Below, piece by piece: positions 1 to 64,000 of a stretch of DNA of 64,000 nucleotides. The notes below the pieces were generated by a model, which ran no database searches, was not told the origin of the DNA, and was given only the letters and a program-made list of their open reading frames with translations. Origin of the DNA: Variovorax flavidus (GTDB lineage Bacteria > Pseudomonadota > Gammaproteobacteria > Burkholderiales > Burkholderiaceae_C); NCBI RefSeq assembly GCF_030317145.1, contig NZ_JASZYE010000007.1, positions 1-64,000 of the forward strand, given 5' to 3'. Both the position numbers and the translations under genes were made by a program. Position 1 is the stretch's first letter. Each line of letters begins with the position of its first letter.

Positions 1-1
1 T

Positions 2-190
2 GACTACCTGGTCGCCCAAGGCGTGCCGGCCAACATCATCACGACCGAAGGCCGCAGTTTCTCGGAGCTGAAGATCACTGAAGCCGATTGCAGGGCCCAA
101 GGCAAGGCCAGGAACCGCACTGCGCTCATTGCCTGCTTCGAGCCGAATCGCCGCGTGGAGATCCGCGCCGCAGGTGAGCAAGGGGGCTAG
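2..190 (+). CDS. OmpA-family C-terminal domain protein (5' truncated)
   Basis: Only the last 62 codons are present, open from the window edge to a TAG at 188-190. The text contains the FEPNRRVEI stretch typical of the end of OmpA-like peptidoglycan-binding domains, preceded by a variable loop and a GVPANIITTEGR-like segment matching the helix-strand unit in which the domain binds diaminopimelate. The protein would be an outer-membrane porin or lipoprotein anchoring the envelope to peptidoglycan. The N-terminal part, and so the exact subfamily, cannot be seen. The family assignment is fairly secure from the NRRVEI motif and its position near the C terminus. Confidence 0.75.
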   Translation, partial: DYLVAQGVPANIITTEGRSFSELKITEADCRAQGKARNRTALIACFEPNRRVEIRAAGEQGG

Positions 191-202
191 GGTCGGCTGT
201 CG

Positions 203-1288
203 CTAGCCGTCGGCATCCGCAATGCCGATGGCGATGCGCATGAGGGAGCTGCCCTCGGGCTGGTTTGCGGCCCTTCGTAGCGGCACCCGTGCCTCGGCTG
301 CGCGCGCCCTCAGCTGACCGCATCCGCCGTCGACGTCCTGGCCGGCCGAATAGCGCAGCTTCGTCAGGATGCCCCGCTCGTGAAGGGTGCGAGCGATCTG
401 CTTGCAGCGCTCCCATGACGGGCGACTGAACGACACGCCGTCCACTGCGTTGAACGGGATCATGTTCAGCACGCCGTACTTGCCGGAGAGCAGCCTGACA
501 AGGCCGTCCATCTCGTCTTCGCCGTCGTTGACGCCTTCCATCAGCGTCCATTGGTACTGGATCGGATAGCCGGTGGCCCGGGCGTAGCTTTCGCAGGCGG
601 CGACCAGTTCCTCGGGAGTCATGTTCGGCGCACGCGGGAGGAGTCTCCTGCGCAGGTCGGCCTTGGTCGTGTGCAACGAGAGCGCCAGTGCGGGCCTGAC
701 GCGTTGCTGGTGCAGCCTATCGAACGCACGCGGATCGCCGACGGTGGAAAACACCAGGTTCTTGTGGCCGATGTCGCCCGCGGTGCCGAGCAGGTCGATC
801 GCCTCCATCACGTTGTCCAGGTTGTGGGCCGGTTCGCCCATCCCCATGAACACCACCTTGCGCACCGGCCGGCGCGCACGCGCGAGGGCAACCTGGGCAA
901 TGATTTCGGCACTTCCGAGCTGGCGCAGCAATCCGTCGCGACCCGTCATGCAGAACTGGCATCCGACGGCGCACCCGACCTGCGACGAGACGCAGAGACC
1001 GGCCCGTGGCAGCAGCACGCTCTCCACGGTCTGACCGTCGGCCAGGGCGACGAGCAGTCGCTCGGAACCATCGGCGCCCGGATGGACCGCGTGGATGCGC
1101 GCCAGTCCCGCGAGCTCGGCTTCGATGGACGGCAACGCCGCCAGCAACGACGACGGAAAGAAGCTTTCCGGAAGACGCCTGCCGCTGTTTCGGGGCAAGG
1201 CGTGGGACCACAGCCGAAGAATCCGGTGTTCGTGAAGGGGGCCGGCTCCGGCTTCTCGCAGTCGCCGCTTGATTTCGTGGATTTGCAT
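203..1288 (-). CDS. RlmN-like radical SAM RNA methyltransferase paralogue
   Basis: A 361-residue radical-SAM protein of the RlmN/Cfr family, which methylates C2 of adenosine in 23S rRNA or tRNA. The cluster motif CxxxCxxC reads CAVGCQFC, just after the conserved CVSSQVGC segment. The GMGEPAHNLDNV motif and the C-terminal DVDGGCGQL cysteine used for methyl transfer are all present, so it should be active. I start at MQIHEI because the open frame further upstream has no family resemblance. It is slightly shorter than E. coli RlmN (384 residues) and is not beside the ndk/hisS-type genes that usually accompany rlmN in Burkholderiales. It may therefore be a second, specialised copy. The exact RNA target is unknown. 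Confidence 0.8.
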   Translation of the reverse strand: MQIHEIKRRLREAGAGPLHEHRILRLWSHALPRNSGRRLPESFFPSSLLAALPSIEAELAGLARIHAVHPGADGSERLLVALADGQTVESVLLPRAGLCVSSQVGCAVGCQFCMTGRDGLLRQLGSAEIIAQVALARARRPVRKVVFMGMGEPAHNLDNVMEAIDLLGTAGDIGHKNLVFSTVGDPRAFDRLHQQRVRPALALSLHTTKADLRRRLLPRAPNMTPEELVAACESYARATGYPIQYQWTLMEGVNDGEDEMDGLVRLLSGKYGVLNMIPFNAVDGVSFSRPSWERCKQIARTLHERGILTKLRYSAGQDVDGGCGQLRARAAEARVPLRRAANQPEGSSLMRIAIGIADADG

Positions 1289-1432
1289 GCACTGCCTGGG
1301 GAAATGGGACGCCGGAACACCGAACTTGCAGAGGACAGATTGTGCACGGCAGTCCCTGCGAAGGCCGCCGTTGCCTGCAGAATGCCGGGTTTGGCCTGCG
1401 AAGCTCGCCACAACCCGACACCTGCCTATCCC

Positions 1433-2068
1433 ATGCCCAAGTTTCCGGACGACATCTACACCGAGCCTTCCGACCTCGACGGAAGAACCCTTTCCAACCT
1501 GGGCCCGCTGCGCAGGATGGCCGGCATCTGGCAGGGCGAGAAAGGGGTGGACGTCAAACCCAAGGCGCAGGGGCCGAAGACGCAGGTCTACGTGGAGCAC
1601 TACGAGCTACAGCCGATCGATCCCCAGACCAATGGCCCGCAAGTGCTGTATGGCCTGCGCTATCACACCTTCATCCACAAGCCCGGCCTGACCAAGATGT
1701 ATCACGATCAGGTCGGCTATTGGCTCTGGGAGCCTGCCACCGGCACCGTCATGCACACGCTGGCGATCCCGCGGGGTCAGATCGCGATGGCGAGCGGCCA
1801 TGTGGATGCGGACGCAGACAGCTTCGAACTCGTTGCCGCGCGCGGGAGCCTCGTCAACGGCATCGTGTCCAACCCGTTCATCGAGCATGCCTTCACGACG
1901 CTGGAGTGGCGTATCGCGGTGGCGTTCAATGCCGATGGCACCTGGTCGTACAACCAGGACACCGTCATGCAGATCCAGGGCTTGGCCGAACCCTTTCATC
2001 ACACCGACCGCAACACACTGACGAAGATCGGCGAGCCGACCCTCAATCCGCTGGCCATGCAGGCGTAA
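1433..2068 (+). CDS. FABP/nitrobindin-like heme-binding beta-barrel protein
   Basis: A 211-residue soluble protein resembling the DUF1794/FABP (nitrobindin, THAP4-type) heme-binding beta-barrel family. Features seen are a LGPLRRMAGIWQGEKG opening, which is the usual first strand with its W-G pair, and later YGLRYHTFIHKPG and GYWLWEPATGTVMHT strands typical of the barrel. There is no signal peptide or membrane segment. The start is the ATG of MPKFPDDIY, 144 bp from the divergent RlmN-like gene; the longer upstream frame is antisense to that gene. Family members bind ferric heme and may isomerise peroxynitrite. The physiological role here is unknown. Confidence 0.75.
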   Translation: MPKFPDDIYTEPSDLDGRTLSNLGPLRRMAGIWQGEKGVDVKPKAQGPKTQVYVEHYELQPIDPQTNGPQVLYGLRYHTFIHKPGLTKMYHDQVGYWLWEPATGTVMHTLAIPRGQIAMASGHVDADADSFELVAARGSLVNGIVSNPFIEHAFTTLEWRIAVAFNADGTWSYNQDTVMQIQGLAEPFHHTDRNTLTKIGEPTLNPLAMQA

Positions 2069-2097
2069 GGCGGAGTCGACCGCCGGCCTGCGGTGCG

Positions 2098-2613
2098 TCA
2101 GTTGGACCGGGCAAGCAATGCCTCTTCGAACAGCTGCAGAAGGTAGCGCGCGAAGAGGTCCATGTTCACCGCGCGATCGCCGTTGCCAGTCTCGATGGTC
2201 CTGCCGAGCGTGGCAGCCCCGACGACCGCGATGCACACGTGACCGGGCGCATCGCCATAGGGACTGCCCGAGGGGCCGGCCGCGCCGCTTTCACTGATGC
2301 CCCACGATGCGCGGTGACTGTCGCGGATCTTGCCGGCGACCATGACGGCGTAGGGTTCGGTTTCTGCACGCATGCCTGCGACGTCGACCGCCGTCAACCC
2401 GAGCAGCGCCTTGCCCGCACGCCTTGAATAGACGACGGCACCACCGAGGAAGAAAGCCGATGCGCCCGGCACGGCAAGTAGCGCTGCCGACACGAGGCCG
2501 CCGGCAGACGATTCCACGACCGCGATCGTTTCCTTGCGTTCCTTCAATGCAGCCCCCACACGCTCCGCGAGAACCGCGAGCGACGGGAGACCGGAGTCAT
2601 TCGATGAGGTCAT
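2098..2613 (-). CDS. CinA-family nicotinamide-nucleotide amidase-like protein
   Basis: A 171-residue stand-alone CinA C-terminal domain. The ESSAGGLVSAALLAVPGAS stretch followed by FFLGGAVVYS matches the signature of PncC-type amidases, which deamidate nicotinamide mononucleotide to nicotinate mononucleotide in pyridine-nucleotide salvage. The canonical family motif reads ESCTGG; here the Cys-Thr pair is Ser-Ala, so activity may be altered. The gene lies 27 bp downstream of the cbb phosphatase on the same strand and may be co-transcribed, although it has no known link to carbon fixation. Assignment to the family is good; the substrate is inferred. Confidence 0.75.
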   Translation of the reverse strand: MTSSNDSGLPSLAVLAERVGAALKERKETIAVVESSAGGLVSAALLAVPGASAFFLGGAVVYSRRAGKALLGLTAVDVAGMRAETEPYAVMVAGKIRDSHRASWGISESGAAGPSGSPYGDAPGHVCIAVVGAATLGRTIETGNGDRAVNMDLFARYLLQLFEEALLARSN

Positions 2614-2640
2614 GTTTCAACGGTTGATTGCCGGATCATC

Positions 2641-3354
2641 CTAGCGCAGCGTGCGAGCTTCGACGCTGAAGGCGCGCTCACCGGCGAGCACGAAGTCGGC
2701 TACCTGCATCAGTCCGGGAAAGATGCGCTGCGGTTGCGAGTCGGCAATCGGTACGCCCGAGTTGTAGCCGTAGGGCACGGCCCAGACGGCGACGCCGGCG
2801 TTGCGCGCCGCGTCCATGTCGGTGCTCGAGTCGCCCACATGCGCGGCGCGGCGCGTGTCGCCGTCCAGCGTCTCGACCACGTGGCGCAGCACGCTCGCGT
2901 GGGGCTTCTTGTGCGGCAGGGAGTCGCCGCCGACCACGAGCTCGAACAGGCTGTCGAGCCGGGTGGCTTCGAGCACCCGGCGCGCGTGGCGCAGTTCCTT
3001 GTTGGTCACGCAGGCGATTCGAACACCGGCCTCACGAAGCCGCATCAGCGCCTCGTGTGCGCCGGCGTAGGGAGCGCACATGCTGCCGATCGTCGTGTTC
3101 AGGTCGTGCTCGAAGCTTTTTAGCACGGCTTCGGCACGGACTGTGTCCGCCAGCGCCGGCTGCTCGAGGTACAGGCGGGCCAGCAACTTGAGCATCAATT
3201 GCCGGGACCCGTCGCCAATGAGATGGGTGATCTCGGCCGTGGGGCGGCGCGCCACGCCGTGCATGCCGAGCGCGCGATTCGCCGCCTCCGCGATCTCGGC
3301 GGCGGTATCGACGAGCGTGCCGTCGAGGTCGAAGCTGACGATGTCGTAGACCAT
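2641..3354 (-). CDS. cbbZ: Phosphoglycolate phosphatase-like HAD hydrolase of the cbb operon
   Basis: A 237-residue HAD-superfamily phosphatase. The nucleophile motif FDLDGTLVDT is at residues 8-17, a VTNKE motif II follows at mid-protein, and the GDSSTDMDAARNAG motif IV is near the end. It lies 12 bp after phosphoribulokinase as the last cbb-type gene of the operon, the position of cbbZ/gph in autotrophic proteobacteria. There it removes 2-phosphoglycolate made by RuBisCO oxygenation. A cap domain lies between motifs I and II. The gene could be a general HAD phosphatase, but its position strongly favours phosphoglycolate. Confidence 0.8.
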   Translation of the reverse strand: MVYDIVSFDLDGTLVDTAAEIAEAANRALGMHGVARRPTAEITHLIGDGSRQLMLKLLARLYLEQPALADTVRAEAVLKSFEHDLNTTIGSMCAPYAGAHEALMRLREAGVRIACVTNKELRHARRVLEATRLDSLFELVVGGDSLPHKKPHASVLRHVVETLDGDTRRAAHVGDSSTDMDAARNAGVAVWAVPYGYNSGVPIADSQPQRIFPGLMQVADFVLAGERAFSVEARTLR

Positions 3355-3366
3355 GCCGCGCTCAGC

Positions 3367-4251
3367 TCACAGGGCACTCAGGGCTGCCTTGCGGCGCTCC
3401 ATCATTCGCCAGATGAAAGGCGTGAAGATCAGCTGCATCGCCAGCTCCATCTTTCCGCCTGGCACCACGATCGTGTTGGCACGCGACATCCACGAGTTGT
3501 TGATCATGGTGAGCAGATACTGGAAGTCGATGCCCTTCGGATCGGCGAAGCGGATGACCACCATGCTCTCGTCGGCCGACGGGATGTCGCGGGCAATGAA
3601 AGGGTTCGAGGTGTCCACGATCGGCACGCGCTGGAAGTTCACATGCGTGTGCCTGAACTGCGGGCAGATGTAGTTCACGTAGTCGGGCATGCGGCGCAGG
3701 ATCGTGTCGGTCACGGCTTCGGTGCTGTAGCCGCGCTGCGTCTTGTCGCGATAGAGCTTCTGGATCCACTCCAGGTTGATCACCGGCACGACCCCGATCA
3801 GCAGGTCGGGATGCCGGGCGACGTTCACCTCGGGCGTCACGACCGCGCCATGAAGCCCCTCGTAGAACAGCAGGTCGGTGCCCTCGGGCAGGTCCTCCCA
3901 GGGCGTGAAGGTCCCCGGTTGCTGGTCGTAGGGTGCGGCCTCCTCGGCATCGTGCAGGTATTTGCGGTGGCGGCCGACGCCGGTTTCGGCATAGTCGCGG
4001 AACAGTGCTTCCAGCTCCGGGAACAGGTTGTTCTCGGCTCCGAAGTGGCTGAAGTTCCTGTTGCCCTCGCGCTCAGCCTCCGCCTGGCGAAGCTTCATTT
4101 CCTTGCGGTCGAAGCGGTGGAAGCTGTCGCCCTCGATGACGGCGGCCTTCACTCGCTCGCGGCGGAAGATGTTCTGGAAGGTTCGCGTGACCGATGTGGT
4201 CCCCGCGCCGGAGGAACCAGTGATCGAGATGATGGGATGGCGTTCAGACAT
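3367..4251 (-). CDS. cbbP: Phosphoribulokinase
   Basis: A 294-residue phosphoribulokinase of the bacterial (proteobacterial) class. It phosphorylates ribulose 5-phosphate to the RuBisCO substrate ribulose 1,5-bisphosphate using ATP. The P-loop is GSSGAGTTS near the N terminus, with the IEGDSFHRFDRKEM segment following and the FYEGLHGAVV Walker-B-like region at mid-protein. The start at MSERHPIISITG is chosen because the family begins just before the P-loop; the longer open frame upstream is antisense-like shadow. It lies between cbbF and cbbZ in the cbb operon. Cofactor control by NADH is usual for this class but cannot be judged from sequence. Confidence 0.95.
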   Translation of the reverse strand: MSERHPIISITGSSGAGTTSVTRTFQNIFRRERVKAAVIEGDSFHRFDRKEMKLRQAEAEREGNRNFSHFGAENNLFPELEALFRDYAETGVGRHRKYLHDAEEAAPYDQQPGTFTPWEDLPEGTDLLFYEGLHGAVVTPEVNVARHPDLLIGVVPVINLEWIQKLYRDKTQRGYSTEAVTDTILRRMPDYVNYICPQFRHTHVNFQRVPIVDTSNPFIARDIPSADESMVVIRFADPKGIDFQYLLTMINNSWMSRANTIVVPGGKMELAMQLIFTPFIWRMMERRKAALSAL

Positions 4252-4276
4252 GGTGTGTTCCTCGAGGCAGGGTCCG

Positions 4277-5338
4277 TCATGCGCGGAACAGGCTGTGCCG
4301 GGCGAACAACGGGCTTGCCAGGTCGTCCCTGGCAGGCTCGGTGTGATACCGCTCGATGCGCTCGACCTCGATCCTCGAGCCGAACACCAGGCCGATGCGC
4401 TGATGGAGCGACGTGGGTTGCACGCCCAGCACGGGCTGGCGCCCGGTGCTGGCGCGGCCGCCGGCCTGCTCCACGATGAATCCGATGGGGTTGGCCTCAT
4501 GCAGCAGGCGCAGGCGCCCCGGCGTGGCCGGGTCCTTCGAATCGCGCGGGTACAGGAACACGCCGCCACACATCAGGATGCGGTGCACCTCGGCCACCAC
4601 CGAGGCGATCCAGCGCATGTTGAAATCCTTGCATCGCGTCCCGGTCTTGCCGGCCAGGCATTCGTCGACATAGCGTTTGACCGGCGCTTCCCAGAAGCGG
4701 CTGTTGGATGCGTTGATCGCGAACTCCTGCGTATCGGCGGGCACCCGGATGTGCGGATGGGTCAGCATGAATTCGCCCAGGTTCGGATCGAGCGTGAAGC
4801 CCGCCACGCCGTTTCCCACCGTCAGCACCAGCATCGTCGTCGGCCCGTACAGCGCATAGCCCGCTGCCACCTGGACCGCGCCGGGCTGCAGGAAATCGGC
4901 GGCGGTCACGTCGCGGCCGCTGTCGACCACCGCCTGCGGCGCCCGCAGCACGCTGAAGACGCTGCCGACCGAGAGGTTGACCTCGATGTTGCCGGCGCCG
5001 TCCAGCGGATCGAACACCAGCAGGTACTTGCCGCGCGGATGCTGCGGAGGGATCTGGTAGGGCTCGTCCATTGCCTCCGACGCCATGCCGGCGCAGTGGC
5101 CTCCCCAATCGTTCATACGCGTGAAGAGCTGGTTGCTGACGACGTCCAGAGGCTGCCGGGTGTCTCCCTGCACGTCGAGATGGCTGCCAAGCTCGCCGAA
5201 GGCCACGGCGCGTGCGATCGCCTTGGCCGCGAGCGCCACGTCCAGGATCAGCGCGTTGAAGTCGCCGCTGGCCCCGGGAAAGCGCCGGCGCTGTTCGATC
5301 AGGTACTGCGTGAGAGTGGAACGGTGGGACAGGGGCAT
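4277..5338 (-). CDS. cbbF: Class I fructose-1,6-bisphosphatase
   Basis: A 353-residue class I FBPase that hydrolyses fructose 1,6-bisphosphate in the Calvin cycle and possibly sedoheptulose bisphosphate. Seen are the metal-binding ASEAMDEPYQ and VFDPLDGAGNIEVN segments, and the C-terminal LLHEANPIGFIVEQAGG signature that includes the substrate-binding region. The normal motif is DPLDGSSN; here two Ser are replaced by Ala-Gly, which is unusual next to the metal site. The start at MPLSHRSTL overlaps the 3' end of cbbY by 40 bp, in a different frame. Operon position before cbbP confirms the role. Confidence 0.93.
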   Translation of the reverse strand: MPLSHRSTLTQYLIEQRRRFPGASGDFNALILDVALAAKAIARAVAFGELGSHLDVQGDTRQPLDVVSNQLFTRMNDWGGHCAGMASEAMDEPYQIPPQHPRGKYLLVFDPLDGAGNIEVNLSVGSVFSVLRAPQAVVDSGRDVTAADFLQPGAVQVAAGYALYGPTTMLVLTVGNGVAGFTLDPNLGEFMLTHPHIRVPADTQEFAINASNSRFWEAPVKRYVDECLAGKTGTRCKDFNMRWIASVVAEVHRILMCGGVFLYPRDSKDPATPGRLRLLHEANPIGFIVEQAGGRASTGRQPVLGVQPTSLHQRIGLVFGSRIEVERIERYHTEPARDDLASPLFARHSLFRA

Positions 5339-6096
5339 GGTCGTCTTTCGAATCGTGGATGCCGGTTCAGCGCGGGGGCGGTGGCGTGCCAGTCCCTCAG
5401 GTCGGCCACCGTGGTGCCCTGCAGGTCGGACAGCACATGCAGCGCGCCCGTGAAGTCGTGACGCGTCGTGAAGGCGTTGGGGGTCACGACGGTGGGCAGG
5501 CCGGCATCGATGGCCGCCTGGAGTCCGTTGGCCGAGTCCTCGAAGGCCAGGCACTCCGCCGCGCGCACCCCCAACCGCTGCAGCGCTTGCAGGTACCCCT
5601 GCGGATGCGGCTTCTTGCGAGAAGCGGTGGACGCGTCCTCCACGACCTGGAAGATGCGCGCCCAGTCGGGCCCGATCGCCGATCGCAGCACGACCGCGAT
5701 GTTGATGGGCGACGTGGTGGTCGCGATGGCCAGACGCAGCCTCGCGTCGAGCGCCGAGTGGATCAGATGCAGCACGCCGGGCCGCAGCTGCACGGCGCCG
5801 TCGTGCACCAGGCGCGCGTAGTAGGCGGTCTTGAGATCGTGAATGCGCTGCACGGTGTCGGCCAGGGCGCGAGCGTCAATGCCCTGGATGCCTCCGCGCT
5901 CCCGTGCCCAGTAGTGCCGGATGCGCTCCTTTCCGCCGCAGACCTCCAGCAGCTGCGTGTAGAGCGGCTCGTCCCAATACCAGTCGAGGCCGGCCTCGGC
6001 GAAGGCATCGTTGAACGCGGCGCGATGCGCGCTCTCGGTGTCGGCGAGCGTGCCGTCGAAGTCGAAGATCAGCGCGCGCAGGGGTTCGGGCTTCAC
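5299..6096 (-). CDS. cbbY: CbbY-type HAD phosphatase
   Basis: A 265-residue HAD hydrolase with the nucleophile motif [14 protein letters not shown] near the N terminus, an ATTTSPIN motif II, and the [11 protein letters not shown] motif IV. CbbY enzymes dephosphorylate xylulose 1,5-bisphosphate, a misfire product that inhibits RuBisCO. The gene begins with GTG, and its first bases overlap the cbbX stop (GTGA), so the two are probably translationally coupled. The last 40 bp overlap the start of cbbF, giving a basic, proline-rich tail of about 15 residues that is not typical of the family. Position between cbbX and cbbF is classical for red-type RuBisCO operons. Confidence 0.88.
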
Positions 6097-7040
6097 GGTG
6101 CGTCCTTCTCAGCGTTTGCAAACACCCGGCTGGCGAGGATGTCCGCGGCTGCGAGGGTGCTGAGCTCGTCCGCTCCGAGCACGCGCTCGCGGTCAGCGTA
6201 CAGGCGGCTGGCCTGGCGCAGCCGCGCGCGATCGAGTGCGTTGCGCACGCTGCGCGCATTGGCGAAATGCGGCTGCGCGATGCGCAGGCGAAGGTAGTTG
6301 TCGAAGGCTTCGCGCGCGTCGACGCCGAAGCGGTACTGCGTGCCCGACAACATGCGCTCGGCAATCTGCAGCAGCTCGGGTGTGGCGTAGTCGGGGAAGT
6401 CGAGGTGGTGCGCGATGCGCGAGCTCATGCCGGGGTTGGACTGGAAGAAGGTGTCCATGCGGTCCTTGTAGCCGGCGAGGATCACCACGAGGTCGTCGCG
6501 CTGGTTTTCCATCGTCTGCAGGAGGATCTCGATCGCCTCCTGGCCGTAGTCGCGTTCGTTCTCCGGGCGATACAGGTAATACGCCTCGTCGATGAAGAGC
6601 ACGCCGCCCATCGCCTTCTTCAGGACTTCCTTGGTCTTGGGCGCGGTGTGGCCGATGTACTGGCCCACCAGATCGTCCCGCGTCACGCTGACCACGTGAC
6701 CCTTGCGCACGTAGCCGAGCCGGTGAAGGATCTGCGCCATGCGCAGCGCCACGGTGGTCTTGCCGGTGCCGGGGTTGCCGGTGAAGCACATGTGCAGCGA
6801 AGGCGCCTGTGCGGCCAGGCCGTGCTGCGCGCGCAGCCTGTCGATCACCAACAGCGCGGCGATGTCGCGGATGCGGCTCTTCACCGGCACCAGCCCGATC
6901 AGGTCGTGGTCGAGTTCGTCGATGACCGTCTCGACCTGGCTTTGCGCCAGGACCTCCGCCACCGTGCGCGCGGCGCGGGGCGGTTCAGCCGGGGCCGCCG
7001 CCGCAGGCGTGCCGGGGATCGAATACAGAGGTGCAGCCAT
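6093..7040 (-). CDS. cbbX: CbbX, red-type RuBisCO activase (AAA+)
   Basis: A 315-residue AAA+ ATPase that remodels inhibited red-type RuBisCO by pulling on the large-subunit C terminus. The Walker A is GNPGTGKTT, Walker B is [11 protein letters not shown], and the [16 protein letters not shown] pore-loop region of the CbbX/CfxQ family is intact. An alanine/proline-rich leader of about 35 residues precedes the conserved core. It follows cbbS by 24 bp and overlaps cbbY by 4 bp. Presence of CbbX together with a form IC large subunit and an extended small subunit is internally consistent, because this activase acts only on red-type enzymes. Confidence 0.95.
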
Positions 7041-7064
7041 GGGGGGTGGAGCCGGAGCCGTCGT

Positions 7065-7505
7065 TCATGCGCCGGAGCGCTCGCCTTCGGGCTTGTCGGT
7101 CGCGTAGTTGCGCACCGTGTAGCGCATCGTGCGGCCATGGATCTCCTGGCGCACGAGGCTGAAGCCGGCCTCGCTGGCGGGCCGGTTGACGATGAAGCTC
7201 ATAGTGATGGTCTCGACCCCGCGCGTGGAGTCGAACGCCATCAGGCGGATGTAGTGGCCGGGGAAGGTCTTGCGGCATTCCTTCAGTTCGAGCAACACGC
7301 CCGCCGCGTCCTGCAGATCGAACATCGGCATGCCGTACATCTCCCAGTACGTGTTGCGCGGATGCGGGTCGTCGGTGTATTCGACGCTCCAGGCATAGCC
7401 CTTCCGGAGGCCGTAGTCGATCTGCAAGCCGATCTCGGCGTCGGTGAGATCGGGCAGGAAGCTGAACTGGCCCTGGGTGATGCGGCCGGTCGGGTTGGTC
7501 ATCAT
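7065..7505 (-). CDS. cbbS: RuBisCO small subunit (form IC type)
   Basis: A 146-residue small subunit that caps the L8S8 RuBisCO complex. Recognisable parts are TQGQFSFLPDLTDAEIGLQI near the N terminus, the EYTDDPHPRNTYWEMYGMPMF stretch and an extended C-terminal beta-hairpin (IVNRPASEAGFSLVR onward). That hairpin extension is the mark of red-type (IC/ID) small subunits, which lack the betaA-betaB loop extension of green-type forms. The start codon ATG is the first of two in tandem, with a GGAG ribosome site a few bases upstream. It lies 14 bp after cbbL and is certainly in the same transcript. Confidence 0.95.
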   Translation of the reverse strand: MMTNPTGRITQGQFSFLPDLTDAEIGLQIDYGLRKGYAWSVEYTDDPHPRNTYWEMYGMPMFDLQDAAGVLLELKECRKTFPGHYIRLMAFDSTRGVETITMSFIVNRPASEAGFSLVRQEIHGRTMRYTVRNYATDKPEGERSGA

Positions 7506-7519
7506 GGTCCGGGTCTCCT

Positions 7520-10025
<2,506 letters not shown>

Positions 10026-10064
10026 CTGCGATCGGCCGGGCAGAGGCCGGCAATGCCGAGTTCG

Positions 10065-10082
10065 ACGGGGAGGCAACCCCGT
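10065..10082. terminator. Possible bidirectional hairpin between convergent genes
   Basis: Between the convergent cbbR and DUF1254 genes lies ACGGGG-aggcaa-CCCCGT, a perfect 6-bp stem with a 6-base loop. No T-run follows on either strand, so it would be at most a weak terminator. Confidence 0.3.
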
Positions 10083-10091
10083 TGGCGATCC

Positions 10092-11567
10092 TCACGCCCG
10101 CTGCACGTCCGGCAGCTTGTAGCTGCCGTCGAGCAGCGGCTGCATCGGCACGTAGGTGCGCACGATGAGCGCGAATTGACCTTCGGGTGCCGGCAGCCAA
10201 TTCGCCTGTGCCGCCTTGTCCGCGGGCGGCTCGTGCGACAGGTGCAACGTGAGTGAGCCGTCTGCGTTGAACTTCAGTTCGTCGGCGTCGAGGTTCACGG
10301 TGCCGATGTTGTGACGGCCGTTCGGGCTCGTGGGCAGCATGTAGTAATCCTGGTCGTACATCGAGAGCGACCAGAAACCGCCCTTGTCGCGGTCGACGGG
10401 TGGCAACGCACCTTTCGGGAAACTCATCGTGTAGCCGTATCGGCCGTACAGCAGCGCACCCTTGGCGTCGGTGCCGCGTATCCAGTAGATCGCCTCGTGA
10501 TAGTCGTTGACGAATATGTAGATCACCGCCGCCTGCGCGCGGCCGAACCAGTCGGTGCCCCATGCGCCGCCGTTCTCCTGTCGCTGCCAGCCGTTGCCGC
10601 CGGCATCGACGCCGACCTGGTGGTACTTGGCGCCGTCGTGGAGTTCGGCATCCGCTTCGAGCGCCACCCGGTCGAGCAGCGCCTTCCAGGCCGGACCGGC
10701 CTCGCGCAACGCGAACAGCGTGCGCGCCTGGTCAGCCATCGGTGCGTCGTCAGGACCGACGGTCGGGTTCGCGTCGAGTGCCTTCTTCAGGTCGTCCCAG
10801 AAGGTCTTGACGTTCACCGGTCGACCGCGCAGCAAATCGGGGTCGGCGTTCACCATCTCGGCCGTCAGCCCCGGCGGGAAGACCTTGTTGCGTGCGCTGG
10901 CCTCGCAGTCGAAAGTGAGGCGCCCCGGCTTGTCCTCGCCCAGCGGCACGATGCCGATCTGGTTGAGCACTGCGCGCGCGCTGGCCTTGGCTTCGGGCGA
11001 ATGCGCGGCGAAGCTCCGGCCGAACACGCCGCCCACGTTGGTCGGCGAGCGCAGCACGTCGATGAAGCCGGCCGGTTTCTCGCCCTTCCAGCCCGGCCCC
11101 ACCAGCAGCAGCTTGCCGCCCGGTGTCCCCGATGCCGAGCCCAGTTGATGCGTCACGGTGGTGAAGAGATCGACGATCTGGATCGTCCAGTAGTGCCCCT
11201 TCGGCACGTCGGTCGGAGTCTGGATCACCACGCTGTCGTGGGTCAGGTCGACCAAGCCCACGCCGTAGATTGTGTCGTTGTTCGGCGTGACGACCTTGCG
11301 CTGCTGCGCCGGCATGTAGTCCGCGAGGTAGCCCATGCGATTCTTCGGCGCACCCGGGAACAGTCCCATCGTGGCACCGGGTTCCTTCATCAGCTGCCAC
11401 GCGCTCGTGCGGCCGAAGGTATCGACCGCCGGATAGCCCCAGTAGTAGACGATGCGGGCGAGCGATTCGACGTACTTTGCATTGGCCAATTGCGCGGGGA
11501 CGCCGCCCGCATTCGCGAGATCGGGGTGCGCCGGCGTCAGAGCCCTGACGGTGTAAGGCGAGTTCAT
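10092..11567 (-). CDS. DUF1254/DUF1214 domain protein
   Basis: A 491-residue protein of the DUF1254-DUF1214 family, whose function is not established. The N-terminal part (YVESLARIVYYWGYPAVDTFGR, then VVTPNNDTIYGVGLVDLTHDSVV) is the DUF1254 domain. The C-terminal half (GAWGTDWFGRAQAAVIYIFVNDYHEAIYW and later FWSLSMYDQDYYMLP) is DUF1214. I choose the ATG of MNSPYTVRAL because GGAG lies seven bases upstream; a further upstream ATG would add 16 residues. No convincing signal peptide is present with this start, although many relatives are exported. Neighbours give no hint of a pathway. Confidence 0.75.
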   Translation of the reverse strand: MNSPYTVRALTPAHPDLANAGGVPAQLANAKYVESLARIVYYWGYPAVDTFGRTSAWQLMKEPGATMGLFPGAPKNRMGYLADYMPAQQRKVVTPNNDTIYGVGLVDLTHDSVVIQTPTDVPKGHYWTIQIVDLFTTVTHQLGSASGTPGGKLLLVGPGWKGEKPAGFIDVLRSPTNVGGVFGRSFAAHSPEAKASARAVLNQIGIVPLGEDKPGRLTFDCEASARNKVFPPGLTAEMVNADPDLLRGRPVNVKTFWDDLKKALDANPTVGPDDAPMADQARTLFALREAGPAWKALLDRVALEADAELHDGAKYHQVGVDAGGNGWQRQENGGAWGTDWFGRAQAAVIYIFVNDYHEAIYWIRGTDAKGALLYGRYGYTMSFPKGALPPVDRDKGGFWSLSMYDQDYYMLPTSPNGRHNIGTVNLDADELKFNADGSLTLHLSHEPPADKAAQANWLPAPEGQFALIVRTYVPMQPLLDGSYKLPDVQRA

Positions 11568-11838
11568 GATCGACTCCATGAAGGTTTTCGCGATGGATTG
11601 AAGGGCACAGCCCATGTCCCACGCCGTGGGCTCCAGGCAAGCGCGATGCTAGGAGTCGGCCCTTTATTCCGCAACGGCCCTTTGGTGCAAGGCGAAAGAG
11701 GTCTCCCCGACATGTACCTCAGCGCAACCAAATGCGAAGCCTTGTAAGCGATAGCCGCACGTCATCACTTGGCTGCGACCTACGGTCATCGAGCCAGGAG
11801 CGATCTCCAATGCAGTCCGCTGCTCAAGGAGAACCGCG

Positions 11839-12498
11839 TTGAACTCACGACATTTCCACGCGTTTGCGACGCATGAAGGCGACATGCCGGGCGCGCTGCC
11901 TTTGGCTGAAAAGCGCGACATCGAAAGGCGTGCTTCCGCTTACAACCCGGCCGCCTCGGACCACTCCGGCGGATCAATGATGGAAGGCATGGGCTGGCTA
12001 GGCGTATGGCTCATCTTCGGGATGCTGGCCGCGCAAGAAATCAGCGGACTCGCAACACAGCCCGGGAGCGAGCCTGCGTTGGCGTTGGTCTATGGGGTGG
12101 TCGCCTTGTTCGGACTCGGGATGATGCTCCGACGCTCAGTGCGGAGGAGGCACCCCGCGCACCTCTATCCACCACTCGTGCTGAGCTTGGCGGGCCTGGG
12201 GATTTTTGCCTTGCTCATCTACGAGAGGAAGGTTCCGCCGGACTGGATGAACACGATCGTCACTGCCGCCGGCTTTCTCGCTTTCTCTGCCTGTACCGCG
12301 TCGATTGGTGCCGTCCTCGCATGGCGCCGGAGAGAAGCGGATCGTGAACGACGCGACCGTGAGACTGAAGCCTGGGAACGGCGGAGGCTGCTCGAGCGAA
12401 CTTCATCGGGTCCGACCCAGCAGTTCATTGCCGAGCTTGAAAATCCCCCGATCGAGAACGACGACGACTTGCTGCCTCCGCGACCGCCGAGACGCTAG
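11839..12498 (+). CDS. Small multi-pass membrane protein, function unknown
   Basis: A 219-residue protein I do not recognise. After a hydrophilic N-terminal stretch of about 50 residues there are four hydrophobic segments (MGWLGVWLIFGMLAA, ALALVYGVVALFGLGMML, LYPPLVLSLAGLGIFALLIY, IVTAAGFLAFSACTASIGAVLAW). A highly charged Arg/Glu-rich helix then leads to an acidic and proline-rich tail (ENDDDLLPPRPPRR). The start is a TTG with a good AAGGAG site seven bases upstream. An internal MMEGMGWLG start just before the first membrane segment is possible. Nearby genes are unrelated. Confidence 0.6.
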   Translation: MNSRHFHAFATHEGDMPGALPLAEKRDIERRASAYNPAASDHSGGSMMEGMGWLGVWLIFGMLAAQEISGLATQPGSEPALALVYGVVALFGLGMMLRRSVRRRHPAHLYPPLVLSLAGLGIFALLIYERKVPPDWMNTIVTAAGFLAFSACTASIGAVLAWRRREADRERRDRETEAWERRRLLERTSSGPTQQFIAELENPPIENDDDLLPPRPPRR

Positions 12499-12530
12499 AG
12501 GGCACGTCGCCTCAATGCGCCGGGGAACAT

Positions 12531-13589
12531 TCAGTGCCGGTGGCCGCTTGTGAGCGCGCGGCGATAGTGTTCGCCGAGGACGTCGCGCCCCCAGTCACCC
12601 TCGAAGTCGCGCCACACGTTGTGGATGTGGTTGCCGCCCGAGTTGTCCCATTCGATCAGGAAGCGCGCGCCCTGGATGCGCCAGTAGTGCGGCTGGCCGC
12701 GCTCGGTAGCGCCGGCCCATCCGAAGCGGATGCCGTCCATGCCGCCTGCACGCACGCTTTCCAGTCGCTGCTGCGCCAGGGACGATTCGGCCACCGAAGC
12801 GAGCGACTCGATGATGCGCAGCAACAAGGCCTGCTGCGCCGCGTCCATGGCACTGAAGGCCACACCCACAGGTGCCAATGGGTTCAGTTGGGCGGCATTG
12901 CGCGTGACGATGTCACCGAAGGGCCGGGCACTGAAGATGGCCTGCTGGCGCTGCGCGGGCGAGAGCGCGGCCAGCAGCGCGAAGGCGCGGTCTTCCTGCT
13001 CGCCCAGCGCGCGCTCGCCCTTGCGCGGGCCCTTGTTGGCGATGTCGCGCGGCACCTGCGCGGGATTGGCCCCCAGGAATTGCGGCAGCGTGGCCGCGAC
13101 CTGTCCATCGGCCAGCGTGAAGTGCAGCGACAGATGGTGCCCTTCCATGCGCCAGCCCCAGGGCGCCGTGGAGTCCGGCGTGCCGAACAACGCGAAGGCG
13201 TAGTTCTCCGGATCGCGCGAAAGGCCGAAGGCCTCGATCTCGCGCAGTGCAATCTCCAGCGCAATGATGGCCTGCACCTGGACCAGCCCCGGCTCCGACA
13301 GGGCCGCTGCCAGCAGCTGCTGGGCTGCCTGGCGCTGCGCGCCGTTCATGGTCTTGAACGCAATGCCGGGCCGGCTGCGCGGCGTGTAGTTCCAGTCGCC
13401 ACGCGCCTCCAGCGTGAACGGTCTCAGCAGCTCTGGCCGCTGCCCTGCCGGCGTCGCATCCAGCAGCGTCCGCGCGGCGGCCGTCATCGCCTGCGCAGCG
13501 CGGCTGGTGTCGGTCGCGGCGGCGGCAAGAGGCGCCACGGCGACCAGGGTCCAACAGGTCATCCAGGCGGAGAGAGTGCGCAGCAGCAT
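12531..13589 (-). CDS. Secreted DUF3500 domain protein
   Basis: A 352-residue protein of the DUF3500 family with a clear signal peptide (MLLRTLSAWMTCWTLVAVAPLAAAA, cleavage near residue 25), so probably periplasmic or secreted. Recognisable family text includes KTMNGAQRQAAQQLLAAALS, the WGWRMEGHHLSLHFT histidine segment, and a C-terminal HYWRIQGARFLIEWDNSGGNHIHNVWRDFEGDWG. The repeated His/Asn/Asp residues suggest a metal or substrate site, but no activity is known for the family. The start is set by the signal peptide and a GGAG site upstream; the frame extends 23 codons further but these look non-coding. Confidence 0.78.
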   Translation of the reverse strand: MLLRTLSAWMTCWTLVAVAPLAAAATDTSRAAQAMTAAARTLLDATPAGQRPELLRPFTLEARGDWNYTPRSRPGIAFKTMNGAQRQAAQQLLAAALSEPGLVQVQAIIALEIALREIEAFGLSRDPENYAFALFGTPDSTAPWGWRMEGHHLSLHFTLADGQVAATLPQFLGANPAQVPRDIANKGPRKGERALGEQEDRAFALLAALSPAQRQQAIFSARPFGDIVTRNAAQLNPLAPVGVAFSAMDAAQQALLLRIIESLASVAESSLAQQRLESVRAGGMDGIRFGWAGATERGQPHYWRIQGARFLIEWDNSGGNHIHNVWRDFEGDWGRDVLGEHYRRALTSGHRH

Positions 13590-13663
13590 GGCGGGTCTCC
13601 TACATGAACAGTCATGGCGCGAGCCGTCGGTCGTCCAGGCACCGGCGCACGACGCCATCCAGG

Positions 13664-15106
13664 CTACGGCGTCGCCACCTCCACCGCACCGCTGCGGGCG
13701 GCCGCCGCGAACGTTTCGTAGTCGCGCAGCGTCTGCTCCGCATACGCGGCGGCAAAGCGCACCAGCGCATCGTCGAAGCCGTCCGACTTGCCGAGATAGC
13801 CGGCGATCATCGCCGCGTCACCCGACTTGGCATGCGCCAGTGCGAGCGCCCATCCGCAGAGCCCGCAGTATTCCGCGAACGCAGCCGGGGTGGTCTCGCC
13901 CATTTCGAGTTCGACGCCGCCCTTCATGTCGCGCAACTGGCGCACGTAGAAGTCCGTGCCGTCGAGCTGACCCCACCCGAGAAAGATGTCGGGCGAGCCC
14001 TGGATGAGCCGCTGGCCCACCACCACGCGCTGCCCCTGGTTCTGCGGCCCCTTGTTCGGGCCGGGCCACTGAACGTACGGTGCCAACACCGAGGGCTGCG
14101 CCTCCTTGATCTGCAGGAAGAGCGGGTCGTCCTCGTCCCGCCCCTGCATCAGCACCACCCAGCAGCGGGTGCCGACACTGCCCACGCCCACCACCTTCTG
14201 CGCGACATCGAGCACCGTGTAGCGCGAGAACAGGAAGCGCCGTTCGGGTGCGAGCGAATCGAGGTACGCGGCCAGGAAGTGGCCCAGCGCGTCATCCACG
14301 GGCCGGCCGGCCGAGGTGTGGCTCACGCGCACGATGAACGGGTGCTGCTCGACGATGCGGTGCTGGTCGTCCACCAGATCGGTCATCTTGTCGAGCACCT
14401 GAAGATGGTTTCGCTTGCGCGCCTTGTCCAGCAAGGCTGAGGCGGCGTTGCGCCACCAGGGTGAGATCGCCTCCAGCAGCCGCGCGCTGTCGATGGTGTC
14501 GTACCAGACTTCGAGCAGTCCCATGCCGGCATAGCGACGCATGCGCTGCCGGTAGCTGGCCGCTGCAGAACGCACCGCGGCCTCGCGTGCCTCCCGGTCG
14601 CCACCGAGGTGCTGCGATGCGACATACGCGCTGGCAGCGAGCCGCTTCATGTCCCACTCCCAGGGACCGGGCTGGGTCTCGTCGAAATCGTTGATCGCGA
14701 AGACGAGCTGGCGCTCGGCCGACGCGAACACCCCGAAGTTCGCGACGTGCATGTCACCGCAGGCCTGCACGCGTAGCGCGGTCGTGGGGCTCGGCACCAG
14801 GTCGGCAGCCATCACGGCGGCGGAGCCCCGGAGGAACGCGAACGGCGACTGCAGCATGCGGGCATGGCGGACGGGCACCAGTTGCGGCAGCCGCGTCCGG
14901 GCCTGGGCGAGCAGGATGGCCACGGGGTCGACACCCGGGGGGCGCTCGAAGACGCCATGGCTCGCACGCGGAACACGATCGCGAAGCGTCTTGCCGATCG
15001 CCATGCGTTCGTCGACCGTCGGCTTGCGCGCGGTGAATGCGCTCGACAGCTCCTGGGCCCGCGTTGCGTCTTCGGCGCTCGTCTCGGTCTTCTTCGTACG
15101 TGCCAT
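13664..15106 (-). CDS. DUF2252 domain protein (kinase-like fold)
   Basis: A 480-residue DUF2252 protein. The family has a fold related to aminoglycoside phosphotransferases and protein kinases, but substrates are unknown. Conserved parts are the RHARMLQSPFAFLRGSAAVM segment, the CGDMHVANFGVF catalytic-loop-like motif (with HVANF in place of HxDxxxxN) and the INDFDETQPGPWEWDMKRLAAS stretch that resembles the metal-binding loop. The N terminus is rich in Lys, Thr and Ala. It lies 74 bp upstream (in transcription) of the DUF3500 gene and could be co-transcribed. Cytoplasmic, with no membrane segments seen. Confidence 0.82.
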   Translation of the reverse strand: MARTKKTETSAEDATRAQELSSAFTARKPTVDERMAIGKTLRDRVPRASHGVFERPPGVDPVAILLAQARTRLPQLVPVRHARMLQSPFAFLRGSAAVMAADLVPSPTTALRVQACGDMHVANFGVFASAERQLVFAINDFDETQPGPWEWDMKRLAASAYVASQHLGGDREAREAAVRSAAASYRQRMRRYAGMGLLEVWYDTIDSARLLEAISPWWRNAASALLDKARKRNHLQVLDKMTDLVDDQHRIVEQHPFIVRVSHTSAGRPVDDALGHFLAAYLDSLAPERRFLFSRYTVLDVAQKVVGVGSVGTRCWVVLMQGRDEDDPLFLQIKEAQPSVLAPYVQWPGPNKGPQNQGQRVVVGQRLIQGSPDIFLGWGQLDGTDFYVRQLRDMKGGVELEMGETTPAAFAEYCGLCGWALALAHAKSGDAAMIAGYLGKSDGFDDALVRFAAAYAEQTLRDYETFAAAARSGAVEVATP

Positions 15107-15449
15107 GAATGCTCCGGTGTGTCAGACGGCTTCATTCTGGGTGCCATTCGGCGCGAAGGGAAGGCAGCAAGAACCCGGCGCTTGCATCGCTCGCACCGCT
15201 CACGAATCAGACCAGTCTCATGGACCTTGTCCTGCGCAGAACATAAATTCATCGATCCCTCTTGCGTCCAGCCGTACCCGTCGCTGCCGCTGCTTCAGCA
15301 GGCCGCCGCCCTCCCCTCCCATGAGATCCACCTTCGAGGACGAAGTCGTGCCCCATCGCGTGGTGCACGCGAATCCCGTCCCGTCTCGCAGGCCCGCGCG
15401 GTCTCGTCGGCGGTCCATCTCCATCTCAGTTCTATCCAAGGAAATCCGT
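15107..15449. other. Intergenic region between DUF2252 and lipoprotein genes
   Basis: These 343 bp separate two divergently transcribed genes and should contain both promoters. I see no RNA gene, no strong hairpin and no clear -35/-10 pair. The plus-strand frame of the lipoprotein remains open upstream to an ATG at 15321, but that part encodes an Arg/Ser-rich stretch without family features. I regard it as non-coding. Confidence 0.5.
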
Positions 15450-16403
15450 ATGAAACAAGCGAAGAATCTTTCAGTTGTCGGGAGCGCGATGCTGGTGCTC
15501 GGCCTCTTGCACGGGTGTGGTGGCGGTGGCACCAGCGGCGGCGTGCCGATGCTCCCGCTGCTGGAAGGCCGCTCCTCCAGTTCCGGGCCTTCGTCGGAGC
15601 GCCTCGCCGGCCTGCCGGCAACTCCGACAGACACGGCCAAGGATTCGTCGGCCCCCGTCGAAGGCAGCGAGCCGGCACCCTCGCTGGGCACACCGCAGCC
15701 CGGTTCCACCGCCGCGGTTGGCAATGACAGCGAAGGCGTCTACGAGTCCGACTTCGGATACGCCCACGTCAGCGCCAGCGGCAAGGTCGCGCGACAGTTC
15801 AACGGCGGATTGCTCTGGGGCTCGATCGACATCTCCGGCTTGAACTGGGTGTTCAATCCGGGCACGGAGTACACCTCCATGTCCGCCGATCCGGTGACGG
15901 GCTCGGGGTCGTTCTCGCCCAAGGCTTCGATGGATGGCACCTATTCGAGGGGCGGCAGAAGCCCGTCGGCCATCGGGCCCCTGACCTACAGCGTTGCCAA
16001 TGCCCTGGCCGTCGACCAGGCCAGCGTCGCGGGAACGTGGGCCATTCCCGACATCCTCGGGATCGGCATGTCCATCGTTGTCGACGAGACCGGCGCATTC
16101 ACCGGCAGCACGTCGGGCTTTCAGATCGGCGTGTGCAAGCTCTCCGGCAGCTTGATGCTGGCTCAGCCGGGTTCGGCCAAGAACTCATACGTCACCACGT
16201 TGACTGCAGAGAACGCTGCCACTGGCACGGAGAAGAGATGCCAGCTCTTGTCGGGCATGCCCTACGTCGGCCCGTCCGCGATTGTTTTCATTCCCGCGGG
16301 CAAACACGCGAGCAACGGCTACTTCAGATCCGTCGCGTTGACGATCCGGCAGGACAACACCAAGGCCTTCGTGAGCAACTACCTGCTGAAGCAGAAGCAG
16401 TAG
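15450..16403 (+). CDS. Predicted lipoprotein, function unknown
   Basis: A 317-residue predicted lipoprotein. The signal is MKQAKNLSVVGSAMLVLGLLHG followed by Cys23, a good lipobox. A glycine/serine/proline-rich linker runs to about residue 95 (low-complexity SSSSGPSSERL). The rest is a beta-rich domain with repeated G-x-Y/F patterns and two cysteines (GVCKLSG and EKRCQLL) that may pair. I do not recognise the family. The start has an AAGGA site and is set by the signal peptide. It is likely anchored in the outer membrane facing the periplasm or surface. Confidence 0.7.
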   Translation: MKQAKNLSVVGSAMLVLGLLHGCGGGGTSGGVPMLPLLEGRSSSSGPSSERLAGLPATPTDTAKDSSAPVEGSEPAPSLGTPQPGSTAAVGNDSEGVYESDFGYAHVSASGKVARQFNGGLLWGSIDISGLNWVFNPGTEYTSMSADPVTGSGSFSPKASMDGTYSRGGRSPSAIGPLTYSVANALAVDQASVAGTWAIPDILGIGMSIVVDETGAFTGSTSGFQIGVCKLSGSLMLAQPGSAKNSYVTTLTAENAATGTEKRCQLLSGMPYVGPSAIVFIPAGKHASNGYFRSVALTIRQDNTKAFVSNYLLKQKQ

Positions 16404-16417
16404 CAGTAGCAGGTCCA

Positions 16418-16432
16418 CCCTCGCGTCGAGGG
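16418..16432. terminator. Short hairpin between convergent genes
   Basis: CCCTCG-cgt-CGAGGG lies between the ends of the convergent lipoprotein and thioesterase genes. It is followed on the plus strand by GTCTCCTCTC, which is pyrimidine-rich but not a T-run. It may be a weak bidirectional terminator. Confidence 0.35.
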
Positions 16433-16440
16433 GTCTCCTC

Positions 16441-16884
16441 TCAAGCCGCCAGATCCGGCGCGCCGCGCACGATCGCATCGCGCAGCGCCGCCGGGATCTC
16501 CACCGCCCGATGGCTGTCGAGCGATGTCGTGACCAGCACCTGGTGCATGCGCATGCGCGTTTCGCCCTGGTGGTCGAAGCAATGCAGCCCGAGGGTCAGC
16601 GAGCGCGTGCCCAGGCGCTCGACCGTGAGCCCGAGGACGACGCGGTCGCCCAGCCGGCTGACGGCGCGGAAGTCGGCCTCCAGGCGCACAGTGGGCAGGC
16701 CGATGCGCTGCTCGGCGATGAGCTTGTGGTAACCGATGCCCAGCTCTTCGTTGACCCAGTCTTCCACCAGGCCATTGAACATCACGAAGTACTGCGGGTA
16801 GAAGACGATGCCCGCCGGGTCGCAGTCCGAGAAACGGATGAGCCGCTCGCGGCGGAACTCCGCCGTCTTCTTCGATTCGCTCAC
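16441..16884 (-). CDS. 4-hydroxybenzoyl-CoA thioesterase family protein
   Basis: A 147-residue hot-dog-fold thioesterase. The RFSDCDPAGIVFYPQYFVMFN segment matches the 4-hydroxybenzoyl-CoA thioesterase active-site helix, including the catalytic Asp of the DPAG motif. The start is GTG, overlapping the marR stop as GTGA, so translation is probably coupled. It is the last gene of a three-gene unit SDR-marR-thioesterase. In an indoleacetate pathway a plausible substrate is 2-aminobenzoyl-CoA, giving anthranilate. That is inference from the locus; the family accepts many aroyl- and acyl-CoAs. Confidence 0.85.
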   Translation of the reverse strand: MSESKKTAEFRRERLIRFSDCDPAGIVFYPQYFVMFNGLVEDWVNEELGIGYHKLIAEQRIGLPTVRLEADFRAVSRLGDRVVLGLTVERLGTRSLTLGLHCFDHQGETRMRMHQVLVTTSLDSHRAVEIPAALRDAIVRGAPDLAA

Positions 16885-17420
16885 GCGCCTTCCTCCGCCG
16901 GCGGTTCGCCGCGCATCACATGCACCCGCAGCTGGCCGAGCTGGCTGTGCAGCTGGCGCACGGTCTTCATGTCGAGCCCCGCGAACATCTCCAGGATCCA
17001 TTGCTCGTGCTCCTTGGCCATCGCCTCGAAGCTGCGCCGGCCCTTGGGCGTGAGGCTGACAATCCATGCGCGGCGGTCGTCCGGGCTGGCGGTGCGCGAC
17101 ACCACGCCTTCGCGCTCCAGCTCGTCGGTGAGGCCGGTGACGTTGCCGCCGGTCACCATCAGGTAGCGCGAGAGCACGCGCATCTTGAGCCCGTCGCGGT
17201 AGCGGTAGAGCTGCGCCATGTAGTCGAAGCGCGCCAGCGTGATGCCGAAGCGCTCGCGCAGCCGCTTGCGGATTTCGGCCTCGATCTGCGTGGTGCTGGC
17301 CAGCATGCGCAGCCAGAGCTTGAGCACGGCGTGGTCTTCCTGCCCGGCACGCGCCTCGTGGCCGAGTTCCTCGGCATCGCTCAGCGCGGCGTGCGAGGGG
17401 TCGTTGCCGATGTCCGTCAT
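16881..17420 (-). CDS. MarR-family regulator (first of two in the locus)
   Basis: A 179-residue MarR-type winged-helix repressor. The DNA-recognition region is around residues 75-115 ([32 protein letters not shown]), followed by the family [14 protein letters not shown] wing. It lies between an SDR and a thioesterase gene with 4-bp overlaps on both sides, so it is made from the operon it may control. The operon head carries the TTNAS-NN-STNAA repeat. MarR proteins of auxin-degradation loci are known to sense indoleacetate or related aromatics; the ligand here is inferred. A second MarR sits at 42262-42792. Confidence 0.9.
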
Positions 17421-18190
17421 GTCACTTCTCCACCCGAGACCGAGATCGACTGCCCGGTCACCGACGCAGCGCCTTCGCCGCACAGCCAGCGCACGGCGTC
17501 CGCCACCTCTGCGGGCTGCACGATGCGGCGCTGCGGGTTCACGCCGGCAAACTCCGCCAGCGCATCGGCTTCGCTGCGGCCCGTCTTGCCGACCACGTTG
17601 GCGACGCTGGCACGCAGGATGTCGGTGTCGGTGTAGCCGGGGCACACCGCGTTGACCGTGACGCCCTTGCGCGCCACTTCGAGGGCGAGCGAGCGGGTAA
17701 GGCCGATCACGCCATGCTTCGCCGCCGTGTAGGCCGCGACATAGGCATAGCCCTTCTGGCCGGCGGTGCTCGCGATGTTGACGATGCGACCCCAGCCCGG
17801 TTCCAGCATGTCGGGCAACGCCGCCTGCGCGCACAGGAAGCTGCCCGTGAGATTGACCGCCAGCATGCGCTGCCAGAGTTCCAGCGATGTCTTCAGGAAA
17901 GGCGCGCTCTCGGCCTGCCCCGCGTTGTTGACCAGGATCGCCACCGGGCCCGAGGCCGTGCGCGCGGCGTCGAAGGCAGCACGCACCGAATCCGCATCGC
18001 CCACGTCGGCGACGAGTACGCCGTGGCCGGTGCCCGGCAGCTGGTCCTGCACGCGTTGCAGCGCCGCGCGGTCGCGGCCGAGCAGGCTGACGCGCGCTCC
18101 TTCTGCCGCCAGAGTCCTGGCGATTTCGGCGCCGATGCCGCGCGCGGCGCCTGTGACGACGGCATGCCGCCCATTCAGTGCTTGGCTCAT
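17417..18190 (-). CDS. SDR-family dehydrogenase (3-hydroxyacyl/alcohol type)
   Basis: A 257-residue classical short-chain dehydrogenase. The NAD-binding motif VTGAARGIG is near residue 13, NNAG at mid-protein, and the catalytic Ser and YTAAK lie in [20 protein letters not shown]. All catalytic residues are present. It resembles 3-hydroxybutyrate or 3-hydroxyacyl-CoA-type SDRs. It heads the small unit SDR-marR-thioesterase, with a TTNAS-NN-STNAA repeat 13 bp before the ATG. The ribosome site is poor. The substrate is unknown; oxidation of a hydroxyl intermediate such as dioxindole, or of a CoA ester, is possible. Confidence 0.88.
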
Positions 18191-18203
18191 GGATTGAATT
18201 TGG

Positions 18204-18215
18204 TTGACAACTAAA
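18204..18215. promoter_or_regulatory. Candidate MarR operator A (TTGACAACTAAA)
   Basis: Plus-strand TTGACAACTAAA (minus strand TTTAGTTGTCAA) sits 13 bp upstream of the SDR start, inside a larger GGTT...AACC inverted pair spanning 18202-18226. It fits the TTNAS-NN-STNAA pattern found at the three other operon heads of the locus. The surrounding 30 bp are AT-rich, as a promoter would be. Binding is inferred. Confidence 0.6.
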
Positions 18216-18254
18216 TAATTTTAACCGTTTGAATCTGCCGCACCCCGCCAGACT

Positions 18255-19004
18255 TCATCGCATCAGCCGACCACCGTTGAGATCGAGCGTCGCGCCCGTC
18301 GTGAAAGCACCGGCCGCCGACGCGAGGTAGACCACCGCCGCGGCCACCTCCTCCGCCTCGCCGAAGCGGCCGAGCGGAATCCCGGCCTGCACCGTGCGCT
18401 GCCGCGCCTCGTCCATGGCGTCGAGCACCGGGCCTCTGATTGCTGCGGGTGCGATCGCATTGACCGTGACGCCGTGCGGCGCGAGTTCCTGCGCGAACGA
18501 GCGCGTGAGCGCCAGGATGCCCGCCTTCGATGCGGCGTAGTGAACACCCGTCGCCGCACTGGCCTGCTGCCCCGCAATCGACGACAGGTTGACGATCCGT
18601 CCCGCGCCCCGGTCGCGCATGTGCCTTCCGGCGACCCGGCAGCCGAAGAAGGCGCCGCGCAGGTTCACGGCCATGACCTGGTCCCACTCGGCGACCGGAA
18701 TGTCCCAGAGCGAGGTCGACGGCGTCAGCGCGGCGTTGTTCACCATCACGTCGACCGCTCCGAAGCGTTGCACGGCGGATTCGAATCGTTGCGCAAAGGT
18801 GACCTCGTCGCGTACATCCAGCAGCATCGCGATGCATTCGTGCCCTGCGGCGCGAAGTTCGGCAGCAACGGCGTCGGCCGCAGCGACGTCGATATCCGTC
18901 AGCGCCACGCGCGCGCCTGCTCCAGCCAGTCCGCGCGCGATCGCGGCTCCGAGACCTTGCCCCGCGCCGGTCACGAAAGCCGTTCGTCCGGACAGCGAGA
19001 ACAT
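18255..19004 (-). CDS. SDR-family dehydrogenase
   Basis: A 249-residue classical SDR: VTGAGQGLG near the N terminus, NNAA at mid-protein (final Gly of NNAG replaced), and a catalytic LSSIAGQQ...YAASK set. It lies 4 bp after an acyl-CoA ligase and is the last gene of the transport/oxygenase unit that starts at 29769. It may oxidise a hydroxylated ring intermediate such as dioxindole to isatin, or a 3-hydroxyacyl-CoA. Sequence alone does not choose between these. It is distinct from the SDR at 17417 and the one at 29898, so the locus has three intact SDRs. Confidence 0.87.
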   Translation of the reverse strand: MFSLSGRTAFVTGAGQGLGAAIARGLAGAGARVALTDIDVAAADAVAAELRAAGHECIAMLLDVRDEVTFAQRFESAVQRFGAVDVMVNNAALTPSTSLWDIPVAEWDQVMAVNLRGAFFGCRVAGRHMRDRGAGRIVNLSSIAGQQASAATGVHYAASKAGILALTRSFAQELAPHGVTVNAIAPAAIRGPVLDAMDEARQRTVQAGIPLGRFGEAEEVAAAVVYLASAAGAFTTGATLDLNGGRLMR

Positions 19005-19008
19005 GGCG

Positions 19009-20619
19009 CTAGACCTTCGTCGCCTTGCGGCCGGCGGGACGCCGGTCCCACGTCTGCGGCGTCACGCCGCGTTCGCGCAGCTTGTACTTCTGCACCTTGC
19101 CGTTCTCGGTGCGCGGCAGGTCGGCCAGCACGTCGACATAGCGCGGCACGGCGAAGTAAGGCAGGCGTGCTTCGCAGAATCGAGTGAGTTCGTCCGGGTC
19201 GATGCGGCGATCGGGCCGGACCACCAGCGCGCACATCACCTCGTCTTCCGCCAGTTCGGAACGCACCGGATAGACCGCACAGGCAGCCACGCAGGGATGG
19301 CTCAGCAACACCTGCTCGACCTCGAAGGAGGAGATGTTCTCGCCCCGGCGCCGGATCGCATCCTTGATGCGGTCGACGAAGCGGAAGGCGCCGTCGGCAT
19401 CGCGCACCACGCGGTCACCCGTGTGGAACCAGAGATTGCGCCAGGCCTCGACGGTCTTCCCGGGCATGTTGAAGTAGCCGCTGGCGAAAGCGTAGGGCTC
19501 GTCCGCGCGCAGCAGCAGCTCGCCGGCTTCGCCGGGCGGCAGTTCGACGTCGTCCTCGTCGGCGACGCGCGCATCGAAACCCGGCCGCAGCCATCCCATC
19601 ACGCCGCCGCGCGGCGAGTCGGGCGCAGTGGCGATGGCGAAGTTGGTCTCGGTCGAGCCATAGCCTTCGAGCAACCGCACACCGGTGCGCTCCAAGAAGT
19701 CCTGCCCCGCCGCCGCCGGTACACCGGGACCCAGCCCGGTGCGGACGCGGTGATCGCGCTCGCCGGGCCCCTCGGGTTGCGCCAGCAGGATCGGCACCAT
19801 CGCGCCGAGCAGATAGACGACCGTCGCGCCGCTCGCACGCATCGCCGGCCAGAAGCCCGAGGCCGAGAAGCGCGACTCGAACACGACCTCGCAACCCGTG
19901 ATTGCCGCCTGCGCGAAGGTGTTGAGCGCATTGATGTGGAAGAGCGGCAGCGTGGTGCACAGCACGTCGTCGGCGTCGACGCCGAGCACCTCCGCGCTGT
20001 TCACACCCCACCAGAAATACTGCGCATGCGGGCAGACGACGCCCTTCGCCGGCCCGGTGGTGCCGGAGGTGTAGAGGATGGCGAGCGGATCGCCCGGCTG
20101 CACCGCGGCGGGCTCGATCGCTTCTGCGCCGGCCGGATACGGGGTCGAACGCACGCCCTCGGGGGCCTGCCAGGCGACGGATGCCTCCTGCGCTTCGCCG
20201 ACGACCCAGACTTCGCGCGGCTTCGTGCGCCCGAGATCGGCCGTCTTCAGCCGCTCCAGGAACTCCGCATCGATCACGAGCAGCTTCGCCTCGCTGTTGG
20301 CGAGGAAGTATTCGATCTGCGGCCCCATCGATGCCGTGTTGATCGGCACGACCGATGCACCGAGCCAACCCGCCCCGAAGAACACTTCCAGAAACTCGAT
20401 GCGGTTGCCGCACATCAGGGCGACCCGGTCCCCCCGCGCCACACCGGCTTGCGCGAGCACGGCAGCGCGCGCGCCTGCCGCATCGGCTGCATCCCCATGA
20501 GACCACGCGCGCCCCGCAATCCGGAGCAGCGGACGCCCCGCGAACTGCGCCGCCTGGCGCTGCAGCATGGCGGGCAGCGTGCGCTGCGATGGCAGCAGCG
20601 CGCGGGCCTCAGTCGTCAT
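19009..20619 (-). CDS. AMP-forming acyl/aryl-CoA ligase
   Basis: A 536-residue member of the ANL superfamily, which activates carboxylic acids to CoA thioesters via an acyl-AMP. The P-loop-like [12 protein letters not shown], the GYGSTETN motif, the hinge [20 protein letters not shown] and the C-terminal catalytic Lys in [13 protein letters not shown] are all present. I start at MTTEARALL, which overlaps the livF stop by 11 bp. It sits at the end of the ABC-importer operon, fitting capture of the imported acid as its CoA ester. Indoleacetate, its oxidised derivative or anthranilate are candidate substrates; the acid-binding pocket cannot be read reliably. Confidence 0.88.
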
Positions 20620-21340
20620 CGTGGGTGCCTCCGCCGAGATAGGTCGCCTGCACACGGGGATCGCTGGCGAGGTCTTGCGACGCGCCCGAGAGCGCGATCT
20701 CCCCGGTTTCCAGCACGTAGCCATGGTCCGAAGTTTCGAGCGCGGCGCGTGCGTTCTGCTCCACCAGCAGGATCGACACGCCGTCCTCGCGCAGCTTGCG
20801 CACGATGGTCAGGATGTCGCGCACGATCAACGGCGCGAGGCCCAGGCTGGGCTCGTCGAGCATCAGCAGGCGGGGTGCGGACATCAGCGCACGGCCCACG
20901 GCGAGCATCTGGCGCTCGCCGCCCGAGAGCGTGTCGGCGCGCTGCGCGCGGCGCTCGGCCAGGCGCGGGAAGCGGTCGTAGACGGATTGCAGCCGGCTCT
21001 TCAGCGCATCGCTGCGCAGGCGACGGGAGTAGGCGCCGAGCTGGAGGTTGTCGAGCACGCTCAGTTCGCCGAAGAGCTCGCGTTTCTCCGGCACGAGGCA
21101 CAGGCCACGCTCCACGCGCGCCTCGACGTCGAGGCCGTGCAGATCCTCACCCTCGAAGCGCAGGATGCCCTTGCACGGCAGCAACCCCATCGCCGCAGCC
21201 AGCAGCGTGGTCTTGCCCGCACCGTTAGGGCCGATCACGGAGATGATCTGGCCGTGCTCCAGGCTGAGCGTGACACCACGCACAGCATCCACTTGCCCGT
21301 AAGAAACGTGCAGATCCCCGATCTCCAACATGGCGGTCAT
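20609..21340 (-). CDS. ABC transporter ATP-binding protein, LivF type
   Basis: A 243-residue ATPase of the branched-chain amino acid (HAAT) class. Walker A is GPNGAGKTT, the signature is LSGGERQML and Walker B is [11 protein letters not shown]. It is the second ATPase of a Liv-type importer whose other parts are encoded immediately upstream (LivM-LivG fusion, LivH, and three binding proteins). The start overlaps the fusion gene stop by 4 bp (ATGA). A second in-frame ATG three codons in is equally possible. The importer likely carries an aromatic acid rather than branched-chain amino acids, judged by context. Confidence 0.92.
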
Positions 21341-23121
21341 ACGACGCTCCCGAGGTACGCAGCCTGCACACGCTCGTCCGCACGCACGGCCGACGGCACT
21401 CCTTCCACGAGCTTGGAGCCGAAGTTCATCACCACCAGCCGGTCCACCAGTTTCATCACGAAGTCCATGTCATGTTCGACGATGAGGATGGTCACGCCCT
21501 CCTCCCGCAGTTTGCGCAGCAGGTCGCCGAGCGCCATCTTTTCCTTGCGGCGCAAGCCGGCGGCCGGTTCGTCCAGCACCAGCAGCACCGGGTCGGCGGC
21601 GAGGGCACGCGCGATCTCCAGGATGCGCTGCGTGCCGAGCGGCAGGCTGCCCGCCAACTCATGGGAACGGTCGCCCAGGCCGATGCGGTCGAGCTGGCGC
21701 TGTGCTTCCTGCAGGATCTGGCGCTCTTCGGTGCGGTCCAGCCGCAGGCCGGCCTTGAGCACGCCCGTCGTGGTCCGCGAATGCGCGCCGAGCGCGACGT
21801 TGTCCAGCAGGCTCATGTGCGGCCGGAGCTTCACGTGCTGGAAGGTGCGTGCCAGACCGAGCCGCGCCACCTTGCGCTGCGGCAAGCCCGCGATGTCCTG
21901 GCCCAGGAAGCGCACCTGTCCCGCCGTCATCGGCAGCGTGCAGGTCAGCAGATTGAACATGGTCGACTTCCCCGCGCCGTTGGGCCCGATCAGCCCGACG
22001 ATCTCGCCGGCCTTCACGTCGAAGCTCACGTCGTTGACCGCCACCAACCCACCGAAGCGCTTCACGGCGCCCGTCACGGAGAGGATCGGCGACCCGCGGT
22101 CCGGCAGCGTGCGGTGCGGCAGCGGTTCCACCGGCGTGGTCGGCTCGCGCGACGGCGGCGCGGCGAAGCGACCCCGCGTCCAGCGCCGCACGAAGCCCAT
22201 CAGCCCGCCACGTGCAAAGTGCAGCAACAGGATGAAGAGCGTCGCGAAGGCCACGGCTTCGAGCTGGCCGGCGCGTTGCGTCAGCATCGGCAGCACGTCC
22301 TGCAGTCCGTTCTTCAGGATCAGCACCAGGGCAGAACCGACCAGCGCGCCCGCAAGCTGCCCGAGGCCGCCGGCCACTGCCATCAGCAGGTACTCGATGC
22401 TTGCCCGCACGTCGAAGGGCGACGGGCTCACGAAGCGATTCATGTGCGCATAGAGCCAGCCCGCGAGACCGGCGAACAGCGCGGCCGTGACGAACAGCGA
22501 GAGCCGCACGCGGTAGGCGTCCTCGCCCACGCTCGCGAGCAGCGTCGCGCCGCCTCGCAGGCTCCGGATGGCACGGCCCGGTCGCGATTCGAGCAGGTTG
22601 CGGCTGAACAGGAAGGCCAGCCCGACCAGCGCCCAGATCAGGTAGTAGATGGCGCGTGGGTCGGCCAGCGACCAGCCGCCGATCCTGAGTGCCGGGATGT
22701 TCGACAGACCCGTGTGGCGTCCCAGCGCATCGACGTTGCCGAACAGCATTGCGATCGACAGCCCCCACGCGATCGTGCTGAGCGGCAGGAAGTGCCCGCC
22801 CAGTCGCAAGGTGAGCATGCCGATAGCGAGCGCTGACAGCCCGGTCAGCAGCAGGGCGAACAGCAGCCCGATCCACGGCGACAAGCCTTGCGCGGTGGTG
22901 AGCCAGGCCGTCGCATAAGCCGCGATGCCGACGAAGGCCGCCTGCCCGAAGGAGGTGGCGCCCCCGATGCCGGTGAGCATCACCAGCCCGAGTGCGACGA
23001 GTGCGCCGATGCCGATGTCGTTCAGCAGCGAGACGGTGAAGTTGCCGGCCAGTGCGGGCACTATGGCAAGGGCCACCACGACGAGGCCGATCCAGAGCTT
23101 GCGTTGGACGAGCGGGCTCAT
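21337..23121 (-). CDS. LivM-LivG fused ABC permease/ATPase
   Basis: A 594-residue fusion of a LivM-type permease and a LivG-type ATPase. About residues 1-310 contain multiple hydrophobic segments (for example [53 protein letters not shown]), with the [12 protein letters not shown] stretch typical of LivM. From about 345 on there is an ATPase with Walker [10 protein letters not shown], signature [15 protein letters not shown] and Walker [13 protein letters not shown]. The linker is rich in Arg and Pro. It overlaps livH and livF by 4 bp each. Such fusions occur in several Burkholderiales importers. Confidence 0.92.
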
Positions 23122-24173
23122 TGGTCCACCTCGTCTTCTTCCTCTTCGGAGTGCACGCTGAGGAAGGACCTCAGCATCAGCACCGGTATGAGCAGGCTGA
23201 ACACGATCACATCCTTGAGCGCGCCGCTCCAGAACGACGCGAAACTTTCGACCACGCCCACTGCGAGGGCGCCAACGGCCGTCATCGGGTAACTCACGAG
23301 CCCGCCAATGATCGCGGCGACGAAGGCCTTCAGGCCGATGATGAAGCCGGAGTCGTAGTACATGGTGGTCACGGGCGCGATCAACACGCCGATCAACCCG
23401 GCCAGCAGCGATGCGCTGCCGTAGGCCAGCAAGGCAGTGCGCGCCGGCCGGATGCCGACCAGCCGCGCACCGACGCGGTTGACGGCGGTCGCGCGCAGCG
23501 CCTTGCCCGCCACCGTGCGTTCGAACACCAGGAAGAAGAGCCCGCTCAGCACGATCGCCGAGCCGACCATCAGCACCACCTGGCCACTGACCGAGAAGCC
23601 GTCACCCAGCGGGATGGTTCCGCTCGCCAGCGGCGCGGTGCGCGAGCCTTCCGGCCCGAAGAACAGCAGGCCCAGTCCCGACAGCAGGAAGTGCAACGCC
23701 AGCGACACGATCAGCAGCACCAGCACCGACGCATCCGCGATCGGCTGGAACACGACGCGCGCCAGCAGCGGCGCGATGGGAACCACGAGCAACACCGTCA
23801 CCGCGATCTGCACAGCCGCCGGCACGCCGGGCCGTGCGGTGGCCCAGGCCAGCACGCAGGGCAGCAGCGGCAGCACGCCCCAGGCCAGGATGGCCTTGGG
23901 CACCTTCTTCGCCTCTCCGCGCCGGATCAGGCTGCCGACCTCGGTCAACGTCGCCAGCACCGCCAGCACGATGACCAGCCCGATGGTGGGCGGAAGGCGG
24001 CCGGTCTCGAAGGCCGCCAGCGTCAGCGCGGCAAAGGCCGCGATGTCGCCGAAGGGCACGAACACCACCCGCGTGACGGAAAAAATCAGCACCAGTCCCA
24101 GCCCGGCAAGCAGATAGACCGCGCCATTGGCGAGCCCGTCGATGCCCAGGATGAGCGCCACGTCCCATGTCAT
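23118..24173 (-). CDS. ABC transporter permease, LivH type
   Basis: A 351-residue LivH-type membrane permease with at least eight hydrophobic segments. The N-terminal LILGIDGLANGAVYLLAGLGLVLIF segment is the usual LivH opening (GxxxGAVYALxALGL). The start ATG is 166 bp from the preceding binding-protein gene, and the gap is filled by a hairpin repeat. The C terminus is an acidic EEEEDEVDQ tail. Cytoplasmic loops between segments 4 and 5 carry the region that contacts the ATPases. It forms the import channel with the LivM half of the next gene. Confidence 0.9.
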   Translation of the reverse strand: MTWDVALILGIDGLANGAVYLLAGLGLVLIFSVTRVVFVPFGDIAAFAALTLAAFETGRLPPTIGLVIVLAVLATLTEVGSLIRRGEAKKVPKAILAWGVLPLLPCVLAWATARPGVPAAVQIAVTVLLVVPIAPLLARVVFQPIADASVLVLLIVSLALHFLLSGLGLLFFGPEGSRTAPLASGTIPLGDGFSVSGQVVLMVGSAIVLSGLFFLVFERTVAGKALRATAVNRVGARLVGIRPARTALLAYGSASLLAGLIGVLIAPVTTMYYDSGFIIGLKAFVAAIIGGLVSYPMTAVGALAVGVVESFASFWSGALKDVIVFSLLIPVLMLRSFLSVHSEEEEDEVDQ

Positions 24174-24227
24174 TGAAGAAATCCTCTGGGGTTGAACAAA
24201 GCTGCACGCAATGCGCTGCAGTGCGTG

Positions 24228-24316
24228 GGATGCCGCGGAACCGGCTTCGCCGGGCCGCAGGCATCGCCCCCTCGAAGGGGGTTGGCGGCCACACGAAGTG
24301 GGCAAGCCTGGGGGTG
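24228..24316. repeat. Intercistronic hairpin repeat, copy 1
   Basis: About 90 bp between a binding-protein gene and livH. It contains a strong stem (GATGCCGCGG...GGCATC, with an inner ACCGGCTTCGCCGGG arm), a CCCCCTCGAAGGGGG hairpin, then GGCCACACGAAGTGGGCAAGCCTGGGGGT. Copies of the same arrangement occur at 28521-28608, 37380-37468 and, inverted, 52200-52294. It may set the relative expression of the periplasmic protein and the permease by shielding or terminating the transcript. Confidence 0.75.
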
Positions 24317-24339
24317 ATCTATCCCTGCCTGGGGGTGGG

Positions 24340-25497
24340 TCATTGATCTAGCTTCCATTGACCGTTCTCCAGCTTGACGATCACGCGTGCGCGCTCGTCC
24401 ACGCCGTAGAGATTGCCCGGCTTGAAGTTGTAGACACCGTGCGTGCCGACGACTTCCTTGGTGCTCGCGATGGCATCGCGCAGCGAAAGCCTGAACTCGG
24501 GCGTGCCCGGCTCGCCCTTGGCGCGCGCGGCGGCATCGGTGAACACGAGCCAACCGTCGAAGGAATAGGCCGAGAAAGCATCGCTGGTCGGCGCGTTGTT
24601 GACCTTCTGGAACACCGAGCGGAAGTCCATCGCGATCTTCTTGGTGGGGTACTCGGCCGGCAGCTGCTCGGCCACGATCACCGGCCCGGTCGGCATCAGC
24701 GCGCCCTGCCCGGAGGCACCGACCACGCGCACGAAGTCCGGGTTGATGAGGCCGTGCTGGCCGTACACCGGGCCCTTGAATCCGCGCTCGGTCAGCGCGA
24801 GAAAGGGCAGCGCGCCCGGCGTGCCGGCGCCGCCGGTCATCACCGCGTCGGGCTTCATCGCGACCAGCTTCAGCACCTGGCCGGTGACGGATGCATCGGC
24901 GCGCGCATAGCGCTCGTTGCCCAGCACCTTGATGCCCGCCTCGGGGGCCGACTTCATCAGCGCGTTGTAGACCAGGTCGCCCCAGGCGTCGGAGAAGCCG
25001 ATGTAGCCGACCGTCTTGATCCCGTCCTTCTTCATGCGCTGCACGACCGCGTCGATCATGAGTTGCGTCGGCTGCGCGACGGTGAACACCCATGCGTTCT
25101 CGGCGGGGTCGAGCTGGATCGGCGTGAGGCCGATCATCGGCACCTTGGCATCGCGGCCGACCTGCGCCATCGCGATGGCGGCGGGCACACCGGAGGTGCC
25201 CATCAGGATGTCGACCTTGTCCTCTTCGACCAGCTTGCGCGCATTGCGGCCGGCCGTGGTCGGGTCGGAGCCGTCGTCCAGCACGATGAGCTGGATCTTC
25301 CGGCCGTTGACTTCGGGCTTGTACGCGAGGGCCGCCTGCATGCCCTTGGCGTAGGGCACGCCGAGCGAGGAGTTGGGGCCGGAGAGCGAAACGCTCAGGC
25401 CGACTTTGAGGTCGGCCGCGAACGCGCTCATGGCGAAGCCGGCGCCCAGTGCGGCGGCCAACGCGGTGCGCGTCAAGGTCTGCATCAAGCTCTTCAT
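24340..25497 (-). CDS. ABC transporter substrate-binding protein 1 (LivJ/Leu-binding type)
   Basis: A 385-residue type-I periplasmic binding protein with a signal peptide (MKSLMQTLTRTALAAALGAGFAMSAFA, cleavage before ADLKVG). The mature protein starts DLKVGLSVSLSGPNSSLGVPYAKG, typical of aromatic-acid-binding members of the family. Motifs such as GTSGVPAAIAMAQVGRDAKVPM and YIGFSDAWGDLVYNALMKSA recur in the two paralogues at 27350 and 28612, so all three arose by duplication. It is the copy nearest the permease genes. The ligand is probably indoleacetate or a breakdown product, by context. Confidence 0.9.
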   Translation of the reverse strand: MKSLMQTLTRTALAAALGAGFAMSAFAADLKVGLSVSLSGPNSSLGVPYAKGMQAALAYKPEVNGRKIQLIVLDDGSDPTTAGRNARKLVEEDKVDILMGTSGVPAAIAMAQVGRDAKVPMIGLTPIQLDPAENAWVFTVAQPTQLMIDAVVQRMKKDGIKTVGYIGFSDAWGDLVYNALMKSAPEAGIKVLGNERYARADASVTGQVLKLVAMKPDAVMTGGAGTPGALPFLALTERGFKGPVYGQHGLINPDFVRVVGASGQGALMPTGPVIVAEQLPAEYPTKKIAMDFRSVFQKVNNAPTSDAFSAYSFDGWLVFTDAAARAKGEPGTPEFRLSLRDAIASTKEVVGTHGVYNFKPGNLYGVDERARVIVKLENGQWKLDQ

Positions 25498-25537
25498 GTC
25501 GTGACTCCTGGTGGGGGTGGAATGGTTGAGCGGGCGC

Positions 25538-26005
25538 TCAGATGAACAACTGAATGGCCGGCAGTGCGCGCCCGGCGTTGAGAAGGTCGATCCGCTTCTG
25601 GCGGATGGCCCAGCCGTCAGGCGTGCGCACGAGGCGGTGACGGCAGGTGCCGGCGAGCAGGATCTGGTCGTCCCCGCGCGCCTCGACGTAGATGAAAGGC
25701 GTGCGCAGCGTGATCTCGCCGGTTGCCCCGTCCTCGTGCTCGACGGCGGAACGCTGCAGCACGTGCTGGCTATGGCTCGCAGGATGCTGCGAATGCGCGC
25801 GAGGATTCTTCAGGCGGTCGACTCGCAACTGCAGCAGCAGCCGGTCTTCGTAGGCCAGGGAGTTGTGGGAGTACGGGTCCGCCTGAGCCGCGCCGAGCAG
25901 CGGCACCCAGTAGTGGCCGTCTTCGGTGAACAGCGCCAGCCAGTCGTCGAAGCGGCCGGCGTCCAGCAGCGCGGCCTCGGCGGCGATGAAGTCTTCCGGC
26001 TGCAT
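25538..26005 (-). CDS. Rieske oxygenase beta subunit, pair 1
   Basis: A 155-residue small (beta) subunit of an aromatic-ring-hydroxylating oxygenase. The core LLDAGRFDDWLALFTEDGHYWVPL and the C-terminal RKRIDLLNAGRALPAIQLFI are typical. The ATG shares its A with the last base of the alpha-subunit stop (TGATG), so expression is coupled. Beta subunits support the alpha3beta3 hexamer and have no metal site. It is paralogous to the beta subunit at 35507; both end in LPAxQLFI. Confidence 0.88.
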   Translation of the reverse strand: MQPEDFIAAEAALLDAGRFDDWLALFTEDGHYWVPLLGAAQADPYSHNSLAYEDRLLLQLRVDRLKNPRAHSQHPASHSQHVLQRSAVEHEDGATGEITLRTPFIYVEARGDDQILLAGTCRHRLVRTPDGWAIRQKRIDLLNAGRALPAIQLFI

Positions 26006-27330
26006 CACGCCGCCGTCTCCATGCCGGCCGTCATGAATCGGGCCCAGGCGCGGAACTGGTTGCGCATCAGCAGCTCGTTGGTGCCATTGGTCGTGGTCGA
26101 CGCCTGCGTGAGTTCGGCCGGATCGAAGTTGCGATGCAGGCTCACCCATTCATTGCCTTCGGCGCGCAGGCCGTGCTGCATGCTCTCGAAGAGATGCACG
26201 TCGTCGTGGGCGACCACGGACATCGGCGAGAAGACGAGGCGGTTGTAGTTCATCGCGCGCTCGAACAGCAGGTCGGGCGCACCGGCAGCGCGAAAGCTCC
26301 AGGCCTCGATCAGCGTGCGGTTGGCGGCGAGTGGGCGAATCACGCGGATCGCCTGCGGTGAGCCCTTCACCGACAGGCTCGGGAAGAAGACGGAGTTTTG
26401 CGGCGAGCGCTGCAGGATCTCCGCCGCCCGTTCGGCACCGTGCGCGGCGCGCATCGCCTCTTCGTATTCTGGCAACTGCGCGTAGTTCGAGTGGATGCTG
26501 AAGTTCACGCCGAGCACGCTGTGCCCGTTGGCAAAGACGCGGCCACCCATCTTGTCGAAGAAGTCGTAGCCCGAGCCGAAGGGCAGGATCTGCTCCATGG
26601 CCATCGGCTTGGGCGCGTCGGGCGCCCGCCCCTGCCACAGCGCATCGGCCGCCTGCGTGGCGGACTCGTGCGTCGACATCGGATGCACCGTGTCGTTGAT
26701 GTTCTCCAGGTACATCTTCCAGTTGCAATGGATGATGTTGCGCATCACGCCGCCGCCGACGGTCAGGCGGCCTTCGGGCGAGCGGTCGACCATGTTGTCG
26801 ATGGCATGCAGCACCTCGCCGAAGTAGCTCTCGAAGTCCGGTCCTTCGTCGGAGAGGCGCGCGAAGACGAAGTCGCGGTAGACGTGAACGTGCCTGACCG
26901 GCGTGAGCCCCTGCCCCGATTCGCATTCTTTCAGGCGCGTGCCCTCGTAGCCGCTCTTGAGCGGAATGGCGAGCGGGGCACCGTCGAGCTTGTAGGTCCA
27001 GGCGTGGTACGGGCAGCGGAAGAACTTGCCCGTGTTGCCGCACTCGTCGGTGACGAGCCGGCTGCCCTTGTGCGCGCAGCGGTTGTAGAACACGCGGACT
27101 GCGCCGTCAGGCTGCCGGACCATCATCACCGGACGGCCCGCGAGGTCGAGCGACCAGTAGTCGCCGGCGTTGGGCACCTGGCTCGCGTGGCCCACGTAGA
27201 GCCAGGTGTTGGCGAAGAACTGCTCCTGCTCCAGTCCGAACAGCTCTTCGCTCAGATAGACGTCGCGATGAACGCGGTCGTCCTGCACCAGCGCTCGGAT
27301 CGCGTCAGGACGGTTGCGGTAGGTGTTCAT
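26005..27330 (-). CDS. Rieske oxygenase alpha subunit, pair 1
   Basis: A 441-residue catalytic subunit. The Rieske 2Fe-2S ligands are Cys85, His87, Cys106 and His109 (CAHKG and CPYHAW). The mononuclear iron ligands are His216 and His221 in NDTVHPMSTHES, with Asp213 bridging the two centres. It aligns without gaps over the first 223 residues with the pair-2 alpha subunit at 35992, so one arose by duplication. It sits inside the transport operon between two binding-protein genes. No dedicated reductase is next to it; the one at 37479 probably serves both. A role in ring oxidation of indoleacetate or a later aromatic intermediate is inferred. Confidence 0.92.
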   Translation of the reverse strand: MNTYRNRPDAIRALVQDDRVHRDVYLSEELFGLEQEQFFANTWLYVGHASQVPNAGDYWSLDLAGRPVMMVRQPDGAVRVFYNRCAHKGSRLVTDECGNTGKFFRCPYHAWTYKLDGAPLAIPLKSGYEGTRLKECESGQGLTPVRHVHVYRDFVFARLSDEGPDFESYFGEVLHAIDNMVDRSPEGRLTVGGGVMRNIIHCNWKMYLENINDTVHPMSTHESATQAADALWQGRAPDAPKPMAMEQILPFGSGYDFFDKMGGRVFANGHSVLGVNFSIHSNYAQLPEYEEAMRAAHGAERAAEILQRSPQNSVFFPSLSVKGSPQAIRVIRPLAANRTLIEAWSFRAAGAPDLLFERAMNYNRLVFSPMSVVAHDDVHLFESMQHGLRAEGNEWVSLHRNFDPAELTQASTTTNGTNELLMRNQFRAWARFMTAGMETAA

Positions 27331-27349
27331 CGCGGCAGCAGCGTGAGGG

Positions 27350-28495
27350 TCAGGGAACCAGCTTCCAGACGCCCTTTTCGCTGCGCACGATCACCACCGC
27401 GCGCTGATCCGAGCCATAGCGGTTGTCCGGCTTGAAGTTGTAGATGCCGTGCGTGCCGGTCAGCTCCTTCGTGCTCACGATCGCATCGCGCAGTGCCGTG
27501 CGGTACTGCGGCGTGCCGGGCTCGCCCTTGACGCGCGATGCCGCGTCGGCGAGCAGCAGGTAGGCGTCGTAGGTGTAGGACGAGAAGGCATCAGTCGGCA
27601 CCGAGCCGTTGACCTTCTTGTACGCATCGCGGAACCCCATCGACACCTTCTTGATCGGGTTGCTGTCGGGCAACTGGTCGGCCACCAGCACTGGCCCGCT
27701 TGGCACCTGCAGGCCTTCGATAGAGGCGCCGCCGACGCGCACGAAGTCGGCGTTGATGAGGCCGTGCGTGCCGTAGATCTGGCCCTTGTAGCCACGATCG
27801 GCGAGCGCGAGGTAGGGCAGCGCCCCGGGCGTGCCGGAGTTGCCGGCGAACACCGCATCGGGTCGGGCCGAGATGATCTTCAGCACCTGGCCGGCAACGG
27901 ACGAATCGCTGCGCGCATAGCGCTCGTTCGCGACCACCTTGATGCCTGCGGCCTCGGCGCTCTTCACCAGCGAGTCGTACGCCAGGTCGCCCAGCGCGTC
28001 GGAGAAGCCGATGAAGGCGACCGTCTTGACGCCCGATTTCTTCATGCGCTCGACGACGGCCGCAACCATCAGCGGGAAGGGTTGCGACACCGTGACGGTC
28101 CACGCGCCCTCGGGGCCGGGAATGGTGACGGGCGTGGGCGAGATCAGCGGCGTGTTGAGCTCGCGCGCCACTGCTGCGATGGCCATCGCACCGGGGACGC
28201 CCGAAGTTCCGATGAGCACGTCGACCTTGTCCTCGACCACGAGCTTGCGCGCATTGCGACCGGCCGTGGTGGGGTCCGACGCATCGTCGAGCACGATCAG
28301 TTCGACCTTGTGGCCGGCGAGCGCGGGATGTTCGGCAATCGCGGCGCGAATGCCCTTCTCATAGGGAATGCCAAGGGCCGACACCGGACCCGAGAGCGAG
28401 CTGATGAATCCGACTTTCAGGTCTGCCGCCGTGGCGTGGGCGGCTGCGAGAGCGACGGCGGTGAGGCCGACGAGTTGAGCGAGGTTTCGAATCAT
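27350..28495 (-). CDS. ABC transporter substrate-binding protein 2
   Basis: A 381-residue type-I periplasmic binding protein with signal peptide MIRNLAQLVGLTAVALAAAH (cleavage around ATAADLKVG). Core text (DDASDPTTAGRNARKLVVEDKVDVLIGTSGVPGAMAIAAVAREL) is close to the paralogues at 24340 and 28612. It lies 19 bp before the alpha subunit of Rieske pair 1 in the same operon, an unusual placement between transport and oxygenase genes. It probably shares the single LivH/LivMG/LivF importer and broadens its ligand range. Confidence 0.9.
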   Translation of the reverse strand: MIRNLAQLVGLTAVALAAAHATAADLKVGFISSLSGPVSALGIPYEKGIRAAIAEHPALAGHKVELIVLDDASDPTTAGRNARKLVVEDKVDVLIGTSGVPGAMAIAAVARELNTPLISPTPVTIPGPEGAWTVTVSQPFPLMVAAVVERMKKSGVKTVAFIGFSDALGDLAYDSLVKSAEAAGIKVVANERYARSDSSVAGQVLKIISARPDAVFAGNSGTPGALPYLALADRGYKGQIYGTHGLINADFVRVGGASIEGLQVPSGPVLVADQLPDSNPIKKVSMGFRDAYKKVNGSVPTDAFSSYTYDAYLLLADAASRVKGEPGTPQYRTALRDAIVSTKELTGTHGIYNFKPDNRYGSDQRAVVIVRSEKGVWKLVP

Positions 28496-28520
28496 CTGGG
28501 GCTTTTCAAAAGGGTTTCAG

Positions 28521-28608
28521 GAATACCGCGGAACCGGCTTTGCCGGTCCGCTGGTATTGCCCCCTGCAAGGGGGTGGGCGGCCACACGAAGTGGGCAAGC
28601 CTGGGGGT
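28521..28608. repeat. Intercistronic hairpin repeat, copy 2
   Basis: Fills the gap between binding-protein genes 3 and 2. It has the same layout as copy 1: an outer AATACCGCGGAACC...GGTATT stem, a CCCCCTGCAAGGGGG hairpin, then GGCCACACGAAGTGGGCAAGCCTGGGGGT. The stems carry compensating changes relative to copy 1 (AATACC/GGTATT against GATGCC/GGCATC), which supports selection on structure. Confidence 0.75.
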
Positions 28609-28611
28609 TCT

Positions 28612-29769
28612 TCACGGAACCAGCTTCCATTGACCCTTTTCGAGCTTGACGATGACGCGGGAGCGCTCGTCGGAGCCGTAGCGGTTGTCGGGCTTGAAGT
28701 TGTAGACGCTGTGCGTTCCGACCAGCTCCTTGGTGCTGACGATGGAATCGCGCAATGCGACGCGGTACGCGGGCGTGCCCGGCTCGCCCTTGGTACGTGC
28801 CGCGGCGTCGAGGAACAGCAGCCATGCATCGAAGGAATACGCCGAGAACGCATCGGTCGGCGGCGCGCCGTTGGCCTTCTGGTAGGCCGTGCGGAAATCC
28901 ATCGACACCTTGCGGATCGGATTGGCGTCGGGCAATTGCTCGGCGACGATGACCGGGCCGGTAGGTGCCAGCAGCCCTTCGACGGCAGTGCCGCCGACGC
29001 GTACGAAGTCCGGGTTGATCAGCGCGTGCATGCCATAGATCTGGCCCTTGTAGCCACGCTCCGCCAGGACGAGGTAGGGCAATGCGCCCGGCGTGCCCGA
29101 GGTGCCGGTGATAACCGCGTCGGGACGCAGCGCAACGATCTTCAGCACCTGCCCCGTGACCGACGAGTCGCCACGCGCATAGCGCTCGTTCGACACGATC
29201 TTGATGCCGGCCGGCTCGGCGCTCTTCTGCAGCGCGTCGTAGACCAGATCGCCCCATGCATCGGAGAAGCCGATGTAGCCGACCGTCTTGACGCCCGACT
29301 GCTTCATGCGTTCGACCACCGCGCTCACCATCAGCGGCGCAGGCTGCGGCAGCGTGACCATCCATGCGCCTTCCTCACCCGGCAGGTTGGCGTTGGCAAT
29401 GGAGATCAGCGGCGTCTTGGTTTCGCGTGCGACCGCAGCGATGGCCAGTGCACCCGGCGAGCCGGCCGTGCCGATGATGACGTCGACCTTGTCCTCGTCG
29501 ATGAGCTTGCGGGCGTTGCGTGCGGCGGTAGACGGGTCCGACGCATCGTCGAGCTGCACCATCTGGATCTTGCGGCCGTTCAGCTCCGACTTGTAGGCCA
29601 CCGCAGCCTTGATGCCCTTCTCGTACGGGATGCCGAGCGACGAGACAGGGCCCGACAGCGAGGTGATGAACCCCACCTTGAGATCGGCTGCCCATGCACT
29701 CGCGGCAGTCAGGGCACTGAGGCCGGCGGCAATACCCGCCAAGGCACAGATTCGGGTCAGGACTTTCAT
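28612..29769 (-). CDS. ABC transporter substrate-binding protein 3
   Basis: A 385-residue type-I periplasmic binding protein, the first gene of its operon. Signal peptide MKVLTRICALAGIAAGLSAL, cleavage around SAWAADLKVG. The mature region is closely similar to the two downstream paralogues. The start at MKVLTR is chosen from the signal peptide and the upstream GGAGGT site; nine further codons upstream lie in the promoter leader. It is directly preceded by operator-like site B and a TTGACA box. First position in the operon suggests it is the most abundant of the three. Confidence 0.9.
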   Translation of the reverse strand: MKVLTRICALAGIAAGLSALTAASAWAADLKVGFITSLSGPVSSLGIPYEKGIKAAVAYKSELNGRKIQMVQLDDASDPSTAARNARKLIDEDKVDVIIGTAGSPGALAIAAVARETKTPLISIANANLPGEEGAWMVTLPQPAPLMVSAVVERMKQSGVKTVGYIGFSDAWGDLVYDALQKSAEPAGIKIVSNERYARGDSSVTGQVLKIVALRPDAVITGTSGTPGALPYLVLAERGYKGQIYGMHALINPDFVRVGGTAVEGLLAPTGPVIVAEQLPDANPIRKVSMDFRTAYQKANGAPPTDAFSAYSFDAWLLFLDAAARTKGEPGTPAYRVALRDSIVSTKELVGTHSVYNFKPDNRYGSDERSRVIVKLEKGQWKLVP

Positions 29770-29811
29770 GCAAACCTCCAGGGGGTGAACAAGCACATGA
29801 TTTATGAACTA

Positions 29812-29823
29812 TTTAGGTGTCAA
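29812..29823. promoter_or_regulatory. Candidate MarR operator B over a -35 box
   Basis: Plus-strand TTTAGGTGTCAA; read on the minus strand, TTGACACCTAAA begins with a perfect -35 hexamer TTGACA (plus 29818-29823) pointing toward the binding-protein gene at 29769. No strong -10 is seen; TCATGT lies 17 bp away. A repressor bound here would block the promoter. The site matches operators A, C and D of the locus. Confidence 0.65.
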
Positions 29824-29897
29824 GAATGCTAGCGAGGCGATGGCGTGGTGACAAGGGAGAGAACGATGAGTTGAGTGGAAGTGCGCGCGTCGCACCG

Positions 29898-30632
29898 CTA
29901 GAGGGCCAGACTGCCCACGCTGGTGCCGCCGCACACGTAGAGGACCTGCCCCGTGACGAAGCTGCTCGCGGGGTCCGCAAAGAAACGCACGGCCCGTGCC
30001 ACATCCGCCGATTCACCCAATCGCTTGACGGGTATCGATGCGGCAAGCGCGCGTTCCTTGTCGCTGCCGGCTTCGACGACGTCGTAGAACATGTCCGTGC
30101 GGATCGGCCCCGGCGCGACGACGTTGACCGTGATGCCATCACCCGCGAGTTCGAGCGCCCAGGTGCGCGCCATGCCCAGCATGCCGGCCTTGGTCGCCGA
30201 GTAGTTCGTGCGGGTGGCGAGGCCGAGCGCCGCGCGCGAGGACAACAGCACGACGCGGCCGAATCGCTGCGCGCGCATCGTCGGCAGTGCGGCCTGCACG
30301 AGCTGGATCGCGCAGCCGAGGTGAAGATCGACCAACGCGTCGAGGTCGTCGAGCTTCACATCCGCCAGCAGCGCGGGGCGGATCACGCCGGCGTTGTGGA
30401 CCACGGTCGTCACGTCGAAGCGGCGCACCAGGTCCGCCACCGCTTGCGCCGTGGCCGCGCGGTCCGCGAGATCGACCTCGATGCTGTGCAGCTTCGGGTG
30501 ATCGATGTCGCAGCGGCGGCGCGCGAGCGACACCACTTCGTAGCCCTGCGCGAGCAGGTCTTCGCAGATCGCCTTGCCGATGCCCGCGCTGCCGCCGGTG
30601 ACGACCGCAACCTTGGATGCCGCTGCGCTCAT
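29898..30632 (-). CDS. SDR-family dehydrogenase
   Basis: A 244-residue classical SDR at the end of the second operon. VTGGSAGIGKA binds NAD(P), the mid-protein motif is HNAG rather than NNAG, and the catalytic set is LSSRAALGLATRTNYSATK. Its ATG overlaps the isatin-hydrolase stop by 4 bp, so the two proteins are made together. A role in making isatin, for example by oxidising dioxindole, would explain the coupling, but an acyl-CoA substrate is also possible. Confidence 0.87.
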   Translation of the reverse strand: MSAAASKVAVVTGGSAGIGKAICEDLLAQGYEVVSLARRRCDIDHPKLHSIEVDLADRAATAQAVADLVRRFDVTTVVHNAGVIRPALLADVKLDDLDALVDLHLGCAIQLVQAALPTMRAQRFGRVVLLSSRAALGLATRTNYSATKAGMLGMARTWALELAGDGITVNVVAPGPIRTDMFYDVVEAGSDKERALAASIPVKRLGESADVARAVRFFADPASSFVTGQVLYVCGGTSVGSLAL

Positions 30633-31444
30633 GGCTGTGCTCCGATGAGCGCGAGCACGCGCAAGGGACTCCCGCTGCCCTTCTCGATCTTGAGCGGCGG
30701 GCAGATCAGCACCGCGCCGGAAGGGGGCAGCAGATCGAGGTTGCTCAGGCACTGCAAGCCATAGCGCCCCGCACCGTGCATGTAGTAGTGGCACGGGTAC
30801 GGCGGCCGCAGGTGATAGCCCTGCCCCGCATCGGTTCCGATCGCTTCGGAGCCGAAGCCGAGAACGTCGCGCTGTTCGACCAGGAAGCGCACGGCCTTGG
30901 TGCTCGGGCCGGGCGTGTGCTGGCCCGTCTCGTCGAAGTTCTGATACGCCTCGGGATCCTGGCGCTTCGACCAGTCGGTGCGCATCAGCACCCAGGCGCC
31001 CTTCGGGATGCGGCCATGGCTCGCTTCGTATTGTTCGATGTCCTCGATGGTGAGCAGGTAGTCGGGGTCGTCCTTCACCTGCGGCGAGCAATCGATCACG
31101 CAGGCGGGTGCGACGAAGTGCTGCACGGGAATCGTGTCCACCGAGTTGTTCGGCAGGTCGCGGCCCGAGATCCAGTGGATGGGCGCATCGAAGTGCGTGC
31201 CCGTGTGCTCGCCGCACGAAAAGTTGTTCCAGTACCAGCCCGGGCCGCGCTCGTCGTACTTCGACACTTCCTCGATGCGGAAGGGCCAGCACTGGCCCAT
31301 CTCTGGCGGCAGCGCGATCTGCGGGAAATCGGGCGTCAAGGTCTGCGTGAGGTCGATCACGCGGATGCGGCCCGTCGACATGGCGCTCACCAGCCCGCCG
31401 AGGATTTCGGCGGTCGACATCAGTTCGGTTGTTGCTGTAGTCAT
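30629..31444 (-). CDS. Isatin hydrolase-type cyclase family protein
   Basis: A 271-residue metal-dependent hydrolase of the cyclase/kynurenine-formamidase superfamily. The metal motif HTGTHFDAPIH is at residues 80-90, so His80, His84 and Asp86 would bind Mn or Zn; the pattern matches characterised isatin hydrolase. These enzymes open the lactam ring of isatin to isatinate (2-aminophenylglyoxylate). The start at MTTATTELMS has an AGGAG site. It lies 16 bp after the DUF35-SDR gene and overlaps the next SDR. Kynurenine formamidase is the main alternative, but a 2-oxoacid oxidoreductase in the same operon favours isatin. Confidence 0.8.
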   Translation of the reverse strand: MTTATTELMSTAEILGGLVSAMSTGRIRVIDLTQTLTPDFPQIALPPEMGQCWPFRIEEVSKYDERGPGWYWNNFSCGEHTGTHFDAPIHWISGRDLPNNSVDTIPVQHFVAPACVIDCSPQVKDDPDYLLTIEDIEQYEASHGRIPKGAWVLMRTDWSKRQDPEAYQNFDETGQHTPGPSTKAVRFLVEQRDVLGFGSEAIGTDAGQGYHLRPPYPCHYYMHGAGRYGLQCLSNLDLLPPSGAVLICPPLKIEKGSGSPLRVLALIGAQP

Positions 31445-31460
31445 CGTGTTGCTCCTGGTC

Positions 31461-32711
31461 TCAACCGCCTGCCGCCAGTTCACGTTCGAGAATCTTGGGG
31501 TTGTCGCGCCACCGCTCCAGCCATTCCTGTGCCACGTCGCCGGGGTACACGTCCTCGACACCGTCGCGCAGCGCCTTGACGATCGCGCTCGCGAGTGCGC
31601 CCGCGCCGAGCTTGGGCGGTGGCGTGTGCTGGTTCCATTCGTCGTCGATGGGGCCGGGGAAGAGATTGATCACGCGGATGCCGGCCGGCCGCATCTCGGC
31701 GCGCAGGCACTGCGCGAGCGAATGGGCCGCGGCCTTCGACGCGCTGAAGGTGCCGTGCGGCGGGAAGTTGCTCAGCGCGTAGATCGACAGCAGGTTGACC
31801 CACGCCGTCGCCCCGGTTACGCCATCGGCAGACCGGCCCTTGAGCGCCGGACCGAACTCCTGCGCAAGTCGCAGCAGGCCGAAGTAGTTGATGTCCATCT
31901 CGGCCTTGGCCACGTCGGTGCCGCGCCGTGCGCCGATGCCGAAGCTGCGATGCACCTCGGCGTTGTTGATCACGATGTCGACCTTGCCTCCGATCTCGCC
32001 GGCCAGTTCGCTCACCGAGCGGCCGTTGGTCAGGTCGAGCGGCACCAGCGTGACCTGCGGCAACGCAGTGATGTCGTCGAGCCCGCCCGTCTTCTTCCAA
32101 GGCTCGGCATGGCCGACCCACACGATGTCGGCGCCCGCCTTGACCAGCGCACGCACGATGGCCTGCCCCACCTCGGTCTTGCCATCGGTGACGAGCACCT
32201 TGCGGAATTTCGGGTCGCTCGTCATTTCTCTCAGCATCTTGTCGTCAGCCATGTGGGGGCTCCCTTCGTCCGGAAATCCAATGAGTACGGCCTGGCCCGC
32301 GCGATCGAGCCGGGCGCCGACGCGCACGCGCGTGGGCGCGTCGCCGACTTCGCCATGCAGGTGGACCATCAGGGTCGGCCCTGCGTCGAGGTGCACGAGG
32401 CCCAGCCGCCATGGCAGCCGCTCGCGAAAGAACAGGTCGTTGCTGTGGTACAGCGTGGTGCTGCTGAGCAGTTCGCCCTCGCCGCCCTGCTCACGCCAGT
32501 GCAGGCGCGGCGAGAGGCACTTGTGGCAGGCCTCGCGCGGCGGGTATTGCACGGTGCCGCAGTCCTCGCAGGTCTGCAATTCGAAGCGGCCTTCGGCGGC
32601 GGCGGCGGTGATGCCGAGCGCCACCCGGCCACGCGCCCACGGCGGCAGGTTCATCTGCCGGGTGCGGAGCACCGGGTTCTTGCGCTTGGGGCGCATCAGG
32701 GGCATGGTCAT
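31461..32711 (-). CDS. DUF35 OB-fold/zinc-ribbon protein fused to a degenerate SDR
   Basis: A 416-residue two-domain protein. Residues about 25-150 form a DUF35 domain with zinc-ribbon cysteines 48, 51, 62 and 65 (CEDC...CHKC) and an OB fold; such proteins pair with thiolase-like partners. Residues about 168-416 are an SDR fold whose nucleotide motif is TDGKTEVGQ, missing key glycines, and whose catalytic Tyr is Phe322 (FSASK). The SDR half is therefore unlikely to be a normal oxidoreductase. The ATG overlaps the thiolase-like gene stop by 4 bp, supporting a complex between the two products. A purely structural role for the SDR half is possible. Confidence 0.82.
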   Translation of the reverse strand: MTMPLMRPKRKNPVLRTRQMNLPPWARGRVALGITAAAAEGRFELQTCEDCGTVQYPPREACHKCLSPRLHWREQGGEGELLSSTTLYHSNDLFFRERLPWRLGLVHLDAGPTLMVHLHGEVGDAPTRVRVGARLDRAGQAVLIGFPDEGSPHMADDKMLREMTSDPKFRKVLVTDGKTEVGQAIVRALVKAGADIVWVGHAEPWKKTGGLDDITALPQVTLVPLDLTNGRSVSELAGEIGGKVDIVINNAEVHRSFGIGARRGTDVAKAEMDINYFGLLRLAQEFGPALKGRSADGVTGATAWVNLLSIYALSNFPPHGTFSASKAAAHSLAQCLRAEMRPAGIRVINLFPGPIDDEWNQHTPPPKLGAGALASAIVKALRDGVEDVYPGDVAQEWLERWRDNPKILERELAAGG

Positions 32712-33880
32712 GCCGGCCTCCCGAGAATGACTGCGCCTGTGCACAGGCAGCGGTCGTAGGTCACCATTCCGAAGCCGGCGACAAGGCCCACCTGGGCACC
32801 AGACACGACACGTGGTCCTGCCGTGTCCGTGAGCTGCCGGATGGCCTCGGTCATGCCGAGGAATCCACCGGCCGCACCGGCCTGCCCGGCCGAGAGTTGC
32901 CCGCCGCTGGTGTTGTTGGGAAAACTGCCGTCGCTCGTCATCGTGTGCGAGCGGACGAAGGCCGGGCCCTCGCCCTTCTCGCAGAAGCCGAGGTCCTCGA
33001 ACTGCATCATCACGATCACCGGGTAGTCGTCGTAGGTCTGGATGAAGTCGATATCCGATGGCGCCGCGCCGGCTTGCGCGTAGAGGTCGTCGCGGTCCAT
33101 GCGCCAGCCGCCGCGGATCATCACGGGGTCTTCCGAATACGCGTTGTGCCGCTCGATCGCGCCGCGAATCACGACGTGGGCCAACCCGAGGTCGCGCGCA
33201 CGTTCCTCGCTCATCACCAGGAAGGCCTCGGCACCGGCACAGGGCATCACGCAATCGAAGAGGTGGATCGGGTCGGAGATCGGCCGCGCGGCGATGTATT
33301 CGTCGAGCGTCAGCGGCTTCTTGAACATCGCGTGCGGATTCTGGAGCGCGTTGCTGCGCTGGTCGACCGCGATGCGGCCGAAGTCCTCGCGGGTCGCGCC
33401 GAACGTGCGCATGTAGTGCGCGGTGATGAAGGCAAAGATCGAGTTGGGCCCGCCCGATCCGTAGGGATAGGTCGCGTCGCGCGCGAAGTTGCTGAAGCTG
33501 CCCAGCGTCTGCCGGAAGGAGTCGACGTGGTTGGTGTCGGCGGCCACGCAGGCGACCACGTCGGCGTCACCCGACTGCACGGCACGCGCCGCGCGGCGAA
33601 GGCACATCACGCCCGAGGCGCCGCCGGTCGGCATGTGGTCGAGCCAGCGCGGCGAGAGGCCGAGGTGCTGCGTCACGCCGACGGCGGTGTCGGGCGCCAG
33701 CGAGAAGCTGCTGACGCACAGGCCGTCGATCTGCTCCTTCTTCACGCCGCTGGCTTTCACCAGCGCCTCGATCGCCTGGCCGAGGAACCAGTGCGCGGTG
33801 CGCGTCGAATAGCGCACGTAGGGCACGGTCACGGGCACGGCGACTGCCACGCCTTCGTACGAGAGTCGGCGTTTCGTCAT
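32708..33880 (-). CDS. Thiolase-fold protein lacking catalytic Cys and His; possible aldolase
   Basis: A 390-residue thiolase-superfamily protein of the SCP2/lipid-transfer (Ltp2) type. The position of the nucleophilic Cys reads TGGASG with Gly87, and the usual GHPxGAxG His motif reads GQAGAAGG with Gln333. Condensation or thiolysis by the normal mechanism is therefore unlikely. Ltp2-type relatives with DUF35 partners are retro-aldolases in steroid side-chain breakdown, using tyrosines; here DFIQTYDDYP supplies Tyr283 and Tyr286. The start MTKRRLSYEG overlaps the ligase stop by 4 bp. I infer cleavage of a 3-hydroxyacyl-CoA such as dioxindole-3-acetyl-CoA to isatin and acetyl-CoA. Confidence 0.8.
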   Translation of the reverse strand: MTKRRLSYEGVAVAVPVTVPYVRYSTRTAHWFLGQAIEALVKASGVKKEQIDGLCVSSFSLAPDTAVGVTQHLGLSPRWLDHMPTGGASGVMCLRRAARAVQSGDADVVACVAADTNHVDSFRQTLGSFSNFARDATYPYGSGGPNSIFAFITAHYMRTFGATREDFGRIAVDQRSNALQNPHAMFKKPLTLDEYIAARPISDPIHLFDCVMPCAGAEAFLVMSEERARDLGLAHVVIRGAIERHNAYSEDPVMIRGGWRMDRDDLYAQAGAAPSDIDFIQTYDDYPVIVMMQFEDLGFCEKGEGPAFVRSHTMTSDGSFPNNTSGGQLSAGQAGAAGGFLGMTEAIRQLTDTAGPRVVSGAQVGLVAGFGMVTYDRCLCTGAVILGRPA

Positions 33881-35499
33881 CCTTGCCTCTTCTTCATCGA
33901 GCGGGTATCGATGCAATGGGCTTGCCCCGGCAGCGCCTGCGCGAGTTCGCGCAACTGGCCGCGCTGGATCTTCTGCGATGCGGTGAGCGGCAGTGCGTCG
34001 ACGAAGGCGATGTAGCCCGGAGCCTTGTAGTAGGCCAGTTGCGCGAGCGCATGCTCGACGATGCTGGCCGCGACCTGCGAGGGGGAGGACGCATCCACGT
34101 CGTCGCGCATGACGATGCAGGCCAGCACCTCGTCGCCGCGCACCGCATCCGGCGTGGCGGCGACTGCGGACGTCTTCACGGCCGGGTGCTGGTTGAGCAC
34201 GCTTTCCACTTCGACTGCAGAGATGTTCTCACCGCTGCGGCGGATGACGTTCTTCTTGCGATCGACAAAGTAGTAGTTGCCTTCGGCGTCGCGCCGCACC
34301 ATGTCGCCGGTGTGGAACCAGCCGCTGGCCCAGGCCTCGCGGGTCGCGTCCTCGTCCTTCAGGTAGCCGGAGAAGAAATAGCGCTTCGGATCGGCGCCCG
34401 ACGAGCGCACGAGCAGTTCGCCCGGCGTGCCGTCCGCTGCATCGCGCCCCTCGTCGTCCACGAGTCGGATCTCGACGAATGCCTCGCGGCGACCGAAGCA
34501 ACTCGTGCCAACGTGGCGCGGTTCGTGGTTCGCCATCACGCACGCGGCGGCGCCGGTTTCGGTCATGGCCCAGGCCTCGACCAGCGGGAAGCCGAAGCGC
34601 GACTCGAAAGGCGCATGGTTCTTGCGATCCACCCCTGCGCCGAAGCCCCAGCGGATGGCGTGCTCGCGGTCGGATGCCGCCGCGGGCGCGGACAGCAGCA
34701 TGGCAGGCATGACGCCCAGGTAGTGCGCGATCGTGGCGCCGCTCTCGCGTGCGCTCTGCAGCCACGACTTCGGATGGAAGCGATCGAGTTGCACCAGGCA
34801 TCCGCCCGCGACGAGGACCACCATGGTCGAGAACGCCATCGCGTTTACATGATTGAGGGGGAGCGGCGTGATGATGCGTTCGGCGTCGGGCCGGACCGGG
34901 CAGAGGTCGCCGAGTTCCGCATACCACTGGCCTGCGCGCAGGAAGTATTCGTTGCTCAGCATGCACCCTTTGGGCCGGCCGGTGGTGCCCGAGGTGTAGA
35001 GCAGCGCGCATTCGGTGGCGAGCCCGATCGGCTCGGCCGCGCGTGGCGGCGTGGTCTTCGACGGCGGTACGGCATCGTCCGGCCCCATCGCCTCGAAGGC
35101 GATGCCCGCCGTCTCGGCCGCGGCGCGGAGGTCGTCCGCACGGTGCGGCAGCGTCACGGCCAGGCCGATCTCGCTGTGGCCGATCAGGTAGCTCAGCTCG
35201 GCCGCGCGCATTTCGGCGTTGATCGGCACGACGCTCACGCCCAGCGCGTTGAGCGCAAACCAGTGAAAGAGAAAGGCCGGCCGGTTCTCCAGCAGCAAGC
35301 CGACGCGATGACCGTGGCCGTAGCCGGCCGTGGCGTAGGCCAGCTTGAGCCGCTCGACCGCGGCGGCGGCTTCGCCCCACGAAATGGCGCCAGGTTCGAT
35401 GCCGTAGGCCGCCGCGGTGACCGACTCGGTGAACAGGAACTCGGCCTGTGGCGTGCGCCGCGCGCTCGCGCTGAAGGCATCGTGAACGGTAGCGTTCAT
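33877..35499 (-). CDS. AMP-forming acyl/aryl-CoA ligase
   Basis: A 540-residue ANL-superfamily ligase. [12 protein letters not shown], the AWAMTETGAA motif, the hinge GDMVRRDAEGNYYFVDRKKN and the C-terminal TASQKIQRGQLR with the adenylation Lys are all present. It lies 7 bp after Rieske beta subunit 2 and overlaps the thiolase-like gene. This order (oxygenase, ligase, thiolase-like, DUF35) suggests that an oxidised indoleacetate is first activated to its CoA ester and then cleaved. It differs from the ligase at 19009, so the locus has two such steps or two substrates. Confidence 0.88.
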   Translation of the reverse strand: MNATVHDAFSASARRTPQAEFLFTESVTAAAYGIEPGAISWGEAAAAVERLKLAYATAGYGHGHRVGLLLENRPAFLFHWFALNALGVSVVPINAEMRAAELSYLIGHSEIGLAVTLPHRADDLRAAAETAGIAFEAMGPDDAVPPSKTTPPRAAEPIGLATECALLYTSGTTGRPKGCMLSNEYFLRAGQWYAELGDLCPVRPDAERIITPLPLNHVNAMAFSTMVVLVAGGCLVQLDRFHPKSWLQSARESGATIAHYLGVMPAMLLSAPAAASDREHAIRWGFGAGVDRKNHAPFESRFGFPLVEAWAMTETGAAACVMANHEPRHVGTSCFGRREAFVEIRLVDDEGRDAADGTPGELLVRSSGADPKRYFFSGYLKDEDATREAWASGWFHTGDMVRRDAEGNYYFVDRKKNVIRRSGENISAVEVESVLNQHPAVKTSAVAATPDAVRGDEVLACIVMRDDVDASSPSQVAASIVEHALAQLAYYKAPGYIAFVDALPLTASQKIQRGQLRELAQALPGQAHCIDTRSMKKRQG

Positions 35500-35506
35500 G
35501 GCTTGC

Positions 35507-35992
35507 CTAGATGAAGAGCTGCACAGCCGGCAGCGCGGCATCGCAGTTGAGCAGGTTGACGCGCTTCAACGTCATGCGCAACGCGCCGTCCTCCGCCGTG
35601 AGATGGTGGAAGAAGGTGCCGACGTAGAACTGCAACTCGTCGCCCTGCGACTCGGTGTAGTGGAACTCCGTGCGCACGACATAGCGCTTGGCATCGGCAT
35701 CGAATTCCTCGACCGTCGGTGTTTGCAGCAGGTGGTGGCAACGGCTCGGCGGTTGCTGCGAGAACGCGCGCGGGCTCTTCAGGCGCTCGATGCGCAGGTC
35801 GCGCAGCAGCTTGTCCTCGTAGAGGTGCGACGTGTGGTTGATGCCGTCTTCCTGATCCGGGACGAGCGGGACCCAGTAGAACGCGTCATCGGTGAAGAGC
35901 GCATTCCATTCCTCGTAACGCTTGGCATCGAGCAGGCGCGATTCGTTGACGACGAAGTCGATCAGGTCCTGGCGTGTCACTGCGGCCTCCAT
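35507..35992 (-). CDS. Rieske oxygenase beta subunit, pair 2
   Basis: A 161-residue beta subunit: VNESRLLDAKRYEEWNALFTDDAFYWVPL near the N terminus and TLKRVNLLNCDAALPAVQLFI at the end. It starts with ATG overlapping the alpha stop as TGATG, exactly as in pair 1. Between the two pairs the beta subunits differ more than the alphas, especially in the middle, which may tune the active-site entrance. No metal site is expected. Confidence 0.88.
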   Translation of the reverse strand: MEAAVTRQDLIDFVVNESRLLDAKRYEEWNALFTDDAFYWVPLVPDQEDGINHTSHLYEDKLLRDLRIERLKSPRAFSQQPPSRCHHLLQTPTVEEFDADAKRYVVRTEFHYTESQGDELQFYVGTFFHHLTAEDGALRMTLKRVNLLNCDAALPAVQLFI

Positions 35993-37305
35993 CACATCGT
36001 CTCCGTCATGTAGCGGGCCCAGGTGCGGTACTGGTTGCGCATGGGGAGCTCGCTGGTGCCGATCGTGGTGATCTCGCCGCCTGCAGTTTCTGCGGGGTCG
36101 TAGTTGCGATGCAGGCTCACCCACTCGTTGCCGCTCGCATGCAGCCCGGCCTGAATGCCGCGATAGGCCTGCAGGTCGTCATGACCCACGACCGAGAAGG
36201 GCGAGTTGATCAGCCGGTTGTACATGGTCGTGCGTTGCAGCAACTCGGGCGGCGCGCCCTTCAGGCGGAAGGTCCAGCTCTCGATCAGCGTCTTGTCGAC
36301 CGAGATCGGACGCACCACGCGGATCGCCTGGATCGCGCCCTTGATGGTGAGGTTCGGGTAGTACACGGTGTTGTGCCGCGCCATGCCGAGGATCTGTGCG
36401 GTGCGCTCCTCGCCGTAGGCCGCCTTCATCGCGTTGTCGTACTCGGGGATCGCCTTGTACTTGCTGTGGATGCTGAAGTTCACGCCCGTGAAGCTGTGGC
36501 CGTTGTCGTAGGTGCGCACGCCCATGTCCTCGAAGAACTTGTAGTCCGACATGAAAGGCACGAACTGCTCGATCGCCATCGGCTTCGGCTCGTCGGCCGG
36601 CTTGTCCGCCCACATGCTCTTGGCGGTGCCGGCGGAGGACTCGTGCGCCACCATGGGGTGCATGGTGTCGTTGAGGTTCTCGACGAACATCTTCCAGTTG
36701 CACTGGTGCATGAAGCGCAGGCAGCCGCCGGCGATTTCGAGTTCGCCCTCGGGCGAACGGTCGGCCATGTTGTCGATGGAGCTCAGCGAGTCGCCGAAGA
36801 ATTCCTCGAAGTCGGGGCCGACGTCGTTGATCTTGATGAAGATGAAGCCGCGGTAGCTGCGCACGTTCTTCAACGTGGTCAGGCCCTTGGCCGATTCGCA
36901 CTCGTGCAGCTGCGTGCCTTCGTAGCCGTTCTTGAGCGGGATCGACAGCAGCGAGCCATCGGTCTTGAAGGTCCACGCGTGGTACGGGCAGCGAAAGAAC
37001 TTTCCGGTGTTGCCGCAGGGCGCGGTCACCAGGCGCGACCCCTTGTGCGCGCAGCGATTCATCATGGCGCGCACCGAGCCATCGGTGTGGCGCACGATGA
37101 TCAGCGGCCGGCCGGCGATCTCGGTGTTGAGGTAGTCGCCCGGCTTCGGGATCTGGCTCTCGTGGCCTGCGTAGTTCCAGGTGTTGGCGAAGAAATGTTC
37201 CTGCTCCAGCTCGAACAGTTCGGCGCTGGTGTAGAGGTCGCGGTGCACGCGGTCGGGTTGCACCAGCGCACGCACGGCTTCGGGGTTGCCTCGGTAGGAA
37301 GTCAC
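35992..37305 (-). CDS. Rieske oxygenase alpha subunit, pair 2
   Basis: A 437-residue catalytic subunit with Rieske ligands Cys85, His87, Cys106, His109 and iron ligands His216 and His221 (NDTMHPMVAHES); the bridging Asp213 is kept. It starts with GTG (ACT TCC TAC following) behind a strong GGAGAG site. A hairpin repeat separates it from the reductase gene upstream. Rieske oxygenases are the entry enzymes of iad-type auxin loci, and this copy, placed with its reductase, ligase and the cleavage genes, is the better candidate for first attack on the indole ring. The regiochemistry cannot be read from sequence. Confidence 0.92.
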   Translation of the reverse strand: MTSYRGNPEAVRALVQPDRVHRDLYTSAELFELEQEHFFANTWNYAGHESQIPKPGDYLNTEIAGRPLIIVRHTDGSVRAMMNRCAHKGSRLVTAPCGNTGKFFRCPYHAWTFKTDGSLLSIPLKNGYEGTQLHECESAKGLTTLKNVRSYRGFIFIKINDVGPDFEEFFGDSLSSIDNMADRSPEGELEIAGGCLRFMHQCNWKMFVENLNDTMHPMVAHESSAGTAKSMWADKPADEPKPMAIEQFVPFMSDYKFFEDMGVRTYDNGHSFTGVNFSIHSKYKAIPEYDNAMKAAYGEERTAQILGMARHNTVYYPNLTIKGAIQAIRVVRPISVDKTLIESWTFRLKGAPPELLQRTTMYNRLINSPFSVVGHDDLQAYRGIQAGLHASGNEWVSLHRNYDPAETAGGEITTIGTSELPMRNQYRTWARYMTETM

Positions 37306-37379
37306 TCTATCTCTCCTTCACGTTGTCATTCGCCTGGCACCCGCCCCCTCACAGGAGGCCGCGGAGCAGGCCACGCGTG

Positions 37380-37468
37380 GGCACCCGCGGAACCGGCTCC
37401 GCCGGGCCGCCAGGGTGCGCCCCCTTGAGGGGGGGCAGAGCCACACGCAGTGGGCGAGGCTGGGGGTG
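37380..37468. repeat. Intercistronic hairpin repeat, copy 3
   Basis: Lies between the reductase and Rieske alpha genes. The outer stem is GCACCCGCGG...GGGTGC with a CGGCTCCGCCGGG arm, then CCCCCTTGAGGGGGG and GAGCCACACGCAGTGGGCGAGGCTGGGGGT. Several differences from copies 1 and 2 preserve base pairing. Confidence 0.75.
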
Positions 37469-37478
37469 TTCTTCATTT

Positions 37479-38471
37479 CTAGATGTCCAGCACCAGCCGC
37501 TGTCCCTTGATGCGCGAGATGCAGATCTGCATGACGTTGCCCTCGGCCTTCTCGCGCGCGGTCAGCACATAGTCGCGATGGTCGATCTCGCCTTCGAGCA
37601 CCGGCGTCGCGCACACGCCGCATTCGCCACGCTTGCAATCGAACATCGGATCGCAGCCGTGCTCGATCAGGCAGTCGAGGATGCTCTGGTCGGCCGGCAC
37701 CGTGAATCGCTGGCCGGATTGGGCGAGCTCGACCTCGAAGGCGTGGTCGCCCTCCTCCACCACCGGCGTGGTGAAAAGCTCGAAGTGCACGCGGTCATGG
37801 GTCCAGCCGCGCGCCTGGGTCTGGGCGAGTACGGCGTCGAGCATGACCTTGGGTCCGCACACGTAGAGCCGGTCGCCCGCCGGAATGCCATCGAGCAGCG
37901 CGCCGATGTCGAAGGCGCCGCCACGCTCGACATCCGAGTGGACGAGCAGGTCATCGCCCAGCACGGCTTGCAGTTCGGGCAGGAAAGCCATCAGCTCGCG
38001 GCTGCGGCCGGCGTAGTGCATGCGCACCGGCAGGCCTTCGGCGCGGCGGCGCGTTGCCATGCTCGCCAGCGGCGTCACGCCGATGCCGCCGGCCAGCAGC
38101 ACGGTGCCGCCGGGGCCGGTGTGCAGCGGGAAGTCGTTCTTCGGCACTTCGATGGTGACGAGGTCGCCTTCGCGCAGCCGCTTATGCATGAAGCGCGAGC
38201 CGCCGCGGCCTTCATCCTCCTTGCGCACTGCGATGACGTAGTCGGTGGGCGCATCGGTGGCATCGGCCTGCGTGCCGAAGTTGATCAGCGAGTAGTGGCG
38301 CCAGTCCTGCTTGCCGTCCGGCAACTGGACCTGGATGCGGATGTGCGCGCCGGCGGTGTAGCCGGGCAGCACGCCGCCGCCGACTGCGGCCAGCCGGAAG
38401 GTCTTGATCAGCGGATTGAGTTCACGCGCCTCGACGACGCGCATTTGCAGGGTGGCGGGCTGGGCAGACAT
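37479..38471 (-). CDS. Flavin and 2Fe-2S oxygenase reductase
   Basis: A 330-residue reductase of the phthalate dioxygenase reductase type: an N-terminal flavin domain (RHYSLINFGT), a NAD-binding domain (LLAGGIGVTPLASM and YVCGPKVMLDAV) and a C-terminal plant-type 2Fe-2S domain with CKRGECGVC and a distal Cys in MQICISR. It passes electrons from NADH to the Rieske centre. The start MSAQPATLQM is 16 bp after iorB. It is the only such reductase in the locus and probably serves both oxygenase pairs. Confidence 0.93.
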   Translation of the reverse strand: MSAQPATLQMRVVEARELNPLIKTFRLAAVGGGVLPGYTAGAHIRIQVQLPDGKQDWRHYSLINFGTQADATDAPTDYVIAVRKEDEGRGGSRFMHKRLREGDLVTIEVPKNDFPLHTGPGGTVLLAGGIGVTPLASMATRRRAEGLPVRMHYAGRSRELMAFLPELQAVLGDDLLVHSDVERGGAFDIGALLDGIPAGDRLYVCGPKVMLDAVLAQTQARGWTHDRVHFELFTTPVVEEGDHAFEVELAQSGQRFTVPADQSILDCLIEHGCDPMFDCKRGECGVCATPVLEGEIDHRDYVLTAREKAEGNVMQICISRIKGQRLVLDI

Positions 38472-38487
38472 GGGCAGGATTTCCGGA

Positions 38488-39981
38488 TCAGGCGAGCGCG
38501 TGCTGGGCCAGCGCGGCGCGCAGTTTGTGGCCGTGTTCGTCGGCGAGCGCCGCGTCGCGCAGCTCGCGCAGCGTGGCGGGCGCGATGGCCGTGCCGGCGC
38601 GCTGCAAGGCATCCATCACGGTGTCGTAATTGCGCAGGCCGCGCTCGTGGGTGTCGCTGTAGCCCTTGACGAGCCGCTGGCACTGCGCGACTTCGACGGC
38701 GAGCGCAGGGTTGTCCGCGGCGATGTCGGCGATGCGCTTCAGCCACTCCTCGATTCGGCGGTTTTCCTCGGCGTAGCGCAAGGTCGAACGGCGCCAGCGC
38801 TTCATCCCGGCGACGGTACTGAGCATCAGGTAGCCGCGCAGCGAGCTGGTCTGGATCACGCGGCCTTGTTGCGTGAGGCGTTCGACCAGCTTGCGCGGCC
38901 AGGTGGAGTTCATCAGCCAGCGGCCGAAGCCAGCCGGCAGGGTCTCGCAGATTTCCTGCAGGCGCGGGTGCATGTATTCGTTGATGGCGAGCACCTGGCC
39001 GTCCTGCACGCGGGCTTCGCCGCGCACGCGCTCGAAACGCGATGAGCGGGTCTTGAGGGCAGCGACGCGGGCGGTGTCTTCGTAGGACATCCAGAGCGCG
39101 AGATGGCGCGCCGTTTCGCGCAGCAGGCGGCCTTCGTCCTTGCCCGACAAGGCAGCGATGGCGGCCATGCGGTCGAGATAGAGGCCTGCGTAGTCGACGT
39201 CCTGGTAGTCGATCAACTTGCGCACGCCTTCAAGCAGCAGGTAGTGCGCGGTGGACGGAAAGTCGCGCTGTACGCGCTCCACCAACGCGCGCACTGCAGG
39301 GTGGCGCGGTTGCGGTGCCGGGACTTCAGCCACCGGTGCCTCCGGCTCCAGTGCGCCCTGCGCGCGTGCGAAGGCCGCGCCAAAGGCTTTCAGGCTCGGC
39401 TTGACGCCGACCCCGCCGCGCTCGATGGTCGCCTCGAACTGCGCCCGACCGAAAGGCAGGACACCCGCGCCGGCCAGCGCACCAAAGAGCACCGCGCTGA
39501 TCACGCTGCCCGCCGCTTCCGCGGCCTGCGCCATGTCGAAGCGGATGAAGCGCTTCGCTGCGCGCTCGGCATGCGCCAGCAGTTCAGCGCTGTCGACCCG
39601 GCCGTCGCCCATCGCGCTCTTCTCCGCGATCGAATAGACACGGTGGGTCGATGCGATGAAGGTCGTGCGGTCGCGCGTGACGAGACCGCGCTGCACGGCG
39701 CGGCCGGCTTCCATCAGCTCCGATGCGAGCACGACGTCGACATCTCCCGGCAGCGGCATGAGCGCCAGCACGGGCTTCCCGCCATCGGCTTCCGCTTGCG
39801 CCTCGGGATAAAGCTCGACGTAGTAGATCGTGGCGCCGGTGCGCTGGGCGACGCCCGGCACGGAGGTGGTCTGGGCAACGTAGCCGTTGGCCTCGCCCAT
39901 ATCCACGATCCAGTCGGCAAGCACGCCGCCCCCTTCGCCGCCCATGGCAAGGATCGCGATCTTGATAGGTTGTTGTCGCAT
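38488..39981 (-). CDS. iorB: Indolepyruvate ferredoxin oxidoreductase beta-type subunit with C-terminal extension
   Basis: A 497-residue protein whose first ~200 residues are the IorB gamma-type domain of 2-oxoacid:ferredoxin oxidoreductases (IAILAMGGEGGGVLADWIV and the SVPGVAQRTGATIYYVELYP motif). The remaining ~280 residues form a helical, Arg-rich domain not present in classical archaeal IorB (about 200 residues) but seen in longer bacterial members. I use the ATG at 39981 (MRQQPIKIAILAMGG); an in-frame GTG three codons earlier is too close to the iorA stop for a good ribosome site. It works with IorA on an aryl 2-oxoacid; isatinate is inferred. Confidence 0.85.
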   Translation of the reverse strand: MRQQPIKIAILAMGGEGGGVLADWIVDMGEANGYVAQTTSVPGVAQRTGATIYYVELYPEAQAEADGGKPVLALMPLPGDVDVVLASELMEAGRAVQRGLVTRDRTTFIASTHRVYSIAEKSAMGDGRVDSAELLAHAERAAKRFIRFDMAQAAEAAGSVISAVLFGALAGAGVLPFGRAQFEATIERGGVGVKPSLKAFGAAFARAQGALEPEAPVAEVPAPQPRHPAVRALVERVQRDFPSTAHYLLLEGVRKLIDYQDVDYAGLYLDRMAAIAALSGKDEGRLLRETARHLALWMSYEDTARVAALKTRSSRFERVRGEARVQDGQVLAINEYMHPRLQEICETLPAGFGRWLMNSTWPRKLVERLTQQGRVIQTSSLRGYLMLSTVAGMKRWRRSTLRYAEENRRIEEWLKRIADIAADNPALAVEVAQCQRLVKGYSDTHERGLRNYDTVMDALQRAGTAIAPATLRELRDAALADEHGHKLRAALAQHALA

Positions 39982-39993
39982 CGGATTCACTCT

Positions 39994-42177
39994 TCAGAAC
40001 GCATAGACCGCGCGGCGTTTGGCCTCGCCCTTCTGCAGCCAGCCAATCACCCGCATGCGGATGCGTTCGCGCAGCACGTCCCAGCGGCTCGGGTTGCTGA
40101 CGATCTGCGCCTTGTAGAACGAGGGGCACAGCACCGCGGCATGCGAGACCTCGCCGCACACGCCGCAGCCGACGCAACTGTCGAGCACGGTCGCCACCGG
40201 GTCGGTGCGCAGCGGGTCGGGATTGGGCTTGATCGACAGCGAGGGGCAGCCCGAGAGCCGGATGCACGAGTGGTCGCCCGTGCAGGTGTCGGAATCGACA
40301 CCGAACTTCTCGCGCACCATGCGCTTGCCGCTCGCGATGGCGTTGCGCACCATCGGCTTCTCGCGGCGTTGCTTGTTGAGCATGCATTCCGATTGCGCGA
40401 TGAGGACCTTGGGACCCTTCTCCTGCGTGGTCAGCGCCTCCTTGAGCGCATCGCGCATGCCGGCCACGTCATAGGTGCGGCGCATGGTCTTCACCCACTT
40501 GACGCCGACGCCGCGCACCGCGCGCTCGATCTCGTGGCCGGTGCTGCGCGTCGCGTTCAGCGCGTTGGACGAAAGGATGTCCTGGCCACCGGTGGCGGAG
40601 GTGTAGTTGTTGTCGACGACGATGGTGAGGTTGTCGCTGCGGTTGAAGACCGCGTTGGCGACGCCGCTCGTCAGGCCGTTGTGCCAGAAGCCGCCGTCGC
40701 CCATCATCGAGATCGCGCGCTTGCCCGCAGGCGCATTGAGCGCCGCGGCTCCCGCGCCACCCAAGCCGTAGCCCATCGTGGTGTTGCCGATGTTGAACGG
40801 CGGCAGGATCGAGAACAGGTGGCAGCCGATGTCGGCGCTCACGTGGTGCGGGCCGAGTTCGCGCTCCACCAGCTTCATCGCGCTGAAGATCGGACGCTCG
40901 GGACAGCCGGTGCAGAAGCCCGGTGGGCGCGCATGCACGCTGTCGCCCAGCGGCTTCGCAGGTTCGGGCGCGGCATCGACGCCGATCTCCGCTACTTCGG
41001 TGAGCGGGATGACCTTGCGCACCACGGCAGGCACCGGCAGCGGCTGGAGCCGGCCGTAGTGCTCGCAGAAGCTGCGCGCACCCTTGAGCAGTTCCGCCGC
41101 CGTGTACTCGCCGGCGACCGGGAGCATGTCCTTGCCATGCAGGGCGGTGGTCGAACCGGCCTGGCGCAGGATGGTCGCGAGGTTCTGCTCGACGAAGTTG
41201 GGCTGGCCCTCCTCCACGATCAGCACGGCGCGCTTGCCTTCGCAGAAGCGCAGCACCTCGCTCTCGATCACGGGGTAGGCGACGTTCATCACGTAGAGCG
41301 GCACCTTGGTGTTGCCGTAGACGTCGGCCAGTTCCAGCCGTTCGAGCGCACGGATCATCGTGTTGTAGCTGCCGCCCTGCACGATGATGCCGATGTCGTC
41401 GGCGTCTTCCGAGAAGAACTCGTTGAGCTGGCGCTCCTCGATGAAGCGCACGGCGGCGGGCCAGCGGTCCTTCACCTTTTCCTGCTCGTGCAGGAAGCTC
41501 GCGGGCGGCAGCACGATGCGGCTGACGTCGCGCTGCGGGCTCTCCAGCGCCTCCTTGATGGTGAACTTCGGGCGGCGGTTGTCGCCCGCGATGAACTGGC
41601 CATGCACGTGGCAGGCGCGGATGCGCAACTGCAGCATCACCGGCGTGCGGCTGGCCTCGGAAAGATCGAAGCCCTGCTTGACCGCATCGACGATGCTCGG
41701 CAGGTTCGGGCGCGGATCGAGCAGCCACATCTGCGACTTCATCGCGAAGGCGTGGCTGCGCTCCTGCATGATCGACGAGCCCTCGCCGTAGTCCTCGCCG
41801 ACGATGATGAGCGCGCCGCCGGTCACGCCACCCGAAGCAAGGTTGGCGAGTGCATCCGAGGCAACGTTGGTGCCCACGGTGGCCTTGAAGGTCACGGCAC
41901 CGCGCAGCGGGTAGTTGACGGAGGCGGCCAGTGTGGCGGCCGCGGTGGCTTCGCTGGCGCTGTTCTCGAAGCGGATGCCCTGCTCCGCAAGGATGTCCTG
42001 CGCGTCGGCCAGCACGTCCATCAGGTGGGAGATCGGCGCGCCCTGGTAGCCGGCCACGTACGAGACCCCGGATTCGAGCAGCGCCTTGGTGACTGCCAGA
42101 ATGCCTTCACCCCGAAAGACTTCGCCTCCGGAAAGACGGAGCTTCTTGACTTGCTCTATGAACGATCGCTCAGCCAT
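39994..42177 (-). CDS. iorA: Indolepyruvate ferredoxin oxidoreductase alpha-type subunit
   Basis: A 727-residue thiamine-diphosphate enzyme subunit, first gene of the second operon. The N-terminal pyrimidine-binding half starts GEGILAVTKALLESGV. The diphosphate-binding motif GDGGFWHNGLTSG...VVDNNYT lies in the third quarter. The C terminus has ferredoxin-like cysteine clusters (CTGDHSCIRLSGC and CVGCGVCGEVSHAAVLC). Such enzymes oxidatively decarboxylate aryl 2-oxoacids to acyl-CoA. In this locus isatinate would give 2-aminobenzoyl-CoA. Promoter and operator-like site D lie immediately upstream, shared with divergent marR. Confidence 0.9.
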   Translation of the reverse strand: MAERSFIEQVKKLRLSGGEVFRGEGILAVTKALLESGVSYVAGYQGAPISHLMDVLADAQDILAEQGIRFENSASEATAAATLAASVNYPLRGAVTFKATVGTNVASDALANLASGGVTGGALIIVGEDYGEGSSIMQERSHAFAMKSQMWLLDPRPNLPSIVDAVKQGFDLSEASRTPVMLQLRIRACHVHGQFIAGDNRRPKFTIKEALESPQRDVSRIVLPPASFLHEQEKVKDRWPAAVRFIEERQLNEFFSEDADDIGIIVQGGSYNTMIRALERLELADVYGNTKVPLYVMNVAYPVIESEVLRFCEGKRAVLIVEEGQPNFVEQNLATILRQAGSTTALHGKDMLPVAGEYTAAELLKGARSFCEHYGRLQPLPVPAVVRKVIPLTEVAEIGVDAAPEPAKPLGDSVHARPPGFCTGCPERPIFSAMKLVERELGPHHVSADIGCHLFSILPPFNIGNTTMGYGLGGAGAAALNAPAGKRAISMMGDGGFWHNGLTSGVANAVFNRSDNLTIVVDNNYTSATGGQDILSSNALNATRSTGHEIERAVRGVGVKWVKTMRRTYDVAGMRDALKEALTTQEKGPKVLIAQSECMLNKQRREKPMVRNAIASGKRMVREKFGVDSDTCTGDHSCIRLSGCPSLSIKPNPDPLRTDPVATVLDSCVGCGVCGEVSHAAVLCPSFYKAQIVSNPSRWDVLRERIRMRVIGWLQKGEAKRRAVYAF

Positions 42178-42229
42178 GGCGGCCCTTTCTTGTCAGGAAT
42201 CGTGGGGTTCCTTTCGAAACCTCGGCCTC

Positions 42230-42248
42230 TATAATGTTTAGTACTGAA
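42230..42248 (+). promoter_or_regulatory. marR -10 box and candidate operator D
   Basis: TATAAT (42230-42235), a perfect -10 box reading toward marR, is followed one base later by TTTAGTACTGAA (42237-42248), an inverted repeat TTTAG-TA-CTGAA. A transcript for marR would start within the repeat. On the minus strand, TATAGA overlaps the same region as a -10 for iorA, with the repeat between it and a weak -35. One bound repressor could thus control both directions. Confidence 0.7.
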
Positions 42249-42261
42249 TGTATTCACAATC

Positions 42262-42792
42262 ATGAATAACCCTAGACATGCAAGCAGCGTGCCCGCCGAG
42301 GGTCAGGGACCATTCACCGACGAGGAGCCCGTCGGGGCACTCCGCTTCGTCGATGACTACCTGCCGGCGCTCCTGGCGCAGGCGAGCCAACTCATCTCCT
42401 CGGAGTTCCACCAGGTGGCGCGCCAGCACGGGTTTTCAGTTTCGGAATGGCGGGTGATGGCATCGCTGGCGGGCGGCGAGCCGATCAGCATCGGGCAGCT
42501 CGCACAGATCACCGTGACCAAGCAGCCGACGGTGACGCGACTGCTGGACCGGATGGAGGCGCGTGAACAGGTCGAGCGCCTGCCCCACGACAGTGATCGG
42601 CGTGTCACTCTGGTGCGCATCACGCGCAAGGGTGCGAAGGCGGTGGAACACCTGATGGAACTGGCCCGCGAGCACGAGCGGCGCGTGCTCGAACCCTTCG
42701 GGCTCCAGCGCGCGGAAGAACTCAAGAGCACGCTGCGCCACATCATCGAATTGCACGCAGGGGCACCGGCAGAGGCGCCGGACGCGGAGTAA
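42262..42792 (+). CDS. MarR-family regulator (second of two; likely master repressor)
   Basis: A 176-residue MarR regulator. The winged-helix region is about residues 60-115 (SVSEWRVMASLAGGEPISIGQLAQITVTKQPTVTRLLDRMEAREQVERLPHDSDRRVTLV). It is divergent from iorA with the candidate operator overlapping its own promoter, the usual design of an autoregulated MarR switch. MarR regulators of auxin-degradation loci are known to release DNA on binding indoleacetate. Its N-terminal 30 residues are unusually acidic and polar. Gene end is 4 bp from the convergent oxidoreductase gene. Confidence 0.92.
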   Translation: MNNPRHASSVPAEGQGPFTDEEPVGALRFVDDYLPALLAQASQLISSEFHQVARQHGFSVSEWRVMASLAGGEPISIGQLAQITVTKQPTVTRLLDRMEAREQVERLPHDSDRRVTLVRITRKGAKAVEHLMELAREHERRVLEPFGLQRAEELKSTLRHIIELHAGAPAEAPDAE

Positions 42793-42796
42793 GCCG

Positions 42797-43741
42797 TCAG
42801 AGTGACGGCACGAGCACGGCGCGGCCGCGATGGCCGCGTTGGCTGATCCAGTCCATGGCAGTGGCCGCATCGTCGAGCGCGAAGGGCTGCACGTCGAGCT
42901 TGAGGTGGCCATCGGCCAGGCGGGCCAGCAATTCGGGCGCGGCTGCGCGGCCGGCCGCTTCACGACGGAACATGTTGAGGGGCAGCAGGGCGACATCGCG
43001 CTGCAGGAAGTGGGCGATATCCAGAGCGAGTGAATTGCCCGCGGTGTAGCCGACGAGCACGGCGCGGCCGCCCGGGCGCACGCGGGTCAACGCGTCTGCG
43101 AGGATCGGTCCGCCGACGGTGTCGACGAGCAGATCCACGGATACCGGCTCCAATGCGGCCGACAGGTCATCCTGGAGCACAACGACTTTCGCGACCGCGG
43201 GCATTGCGGCAGCCTGCTCAGCGCTGCTCACGAGCACGGTCACCTCGGCGCCGGCATCGATCGCAAGCTGCACCGCCAACGATCCGACCGCACCTGTCGC
43301 GCCCGTTACCAGGACGTTCTCGCCCGCACGGAGATGCGCGATGTCGTGCAGCGCCACCCACGCGGAGGTGCACGGCGAGAAGAAGGCGGAGCCGATCGTT
43401 GCGGGCACCGCATCCGGCAGCACGCCGAGCGCCTCGTCGGGCGCATCGATGAATTCGCACCACGTGCCGTCGAACAGCGTGCCGAGCCCGCTGCCGCGCA
43501 GCCAGACACGCTGGCCTTCGGCATAGGTCTCGCTCGCCACGACCACGCCGGCCGCCTCGACGCCCGGCGTGTACGGAAAGGACGGATGCCTCAGGAAGCT
43601 GCCGCGCCATACGGTGCGATCGATGTGGCCGACCGTGGCCGCCTCCATGCGGACGATCGAACGACCAGGCCGCAGTTGGGGCTCGACGACATCTTCCAGC
43701 ACGGGCGCCGAACTGAAGGCATGCACGCGCACGGCTCTCAT
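42797..43741 (-). CDS. Zinc-independent MDR-family oxidoreductase (quinone reductase-like)
   Basis: A 314-residue medium-chain dehydrogenase/reductase. An N-terminal GroES-like domain (MRAVRVHAFSSAPVLEDVVEP and YTPGVEAAGVVV) is followed by a Rossmann domain with VLVTGATGAVGSLAVQLA. The cysteine set for structural zinc is missing, as in quinone oxidoreductases and enoyl reductases. It overlaps the alpha/beta-hydrolase-fold gene by 4 bp and is the last gene of the first operon. A CoA-ester or ring reduction is possible; the substrate is unknown. Confidence 0.82.
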   Translation of the reverse strand: MRAVRVHAFSSAPVLEDVVEPQLRPGRSIVRMEAATVGHIDRTVWRGSFLRHPSFPYTPGVEAAGVVVASETYAEGQRVWLRGSGLGTLFDGTWCEFIDAPDEALGVLPDAVPATIGSAFFSPCTSAWVALHDIAHLRAGENVLVTGATGAVGSLAVQLAIDAGAEVTVLVSSAEQAAAMPAVAKVVVLQDDLSAALEPVSVDLLVDTVGGPILADALTRVRPGGRAVLVGYTAGNSLALDIAHFLQRDVALLPLNMFRREAAGRAAAPELLARLADGHLKLDVQPFALDDAATAMDWISQRGHRGRAVLVPSL

Positions 43742-44538
43742 GCCAGTGTCTCCAGGAATTCGAGCACTGCTTGCGCAAAGGGGCCGGGCAGCTGGTCGGG
43801 CAAGGGCACCATGCCGCCTTCGATCTCGACGATGCGCGCGTTCGAGAGTTGCTCGCACAGTTCGGCGGCGTGCAGCGAAGCGAACGGGTCGTCGGTGGCA
43901 CGAATGATCAGCGTCGGATGTGCGATGCGATGAATGCGGTCCTCCATCCGATAGGCCGCGACTGCGCGGTGGCCGTCTTCGGGTCCGCCACTCGCCTTCA
44001 AGGCATCGAGCACGAAGGCTTGGAGCAGGTCGGGGCGGTTGGCCGGATAGAAGCCCTGGCGCCGCTGCCACAGGGCGGCAAGATGGGTGCCGTCTTCGCT
44101 GGCTTCGACCTCGTCGATCGGCGGGCGCCCGGCGCGCGCGAGGCGGAAGGCTTCATGGGTGAACGGCGTCGACGACAGCACCAGCCCGCGCACCCGTTCG
44201 GGAAACGCCGCGGCCAGCTCGACCGCGATGACACCGCCGGTGTGATGGCCCACCACGTCGGCGCGCTCGATGCCCAGCGCGTCGAGCAGTTCCCGCGCCA
44301 CTCCGGCCCATTGCTCGATACTCGCCGGCAAGCCGCCTGCCTCGGAATCGCCGAAACCGGCTGTGTCCATCGCGATCGCCCGGTAGTGCGAACCGATCAA
44401 GGGCAGCACCTCGCGGTATTCGACCCAACTGCGCGGCGACTGGTGCAGCAGCATCACGGCCGGCGCATCCGGATCACCGCACTCGGCGTAGTGGACCTGC
44501 CCTGCCGAGAGGTCGGCGAATGCGCGCCGGATCTTCAT
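43738..44538 (-). CDS. Alpha/beta-hydrolase-fold protein with altered catalytic residues
   Basis: A 266-residue alpha/beta-hydrolase. The nucleophile elbow GxSxG reads GHHTG with His99 in place of Ser. The usual late GH motif reads EGGMVPLP, with Met243 in place of the catalytic His; an Asp pair at 216-217 remains. The oxyanion HG motif is HQSP. The normal Ser-His-Asp triad is therefore absent. The fold itself is clear (AIAMDTAGFGDS, LVLSSTPF). It may be a cofactor-free lyase, a non-hydrolytic member or a binding protein. Overlaps with both neighbours are 4 bp, showing tight coupling within the operon. Confidence 0.82.
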   Translation of the reverse strand: MKIRRAFADLSAGQVHYAECGDPDAPAVMLLHQSPRSWVEYREVLPLIGSHYRAIAMDTAGFGDSEAGGLPASIEQWAGVARELLDALGIERADVVGHHTGGVIAVELAAAFPERVRGLVLSSTPFTHEAFRLARAGRPPIDEVEASEDGTHLAALWQRRQGFYPANRPDLLQAFVLDALKASGGPEDGHRAVAAYRMEDRIHRIAHPTLIIRATDDPFASLHAAELCEQLSNARIVEIEGGMVPLPDQLPGPFAQAVLEFLETLA

Positions 44539-45533
44539 TCGCGCGTCGCTTCCGCGGGTGGCTGCCACAGCCCCACATGCTTGAGCATGCCGAGGGTTCG
44601 CGAGAGCACGTCGCGCCGGTACGCCCCGACGTCGCGCCCCTCGTACTCGTAGAAGCCGCTGCCGCTTTTCAGGCCCAGCCGGCCTTCCTCGACCATGCGG
44701 TCCACGATGGCAGGTGCGGTGTAGCGGGCGCGGTCGATGGACGCCGCCATCTCGCGGCTCGCGTGATGGAGGATGTCGCAGCCGCCGAAGTCGATGAACT
44801 CGACCACGCCGAGTGCCGCGAACCGCAGCCCGAGGCCGTAGCGCGTGGCCTTGTCGATCTCTTCCGCTGTGGCAGCGCCCTCCTCGATCATGCGCGCCGC
44901 CTCGTTCATCACCAGCGCCTGCAATCGCGGCACGATGTAGCCCGGCGACGCGCCACAGACAACCGGCAGCTTGCCGATGGCTTCCATCAGGGCCTTGGTG
45001 CGCTCGAGCACCGCGGCATCGGTGCCGGGATGACAGCTGAGCTCGACCACCGGGATCACGTACGCCGGATTGAGCCAGTGCATGTTGAGAAAGCGCTCCG
45101 GCCGATGCACCAGCGCCGCCAGTTGCGTCACGAGGATGCTGCTGGTGGTGGAGGTGAGGATCGCGTCTTCGCGGCAATGCCTGTTGATGTGCTCGAAGGC
45201 CTCGCGCTTGGCTTCGAGCGTCTCGGGGACGCCCTCGAAAACCAGCTCGGCGGCTGCCAGCGCGGCAGGCGCATGGGCTGCGTCGACGATGTCGACACGC
45301 GCAGCAATGGCTCGGACCTGGGCAGCGTCGATCACGCCGAGCTGTGCCAGGCCCGAAAGACTGGCTTCGATTTCCGCCTGGGCCTCGCCTTGCAGCTTCC
45401 GCCATGCCTCGTCGCTGCGCGGACGCAGATCGACCAGCGAGATGCGGTGTCCGGCGTAGGCGAATGCGATCGCGATGCCGCGCCCCATCCGTCCCGCGCC
45501 GACCGCAGCGAAGCGGGGAAGCTCATTCCCCAT
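44535..45533 (-). CDS. 3-hydroxyacyl-CoA dehydrogenase family protein
   Basis: A 332-residue NAD-dependent dehydrogenase. The nucleotide motif is VGAGRMGRGIA near the N terminus. ELVFEGVPETLEAKREAFEHI and TSTTSSILVTQLA follow, and the family His motif appears as NMHWLNPAYVIPVVEL. A second helical dimerisation domain starts around residue 190 (GYIVPRLQALVMNEAARM). It is similar in design to L-gulonate and 3-hydroxybutyryl-CoA dehydrogenases. It overlaps the preceding octopine-dehydrogenase-like gene by 11 bp. The substrate is probably a hydroxy acid or hydroxyacyl-CoA of the pathway. Confidence 0.87.
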   Translation of the reverse strand: MGNELPRFAAVGAGRMGRGIAIAFAYAGHRISLVDLRPRSDEAWRKLQGEAQAEIEASLSGLAQLGVIDAAQVRAIAARVDIVDAAHAPAALAAAELVFEGVPETLEAKREAFEHINRHCREDAILTSTTSSILVTQLAALVHRPERFLNMHWLNPAYVIPVVELSCHPGTDAAVLERTKALMEAIGKLPVVCGASPGYIVPRLQALVMNEAARMIEEGAATAEEIDKATRYGLGLRFAALGVVEFIDFGGCDILHHASREMAASIDRARYTAPAIVDRMVEEGRLGLKSGSGFYEYEGRDVGAYRRDVLSRTLGMLKHVGLWQPPAEATRE

Positions 45534-46596
45534 CGTGCAGCCTTTGCTTGAGTTGTGCCGGCGTCAGGCTGGCGAGGCCGAGCGACTCGAGCGTGCGCGG
45601 CCCCTTGCGCAGATCGCGGCCGAGGAAGCCGCCGACGATCGCCAGCAGGCCATGCGCGATCGGCGCATCGACCCCGACGAAGCGCGCGGTCGACGCGAGA
45701 AAGGCGAGCCCGAGTTCCGTGTCCTCGGTGATGTAGCGGTGCGTATGGAGGTCGATGTTCTCGCGCCAGTCGCCCGACTTCACCAATTGCTTGTGCGCAT
45801 CGCCGTACATCCACTGGTCGTTGTTGTAGTGGTCGGCCAGCGGATAGTGCGGGGCTCCCTGGCCCAAGGCCTCGCGCACGGCAATGCGTTCCTGGTCGAG
45901 CCGGTCGGTCACGTCGCGCACGGCACGCTGGGTGCCTTCGTTGTGGATGTCCCAACGCTCGAAGTGCTGCAGCGGCGCGGCGTTCATGACCATCAACGGT
46001 GGGTGGATGACGGGGCCGGCGTTCATCAGCGCACCCGACAGCGCATCGCCACAGCCATGCACGCTCGAGTAGGCCTTGCGGATCACCTCGATGGCTTCGC
46101 GCTCCTTGCGCGCCGGGTACACACCGGTGGGCAGGCGGATGGCGCGGATGGTCACGTTCACTTCGCGCTCGCCGTGCTTGCGTGCCAGGTAGGGCAAGGT
46201 GCCGGTCTCGGCCCAGGCCACATCGGCGCGGTTGCCCGCTTCCTTCACGAGCCGCGCCATCACGTAGCTGCCGAAGGTGCCGGGCGGCAGGAACACGACC
46301 TGGCCGTCGATCAGGTGCGGGGCCATCGCACGGGCGATGTCTTCCTGCGCGATCGCCGGCGTGGGGATGACGATCAACTCCGCACCCCGCATGGCGGCAC
46401 CGATGTCGGCGGTCGCCAGCGCGATCGGCACGTCACGGGAACCGGCCGCGTCCTTCAAGGTGATGGAACCGGCCTTGGCGACCGGCTCCAGCGCGCCCGC
46501 GTCGCGGCGCCACAGACGCACTTCATGATCAGCTTCGGACAGGTCCGCGGCAGCCGCATAGGCGCCGTGGCCGCCGCCGAGAATGGCGATTTTCAT
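45523..46596 (-). CDS. Octopine/nopaline dehydrogenase-family protein
   Basis: A 357-residue NAD(P)-dependent enzyme, first gene of the first operon. The N terminus MKIAILGGGHGAYAAAADL is a Rossmann motif with a His seen in the octopine dehydrogenase family. The C-terminal NAGPVIHPPLMVMNAA and HYNNDQWMYGDAHKQLV stretches match the octopine dehydrogenase catalytic domain. Family members make or split N-(carboxyalkyl) amino acids. An enzyme releasing indoleacetate from an amino-acid-like conjugate, or one acting on a side chain, is possible. Neither is shown by sequence. Confidence 0.8.
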   Translation of the reverse strand: MKIAILGGGHGAYAAAADLSEADHEVRLWRRDAGALEPVAKAGSITLKDAAGSRDVPIALATADIGAAMRGAELIVIPTPAIAQEDIARAMAPHLIDGQVVFLPPGTFGSYVMARLVKEAGNRADVAWAETGTLPYLARKHGEREVNVTIRAIRLPTGVYPARKEREAIEVIRKAYSSVHGCGDALSGALMNAGPVIHPPLMVMNAAPLQHFERWDIHNEGTQRAVRDVTDRLDQERIAVREALGQGAPHYPLADHYNNDQWMYGDAHKQLVKSGDWRENIDLHTHRYITEDTELGLAFLASTARFVGVDAPIAHGLLAIVGGFLGRDLRKGPRTLESLGLASLTPAQLKQRLHDGE

Positions 46597-46668
46597 AGGT
46601 CGACAGTGGAAAGAATGAAGTGGATGAACCGGCCGCCAGCAGGCCTCCGGAGGACTTGAGCCGTCAAT

Positions 46669-46697
46669 ACATTACTTTTCAACTGTTCAGGTGTCAA
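46669..46697 (-). promoter_or_regulatory. Promoter of the first operon with candidate operator C
   Basis: On the minus strand TTGACA (plus 46692-46697) is followed after 17 bp by TAATGT (plus 46669-46674). The operator-like TTGACACCTGAA (plus-strand TTCAGGTGTCAA, 46686-46697) covers the -35. It lies about 90 bp before the octopine-dehydrogenase-like start. It is nearly identical to operator B (two differences in 12). Confidence 0.7.
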
Positions 46698-46770
46698 CTA
46701 AGAAGGACGCGTATTCGCGTTTCCCACTAGGCGCCGACGGCGGCTGCACGGCCCACCCCAGACGAACAAA

Positions 46771-46798
46771 AGCCCGCATTTCCGAGGAAATGCGGGCT
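46771..46798 (-). terminator. Rho-independent terminator after the DEAD-box helicase gene
   Basis: AGCCCGCATTTCC-ga-GGAAATGCGGGCT forms a perfect 13-bp stem. On the minus strand it is followed by TTTGTTC, so it terminates the helicase transcript. On the plus strand TTTGCG follows. It also insulates the helicase gene from the catabolic operon promoter. Confidence 0.85.
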
Positions 46799-46833
46799 TT
46801 GCGAAATGAGATGCGGCTCGAGGCCGCTCACGC

Positions 46834-48699
46834 TCAGCGGCTGGGCTTGAAGCCGCGCTTCTGCGCGTCGCGCGGGACGAAGACCTTGCCGCCACCGCCG
46901 GCATGCCCACGCGGAGCAAAACCGTCGCCGCGGCCGGCACCGCCACCAGCGCCGCCGCGCGGGGCGTTGTCGCCCCAGCCCGGCTTGCGGCCGTAGCCAC
47001 CGTCGTCACGGCCGCCGCCGAAGTTGGCGTTGCCCTGATTCTGGAAACCACGCGGTGCGCCAGCGCCCGGGCCGCGCGCATTGCGATCGTTGAAGCCGCT
47101 GGCGCCGGCGTAGCCGCCACCATTGCCGCCACCGCCATATCCGCCGCCGTTGCCGCCGCGATGACCACCGCCGCCGAACTTGCGATCGCGCGAATGGTTG
47201 TCACGGCCACGGCCGCCGAAGTCGCCCTGCGGACGCGCTTGCGGCGCACGCTGTTGCGGCTCCAGGCCCGGAATCACTTCCGACTTGAATTGCTGGCGGC
47301 TGTACGACTCGATGTCGAAGATCCGGCGGCGATCGCGCAGCTCGGCGAAGGTCACGGCAATGCCGTCGCGCCCTGCCCGGCCGGTACGGCCGATGCGGTG
47401 CGTGTAGTCCTCGGCCTTCATCGGGAGGCCGAAGTTGAACACGTGCGTGATGGTCGGCACATCGATGCCGCGCGCCGCCACGTCGGTGGCGACGAGGATC
47501 TGCACCTGGCCCTGACGCAATGCCATCAGTCGGCGATTGCGCAAACCCTGGCTCAGCGCACCGTGCAGCGCGACAGCACTGAAGCCGTCCTGCTGCAGGT
47601 CATTGGCGAGACCGTCGCACTCGACCTGCGTGCTTGCGAACACGATGGCCTGGTTGATGGTGGTGTCGCGCAGCCAGTGGTCCAGCAGCTTGCGCTTGTG
47701 CTGCGTGTTGTCGGCCCAGAACAGCACCTGCTTGATGTTGGCGTGCTTTTCCTGCGGGCTGTCGATGGTCACGCGCTGCGGCTCGCGCATCACGCGGGTG
47801 GCCAGCTGCTGGATGCGCGGCGCGAAGGTCGCGCTGAACATCATCGTCTGCTGGCGCTCGATGGTGAGCTGGTTGACTTCGGCGAGGTCGTCCGAGAAGC
47901 CGAGGTCAAGCATGCGGTCGGCTTCGTCGACGACGAGGAACTTGACCTGGTCGAGCTTGATCTGCATCGAGCGCTGCAGGTCGAGCAGGCGGCCCGGCGT
48001 GGCGACGACGAGGTCGGCGTTCTGCAGGCGCGCGATCTGCAACTGGTAAGGCATGCCGCCCACCACGTTGGCAATGCGCAGGCCGCGGCAGTGCTTGACC
48101 AGATCGATGGCGTCGTGTGCGACTTGTTGCGCAAGTTCGCGCGTGGGGCACAGGATCAGTGCGCCGGGCGTGGCCGCTTTGAAATGGCGCGCGTTGGTCG
48201 GGTCCTTGCGCTTCGGCTTCTTGGGCGGTGCTTCGCCGCGAGCGGCGGCCTCGGCGGCCACACGCTGGAATTCGGCCTTGGCTGCCGCCTCGGCTTCGGC
48301 CTGGCGTTGCAGCAGGGTGTGCAGCACGGGCAACAGGAAGGCGGCGGTCTTGCCGCTGCCGGTCTGGCTCGACACCATCAGGTCGACGAAGCGCGTGGCG
48401 CCGTCGGCCTGGCCGCTGGCCGTCATGGCGCGCGGGATCACCTGCTCCTGCACGGTGGTGGGTTGGGTGAAGCCGAGGTCCTCGACCGCAGCGATCAGCT
48501 CGGGCGCCAGGCCCAGCTTGATGAAGCCGTTCGGCAGCTTCGGCGCTTCGGCCGGCTCGACGGCATCGAGTGCCACGAAAACGGGAGCGGTGTTGGAAGA
48601 ATCAGTGGTGGATTCGAGTTCGCGCGAAACGGCGGAAACGGCGAATTCATCGGATTGCACAGGCGCGAACTCGCCCTGCGCTTCAAAAGCGTCGGTCAT
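46834..48699 (-). CDS. rhlE: DEAD-box RNA helicase (RhlE-like)
   Basis: A 621-residue ATP-dependent RNA helicase. Motifs in order: Q-motif region (GFTQPTTVQEQVIP), SSQTGSGKT, PTRELAQQ, TPGRLLD, DEAD, SAT (MFSATFAP), and the C-terminal HRIGRTGRAGRDG. Between motif I and Ia there is a charged insert of about 45 residues (RQAEAEAAAKAEF and a KKPKRKDP tail). The C terminus from about 480 is a long Gly/Arg/Asn-rich RGG-like tail, typical for RNA binding. The protein probably helps ribosome assembly or mRNA decay. A 201-bp gap upstream, before orn, may hold an autoregulated leader. Confidence 0.88.
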   Translation of the reverse strand: MTDAFEAQGEFAPVQSDEFAVSAVSRELESTTDSSNTAPVFVALDAVEPAEAPKLPNGFIKLGLAPELIAAVEDLGFTQPTTVQEQVIPRAMTASGQADGATRFVDLMVSSQTGSGKTAAFLLPVLHTLLQRQAEAEAAAKAEFQRVAAEAAARGEAPPKKPKRKDPTNARHFKAATPGALILCPTRELAQQVAHDAIDLVKHCRGLRIANVVGGMPYQLQIARLQNADLVVATPGRLLDLQRSMQIKLDQVKFLVVDEADRMLDLGFSDDLAEVNQLTIERQQTMMFSATFAPRIQQLATRVMREPQRVTIDSPQEKHANIKQVLFWADNTQHKRKLLDHWLRDTTINQAIVFASTQVECDGLANDLQQDGFSAVALHGALSQGLRNRRLMALRQGQVQILVATDVAARGIDVPTITHVFNFGLPMKAEDYTHRIGRTGRAGRDGIAVTFAELRDRRRIFDIESYSRQQFKSEVIPGLEPQQRAPQARPQGDFGGRGRDNHSRDRKFGGGGHRGGNGGGYGGGGNGGGYAGASGFNDRNARGPGAGAPRGFQNQGNANFGGGRDDGGYGRKPGWGDNAPRGGAGGGAGRGDGFAPRGHAGGGGKVFVPRDAQKRGFKPSR

Positions 48700-48900
48700 T
48701 CAGTAATCTCATACGCGAGCACAGCCGTAGGCGGTGCTCCGTCGGGTGGTGAAAAACATCAACCATCCAACGACGTTCAGCAATGACTTTCGTCTTTGCC
48801 GCGGCCCGTTCATTCGGGCGCGATGTGCAAGATAGGGAGATGCAAGAAAACGCTGCAGAACAGCGAAGCCATCGATTATCGCATGGCTTGGGGTTTTTAC

Positions 48901-49497
48901 CTAATCCTGAATGCGAAGAAAGGTTTCACGGTAGTGCGCGAGTTCCTCGATCGATTCGTGGACGTCGGCGAGTGCCGTGTGGGCCTGCTGTTTCTTGAAG
49001 GCGTTGTAGGCAGCCGGCTTCCAGCGCTTGGCCAGTTCCTTGAGGGTGCTGACGTCCAGGTTGCGATAGTGGAAATAGGCTTCCAGCTTGGGCATGTACT
49101 TCACTAGGAAGCGGCGATCCTGGCCGATCGTGTTGCCGCACATCGGCGAGCCGCTCTTCGGGATGTAGCGCGAGATGAACTGGATCAGCTGCTGCTCGGC
49201 GGTGGCCTCGTCGAGCGTGGACGCCTTCACCTTGTCGATCAGGCCGCTGCGCCCGTGGGTTCCCTTGTTCCAGGCGTCCATGCCATCGAGGACTTCGTCG
49301 CTCTGGTGGATGACGAGCACGGGGCCGTCGATGCAGGGCGTGAGGTCGGGACCGGTCACGACGACGGCAATTTCGAGCAGGCGCTCCTTTTCGGGGTCGA
49401 GGCCGCTCATTTCGCAGTCCAGCCAGACGAGGTTCTGGTCGCTCTTCTTGAGCGTGGCTGCGGGCACTGGCGCAGCCGGTTCGATGGATTCGGGCAT
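48901..49497 (-). CDS. orn: Oligoribonuclease
   Basis: A 198-residue DEDD-family 3'-5' exonuclease that degrades RNA di- to pentanucleotides, an essential step in RNA turnover and pGpG removal. Exo I is [23 protein letters not shown], and LVIHQSD with the HGRSGL segment follows. [11 protein letters not shown] provides the third motif, with [16 protein letters not shown] the last. Length matches the family (about 180-200). An N-terminal extension of about 20 residues precedes the core. Divergent from the M48 protease gene. Confidence 0.95.
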
Positions 49498-49611
49498 CCG
49501 GCGATTGTCGTCGATGACCCTGAGGGCGGCCTGGCCTCCCGCCTGGGAAGCGCCCTTTCCGGCGTCAGGGCAACCGGCGCGCCGCGAGGCTGCGGGCTAA
49601 ACTCGACCGCC

Positions 49612-50883
49612 ATGTCCGCCACCTCGCCCCTATCCTTCGCCTTCACCCTGGCCTTTGCCCTCGCGCTGGTCGCCGGGCTGGTCGTGAAGTTCTGGCTTGC
49701 CACACGACAGGTGCGCCACGTGGCGCACCATCGCGAGGCGGTTCCCCCTGTCTTCGCGCAGGCCATCACGCTCGCCGCCCACCAGAAGGCCGCGGACTAC
49801 ACGATGGCGAAGACGCGCTTCGGCATCATCGAAATGGCCTGGGGCGCGGCGGTTCTGCTGGGATGGACCTTGCTCGGCGGCCTCGACCTTCTCAACAAGG
49901 TGCTCCTCGGCTGGCTGGGCGGCGGCATGCTCCAGCAGCTCGTCCTGCTCGCCGCCTTCGCGCTGATCGGCGGCCTGCTGGAACTGCCTTTCACGCTGTG
50001 GCAGACCTTCAGGCTCGAGGAGCGCTTCGGGTTCAACAAGATGACGTGGCGGCTGTGGCTCGCCGATGCCGCCAAGGGCATCCTGCTGGGTGCGCTGATC
50101 GGCCTGCCGATCGCGGCCCTGATCCTCTGGCTGATGGGCGCCGCGGGCAGCCTGTGGTGGATCTGGGCCTGGGGCGCGTGGATGGCGTTCAACCTGCTGC
50201 TGATGCTGGTCTACCCGACCTTCATCGCGCCGATCTTCAACAAGTTCCAGCCGCTGGACGACGCAGCCCTCAAGGACCGCGTGAACGCGCTGATGCAACG
50301 CTGCGGCTTTGCGGCCAAGGGCCTGTTCGTGATGGACGGCAGCACGCGCAGCGCGCACGCCAATGCCTACTTCACGGGCTTCGGTTCCAGCAAGCGCGTG
50401 GTGTTCTACGACACGCTGCTGCGCCAGCTCAACGCCGGCGAAGTCGAGGCGGTGCTGGCCCACGAGCTGGGCCATTTCAAGCACCGGCATGTGATGAAGC
50501 GCATGGCAGCGATGTTCGCGCTGAGCCTGGCCGGCTTTGCCCTGCTAGGCTGGTTGTCGACCCACACGTGGTTCTATGTGGGACTGGGCGTGCAGCCGAA
50601 CCTGGCGGCGCCCAACAACGCGCTTGCGATCCTGCTCTTCATGCTCGCGGTGCCGGTCTTCGGCTTCTTCGTCGCGCCGCTGCCGGTGCTGATCTCGCGC
50701 AAGCACGAGTTCGAGGCGGACGCCTACGCGATCGCGCAGACCAGCGGCGCCGACCTGTCGGCAGCATTGCTCAAGCTCTACCAGGACAACGCATCGACGC
50801 TGACGCCCGATCCGGTGTTCGTCAAGTTCTACTACTCGCACCCACCCGCCTCGGAGCGCCTCGCGCGCATGGCCGCGGCCTGA
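49612..50883 (+). CDS. M48-family integral membrane metalloprotease (Ste24/HtpX-like)
   Basis: A 423-residue membrane protease with several hydrophobic segments (for example SFAFTLAFALALVAGLVVKFW, GIIEMAWGAAVLLGWTLLG, LLMLVYPTFIAPIFNKF). The zinc motif HELGHFKHRH is at mid-protein, with a downstream glutamate in EFEADAYAI as third ligand. The overall design resembles CaaX protease Ste24 rather than short HtpX. The start MSATSPLSF is the first ATG giving a hydrophobic N terminus; the frame further upstream is antisense to orn. It likely takes part in membrane protein quality control. Confidence 0.9.
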   Translation: MSATSPLSFAFTLAFALALVAGLVVKFWLATRQVRHVAHHREAVPPVFAQAITLAAHQKAADYTMAKTRFGIIEMAWGAAVLLGWTLLGGLDLLNKVLLGWLGGGMLQQLVLLAAFALIGGLLELPFTLWQTFRLEERFGFNKMTWRLWLADAAKGILLGALIGLPIAALILWLMGAAGSLWWIWAWGAWMAFNLLLMLVYPTFIAPIFNKFQPLDDAALKDRVNALMQRCGFAAKGLFVMDGSTRSAHANAYFTGFGSSKRVVFYDTLLRQLNAGEVEAVLAHELGHFKHRHVMKRMAAMFALSLAGFALLGWLSTHTWFYVGLGVQPNLAAPNNALAILLFMLAVPVFGFFVAPLPVLISRKHEFEADAYAIAQTSGADLSAALLKLYQDNASTLTPDPVFVKFYYSHPPASERLARMAAA

Positions 50884-50898
50884 CCCTGAAAGCCGACG

Positions 50899-51237
50899 AT
50901 GAGCAGCATGTTCAAGACCCAGGATTGGAAGACGCACGCACGCCGCGCCATGAGCGCAACGGAAATCGTGGCGAGCCTGGCCCGACTGGAAGGCTGGAAG
51001 CTCACGGGGGATGGCGCAAATGTCGCGATCGAGAAGACCTTCGCCTTCGCGAACTACTTCGAGACCATCGCCTTCGTGAACGCCCTCGCGTGGATCGCGC
51101 ACCGGCAGGACCACCACCCCGATCTCTCGGTGCATTACGACCGGTGTGTCGTGCGCTTCAACACGCACGATGTGGGCGGTATCTCGTCGACAGACTTCGA
51201 GTGCGCTGCGCAGGCCGATGCGCTGGTCGCGGACTGA
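50899..51237 (+). CDS. Pterin-4a-carbinolamine dehydratase
   Basis: A 112-residue 4a-hydroxytetrahydrobiopterin dehydratase, recycling the pterin cofactor after aromatic amino acid hydroxylation. The motif HRQDHHPDLSVHYDRCVVRFNTHDVGG contains the catalytic His pair. A central FANYFETIAFVNALAWIAHR helix is typical. It starts 15 bp after the protease gene and precedes rsgA, so the three may form an operon. Length matches the family. Confidence 0.92.
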   Translation: MSSMFKTQDWKTHARRAMSATEIVASLARLEGWKLTGDGANVAIEKTFAFANYFETIAFVNALAWIAHRQDHHPDLSVHYDRCVVRFNTHDVGGISSTDFECAAQADALVAD

Positions 51238-51254
51238 GCCGATGGAACGCGCCC

Positions 51255-52196
51255 TTGGCTAAGCAACGCGGCGGCACGGCCAGCGGCGTCGCGCTGCGCG
51301 ACGGACTTGTGGTCGCAAGCCACGGCCGCCACTGCCTGGTCGAAACGCCAGAGGGCGAACGCCTGATCTGCCATCCGCGCGGCAAGAAGAGCCAGGCCGT
51401 GGTGGGCGATCGCATCCAGTGGCAGGCGAGCGAGGATGAAGGCACGATTGAAAAGGTACTGCCGCGGAAGAACCTCTTCTATCGACAGGACGAGATCCGC
51501 ACCAAGTCGTTCGCCGCCAATCTCGACCAGGTGCTGATCCTGATCGCGGCCGAACCGGAATTTTCCGAGACGCAGCTGACGCGCGCGCTGATCGCCGCGG
51601 CTGCGGAGCGCATCACGCCCGTCATCGCGCTCAACAAGAGCGACCTCGCCGTGCCTTTCGAGCGGGCCTGGGGCCGGCTGGCGCCCTACCGGCGCATGGA
51701 TTACCAGGTCGTGCCGCTGGCGCTGACGGCCTCCGGCCCATCGGATCGCGCGACGCTGTCGACGATGCTGGCCGGCAAGACCACGCTGGTGCTCGGCCCT
51801 TCAGGCGCCGGCAAGAGCACGCTGATCAACCTGCTGGTGCCCGGCGCGACCGCGTTGACAGGCGAGATCTCGCAGGCGCTCAACTCGGGCAAGCACACCA
51901 CCACCAGCACGACCTGGTACTGGGTGGACGCCGCGCGAAGCACCGCACTCATCGACTCGCCGGGCTTCCAGGAATTCGGGCTGCATCACATCGAGGCGAT
52001 GCAACTCGCACACCTGATGCCGGATATCGCCGCGCACGCCACGGACTGCAAGTTCTACAACTGCACACACCTTCACGAGCCGGGATGCGGCGTGATCGGG
52101 CAGGTGGATTCGCCAACCCGTCCGGGTGCGATCAGCGCTTCGCGCTACCGGATCTACGGCGAGCTCTTCGCCGAACTCAGCCAGACGAGGTATTGA
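51255..52196 (+). CDS. rsgA: Ribosome small subunit-dependent GTPase RsgA
   Basis: A 313-residue circularly permuted GTPase that checks late 30S maturation. An OB-fold domain comes first (KKSQAVVGDRIQWQ). The G motifs are in permuted order: NKSD (G4), GPSGAGKST (G1), a Thr-rich G2 (GKHTTTSTT), then DSPGFQEF (G3). The zinc-binding CKFYNCTHLHEPGC motif follows. The most likely start is a TTG (LAKQRGG) 17 bp after the preceding stop; no ATG gives a normal length. A hairpin repeat follows the stop codon. Confidence 0.93.
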   Translation: MAKQRGGTASGVALRDGLVVASHGRHCLVETPEGERLICHPRGKKSQAVVGDRIQWQASEDEGTIEKVLPRKNLFYRQDEIRTKSFAANLDQVLILIAAEPEFSETQLTRALIAAAAERITPVIALNKSDLAVPFERAWGRLAPYRRMDYQVVPLALTASGPSDRATLSTMLAGKTTLVLGPSGAGKSTLINLLVPGATALTGEISQALNSGKHTTTSTTWYWVDAARSTALIDSPGFQEFGLHHIEAMQLAHLMPDIAAHATDCKFYNCTHLHEPGCGVIGQVDSPTRPGAISASRYRIYGELFAELSQTRY

Positions 52197-52199
52197 GCT

Positions 52200-52294
52200 C
52201 GCCCCCAGCCTCGCCCACTTCGTGTGGCTCTGGCACCCCCTGCCGGGGGCAAACCCGGCGGCCCGGCAAAGCCGGTTCCGCGGGTTTCCGGGTG
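52200..52294. repeat. Hairpin repeat, copy 4 (inverted)
   Basis: Reverse orientation relative to the other three: CCCCCAGCCTCGCCCACTTCGTGTGGC, then a CCCCCTGCCGGGGGC-like hairpin, then CGGCGGCCCGGCAAAGCCGGTTCCGCGGG. It lies between the convergent rsgA and hisC genes, where it could act as a terminator. Confidence 0.7.
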
Positions 52295-52330
52295 TCGGCT
52301 GCGCCGCCTGCATGGCGCCGGCGCGGCTAC

Positions 52331-53416
52331 TTACTGGGGCGGGAGGATCTCGGCCAATGCGGCTACCAACGCCGTGCATTGGTCGCGCGTGCCGACCGTG
52401 ATGCGCAGGTACTGCGCAATGCGCGGCTGCCTGAAATGACGCACGAGAACGGCTCGCGCCCGCAGCGACGCCGCAAGCTCAGCTGCATCGTGAGCAGGGT
52501 GTCGCACGAAGAGGAAATTGGCTTGTGAAGGCAGCACTTCAAAGCCCAGATCCTCCAGCTGCAGCACCAGCCCCTCGCGGGTGTCGACGATGTCGTCGCG
52601 CGTCTTGGCGAACCACGCCTCGTCTTCGAGGGCCGCAATGGCGCCTGCGGAGGCGAGCCGGTCGATCGGGTAGGAGTTGAAGCTGTTCTTGACGCGCTGG
52701 AGCGCATCGATCAGGTGCGCCTGCCCGCACGCGAATCCGACGCGCAGACCGGCCAGTGAACGCGACTTGGACAAGGTCTGCACGACCAGCAGATTCGGGT
52801 ACCGAGCGATCAGCGGCAGCGCGCTTTCCCCGCCGAAATCGACATAGGCTTCGTCGACCAGCACCACGCGATCGGAACACGCCTCGAGCAGTGCCTCGAT
52901 ACGGGAAAGCGGCAGTCCGATGCCGGTCGGCGCATTCGGGTTCGCGATCACGATGCCCGCGCAGCCTGCTGCCGCACGCCCGGCCAGCGCAACGTCGTCG
53001 ATGCGAAGCGCATCGTCGACCGGCTGCAACTCGCACGCGATGTCGTACAGCTGCGCGTAGACGCGATAAAAGCTGTACGTCACGTCGGGGATCAGCAGCG
53101 GCTCGGCTTGCTGGAAGAAGGCAAAGAACGCGTGGGCCAACACCTCGTCGGAGCCGTTGCCCACAAACACCTGCTCGCTGTCCAACCCATGGCGCGTAGC
53201 GATCGCTTCGCGCAACAGGGTGGATTCGGGATCCGGGTAGAGCTGCAAGCCGCTCTCGGCCGCACGGCAGATGGCGTCGATGGCTCGCGGCGATGGAGGA
53301 TGCGGGTTCTCGTTGGTGTTGAGCTTGACGAGATTCGCGATGCGCGGCTGCTCGCCCGGCACATAGGGCTCGAGCGCCGCAATGCGGGGACTCCAGTAGC
53401 TTGGAATGTTGGACAA
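52331..53416 (-). CDS. hisC: Histidinol-phosphate aminotransferase
   Basis: A 361-residue PLP aminotransferase of histidine synthesis, converting imidazole acetol phosphate to histidinol phosphate. [18 protein letters not shown] near the N terminus, the [12 protein letters not shown] cofactor loop, the NPNAPTG motif and the PLP Lys in [14 protein letters not shown] are all present. The start codon is TTG (SNIPSYWSP), with AGGG upstream; no ATG is available near. It is a single gene away from the his operon, which is common in beta-proteobacteria. Confidence 0.93.
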
Positions 53417-53437
53417 GTCCGAACCCTAGCCGACGAT

Positions 53438-54439
53438 TCAGCCCAGCAGGCGCGCCAGGGTCAGCAGCGCGAGCAGCACCATCCACATCACGACCGACCG
53501 CCAGACCAGGCCGACCACGCTGCGCAGGTGCGCAGGCTCGGGCTCGCGTCCCGGCGTGCTCCCGCTGTCGGGACCGCGCCCACCCACGAACGACTCACCG
53601 GCCTGAGCGCGCGGCAGCGGATCGGTGATCGGCATCACGCTCAGCGCGCCGCCTCCGAGCCGGACGTTCACGGCACCCGAGGTGGCAGCGAGGATCACGC
53701 CGTCGTTCTCGTTCGGAAAGCGCCGTGCGTCGTTGCGCCAGCAATCGATCGCCTCTTCGAAGCTGCCGACCACGGCGAAGCCCAATGCGGTGATGCGCGC
53801 GGGCAGCCAGTCGATCACACCCCACGCACGGTCAGCGGCCTGCTGCACCCAGATGCTGGACGGCTGCGTCGACGCGCCATTCTTGTGCGCCCAGTAGCGC
53901 GACACGAATTCGCTCATGCGGTAGAAGACCGCGCCCGCGGGCCCGAGGCCGACGGCCGCAAGAATCGAGAACCATGCGAGCACGCCAAAGACGTGCCGGT
54001 GCGCGGCGATCACGGAGTGCTCGATCACATGCCGCACGATCTCGCTGCGTGGCAGGTTGGCCGCGTCGACATGCTGCCAATGCGCGAGCAGTGAGCGCGC
54101 AAGCGCCTCGTCGCCTTCGTCGAGCGCGTCGCGAATGCCGGTGAAGTGGTGGCTGAACTGACGGAAGCCCAGCGTGACGTAGAGGATCGCAATGCTCCAC
54201 AGCACCGCGAATGGCAGTCCGAGCGTGAGGATCAGGAGCCAATGCACGGCCAGCGCCAGCAGGGTCGGCACGAAGACAGCGAGCGACCAGGCCACCCAGC
54301 CATGGTTCGGCTTGCCGGCGTCGAAGTTGCGGCTGGTCCACCGCGTCCAGGCGAGCACGCCGCCGTACACGGGGTTGTGATACGCAAGCGGACGCACCTG
54401 CTCGATCAGCAACGCACACAGGATGGCAAAGAAGCTCAT
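53438..54439 (-). CDS. CobD/CbiB-family membrane protein
   Basis: A 333-residue polytopic membrane protein related to cobalamin-biosynthesis protein CobD/CbiB. About four hydrophobic segments are seen (FFAILCALLIEQ, WSLAVFVPTLLALAVHWLLILTLG, LWSIAILYVTLGF and the C-terminal VWRSVVMWMVLLALLTLARLL). RPLAYHNPVYGGVLAW is the recognised start. The usual cobalamin genes are absent from this window. It follows nudL as in other Burkholderiales, where it is annotated as CobD-like of unknown role. It may be a paralogue not involved in B12. Confidence 0.75.
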   Translation of the reverse strand: MSFFAILCALLIEQVRPLAYHNPVYGGVLAWTRWTSRNFDAGKPNHGWVAWSLAVFVPTLLALAVHWLLILTLGLPFAVLWSIAILYVTLGFRQFSHHFTGIRDALDEGDEALARSLLAHWQHVDAANLPRSEIVRHVIEHSVIAAHRHVFGVLAWFSILAAVGLGPAGAVFYRMSEFVSRYWAHKNGASTQPSSIWVQQAADRAWGVIDWLPARITALGFAVVGSFEEAIDCWRNDARRFPNENDGVILAATSGAVNVRLGGGALSVMPITDPLPRAQAGESFVGGRGPDSGSTPGREPEPAHLRSVVGLVWRSVVMWMVLLALLTLARLLG

Positions 54440-54513
54440 GAAAGGATTCTAGAACCCCAGGCTAGCCCGCTTCATGGGCCGTCCCACCCCCAGGCTTTGC
54501 GCACAGGGGGCCT

Positions 54514-55230
54514 CTATGCGCTCAGGAAGCGGTAGAGGTTGCGCAGCATGCCCGCCGTCGCTCCCCAGACATAGCGTTCGTGGGGGCCGTCCTGGTAGGG
54601 CATCGACAGCCATTCGCGCGACATCTGGTCGTCGCCGGTCAGTGAATGGCGGCGGTGGTTCGCCGGGTTCATCAGGAAGCCGAAGGGCACTTCGAAGGCT
54701 TCCGCGACCTCGAACGGATTGATGTTGAGTTCGAAGTCCGGCCGCACGAGCGCAACGACCGGCGTCACGATGAAGGAAGTGATGGTCGTGTACGTCGGCA
54801 GGCTGCCCAGGACTTCGATGTACTCGGCCGACAGGCCGACCTCTTCCCAGGCCTCCCGCAGCGCGGCAGCGGCGATGTTCGCGTCCTCGGGGTCGACCCG
54901 ACCGCCGGGAAACGCCACCTGGCCCGAATGCGTCGACAGGTTCGTGGTGCGCTCGGTCAGCAGGACGGTAGGCTCGTCCCGCATCACGATGGGAATGAGC
55001 ACGGCCGCCTGTGCAGGCGGCCGGTCGAGCAGGCGCGGCTCGCGCCGCATCTCGGGTGTCCACGCAGGCGGCGTGGCGAAGCGCGCGCGCAGGGCGCGCG
55101 CGCTGAGGCGGTCGTTGGCGACCGCAGGCAGCCCGGTATCGATCCCGCTCACCGGCACCTCTCGCGGATCGAAGGACTGCAACACCGGCGGGATGACGGC
55201 ATTGATGGTTTCGACGGGAGAAGCGCGCAT
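54514..55230 (-). CDS. NUDIX CoA pyrophosphatase (NudL-like)
   Basis: A 238-residue Nudix hydrolase. The Nudix box is GGRVDPEDANIAAAALREAWEEVGL, which fits Gx5Ex7REUxEExGU. An upstream NLSTHSGQVAFPGG segment is typical of CoA-type members, which cleave CoA and derivatives into 4'-phosphopantetheine and 3',5'-ADP. The start MRASPVETINA is chosen because the open frame beyond has no family match. The distance to the CobD-like gene is 74 bp. Confidence 0.87.
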   Translation of the reverse strand: MRASPVETINAVIPPVLQSFDPREVPVSGIDTGLPAVANDRLSARALRARFATPPAWTPEMRREPRLLDRPPAQAAVLIPIVMRDEPTVLLTERTTNLSTHSGQVAFPGGRVDPEDANIAAAALREAWEEVGLSAEYIEVLGSLPTYTTITSFIVTPVVALVRPDFELNINPFEVAEAFEVPFGFLMNPANHRRHSLTGDDQMSREWLSMPYQDGPHERYVWGATAGMLRNLYRFLSA

Positions 55231-55351
55231 GGACGATGAGTGGGTAGTCAAGAAAATACTTACTGAGTTAAACGGTGCAAGAACCGCGCGCGGATGACAC
55301 GCGGCCCCCAAACAAAATCACGATCGCCTCGCTGCATGGAGGCACCAATGC

Positions 55352-55379
55352 AAAAAGCCGCCTCGAACGGCGGCTTTTT
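55352..55379 (-). terminator. Rho-independent terminator after rplS
   Basis: AAAAAGCCGCC-tcgaac-GGCGGCTTTTT is a strong 11-bp stem (6 GC pairs plus A/T run). On the minus strand it ends in TTTTTGC, ending the rpsP-rimM-trmD-rplS transcript; on the plus strand it likewise ends in CTTTTTG. It is bidirectional in form. Confidence 0.9.
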
Positions 55380-55399
55380 GCGCGACAAGCGGACGCTGC

Positions 55400-55783
55400 T
55401 TACTGAGCGGCCGACGCTGCCGACGACTTGCCCGGCAGCTTTTCCTTGATGCGCGCCGAGCGGCCGCTGCGATCGCGGAGGTAGTACAGCTTGGCGCGGC
55501 GCACATCGCCACGACGCTTGACTTCGATGCTGGCGATCAGCGGGCTGTAGGTCTGGAACGTGCGTTCCACGCCTTCACCGCTGGAGATCTTGCGCACCGT
55601 GAAGCCGCTGTTGAGGCCGCGATTGCGCTTGGCGATCACGACGCCTTCGTAGGCCTGCAAACGCTTGCGGTTGCCTTCGACGACTTTCACGCTGACGATG
55701 ACCGTGTCACCGGGCATGAAATCGGGGATCTTCTTGTCGAGGCGGGCGATTTCTTCCTGCTCGAGGGTCTGGATGAGGTTCAT
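55400..55783 (-). CDS. rplS: 50S ribosomal protein L19
   Basis: A 127-residue L19, located at the interface of the 30S and 50S subunits. [22 protein letters not shown] and [21 protein letters not shown] are the conserved core; [21 protein letters not shown] is the family end, with a short SSAASAAQ tail. The ATG starts [13 protein letters not shown]. It is the last gene of the ribosomal/tRNA-modification operon and has a terminator just after it. Confidence 0.97.
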
Positions 55784-55883
55784 GATTTCCTGGATTTCGA
55801 TCGTGTCCACGCTACACAAAAGGCGCCTTGTTCGAGAGTGTCGATTGCCGGCGCGGCTGGGCAGAGGATCGGGGAACCGAGGA

Positions 55884-56630
55884 TTATAGCTTTTTTTGAA
55901 GCGTCTTCTCGTCCGCCGCACTGAGCCTGCCCGCGCTTCGGGCCGCATCGATGAGATCGGGGCGCCTGGCGCGGGTGATGAGCAGCCGCTGGTCGCGGCG
56001 CCAGCGCTCGATCTGGACGTGGTGGCCGGACATCAATGCAGCGGGCACGCCCTCGCCGCGCCATTGCTCGGGGCGCGTGTAATGGGGACAGTCGAGCAGG
56101 CCGTCCAGCGCTGGGTTGAAGCTGTCCTGAACATGGCTGGCTTCATCGCCCAGCACGCCGGGCTGCAGTCGCGCGACCGCGTCCAACAAGGCTATGGCTG
56201 CAATCTCGCCGCCCGAAAGCACGAAATCGCCGAGGCTGATCTGGTGCGTGACCCTCGCATCGATGAAGCGCTGGTCGATGCCCTCGTAGCGGCCGCACAC
56301 CAATACGGCCCCCTCGCCGGCCGACCAGCTTTCGACCGCCTCATGACGCAAGGTCTCGCCGATCGGGGAGAACAGCACGACAGGCGCGGGAGCGCCTCGT
56401 GCGGCCAGCGCCGCATCGAGGCACGCCGACAGCGGCTCGGCCATCATGACCATGCCGGGACCGCCGCCAAAGGGCCGATCGTCCACTCGCCGGTAGTTGC
56501 CCCCGGCGAAGTCGCGCGGATTCCACAGCACGACCTCGACCTGCTTCGATTCGTACGCGCGGCGCGTCACGCCGCTCGCGCAGAACGGCGCGAACAGTTC
56601 GGGAAACAGTGTGAGAACGTCGAAGCGCAT
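55884..56630 (-). CDS. trmD: tRNA (guanine-N1)-methyltransferase TrmD
   Basis: A 248-residue SPOUT-fold methyltransferase that makes m1G37 in tRNAs reading CNN codons. [13 protein letters not shown] at the start, the [13 protein letters not shown] loop, the [15 protein letters not shown] knot motif and the [18 protein letters not shown] segment are all standard. It follows rimM by 22 bp. About 100 bp to rplS gives a small gap. Confidence 0.97.
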
Positions 56631-56652
56631 GAAGGCGCCGAACCGGCCCAGG

Positions 56653-57207
56653 TCAGTAGTCGGGTTGCCAGTCGACAGTGATCAGCCGACCTGCCAGATC
56701 GACCTTGTCGACGAAAGCCGAGACGAAGGGAACCATGCGTTCGACCGGCTTTCCGCCCTCTTCGGCGTCAAGCACCAGCGTCGTCTGCGGGCCGCTGGCG
56801 AGCAACTCGCGCACGGTGCCCAGCGCTACACCCTCGCGATTCACGACCGCGAGGCCGATCAGGTCGACCCAGTAGTACTCGTCGTCGCCTGCGGTCGGAA
56901 AGCTCGACCGGGGCACGAAGACGCGCGCACCGCGAAGTGCTTCGGCCGCGTTGCGGTCCGGCACGTCCTCGGACGAGGCGACGATGCAATCGGAATGTTC
57001 CTTGGCTTCGCGGATGGCGAGCCTGAACGCACGGCCCGTTGCTGCGCCCGGAGGCTGCAGGAACCAGCGCTTGGAAGAAAAAAGCGCCTCGGGCTGGGCG
57101 CTGTGGGGCAGGACCTTGAACCAGCCCTTGATGCCCCAGGCGTCGGCGATGCGCGCCACTTCGATCGCATCCGCCGGCAATTCGGCGGTTTCGAGGGTGG
57201 GCAGCAT
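56653..57207 (-). CDS. rimM: 16S rRNA processing protein RimM
   Basis: A 184-residue 30S maturation factor with an N-terminal beta-barrel ([22 protein letters not shown]) and a C-terminal PRC-barrel domain ([28 protein letters not shown]). It binds S19 and assists assembly of the 30S head. It follows rpsP by 15 bp. Two tryptophans in the first domain and the [22 protein letters not shown] end are conserved in relatives. Confidence 0.95.
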
Positions 57208-57222
57208 CGCCGGGCCGGCGGC

Positions 57223-57486
57223 TTAGGCAGCCGCCTTGGGGGCGGCAGCCGCGGCCTGCTTGATCAGGCGGGTCACCGTCGGGGAAGCTTGAGCGCCAAC
57301 GCTCTTCCAGTAGGTCAGGCGATCCTGCGCAATGCGGATGCTTTCTTCATTTTCCTTGGCGGTCGGGTTGTAGAAACCCAGGCGCTCGATGAAACGGCCA
57401 TCGCGGCGAACGCGCTTGTCCGACACGACGATGTTGAAAAACGGACGGCCTTTGGAACCGCCGCGGGAGAGTCGAATGACGACCAT
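57223..57486 (-). CDS. rpsP: 30S ribosomal protein S16
   Basis: An 87-residue S16 heading the rpsP-rimM-trmD-rplS operon. [21 protein letters not shown] and [15 protein letters not shown] are conserved; the tail is Ala/Lys-rich. A 165-bp gap to the divergent GNAT gene contains the operon promoter; no clear leader structure is seen. Confidence 0.97.
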
Positions 57487-57651
57487 GATTTATCCTTCGG
57501 GTGGTGCAGCAAACCCGAAAAGGTTCGCCCACAGTGTTCTTCCAGCGTCGAGACACGCGACATGGCCACCCGGCCAGCGACACGCTGAAAAGCCCACGAT
57601 TATAGCCCGCACTCCATTTTTCCCATCCTTGGCCTCGCCAAGCGTTCCTGA

Positions 57652-58173
57652 ATGACCCTGATCCGACCCAGCCGCGACGAAGATGTCGCCGCCATCACCG
57701 CCATCTATTCCCACCATGTGCTGCACGGCACAGGCACCTTCGAAACCGAACCGCCGACCGCCAGCGACATGGCGGCCCGCCGGACCGACGTCCTCTCCAA
57801 GAACCTCCCCTACCTCGTTGCAGAACGCGACGGCGAGCTCCTCGGCTTCGCCTACTGCAACTGGTTCAAGCCGCGTCCCGCCTACCGCTTCTCGGCCGAA
57901 GATTCGATCTACCTCGCCGACGGCGCGCGCGGGCAAGGCCTCGGCGCCATCCTGCTGGCCGCACTCGCCCAAGCCGCCGAATCCGTCGGCGTGCGCAAGC
58001 TGATCGCAGTGATCGGCGATTCCGCCAACGCAGGTTCCATCGGCGTGCACCGCGCGCAAGGCTTCAGCCACGTGGGCGTGCTGAAGGACTGCGGCTGGAA
58101 GTTCGGCGAGTGGCGCGACGTCGTGCTGATGGAAAAGGTATTGGGCGAAGGCAGCTCGACCCGACCCGAATGA
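57652..58173 (+). CDS. GNAT-family N-acetyltransferase (phosphinothricin/methionine sulfone type)
   Basis: A 173-residue acetyltransferase of the Pat/MnaT group, which N-acetylates amino-acid analogues using acetyl-CoA. IRPSRDEDVAAITAIYSHHVLHGTGTFE is the family start. The acetyl-CoA motif A is GARGQGLGAILLAAL, with AVIGDSANAGSIGVHRAQGF behind it. Divergent from rpsP. It probably detoxifies amino-acid-like compounds such as methionine sulfoximine. Confidence 0.9.
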   Translation: MTLIRPSRDEDVAAITAIYSHHVLHGTGTFETEPPTASDMAARRTDVLSKNLPYLVAERDGELLGFAYCNWFKPRPAYRFSAEDSIYLADGARGQGLGAILLAALAQAAESVGVRKLIAVIGDSANAGSIGVHRAQGFSHVGVLKDCGWKFGEWRDVVLMEKVLGEGSSTRPE

Positions 58174-58622
58174 AAAACAAGACCGTGGCTGCGTGGCTGG
58201 CCTTCCTGGGCGGCCCGCTGGGGCTGCACTGCTTTTATCTTCGCGGCTTTTCGAGCCTGCCCGGATGGCTGCTCCCGATTCCGACTGCTCTCGGGCTGTA
58301 CGGCATCGAGCGCATCCGCCTTCATGGCCTCGACGACGGCTTGAGTTGGGCACTGGTCCCGCTGCTCGGCTTCACCATCTCCGGCTGCGCGCTCACCGCC
58401 ATCGTGTATGGATTGATGTCGCCGGAAAAATGGAACGCCCGCTACAACCCGGGGCGTGCCGACAGCGCGGACACCACGGCGGGCAATACGAACTGGCTCA
58501 CCATCGGCGCGGTCGTCCTGGCACTGTTCTTCGGCAGCACCATCCTGATGGCCAGCCTGGCATTCAGCTTCCAGCGCTACTTCGAGCACGAGATCGAAGC
58601 GGGCCGGAAGATCTCGCAATAG
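58170..58622 (+). CDS. Small membrane protein, TM2-like
   Basis: A 150-residue protein with three or four hydrophobic segments: VAAWLAFLGGPLGLHCFYL, LPGWLLPIPTALGLYG, WALVPLLGFTISGCALTAIVYGL and LTIGAVVLALFFGSTILMASLAF. The first segment with LGLHCFYLRG resembles the TM2 domain (G-x-H-xFYLG). Its ATG overlaps the GNAT stop by 4 bp, so the two are likely co-translated. Function unknown. Confidence 0.75.
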   Translation: MKNKTVAAWLAFLGGPLGLHCFYLRGFSSLPGWLLPIPTALGLYGIERIRLHGLDDGLSWALVPLLGFTISGCALTAIVYGLMSPEKWNARYNPGRADSADTTAGNTNWLTIGAVVLALFFGSTILMASLAFSFQRYFEHEIEAGRKISQ

Positions 58623-58626
58623 CCGA

Positions 58627-59637
58627 TCAGAAGACCTGGATACCGATCCAGTAGGCGATCGCGGCGACGAAGGCCGAGGCCGGGATCGTGAAGATCCAGG
58701 CCCACACGATGTTGCCGGCCACGCCCCAGCGTACCGCGCTTGCGCGCTGTGCCGAGCCCACGCCGACGATGGCGCCGGTGATGGTGTGCGTCGTCGACAC
58801 CGGAATGCCCAACGCCGTCGCGAAGAACAGCGTCAATGCCCCGCCGGTTTCAGCGCAGAAACCGCCCACGGGCTTGAGCTTGGTGATCTTCTGCCCCATG
58901 GTCTTGACGATGCGCCAGCCCCCGAACATGGTGCCGAGCGCGATGGCGGTGTAGCAACTCACGATCGTCCAGGTCGGCGGCGCAGCCGCGTCGGCGGCGG
59001 CGTAGCCGGTGGCGATCAGCAGCATCCAGATGATGCCGATGGTCTTCTGCGCGTCGTTACCGCCATGGCCCAGGCTGTAGGCGCCTGCGGAGACCAATTG
59101 CAGCCGCCGGAACCACCGGTCCACGCGCGACGGCGTGGAGCGCCTGAAGGTCCAGGCCACCACGACCATCATCATCGAGCCCAGCAGGAAGCCCAGAAGC
59201 GGCGAAACGAAGATGAACGCCACCGTCTTCCAGATGCCCGAGGCGATCAACGCGCCCGAGCCCGCCTTGGCGATCACCGCGCCCACGATGCCGCCGATCA
59301 GCGCATGCGACGAACTGCTGGGAATGCCGTAGTACCACGTGACGAGGTTCCAGCTGATCGCGCCGACGAGCGAGCCGAAGACGACGTGCACGTCGACGAT
59401 TCCCGGCTGCACGATGCCCTTACCGATCGTCGCAGCCACGCTCAGGTGGAACACGAAGATCGCGACCAGGTTGAAGAAGGCCGCAAAAACGACCGCCTGG
59501 CCGGGCTTGAGAACACCGGTCGACACGACGGTGGCGATCGAATTCGCCGCGTCGTGAAATCCGTTCATGAAGTCGAAGGCGATGGCCAGCGCGACCAGCA
59601 CCACTACCACCCAGAGGGCGACCTGCACCGTTTCCAT
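58627..59637 (-). CDS. PiT-family inorganic phosphate transporter
   Basis: A 336-residue low-affinity phosphate/metal-phosphate symporter. The duplicated family signature appears as GFHDAANSIATVVSTGVL near the N terminus and as GVSTTHTITGAIVGVGSA-like text near the C terminus (preceded by IPVSTTHTITG). About ten membrane segments fit the family. It is the second gene after the DUF47 protein (15 bp apart), the usual Pit-DUF47 pair. Confidence 0.95.
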   Translation of the reverse strand: METVQVALWVVVVLVALAIAFDFMNGFHDAANSIATVVSTGVLKPGQAVVFAAFFNLVAIFVFHLSVAATIGKGIVQPGIVDVHVVFGSLVGAISWNLVTWYYGIPSSSSHALIGGIVGAVIAKAGSGALIASGIWKTVAFIFVSPLLGFLLGSMMMVVVAWTFRRSTPSRVDRWFRRLQLVSAGAYSLGHGGNDAQKTIGIIWMLLIATGYAAADAAAPPTWTIVSCYTAIALGTMFGGWRIVKTMGQKITKLKPVGGFCAETGGALTLFFATALGIPVSTTHTITGAIVGVGSAQRASAVRWGVAGNIVWAWIFTIPASAFVAAIAYWIGIQVF

Positions 59638-59652
59638 TCGAAGCCCGCGGTA

Positions 59653-60297
59653 TCAGGAGTTCTCGAGGACGATGCCCTCGATCACGTTGGCGACGTCTTC
59701 GCACTTGTCGGTGATCGTTTCGAGCAGCTCGTAGATGGCCTTGAGCTTGATGACCTCGCGCACGTCCGGCTCTTCGCGGAACAGCTTGCTCATCGCGCTG
59801 CGCATCACGCGGTCGGCGTCCGACTCGAGCCGGTCGATTTCTTCGCAGGTCTTGAGCGTCGCCTCGGCCGTTGCCGGATCGGTGATCTTGCCGAGGAACT
59901 TGACCGCGTCCTTCACCCTTTCGCAGCACTTCACGCTGAGCATGGTGAGGCGTGTGATTTCCTCGGTCATGTGACGCACGTCGTAGAGCGCCATGGTTTC
60001 AGCCGAATCCTGGATCAGGTCGGCCACGTCGTCCATCGTGTTGATCAGCTTGTGGATCTGCTCACGATCGATCGGCGTGATGAAGGTCTTGTGGATCAGG
60101 CGGTTGACGTCATGCGTCACGCGATCCGCCGCACGCTCTGCGTTGTCGACATCGCGGTTGTACTGCTCGCGCAGGTGCAGATCGTTGTAATTGGCCACCA
60201 GATGTTCGAAGGCGCGCGCGGCTTCGACGATACGGTCGGCGTGCTGATTGAACATCTCGAAAAAATTCCCCTCGCGGGGCAGCAGCTTGCCGAACAT
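59653..60297 (-). CDS. DUF47 PhoU-like Pit accessory protein
   Basis: A 214-residue all-helical protein related to PhoU (DUF47). MFGKLLPREGNFFEMFNQHADRIVEAAR starts the family. Charged repeats with E-x-x-A-D patterns (EQYNRDVDNAERAADRVTHDV and TCEEIDRLESDADRVMR) may bind metal clusters as in PhoU. It is encoded just before the phosphate transporter and probably regulates it. Confidence 0.9.
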   Translation of the reverse strand: MFGKLLPREGNFFEMFNQHADRIVEAARAFEHLVANYNDLHLREQYNRDVDNAERAADRVTHDVNRLIHKTFITPIDREQIHKLINTMDDVADLIQDSAETMALYDVRHMTEEITRLTMLSVKCCERVKDAVKFLGKITDPATAEATLKTCEEIDRLESDADRVMRSAMSKLFREEPDVREVIKLKAIYELLETITDKCEDVANVIEGIVLENS

Positions 60298-60390
60298 GGC
60301 GCTCTCCTGGGTTCGCGGTGGTCACAGCGCAGATGTGTGACACCTTCGTGAAAAACCGCGCAAGTGTAATGGGCGGGCCTGAACGCGCTC

Positions 60391-60849
60391 TCAGAGCCGC
60401 TCGATCCGTTGGTCGGCCACGTGGGCGATCTGCTCGCTCGTGACTTGATCCGGCGCGATTTCGGCGAGCGGCAAGAGCACGAATGCGCGTTCGTTCATGC
60501 GCGGATGCGGAAGCGTGAGCGTTTCGGTTTCCATCGCGACGTCGCCGTGGCGCAGCAGGTCGAGATCGAGGGTGCGCGGCGCATTCCGGTAGGGGCGCTG
60601 GCGGCCTGCAACGGCCTCCAGGCGGTGGAGTTCGGCCAGCAGCGCGTGCGGGTCGAGGGCCGTCTCCAGCGCCACGACGGCGTTGATGAAATCCGGGCCC
60701 GTCGCATCGACCGGAGCTGTCCTGTAAAGCGACGAACGCTCAGTCACGCGTGTTTCCGGCAAGGCTGCGAGCTCGGCCATGGCTCGCTCCACGGTCTCGC
60801 GCGCGTCGCCGAGGTTGGCGCCGATCGCGACGTACGCCCGTGCGGTCAT
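60391..60849 (-). CDS. folK: HPPK (2-amino-4-hydroxy-6-hydroxymethyldihydropteridine pyrophosphokinase)
   Basis: A 152-residue folate enzyme transferring pyrophosphate from ATP to the pterin. AYVAIGANLGD at the start, DFINAVVALET, and the signature RPYRNAPRTLDLDLL are clear. The ATG overlaps no gene upstream, but the pcnB stop overlaps its start by 4 bp, so pcnB-folK is an operon, as in E. coli. Confidence 0.95.
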   Translation of the reverse strand: MTARAYVAIGANLGDARETVERAMAELAALPETRVTERSSLYRTAPVDATGPDFINAVVALETALDPHALLAELHRLEAVAGRQRPYRNAPRTLDLDLLRHGDVAMETETLTLPHPRMNERAFVLLPLAEIAPDQVTSEQIAHVADQRIERL

Positions 60850-62429
60850 TCCGCGGAGGCGCCGCTGCCGGCCTCCCCGCCGCCGGTGCGCGGCTTGCGG
60901 CGACGGCGGCGCTTGCGCGGTGCGGAGGCGATCTCGCCGTCCGGCGGCAGCGCCGGTTCGGCCTCCGCCTTGGGCGCAGCCGCCCGATGGCCGGGCGACG
61001 AATCCGCCTGCGCGCGCGCCGGCACGCGTTGGCGCGTCTTCTTCTGCTGTTCGTCGCGCACCTGGTCCATCAGGTCCTGGCGGCGAACGTCATCGGCGGT
61101 GCTGAATTCCTGCCACCACTCCGCAATCGCCTCGCCGACTTCGCCGACGTCCGCACGCAGCCGCATGAAGTCGAAGGCCGCACGGAAACGGGCCTGATCG
61201 ACCAGGCTGTACGGCGTGGCACCGCTGCGCTTGTCGAAGCGCGGCTGCATCATCCAGATCTCGCGCATGTCGGCCGCCAGCTTGCCGCGGCCCGAGACGT
61301 CGCCGATGCGGGCGTTGAACACATCGTCGATGGCATCCTGCAGCGCCGGGAAAGGGGCTTGCGGGCGCTGGCCGTGCCGCGAATCCATGCGTTGCGCCCA
61401 GCCGTCGCGCACGTCCGCCCACAGCACGCAGGCCAGCAGGAAGCTCGGCGCCACGGGCTTGCCTTCGCCGACGCGGCGGTCGGTGTCGACCAAGGCTGCG
61501 TTGACGAAGGGTTGCTCGGCGCGCTCCACCACGACATCGAGCAATGGATAGATGCCTGTCGCGAGGCCCAGCTTGCGCAGTTGCGCCACGGTCGCGACGG
61601 CATGCCCGGTCTGCAGCAACTTGAGCATCTCGTCGAACAGGCGGCTTTGCGGCACGTCGGCCAGTAGCCGGCTCGACTCGACCAGCGGCGCCGCCGTCTT
61701 GGGTTCGAGCTTGAAGCCCAGCGCAGCCAGCTTGGCCGAAAAACGGATCGCGCGAATGATGCGCACCGGGTCTTCGCGATAGCGCGTGATCGGGTCGCCG
61801 ATCATGCGCAGCGTGAGCTTCTTCGCGTCCTTGATGCCGTTGTGATAGTCGACCACGATCTGGCTGGCCGGGTCGTAGTACATCGCGTTGACGGTGAAGT
61901 CGCGTCGCGCCGCGTCTTCTTCCTGCGGGCCCCACACGTTGTCGCGCAACACGCGGCCGCTGGCGTCCACGGCATGCTTCATGCCGGCGAGCTCGCCCTT
62001 GCTGGTGCGTTCGTTGCCGGCCACCTGTTCGGCGCCTGCGCTGTCCATGTAGGCGCGGAAGGTCGAGACCTCGATCACCTCGTGGTCGCGCCCGCGCCCG
62101 TACACCACGTGCACGATGCGAAAGCGCCGGCCGATGATGAAGGCCCGACGGAACAGGCTCTTGACCTGCTCGGGCGTGGCGTTGGTCGCAACGTCGAAGT
62201 CCTTGGGGCGCAGGCCCAGCAACAGATCTCGCACCGCGCCACCGACCACGTAGGCTTCGAAACCGGCACCCTGCAAGGTGGTGACCACGTTCTTCGCGCG
62301 CTCATCGACCAGTGCCGGGTCGATGCCGTGCACCGAGGCGTCGACCTCCTGGCGTTTGCCTAAACGGGCCTTGCCGAGCGGCGCATCGCCGGATTTGCCG
62401 AGGAGTTTGTCGATGAATTTCTTGATCAT
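60846..62429 (-). CDS. pcnB: Poly(A) polymerase I
   Basis: A 527-residue class II nucleotidyltransferase that adds poly(A) tails to RNA for degradation. YVVGGAVRDLLLGLRPKDFDVATNATPEQV contains the catalytic DxD. RRDFTVNAMYYDP and the DPVRIIRAIRFSAKL segment are typical of the family. The C-terminal tail is a long Arg/Lys-rich, low-complexity extension (RKRRRRRKPRTGGG), which should bind RNA. It overlaps folK by 4 bp. Confidence 0.94.
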   Translation of the reverse strand: MIKKFIDKLLGKSGDAPLGKARLGKRQEVDASVHGIDPALVDERAKNVVTTLQGAGFEAYVVGGAVRDLLLGLRPKDFDVATNATPEQVKSLFRRAFIIGRRFRIVHVVYGRGRDHEVIEVSTFRAYMDSAGAEQVAGNERTSKGELAGMKHAVDASGRVLRDNVWGPQEEDAARRDFTVNAMYYDPASQIVVDYHNGIKDAKKLTLRMIGDPITRYREDPVRIIRAIRFSAKLAALGFKLEPKTAAPLVESSRLLADVPQSRLFDEMLKLLQTGHAVATVAQLRKLGLATGIYPLLDVVVERAEQPFVNAALVDTDRRVGEGKPVAPSFLLACVLWADVRDGWAQRMDSRHGQRPQAPFPALQDAIDDVFNARIGDVSGRGKLAADMREIWMMQPRFDKRSGATPYSLVDQARFRAAFDFMRLRADVGEVGEAIAEWWQEFSTADDVRRQDLMDQVRDEQQKKTRQRVPARAQADSSPGHRAAAPKAEAEPALPPDGEIASAPRKRRRRRKPRTGGGEAGSGASAE

Positions 62430-62459
62430 TGGGAGGGTGGGTTCGGCGCGCAGGGCGTC

Positions 62460-63146
62460 CTATTCATTTTCGAGCATCGACCGGATCAGCGGGATGGTGA
62501 TCGCCCGCTGGGTCTGCAAGGCGTAGCCGTCGAGCTGCGTGAGCAGCTCCATCAGGCTTCCGAGGTCGCGGCTGAATCGATGCAGCATGTAGTCGAGCAC
62601 GTCGTCCGACAGCATCACGCCGCGGCTGTCCGCAGCGTGGCGCAGGACCGCGCGACGCTCGGTTTCGCTCAGCACCTGCAAGTGGAACACATGGCCCCAG
62701 CCGAGCCGCGTGCGCAAGTCCTCGCGCAGCGGCAGATCGGCCGGCGGCACGGCGCCCGCCGCGACGACGCCGCGCTGAAGGCTCTGGGCGTTGACGAACC
62801 AGTTGAAGGCCGCGTGCTGCTGGACCGCGGTGAAGAGATGCACATCGTCGAGCAGCACGGCACCCCATCGTTCGTCGAATTCAGGCGGATTCGACATCGC
62901 AGGAGTCAGCCAGCCGACGCCGGCACCCTGCTCGCGCAATGCGCCGCCGACGGCTTCGAGCAGATGGGACTTGCCGCAACCGCTGTCGCCCCAGAGATAG
63001 GTCGGCACCGGCGAATGGAGCGTGGGCGCGCGGGCATCGCCGACCCACAATGTCAGGTGCCGCAGCGCCGGCTCGTTCGGACCGGCGAAGAAGTCCGCGA
63101 GCGTCGGACCGGTCGCCAGGCCGATATCGAGCGCAAGTTGCTTCAT
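62460..63146 (-). CDS. hda: DnaA regulatory inactivator Hda
   Basis: A 228-residue DnaA-related AAA+ protein that binds the sliding clamp and stimulates hydrolysis of DnaA-bound ATP after initiation. The start MKQLALDIG carries a QLALD clamp-binding motif. The ATPase core has LWGDSGCGKSH (Walker A) and VLLDDVHLF (Walker B), and the final region with MELLTQLDGYALQTQRAITIPLIRSML resembles DnaA domain III. The gap to pcnB is 30 bp. Encoded next to purM on the opposite strand, as in other Burkholderiales. Confidence 0.93.
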   Translation of the reverse strand: MKQLALDIGLATGPTLADFFAGPNEPALRHLTLWVGDARAPTLHSPVPTYLWGDSGCGKSHLLEAVGGALREQGAGVGWLTPAMSNPPEFDERWGAVLLDDVHLFTAVQQHAAFNWFVNAQSLQRGVVAAGAVPPADLPLREDLRTRLGWGHVFHLQVLSETERRAVLRHAADSRGVMLSDDVLDYMLHRFSRDLGSLMELLTQLDGYALQTQRAITIPLIRSMLENE

Positions 63147-63344
63147 GCCAGGACCGCCGCGAGCGGCTGAGGGGGCGCGGATGACGCGAAAGAAGGGTTC
63201 ATGGGGCAGGACTGACAAGCCTGAGGGAGGGGGAGCCGACGAGCGCCCTTAAAATCGTGGCGAATTCTATCGGCCCGACTGCATCGGTTGCCGGCGTCAT
63301 TGTCCTCCTCCTTCCGCCCATCCCCTCCTCCAGTCCGGCCTGCC

Positions 63345-64000
63345 ATGAACTCCAACTCCACCACTCCGCTCAGCTACAAGGATGCGGGCGTCGACATCGA
63401 CGCCGGCGACGCGCTGGTCGACCGGATCAAGCCTCTCGCCAAGAAGACGATGCGCGAGGGCGTGCTGGCCGGCATCGGCGGCTTCGGCGCCCTGTTCGAA
63501 GTGCCCAAGCGCTACAAGGAACCGGTCCTGGTGAGCGGCACGGACGGCGTGGGCACCAAGCTCAAGCTCGCTTTCGAATGGAACATGCACGACACCGTGG
63601 GCATCGACCTAGTGGCTATGAGCGTGAACGACGTGCTGGTGCAGGGCGCCGAGCCGCTGTTCTTCCTTGACTATTTCGCCTGCGGCAAGCTGGACGTGGA
63701 CACGGCCGCGGCCGTGGTCGGCGGCATCGCCCGGGGCTGCGAGCTCAGCGGCTGCGCGCTGATCGGCGGCGAAACGGCCGAAATGCCGGGCATGTACCCG
63801 GCCGGCGAGTACGACCTGGCCGGCTTCGCGGTCGGCGCGGTCGAGAAGTCGCTGATCCTGACCGGGCAAAACGTCAAGCCCGGGGACGTGGTGCTGGGCC
63901 TGGCTTCGGCCGGTGTGCATTCCAACGGATTCAGCCTGGTACGCAAGGTGATCGAGCGCGCGGGCGACGCCCTGCCCGCGACGCTGGACGGCAAGCCGTT
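63345..64000 (+). CDS. purM: Phosphoribosylformylglycinamidine cyclo-ligase (3' truncated)
   Basis: The first 218 codons of PurM (family length about 345), truncated by the window edge. The enzyme closes the imidazole ring to give AIR in purine synthesis. [16 protein letters not shown], the [10 protein letters not shown] segment, [14 protein letters not shown] and the ATP-binding [11 protein letters not shown] motif are present. A 198-bp gap separates it from divergent hda and holds both promoters. Confidence 0.95.

Follow-up and report, generated by a model that had tools for sequence, protein, structure and literature searches.

Judged by its sequence, the segment 16441-46596 of the Variovorax flavidus window (the whole 64,000-nucleotide stretch analyzed) is the already published auxin-degrading iad locus (HS33). 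The locus itself is known; what we add is an aldolase reading of IadG, hitherto named a ketothiolase. IadG and IadH are the products most likely to remove the auxin side chain, and they probably act together as a retro-aldolase, splitting dioxindole-3-acetyl-CoA into isatin and acetyl-CoA and passing the isatin to IadI. The features are given below with Pfam and NCBIfam assignments; counts out of 20 refer to Variovorax genomes picked from 57 with a match.

16441-16884, minus: 4HBT thioesterase (15/20)
16881-17420, minus: second MarR gene, positioned like MarR_50 (iadR2); Pfam MarR 39.3 bits, cut-off 24.6 (16/20)
17417-18190, minus: SDR dehydrogenase (19/20)
18255-19004, minus: SDR dehydrogenase (11/20)
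19009-20724, minus: second CoA ligase; NF004808 870.2 bits, above cut-off; 34% to iadF (20/20)
20609-24305, minus: Liv-type importer, LivH (20/20), LivM-LivG fusion (19/20, split in two pieces in one more) and LivF (20/20)
24340-25497, minus: third binding protein (K1 here); 7ylt 549.8 bits (20/20)
25538-26005, minus: second Rieske beta subunit (E2); Ring_hydroxyl_B (19/20)
26005-27330, minus: alpha subunit of the second Rieske pair (D2); retains the metal ligands, 59% to iadD
27350-28495, minus: iadK3, paralogous binding protein; 71% to K2
28612-29796, minus: iadK2, indoleacetate-binding protein; 7ylt 722.5 bits, Trp of DAWGDL kept
29898-30632, minus: iadJ, SDR dehydrogenase with intact motifs (TGGSAGIG, YSATK)
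30629-31444, minus: iadI, isatin hydrolase; isatin hydrolase A 5nna, 373.4 bits
31461-32711, minus: iadH, fusion of DUF35 (zinc finger and OB fold) with a degenerate SDR
32708-33880, minus: iadG, thiolase-fold protein, putative retro-aldolase from residue columns and aldolases 9myr and 6ok1
33877-35541, minus: iadF, CoA ligase (AMP-binding) likely acting on dioxindole-3-acetate; order as published
35507-35992, minus: iadE, oxygenase beta subunit (Ring_hydroxyl_B); with Met 45 of the ORF as its start
35992-37305, minus: iadD, alpha subunit of the indoleacetate-attacking Rieske oxygenase; 9o71 931.8 bits
37479-38612, minus: iadC, oxygenase reductase; Fer2 and weak FAD/NAD domains; adjoins iadD as published
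38488-39990, minus: iadB, IorB-type subunit; NF006179 741.3 bits, above cut-off
39994-42177, minus: iadA, IorA-type TPP enzyme subunit; Fe-S motif CVGCGVC; TIGR03336 286.6 bits, under that family's cut-off (20/20)
42262-42792, plus: iadR, MarR_73 orthologue, divergent from iadA; best PDB match 7kfo, 277.8 bits
42797 to about 43741, minus: zinc-type oxidoreductase, first of four genes past the MarR_73 orthologue (42797-46596; this place in 18/20)
43738 to about 44538, minus: alpha/beta hydrolase (this place in 19/20)
44535-45533, minus: 3-hydroxyacyl-CoA dehydrogenase (this place in 20/20)
45523-46596, minus: octopine-dehydrogenase-like (this place in 20/20)

The original prediction, an Iad-type auxin-catabolic locus bounded at 16441 and 46596, is supported by homology to the Variovorax iad locus, and both borders coincide with gene ends. 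Its parts list was recovered in full: two Rieske alpha/beta pairs, a single reductase, two AMP-dependent CoA ligases, IorAB, an isatin-hydrolase-type cyclase (PF04199, a clear isatin hydrolase relative), a 4HBT thioesterase, several dehydrogenases, a Liv-type importer with three binding proteins, and two MarR genes, both above the Pfam cut-off. The gene-order comparison that it proposed shows iadC-D-E-F-G-H-I-J-K2 in order, within the series MarR_73, iadA-B-C-D-E-F-G-H-I-J-K2-K3, followed by the Liv importer and the distal half. The order iadC to iadJ occurs in 63 of 80 named loci (the other 17, many of which lie at the end of a contig, are without some gene), and both block ends recur in the 20 Variovorax genomes; thus, the arrangement is beyond chance. 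The genes iadA/iotA and iadB/iorB, described as markers of iad-like loci (PMC9613470, in part), are both present, which sets the window apart from iac-type loci, although these also remove indoleacetate aerobically via dioxindole-3-acetate (DOAA) (PMC9613470, in part).

The closest PDB matches from the locus are the Variovorax IadDE, MarR_73, and IadK2 structures. In a relative, IadR is published as a repressor until indoleacetate binds, IadK2 as binding indoleacetate, IadC-IadDE as adding one oxygen, and IadJ as dehydrogenating the oxygenase product to DOAA. The window's IadR keeps six of seven indoleacetate-contact residues (Y33, A36, S46, H50, W63, and R64; list from PMC9613470, numbering offset of 18 set here), the seventh, Val65, being Ile83. 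IadD is 99% identical to IadD of two named Variovorax strains, and its nearest PDB relatives are Variovorax IadD (9o71, 7yls/8h2t). All indoleacetate-site residues listed in PMC10374108 are kept (Asn210, Leu211, His216, His221, Phe251, His311, Lys322, Arg329, Tyr362, and Asp377), and the listed metal ligands and pocket residues are invariant in 80/80 homologues. In the IadK3 pocket, Trp is replaced by Leu and Ser by Val, as published (PMC10374108). IadI carries HTGTHFDAPIH, the isatin hydrolase metal motif HxG[T/A]HxDxPxH (PMC6117287). Deletion of 35992-37305 had been proposed as a check; this gene is iadD, and deletion of iadDE abolished indoleacetate loss in V. paradoxus CL14 (PMC9613470, in part), so for a relative an equivalent of this check already exists.

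As far as the published text gives it, CL14 has the same order, MarR_73, A-J, K2, K3, and its deletion of genes 77-53, 25 genes, fits the window's operon plus the four genes past MarR (PMC9613470, PMC12633357, both in part). This comparison rests on the published text, in whose available sections D2/E2 go undiscussed; the gene counts suggest that CL14 has the pair.

The second Rieske pair (25538-27330) accompanies iadD in 57 of 61 Variovorax genomes, and neither was found in the other 4. Published iadDE knockouts suggest that D2/E2 do not replace IadDE, and the D2 pocket differs, with His311 changed to Gln and Leu211 to Ile or Val in 43/43. It is possible, if doubtful, that the distal half mainly serves another aromatic acid and shares only transport and regulation with auxin loss, which is compatible with an aldolase in the core. 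No role is assigned to D2/E2, K1, K3, two SDRs, or the second CoA ligase; for anthranilate, iadC-K2 are enough in CL14 (PMC12633357, in part); and D2 is absent from the stretch seen in the non-Variovorax iad loci L063, L081, L082, L174, and L175. In Variovorax, however, the distal half nearly always accompanies the core. A rather unlikely extension is a two-entry funnel around the aldolase, in which IadDE would open indoleacetate and D2/E2 a second plant indole acid, the streams meeting at a dioxindole-acetyl-CoA-type ester split by IadG-IadH into isatin and acetyl-CoA. This reading points to the His311-to-Gln change, the altered pocket, and co-inheritance of D2/E2; such an acid might be, for instance, 2-oxindole-3-acetate, into which plants themselves break down auxin, or a substituted auxin.

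The original prediction of a candidate for each step stood as to the iad locus, but it named none for side-chain removal, the step we give to IadG-IadH; the thiolase-like gene and the DUF35-SDR fusion were absent from its list. In all 72 IadG homologues, mostly near relatives and not independent, the thiolase nucleophilic Cys is replaced by Gly87 and the His of GHP by Gln333; Gln328 is likewise invariant, and YDDY (283-286) replaces HDxF, whose His becomes Tyr283. The columns were read off alignments with two thiolases (7yvy, 7pxp) and two aldolases (9myr, 6ok1). Tyr283, Gln328, and Gln333 match, in motif and spacing, Tyr302, Gln347, and Gln352 of Sal (PMC12329534). In structure searches, both VIA (Z 41.0, rmsd 3.0 with 368 residues aligned) and Foldseek (1.4e-26) put the Sal-Shy(DUF35) aldolase 9myr first; in VIA, the putative thiolase 4u4e, which also has Gly at the Cys site, lies 1.1 below (Z 39.9). 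The IadG model has a mean pLDDT of 75.5; values are below 50 over residues 326-337, a stretch that includes Gln328 and Gln333. On a phylogenetic tree, IadG is sister to two proteins (L090 and L100) with moderate support (0.843); both have YDCY and a nearby Shy-type finger, Cys-x3-His-x8-Cys-x2-Cys.

At E 1e-5, the same genome yielded just one further IadG relative (L086), which keeps Cys, HD, and GHP. Gly occupies the Cys site in 35/35 non-orthologous relatives fetched (of 37 listed), most of unassigned activity; thus, Cys loss is not peculiar to aldolases. The Sal and Ltp2 proton donors, Cys304 and Tyr344, are not conserved in IadG, which has Asp285 and Gln333 there. Because the donor residue differs, we file IadG neither as Sal nor as Ltp2 proper, only as working similarly. 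IadG resembles the Sal/Ltp2 steroid aldolases in residues and modeled structure, and it may well work like them.

IadH contains zf-ChsH2 (36-70), OB_ChsH2_C (72-136), and adh_short (171-361) domains. The C4 zinc finger (residues 48-65) is present in 71/71 close, 6/6 distant, and 1/1 Roseibium homologues. YxxxK is intact in 3/71, 0/6, and 0/1, respectively, the catalytic Tyr being Phe in 68 of the 71 close homologues. The window's IadH has TDGKTEVG and FSASK where an SDR has TGxxxGxG and YxxxK, and a classical SDR dehydrogenase identity was rejected; unlike IadH, IadJ and the two distal SDRs retain both motifs. The IadH fold match spanned the SDR half only. Genes G-H-I are adjacent and in order in 70/70 named loci holding all three and in 6/6 distant genomes.

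We propose that IadF converts DOAA to DOAA-CoA, which would put the C3 hydroxyl in the beta position relative to the thioester. IadG, kept in place by the DUF35 portion of IadH, would then cleave DOAA-CoA to isatin and acetyl-CoA, with Tyr283 as base and Asp285 and the Gln328/Gln333 pair substituting for the known acids. This cleavage would require neither thiolysis nor NAD(P)H, and the SDR half of IadH would be a non-catalytic remnant or scaffold. IadI would open isatin to isatinate, and IadAB, a TPP keto-acid oxidoreductase, may, as a guess, help turn this aryl glyoxylate into anthranilate or anthraniloyl-CoA.

In the published reading, which we consider quite unlikely, a ketothiolase (IadG) and an alcohol dehydrogenase (IadH) act with IadF to strip the side chain reductively to dioxindole. 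Thiolysis requires a beta-keto group, which cannot exist at C3 of DOAA, a quaternary carbon. A ketothiolase identity (EC 2.3.1.16) was rejected for IadG, in which the nucleophilic Cys and catalytic His are missing throughout, and the SDR motifs are broken in nearly all IadH seen, YxxxK surviving in the three noted above. IadG does have a thiolase fold, and its NCBIfam matches, all under cut-off, are named acetyl-CoA acetyltransferase, lipid-transfer protein, and thiolase. Deletion of iadF, G, H, or I lowers anthranilate, and C8H7NO2 (dioxindole), not isatin, accumulates without IadI, with IadH read as a reductase; by the authors' own statement, the steps were inferred from annotation (preprint PMC12633357, in part). 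This accumulation counts against the aldolase reading, as does the placing of dioxindole ahead of isatin in Bradyrhizobium (Jensen 1995, cited in PMC8383072, in part); the dioxindole reported in mutants would, on the aldolase reading, come from reduction of isatin that has backed up. DUF35 is apparently unimportant for Ltp2 activity (PMC11321319), so the requirement for iadH is incompletely explained. It is likewise quite unlikely that IadG-IadH carry out some different carbon-carbon chemistry, on a CoA ester from earlier or later in the pathway, with isatin arising by a different route: the Cys-less relatives are mostly unassigned, and the G-H-I trio occurs in two genomes without an IadD homologue (E 1e-40), so the natural substrate may extend beyond auxin, but the Sal-like residues, the sister placement to Sal-like proteins, and the constant pairing with isatin hydrolase argue against it.

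The putative IadG-IadH aldolase shares with Sal-Shy and Ltp2-ChsH2 a thiolase fold without the nucleophilic Cys, the YDxx Tyr, and a DUF35 partner with a zinc finger (IadH, its pairing with IadG predicted), and with Sal the Gln pair. It differs in having YDDY rather than YDCY or YDHF, a DUF35 whose fusion partner is a decayed SDR and not a MaoC hydratase, and a presumed oxindole substrate in place of a steroid side chain. Benzoylsuccinyl-CoA thiolase BbsAB also combines a thiolase fold (7pxp, 108.5 bits) with a DUF35 partner (PMC12329534). In the alignment, BbsB keeps the Cys and HD motif, whereas IadG has neither. Roseibium aggregatum, which we take to be the same species as Labrenzia aggregata, has a plasmid iad-like cluster (NZ_CP045623) in the same order: MarR, reductase, Rieske alpha and beta, AMP ligase, thiolase-like, DUF35-SDR, cyclase, and SDR. 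Its IadG homologue keeps YDDY and the Gln pair, and its cyclase is 62% identical to IadI; it differs in having a TRAP transporter, and IorAB and D2/E2 are absent among the listed genes of 21 kb (a possibly incomplete table). Structures of isatin hydrolases A and B of L. aggregata were solved and their activity assayed (PMC6117287).

The iad locus is a model for root bacteria that remove auxin and spare the plant, and its steps matter for engineered strains. Within this well-studied locus, D2/E2 are a strongly conserved oxygenase pair with no assigned substrate, for which a simple test is possible. The aldolase reading of IadG would explain how the auxin side chain is cut off. If it is true, the preprint's annotation-based steps change, with no thiolysis and no reductant; isatin would be the direct product and acetyl-CoA a carbon gain, and a steroid-type aldolase module would operate in hormone breakdown.

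The window carries a locus that is already known: it is the published Variovorax iad locus. The original prediction had recognized an auxin (indole-3-acetate) catabolic block, and every gene that it listed was borne out by frame statistics and family searches; its interpretation as an iad locus is supported by gene order, best PDB matches, and kept site residues. Two genes had been left off the list, those for a thiolase-like protein (IadG) and for a DUF35-SDR fusion (IadH). The features discussed here are as follows.

25538-27330, second Rieske alpha/beta pair, D2/E2 (D2, 26005-27330)
27350-28495, binding protein K3
28612-29796, binding protein K2
29898-30632, SDR, IadJ
30629-31444, IadI
31461-32711, DUF35 fused to SDR, IadH
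32708-33880, thiolase-like protein, IadG
35992-37305, first Rieske alpha subunit, IadD
38488-39990 and 39994-42177, IadAB
42262-42792, MarR regulator (IadR)
42797-46596, four genes past MarR

A gene-order comparison with Variovorax iad loci showed that the window contains the nine-gene iadC-K2 core of V. paradoxus CL14, i.e., reductase, Rieske alpha, Rieske beta, acyl-CoA synthase, acetyltransferase, dehydrogenase, kynurenine-formamidase-like protein, dehydrogenase, and binding protein (PMC12633357); iadA, iadB, and a divergent MarR gene stand ahead of this core, matching the layout in PMC9613470. The best PDB matches of IadD (9o71, 931.8 bits), MarR (7kfo, 277.8 bits), and K2 (7ylt, 722.5 bits) are all Variovorax proteins. 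Relatives of IadD are found mainly in Variovorax, the top ones in the relative search (99% identity) being from Variovorax sp. J22P240 and J22R24, which places the host in this genus. The window retains the ten iron and pocket residues that PMC10374108 names for IadD, as do 80/80 homologues; K3 bears the pocket changes described for IadK3 in the same paper; and the window MarR retains six of the seven residues with which MarR_73 contacts indoleacetate. The published operator is a 24-bp site; a search for an operator between iadR and iadA returned short palindromes only. The name iad has also been applied to a different, iac-like cluster in Pseudomonas sp. LY1 (PMC8383072), which causes confusion in searches.

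Chance assembly or an annotation artefact was rejected on the recurrence of the gene arrangement among 80 named loci and 20 genomes. The order iadC to iadJ is found in 63 of the 80 loci; several of the remaining 17 stop at a contig border, and some, e.g., L064 and L069, are genuinely different. Gene presence was compared at both block ends in 20 Variovorax genomes picked for long contigs, and the conservation of the stretch from iadE to iadK2 rests on the 80 named loci. The four genes past MarR are kept at that place in 18, 19, 20, and 20 of the 20 genomes. An octopine-dehydrogenase-like gene at the locus edge (45523-46596) is present in 20/20; it is not known to have a role in auxin loss. The flanking helicase and exonuclease genes are present in 12/20 and a gene at 13664 in 2/20, so the predicted borders, 16441 and 46596, coincide with those of the conserved block. 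Within the block, the genes most often missing are the SDR at 18255-19004 (present in 11/20), the thioesterase (15/20), and the second MarR (16/20); in the stretch compared, one genome (G021, loci L128 and L148) is without E2, the 17417-18190 gene, the second MarR, and the thioesterase. The four genes past MarR fit CL14 genes 74 to 77, a tentative numbering derived from gene counts, and the HS33 deletion in CL14 took out genes 77 to 53 (PMC9613470).

CL14 no longer removes indoleacetate once iadDE is deleted, and iadDE is enough to restore the activity (PMC9613470). IadC-IadDE is a monooxygenase, the product of IadJ is C10H9NO4 (dioxindole-3-acetate [DOAA]), and anthranilate is lowered by deletion of iadF, iadG, iadH, or iadI (PMC12633357). 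The authors of that paper drew the F-G-H steps from annotation, with IadG as a ketothiolase and IadH as an alcohol dehydrogenase. Strains that lack iadAB and overexpress iadC-K2 accumulate C8H7NO3 and C7H7NO while still making anthranilate (PMC12633357); this build-up agrees with an action of IadAB, a TPP keto-acid oxidoreductase, on isatinate, and overexpression is an equally possible cause. For anthranilate itself, the 1,2-dioxygenase model TIGR03228, the one route searched, gave five matches in the host genome (6.6 Mb), none over the cutoff.

The residues of IadG speak against a ketothiolase. In an alignment with solved relatives, the thiolase Cys is replaced by Gly87, the His of HDxF by Tyr283 (YDDY), and the His of GHP by Gln333. 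All three replacements are held in 72/72 homologues (from the 80 loci, the rest being truncated, absent, or below 90% cover or 60% identity), in 6/6 distant orthologues (61 to 66% identity), and in Roseibium aggregatum. As a control, L086, the single further IadG relative found in the genome that holds the window, retains Cys, HD, and GHP. Judged by its sequence, IadG cannot function as an ordinary thiolase. Gly also occupies the nucleophile site in all 35 nonorthologous relatives taken from other genomes within the family (35 of the 37 listed); since Cys loss is common to them all, it is not decisive by itself for an aldolase. These 35 Cys-less thiolase-like proteins (L087 to L121) carry the motifs YDAF, YDSF, YDCF, YDHF, YDSY, YDCY, or YDGF, and for 31 of them a DUF35-like finger motif lies at most about 1.5 kb away; unrecognized aldolases may be among them.

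An aldolase is suggested instead by likeness to Sal, the bile-acid aldolase, whose catalytic residues are Tyr302 and Cys304, with a supporting role proposed for Gln347 and Gln352 (PMC12329534). The Tyr base and Gln pair of IadG match those of Sal, but the acids of Sal (Cys304) and of the steroid side-chain aldolase Ltp2 (Tyr344) are both missing, so IadG, if an aldolase, would be of a third type. Among the 35 relatives, YDxY with both Gln residues occurs in L090 and L100 only. Each has nearby a Cys-x3-His-x8-Cys-x2-Cys finger, described as particular to Shy, the partner of Sal (PMC12329534); thus, both are probably Sal loci. In a FastTree tree of 9 IadG proteins and 36 relatives, IadG is sister to L090/L100 (support, 0.843). 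With the AlphaFold2 model of IadG (mean pLDDT, 75.5; Gln loop under 50), the best VIA match was the Sal-Shy(DUF35) aldolase (Z, 41.0; rmsd, 3.0; 368 aligned), followed by the putative thiolase 4u4e (Z, 39.9) and Ltp2-ChsH2(DUF35) (Z, 39.2); the top two Foldseek ranks went to Sal and Ltp2, in that order.

IadH fits as the partner of IadG. It has a ChsH2-type zinc ribbon (residues 36 to 70) and an OB fold (72 to 136), and the C4 finger is found in 71/71 homologues (from the 80 loci, the others being truncated, absent, or below 90% cover or 60% identity). The DUF35 domain is the aldolase-binding part in Sal and Ltp2, yet it is seemingly unimportant for Ltp2 activity (PMC11321319). The SDR half of IadH has lost the Gly-rich motif, and its Tyr is Phe in 68 of the 71; YxxxK is disrupted in differing ways across seven distant homologues, a pattern expected where selection does not maintain SDR catalysis. 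In L055, L063, and L080 (3 of the 71), YxxxK is retained beside a broken Gly motif. Both SDR motifs are intact in IadJ and the two distal SDRs. The structure model of IadH is of low quality (mean pLDDT, 64.8), and the fold matches listed for it cover residues ∼162 to 416, the SDR half, with no DUF35 entry, so the DUF35 call comes from Pfam and the finger motif.

The hydroxyl of DOAA-CoA, a beta-hydroxyacyl-CoA, sits on the quaternary C3, and the compound offers thiolysis no keto group to attack. Retro-aldol cleavage by IadG-IadH would yield isatin and acetyl-CoA, and isatin would then be opened by IadI, an isatin hydrolase encoded by the adjoining gene. IadI scores 373.4 bits to isatin hydrolase A, is 62% identical to the Roseibium cyclase, and keeps the isatin hydrolase metal motif (PMC6117287). 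The C8H7NO2 seen in the absence of IadI (PMC12633357) can be read as reduced isatin; the formula balance fits, as taking acetate from DOAA leaves isatin, C8H5NO2, and two added H give C8H7NO2. On general chemical grounds, an IadG-IadH aldolase would close the pathway, and it is on the whole the probable explanation. Two points weigh slightly against this view: the remark on DUF35 in Ltp2 and the contrary order published for Bradyrhizobium, in which dioxindole precedes isatin (Jensen 1995, as cited in PMC8383072). An aldolase reading of IadG-IadH was not found in full-text searches of mainly open-access literature, and a term search of the preprint PMC12633357 gave zero occurrences of "aldol".

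Relatives of iadF-G-H-I also stand together in two genomes of another family (L169 in G374 and L170 in G492), where a search at E 1e-40 gave no IadD homologue; the module may act on other oxindoles. Ten neighbors of the G-H-I trio in these two genomes include luciferase-like, racemase, ABC transporter, hydratase/3-hydroxyacyl-CoA dehydrogenase, and old-yellow-enzyme-type proteins, with three lacking a family, and their annotation gave no clear pathway. Fragmentary iad-like clusters have been reported in Sphingomonas (PMC11630574). A Roseibium aggregatum plasmid (NZ_CP045623.1, 5072-13924; L175) carries a compact MarR-C-D-E-F-G-H-I-J cluster, with a TRAP transporter where the window has the Liv importer. 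IadG relatives at E 1e-80 occur in 36 plasmid records, 14 of them from Sulfitobacter.

D2 of the second Rieske pair shares 59% identity with IadD. Its orthologues (43/43) keep every Rieske and iron ligand and have two pocket changes in common, His311 to Gln and Leu211 to Ile or Val (43 of the 80 loci at 90% cover and 72% identity; many flanks stop near D2); under looser cutoffs, D2 is at its own place in 56/80. Among 61 Variovorax genomes, 57 have D2, the same 57 that have IadD as read from rows of 58 to 61% identity (two each in G032 and G043), and the other four match neither at E 1e-100. A third Rieske alpha gene (G000:C29:22804-24087), 39% identical to D2, adjoins a beta-subunit match, and such copies at 39 to 44% account for 29 rows of the Variovorax genome search. 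Outside Variovorax, iad loci L063, L081, L082, L174, and L175 have no D2 in the stretch seen, so the core route does not depend on D2. In CL14, indoleacetate loss stops when only iadDE is deleted, so D2/E2 is no substitute there, if CL14 has the pair; gene counts suggest that it lies among CL14 genes 60 to 51. Binding of 2-oxindole-3-acetate by IadK3 is weak (PMC10374108), and our guess is that this compound is one candidate substrate of D2/E2. What these analyses add to a known locus is the reassignment of IadG-IadH as a probable aldolase and the recognition that D2/E2 is a conserved orphan pair.
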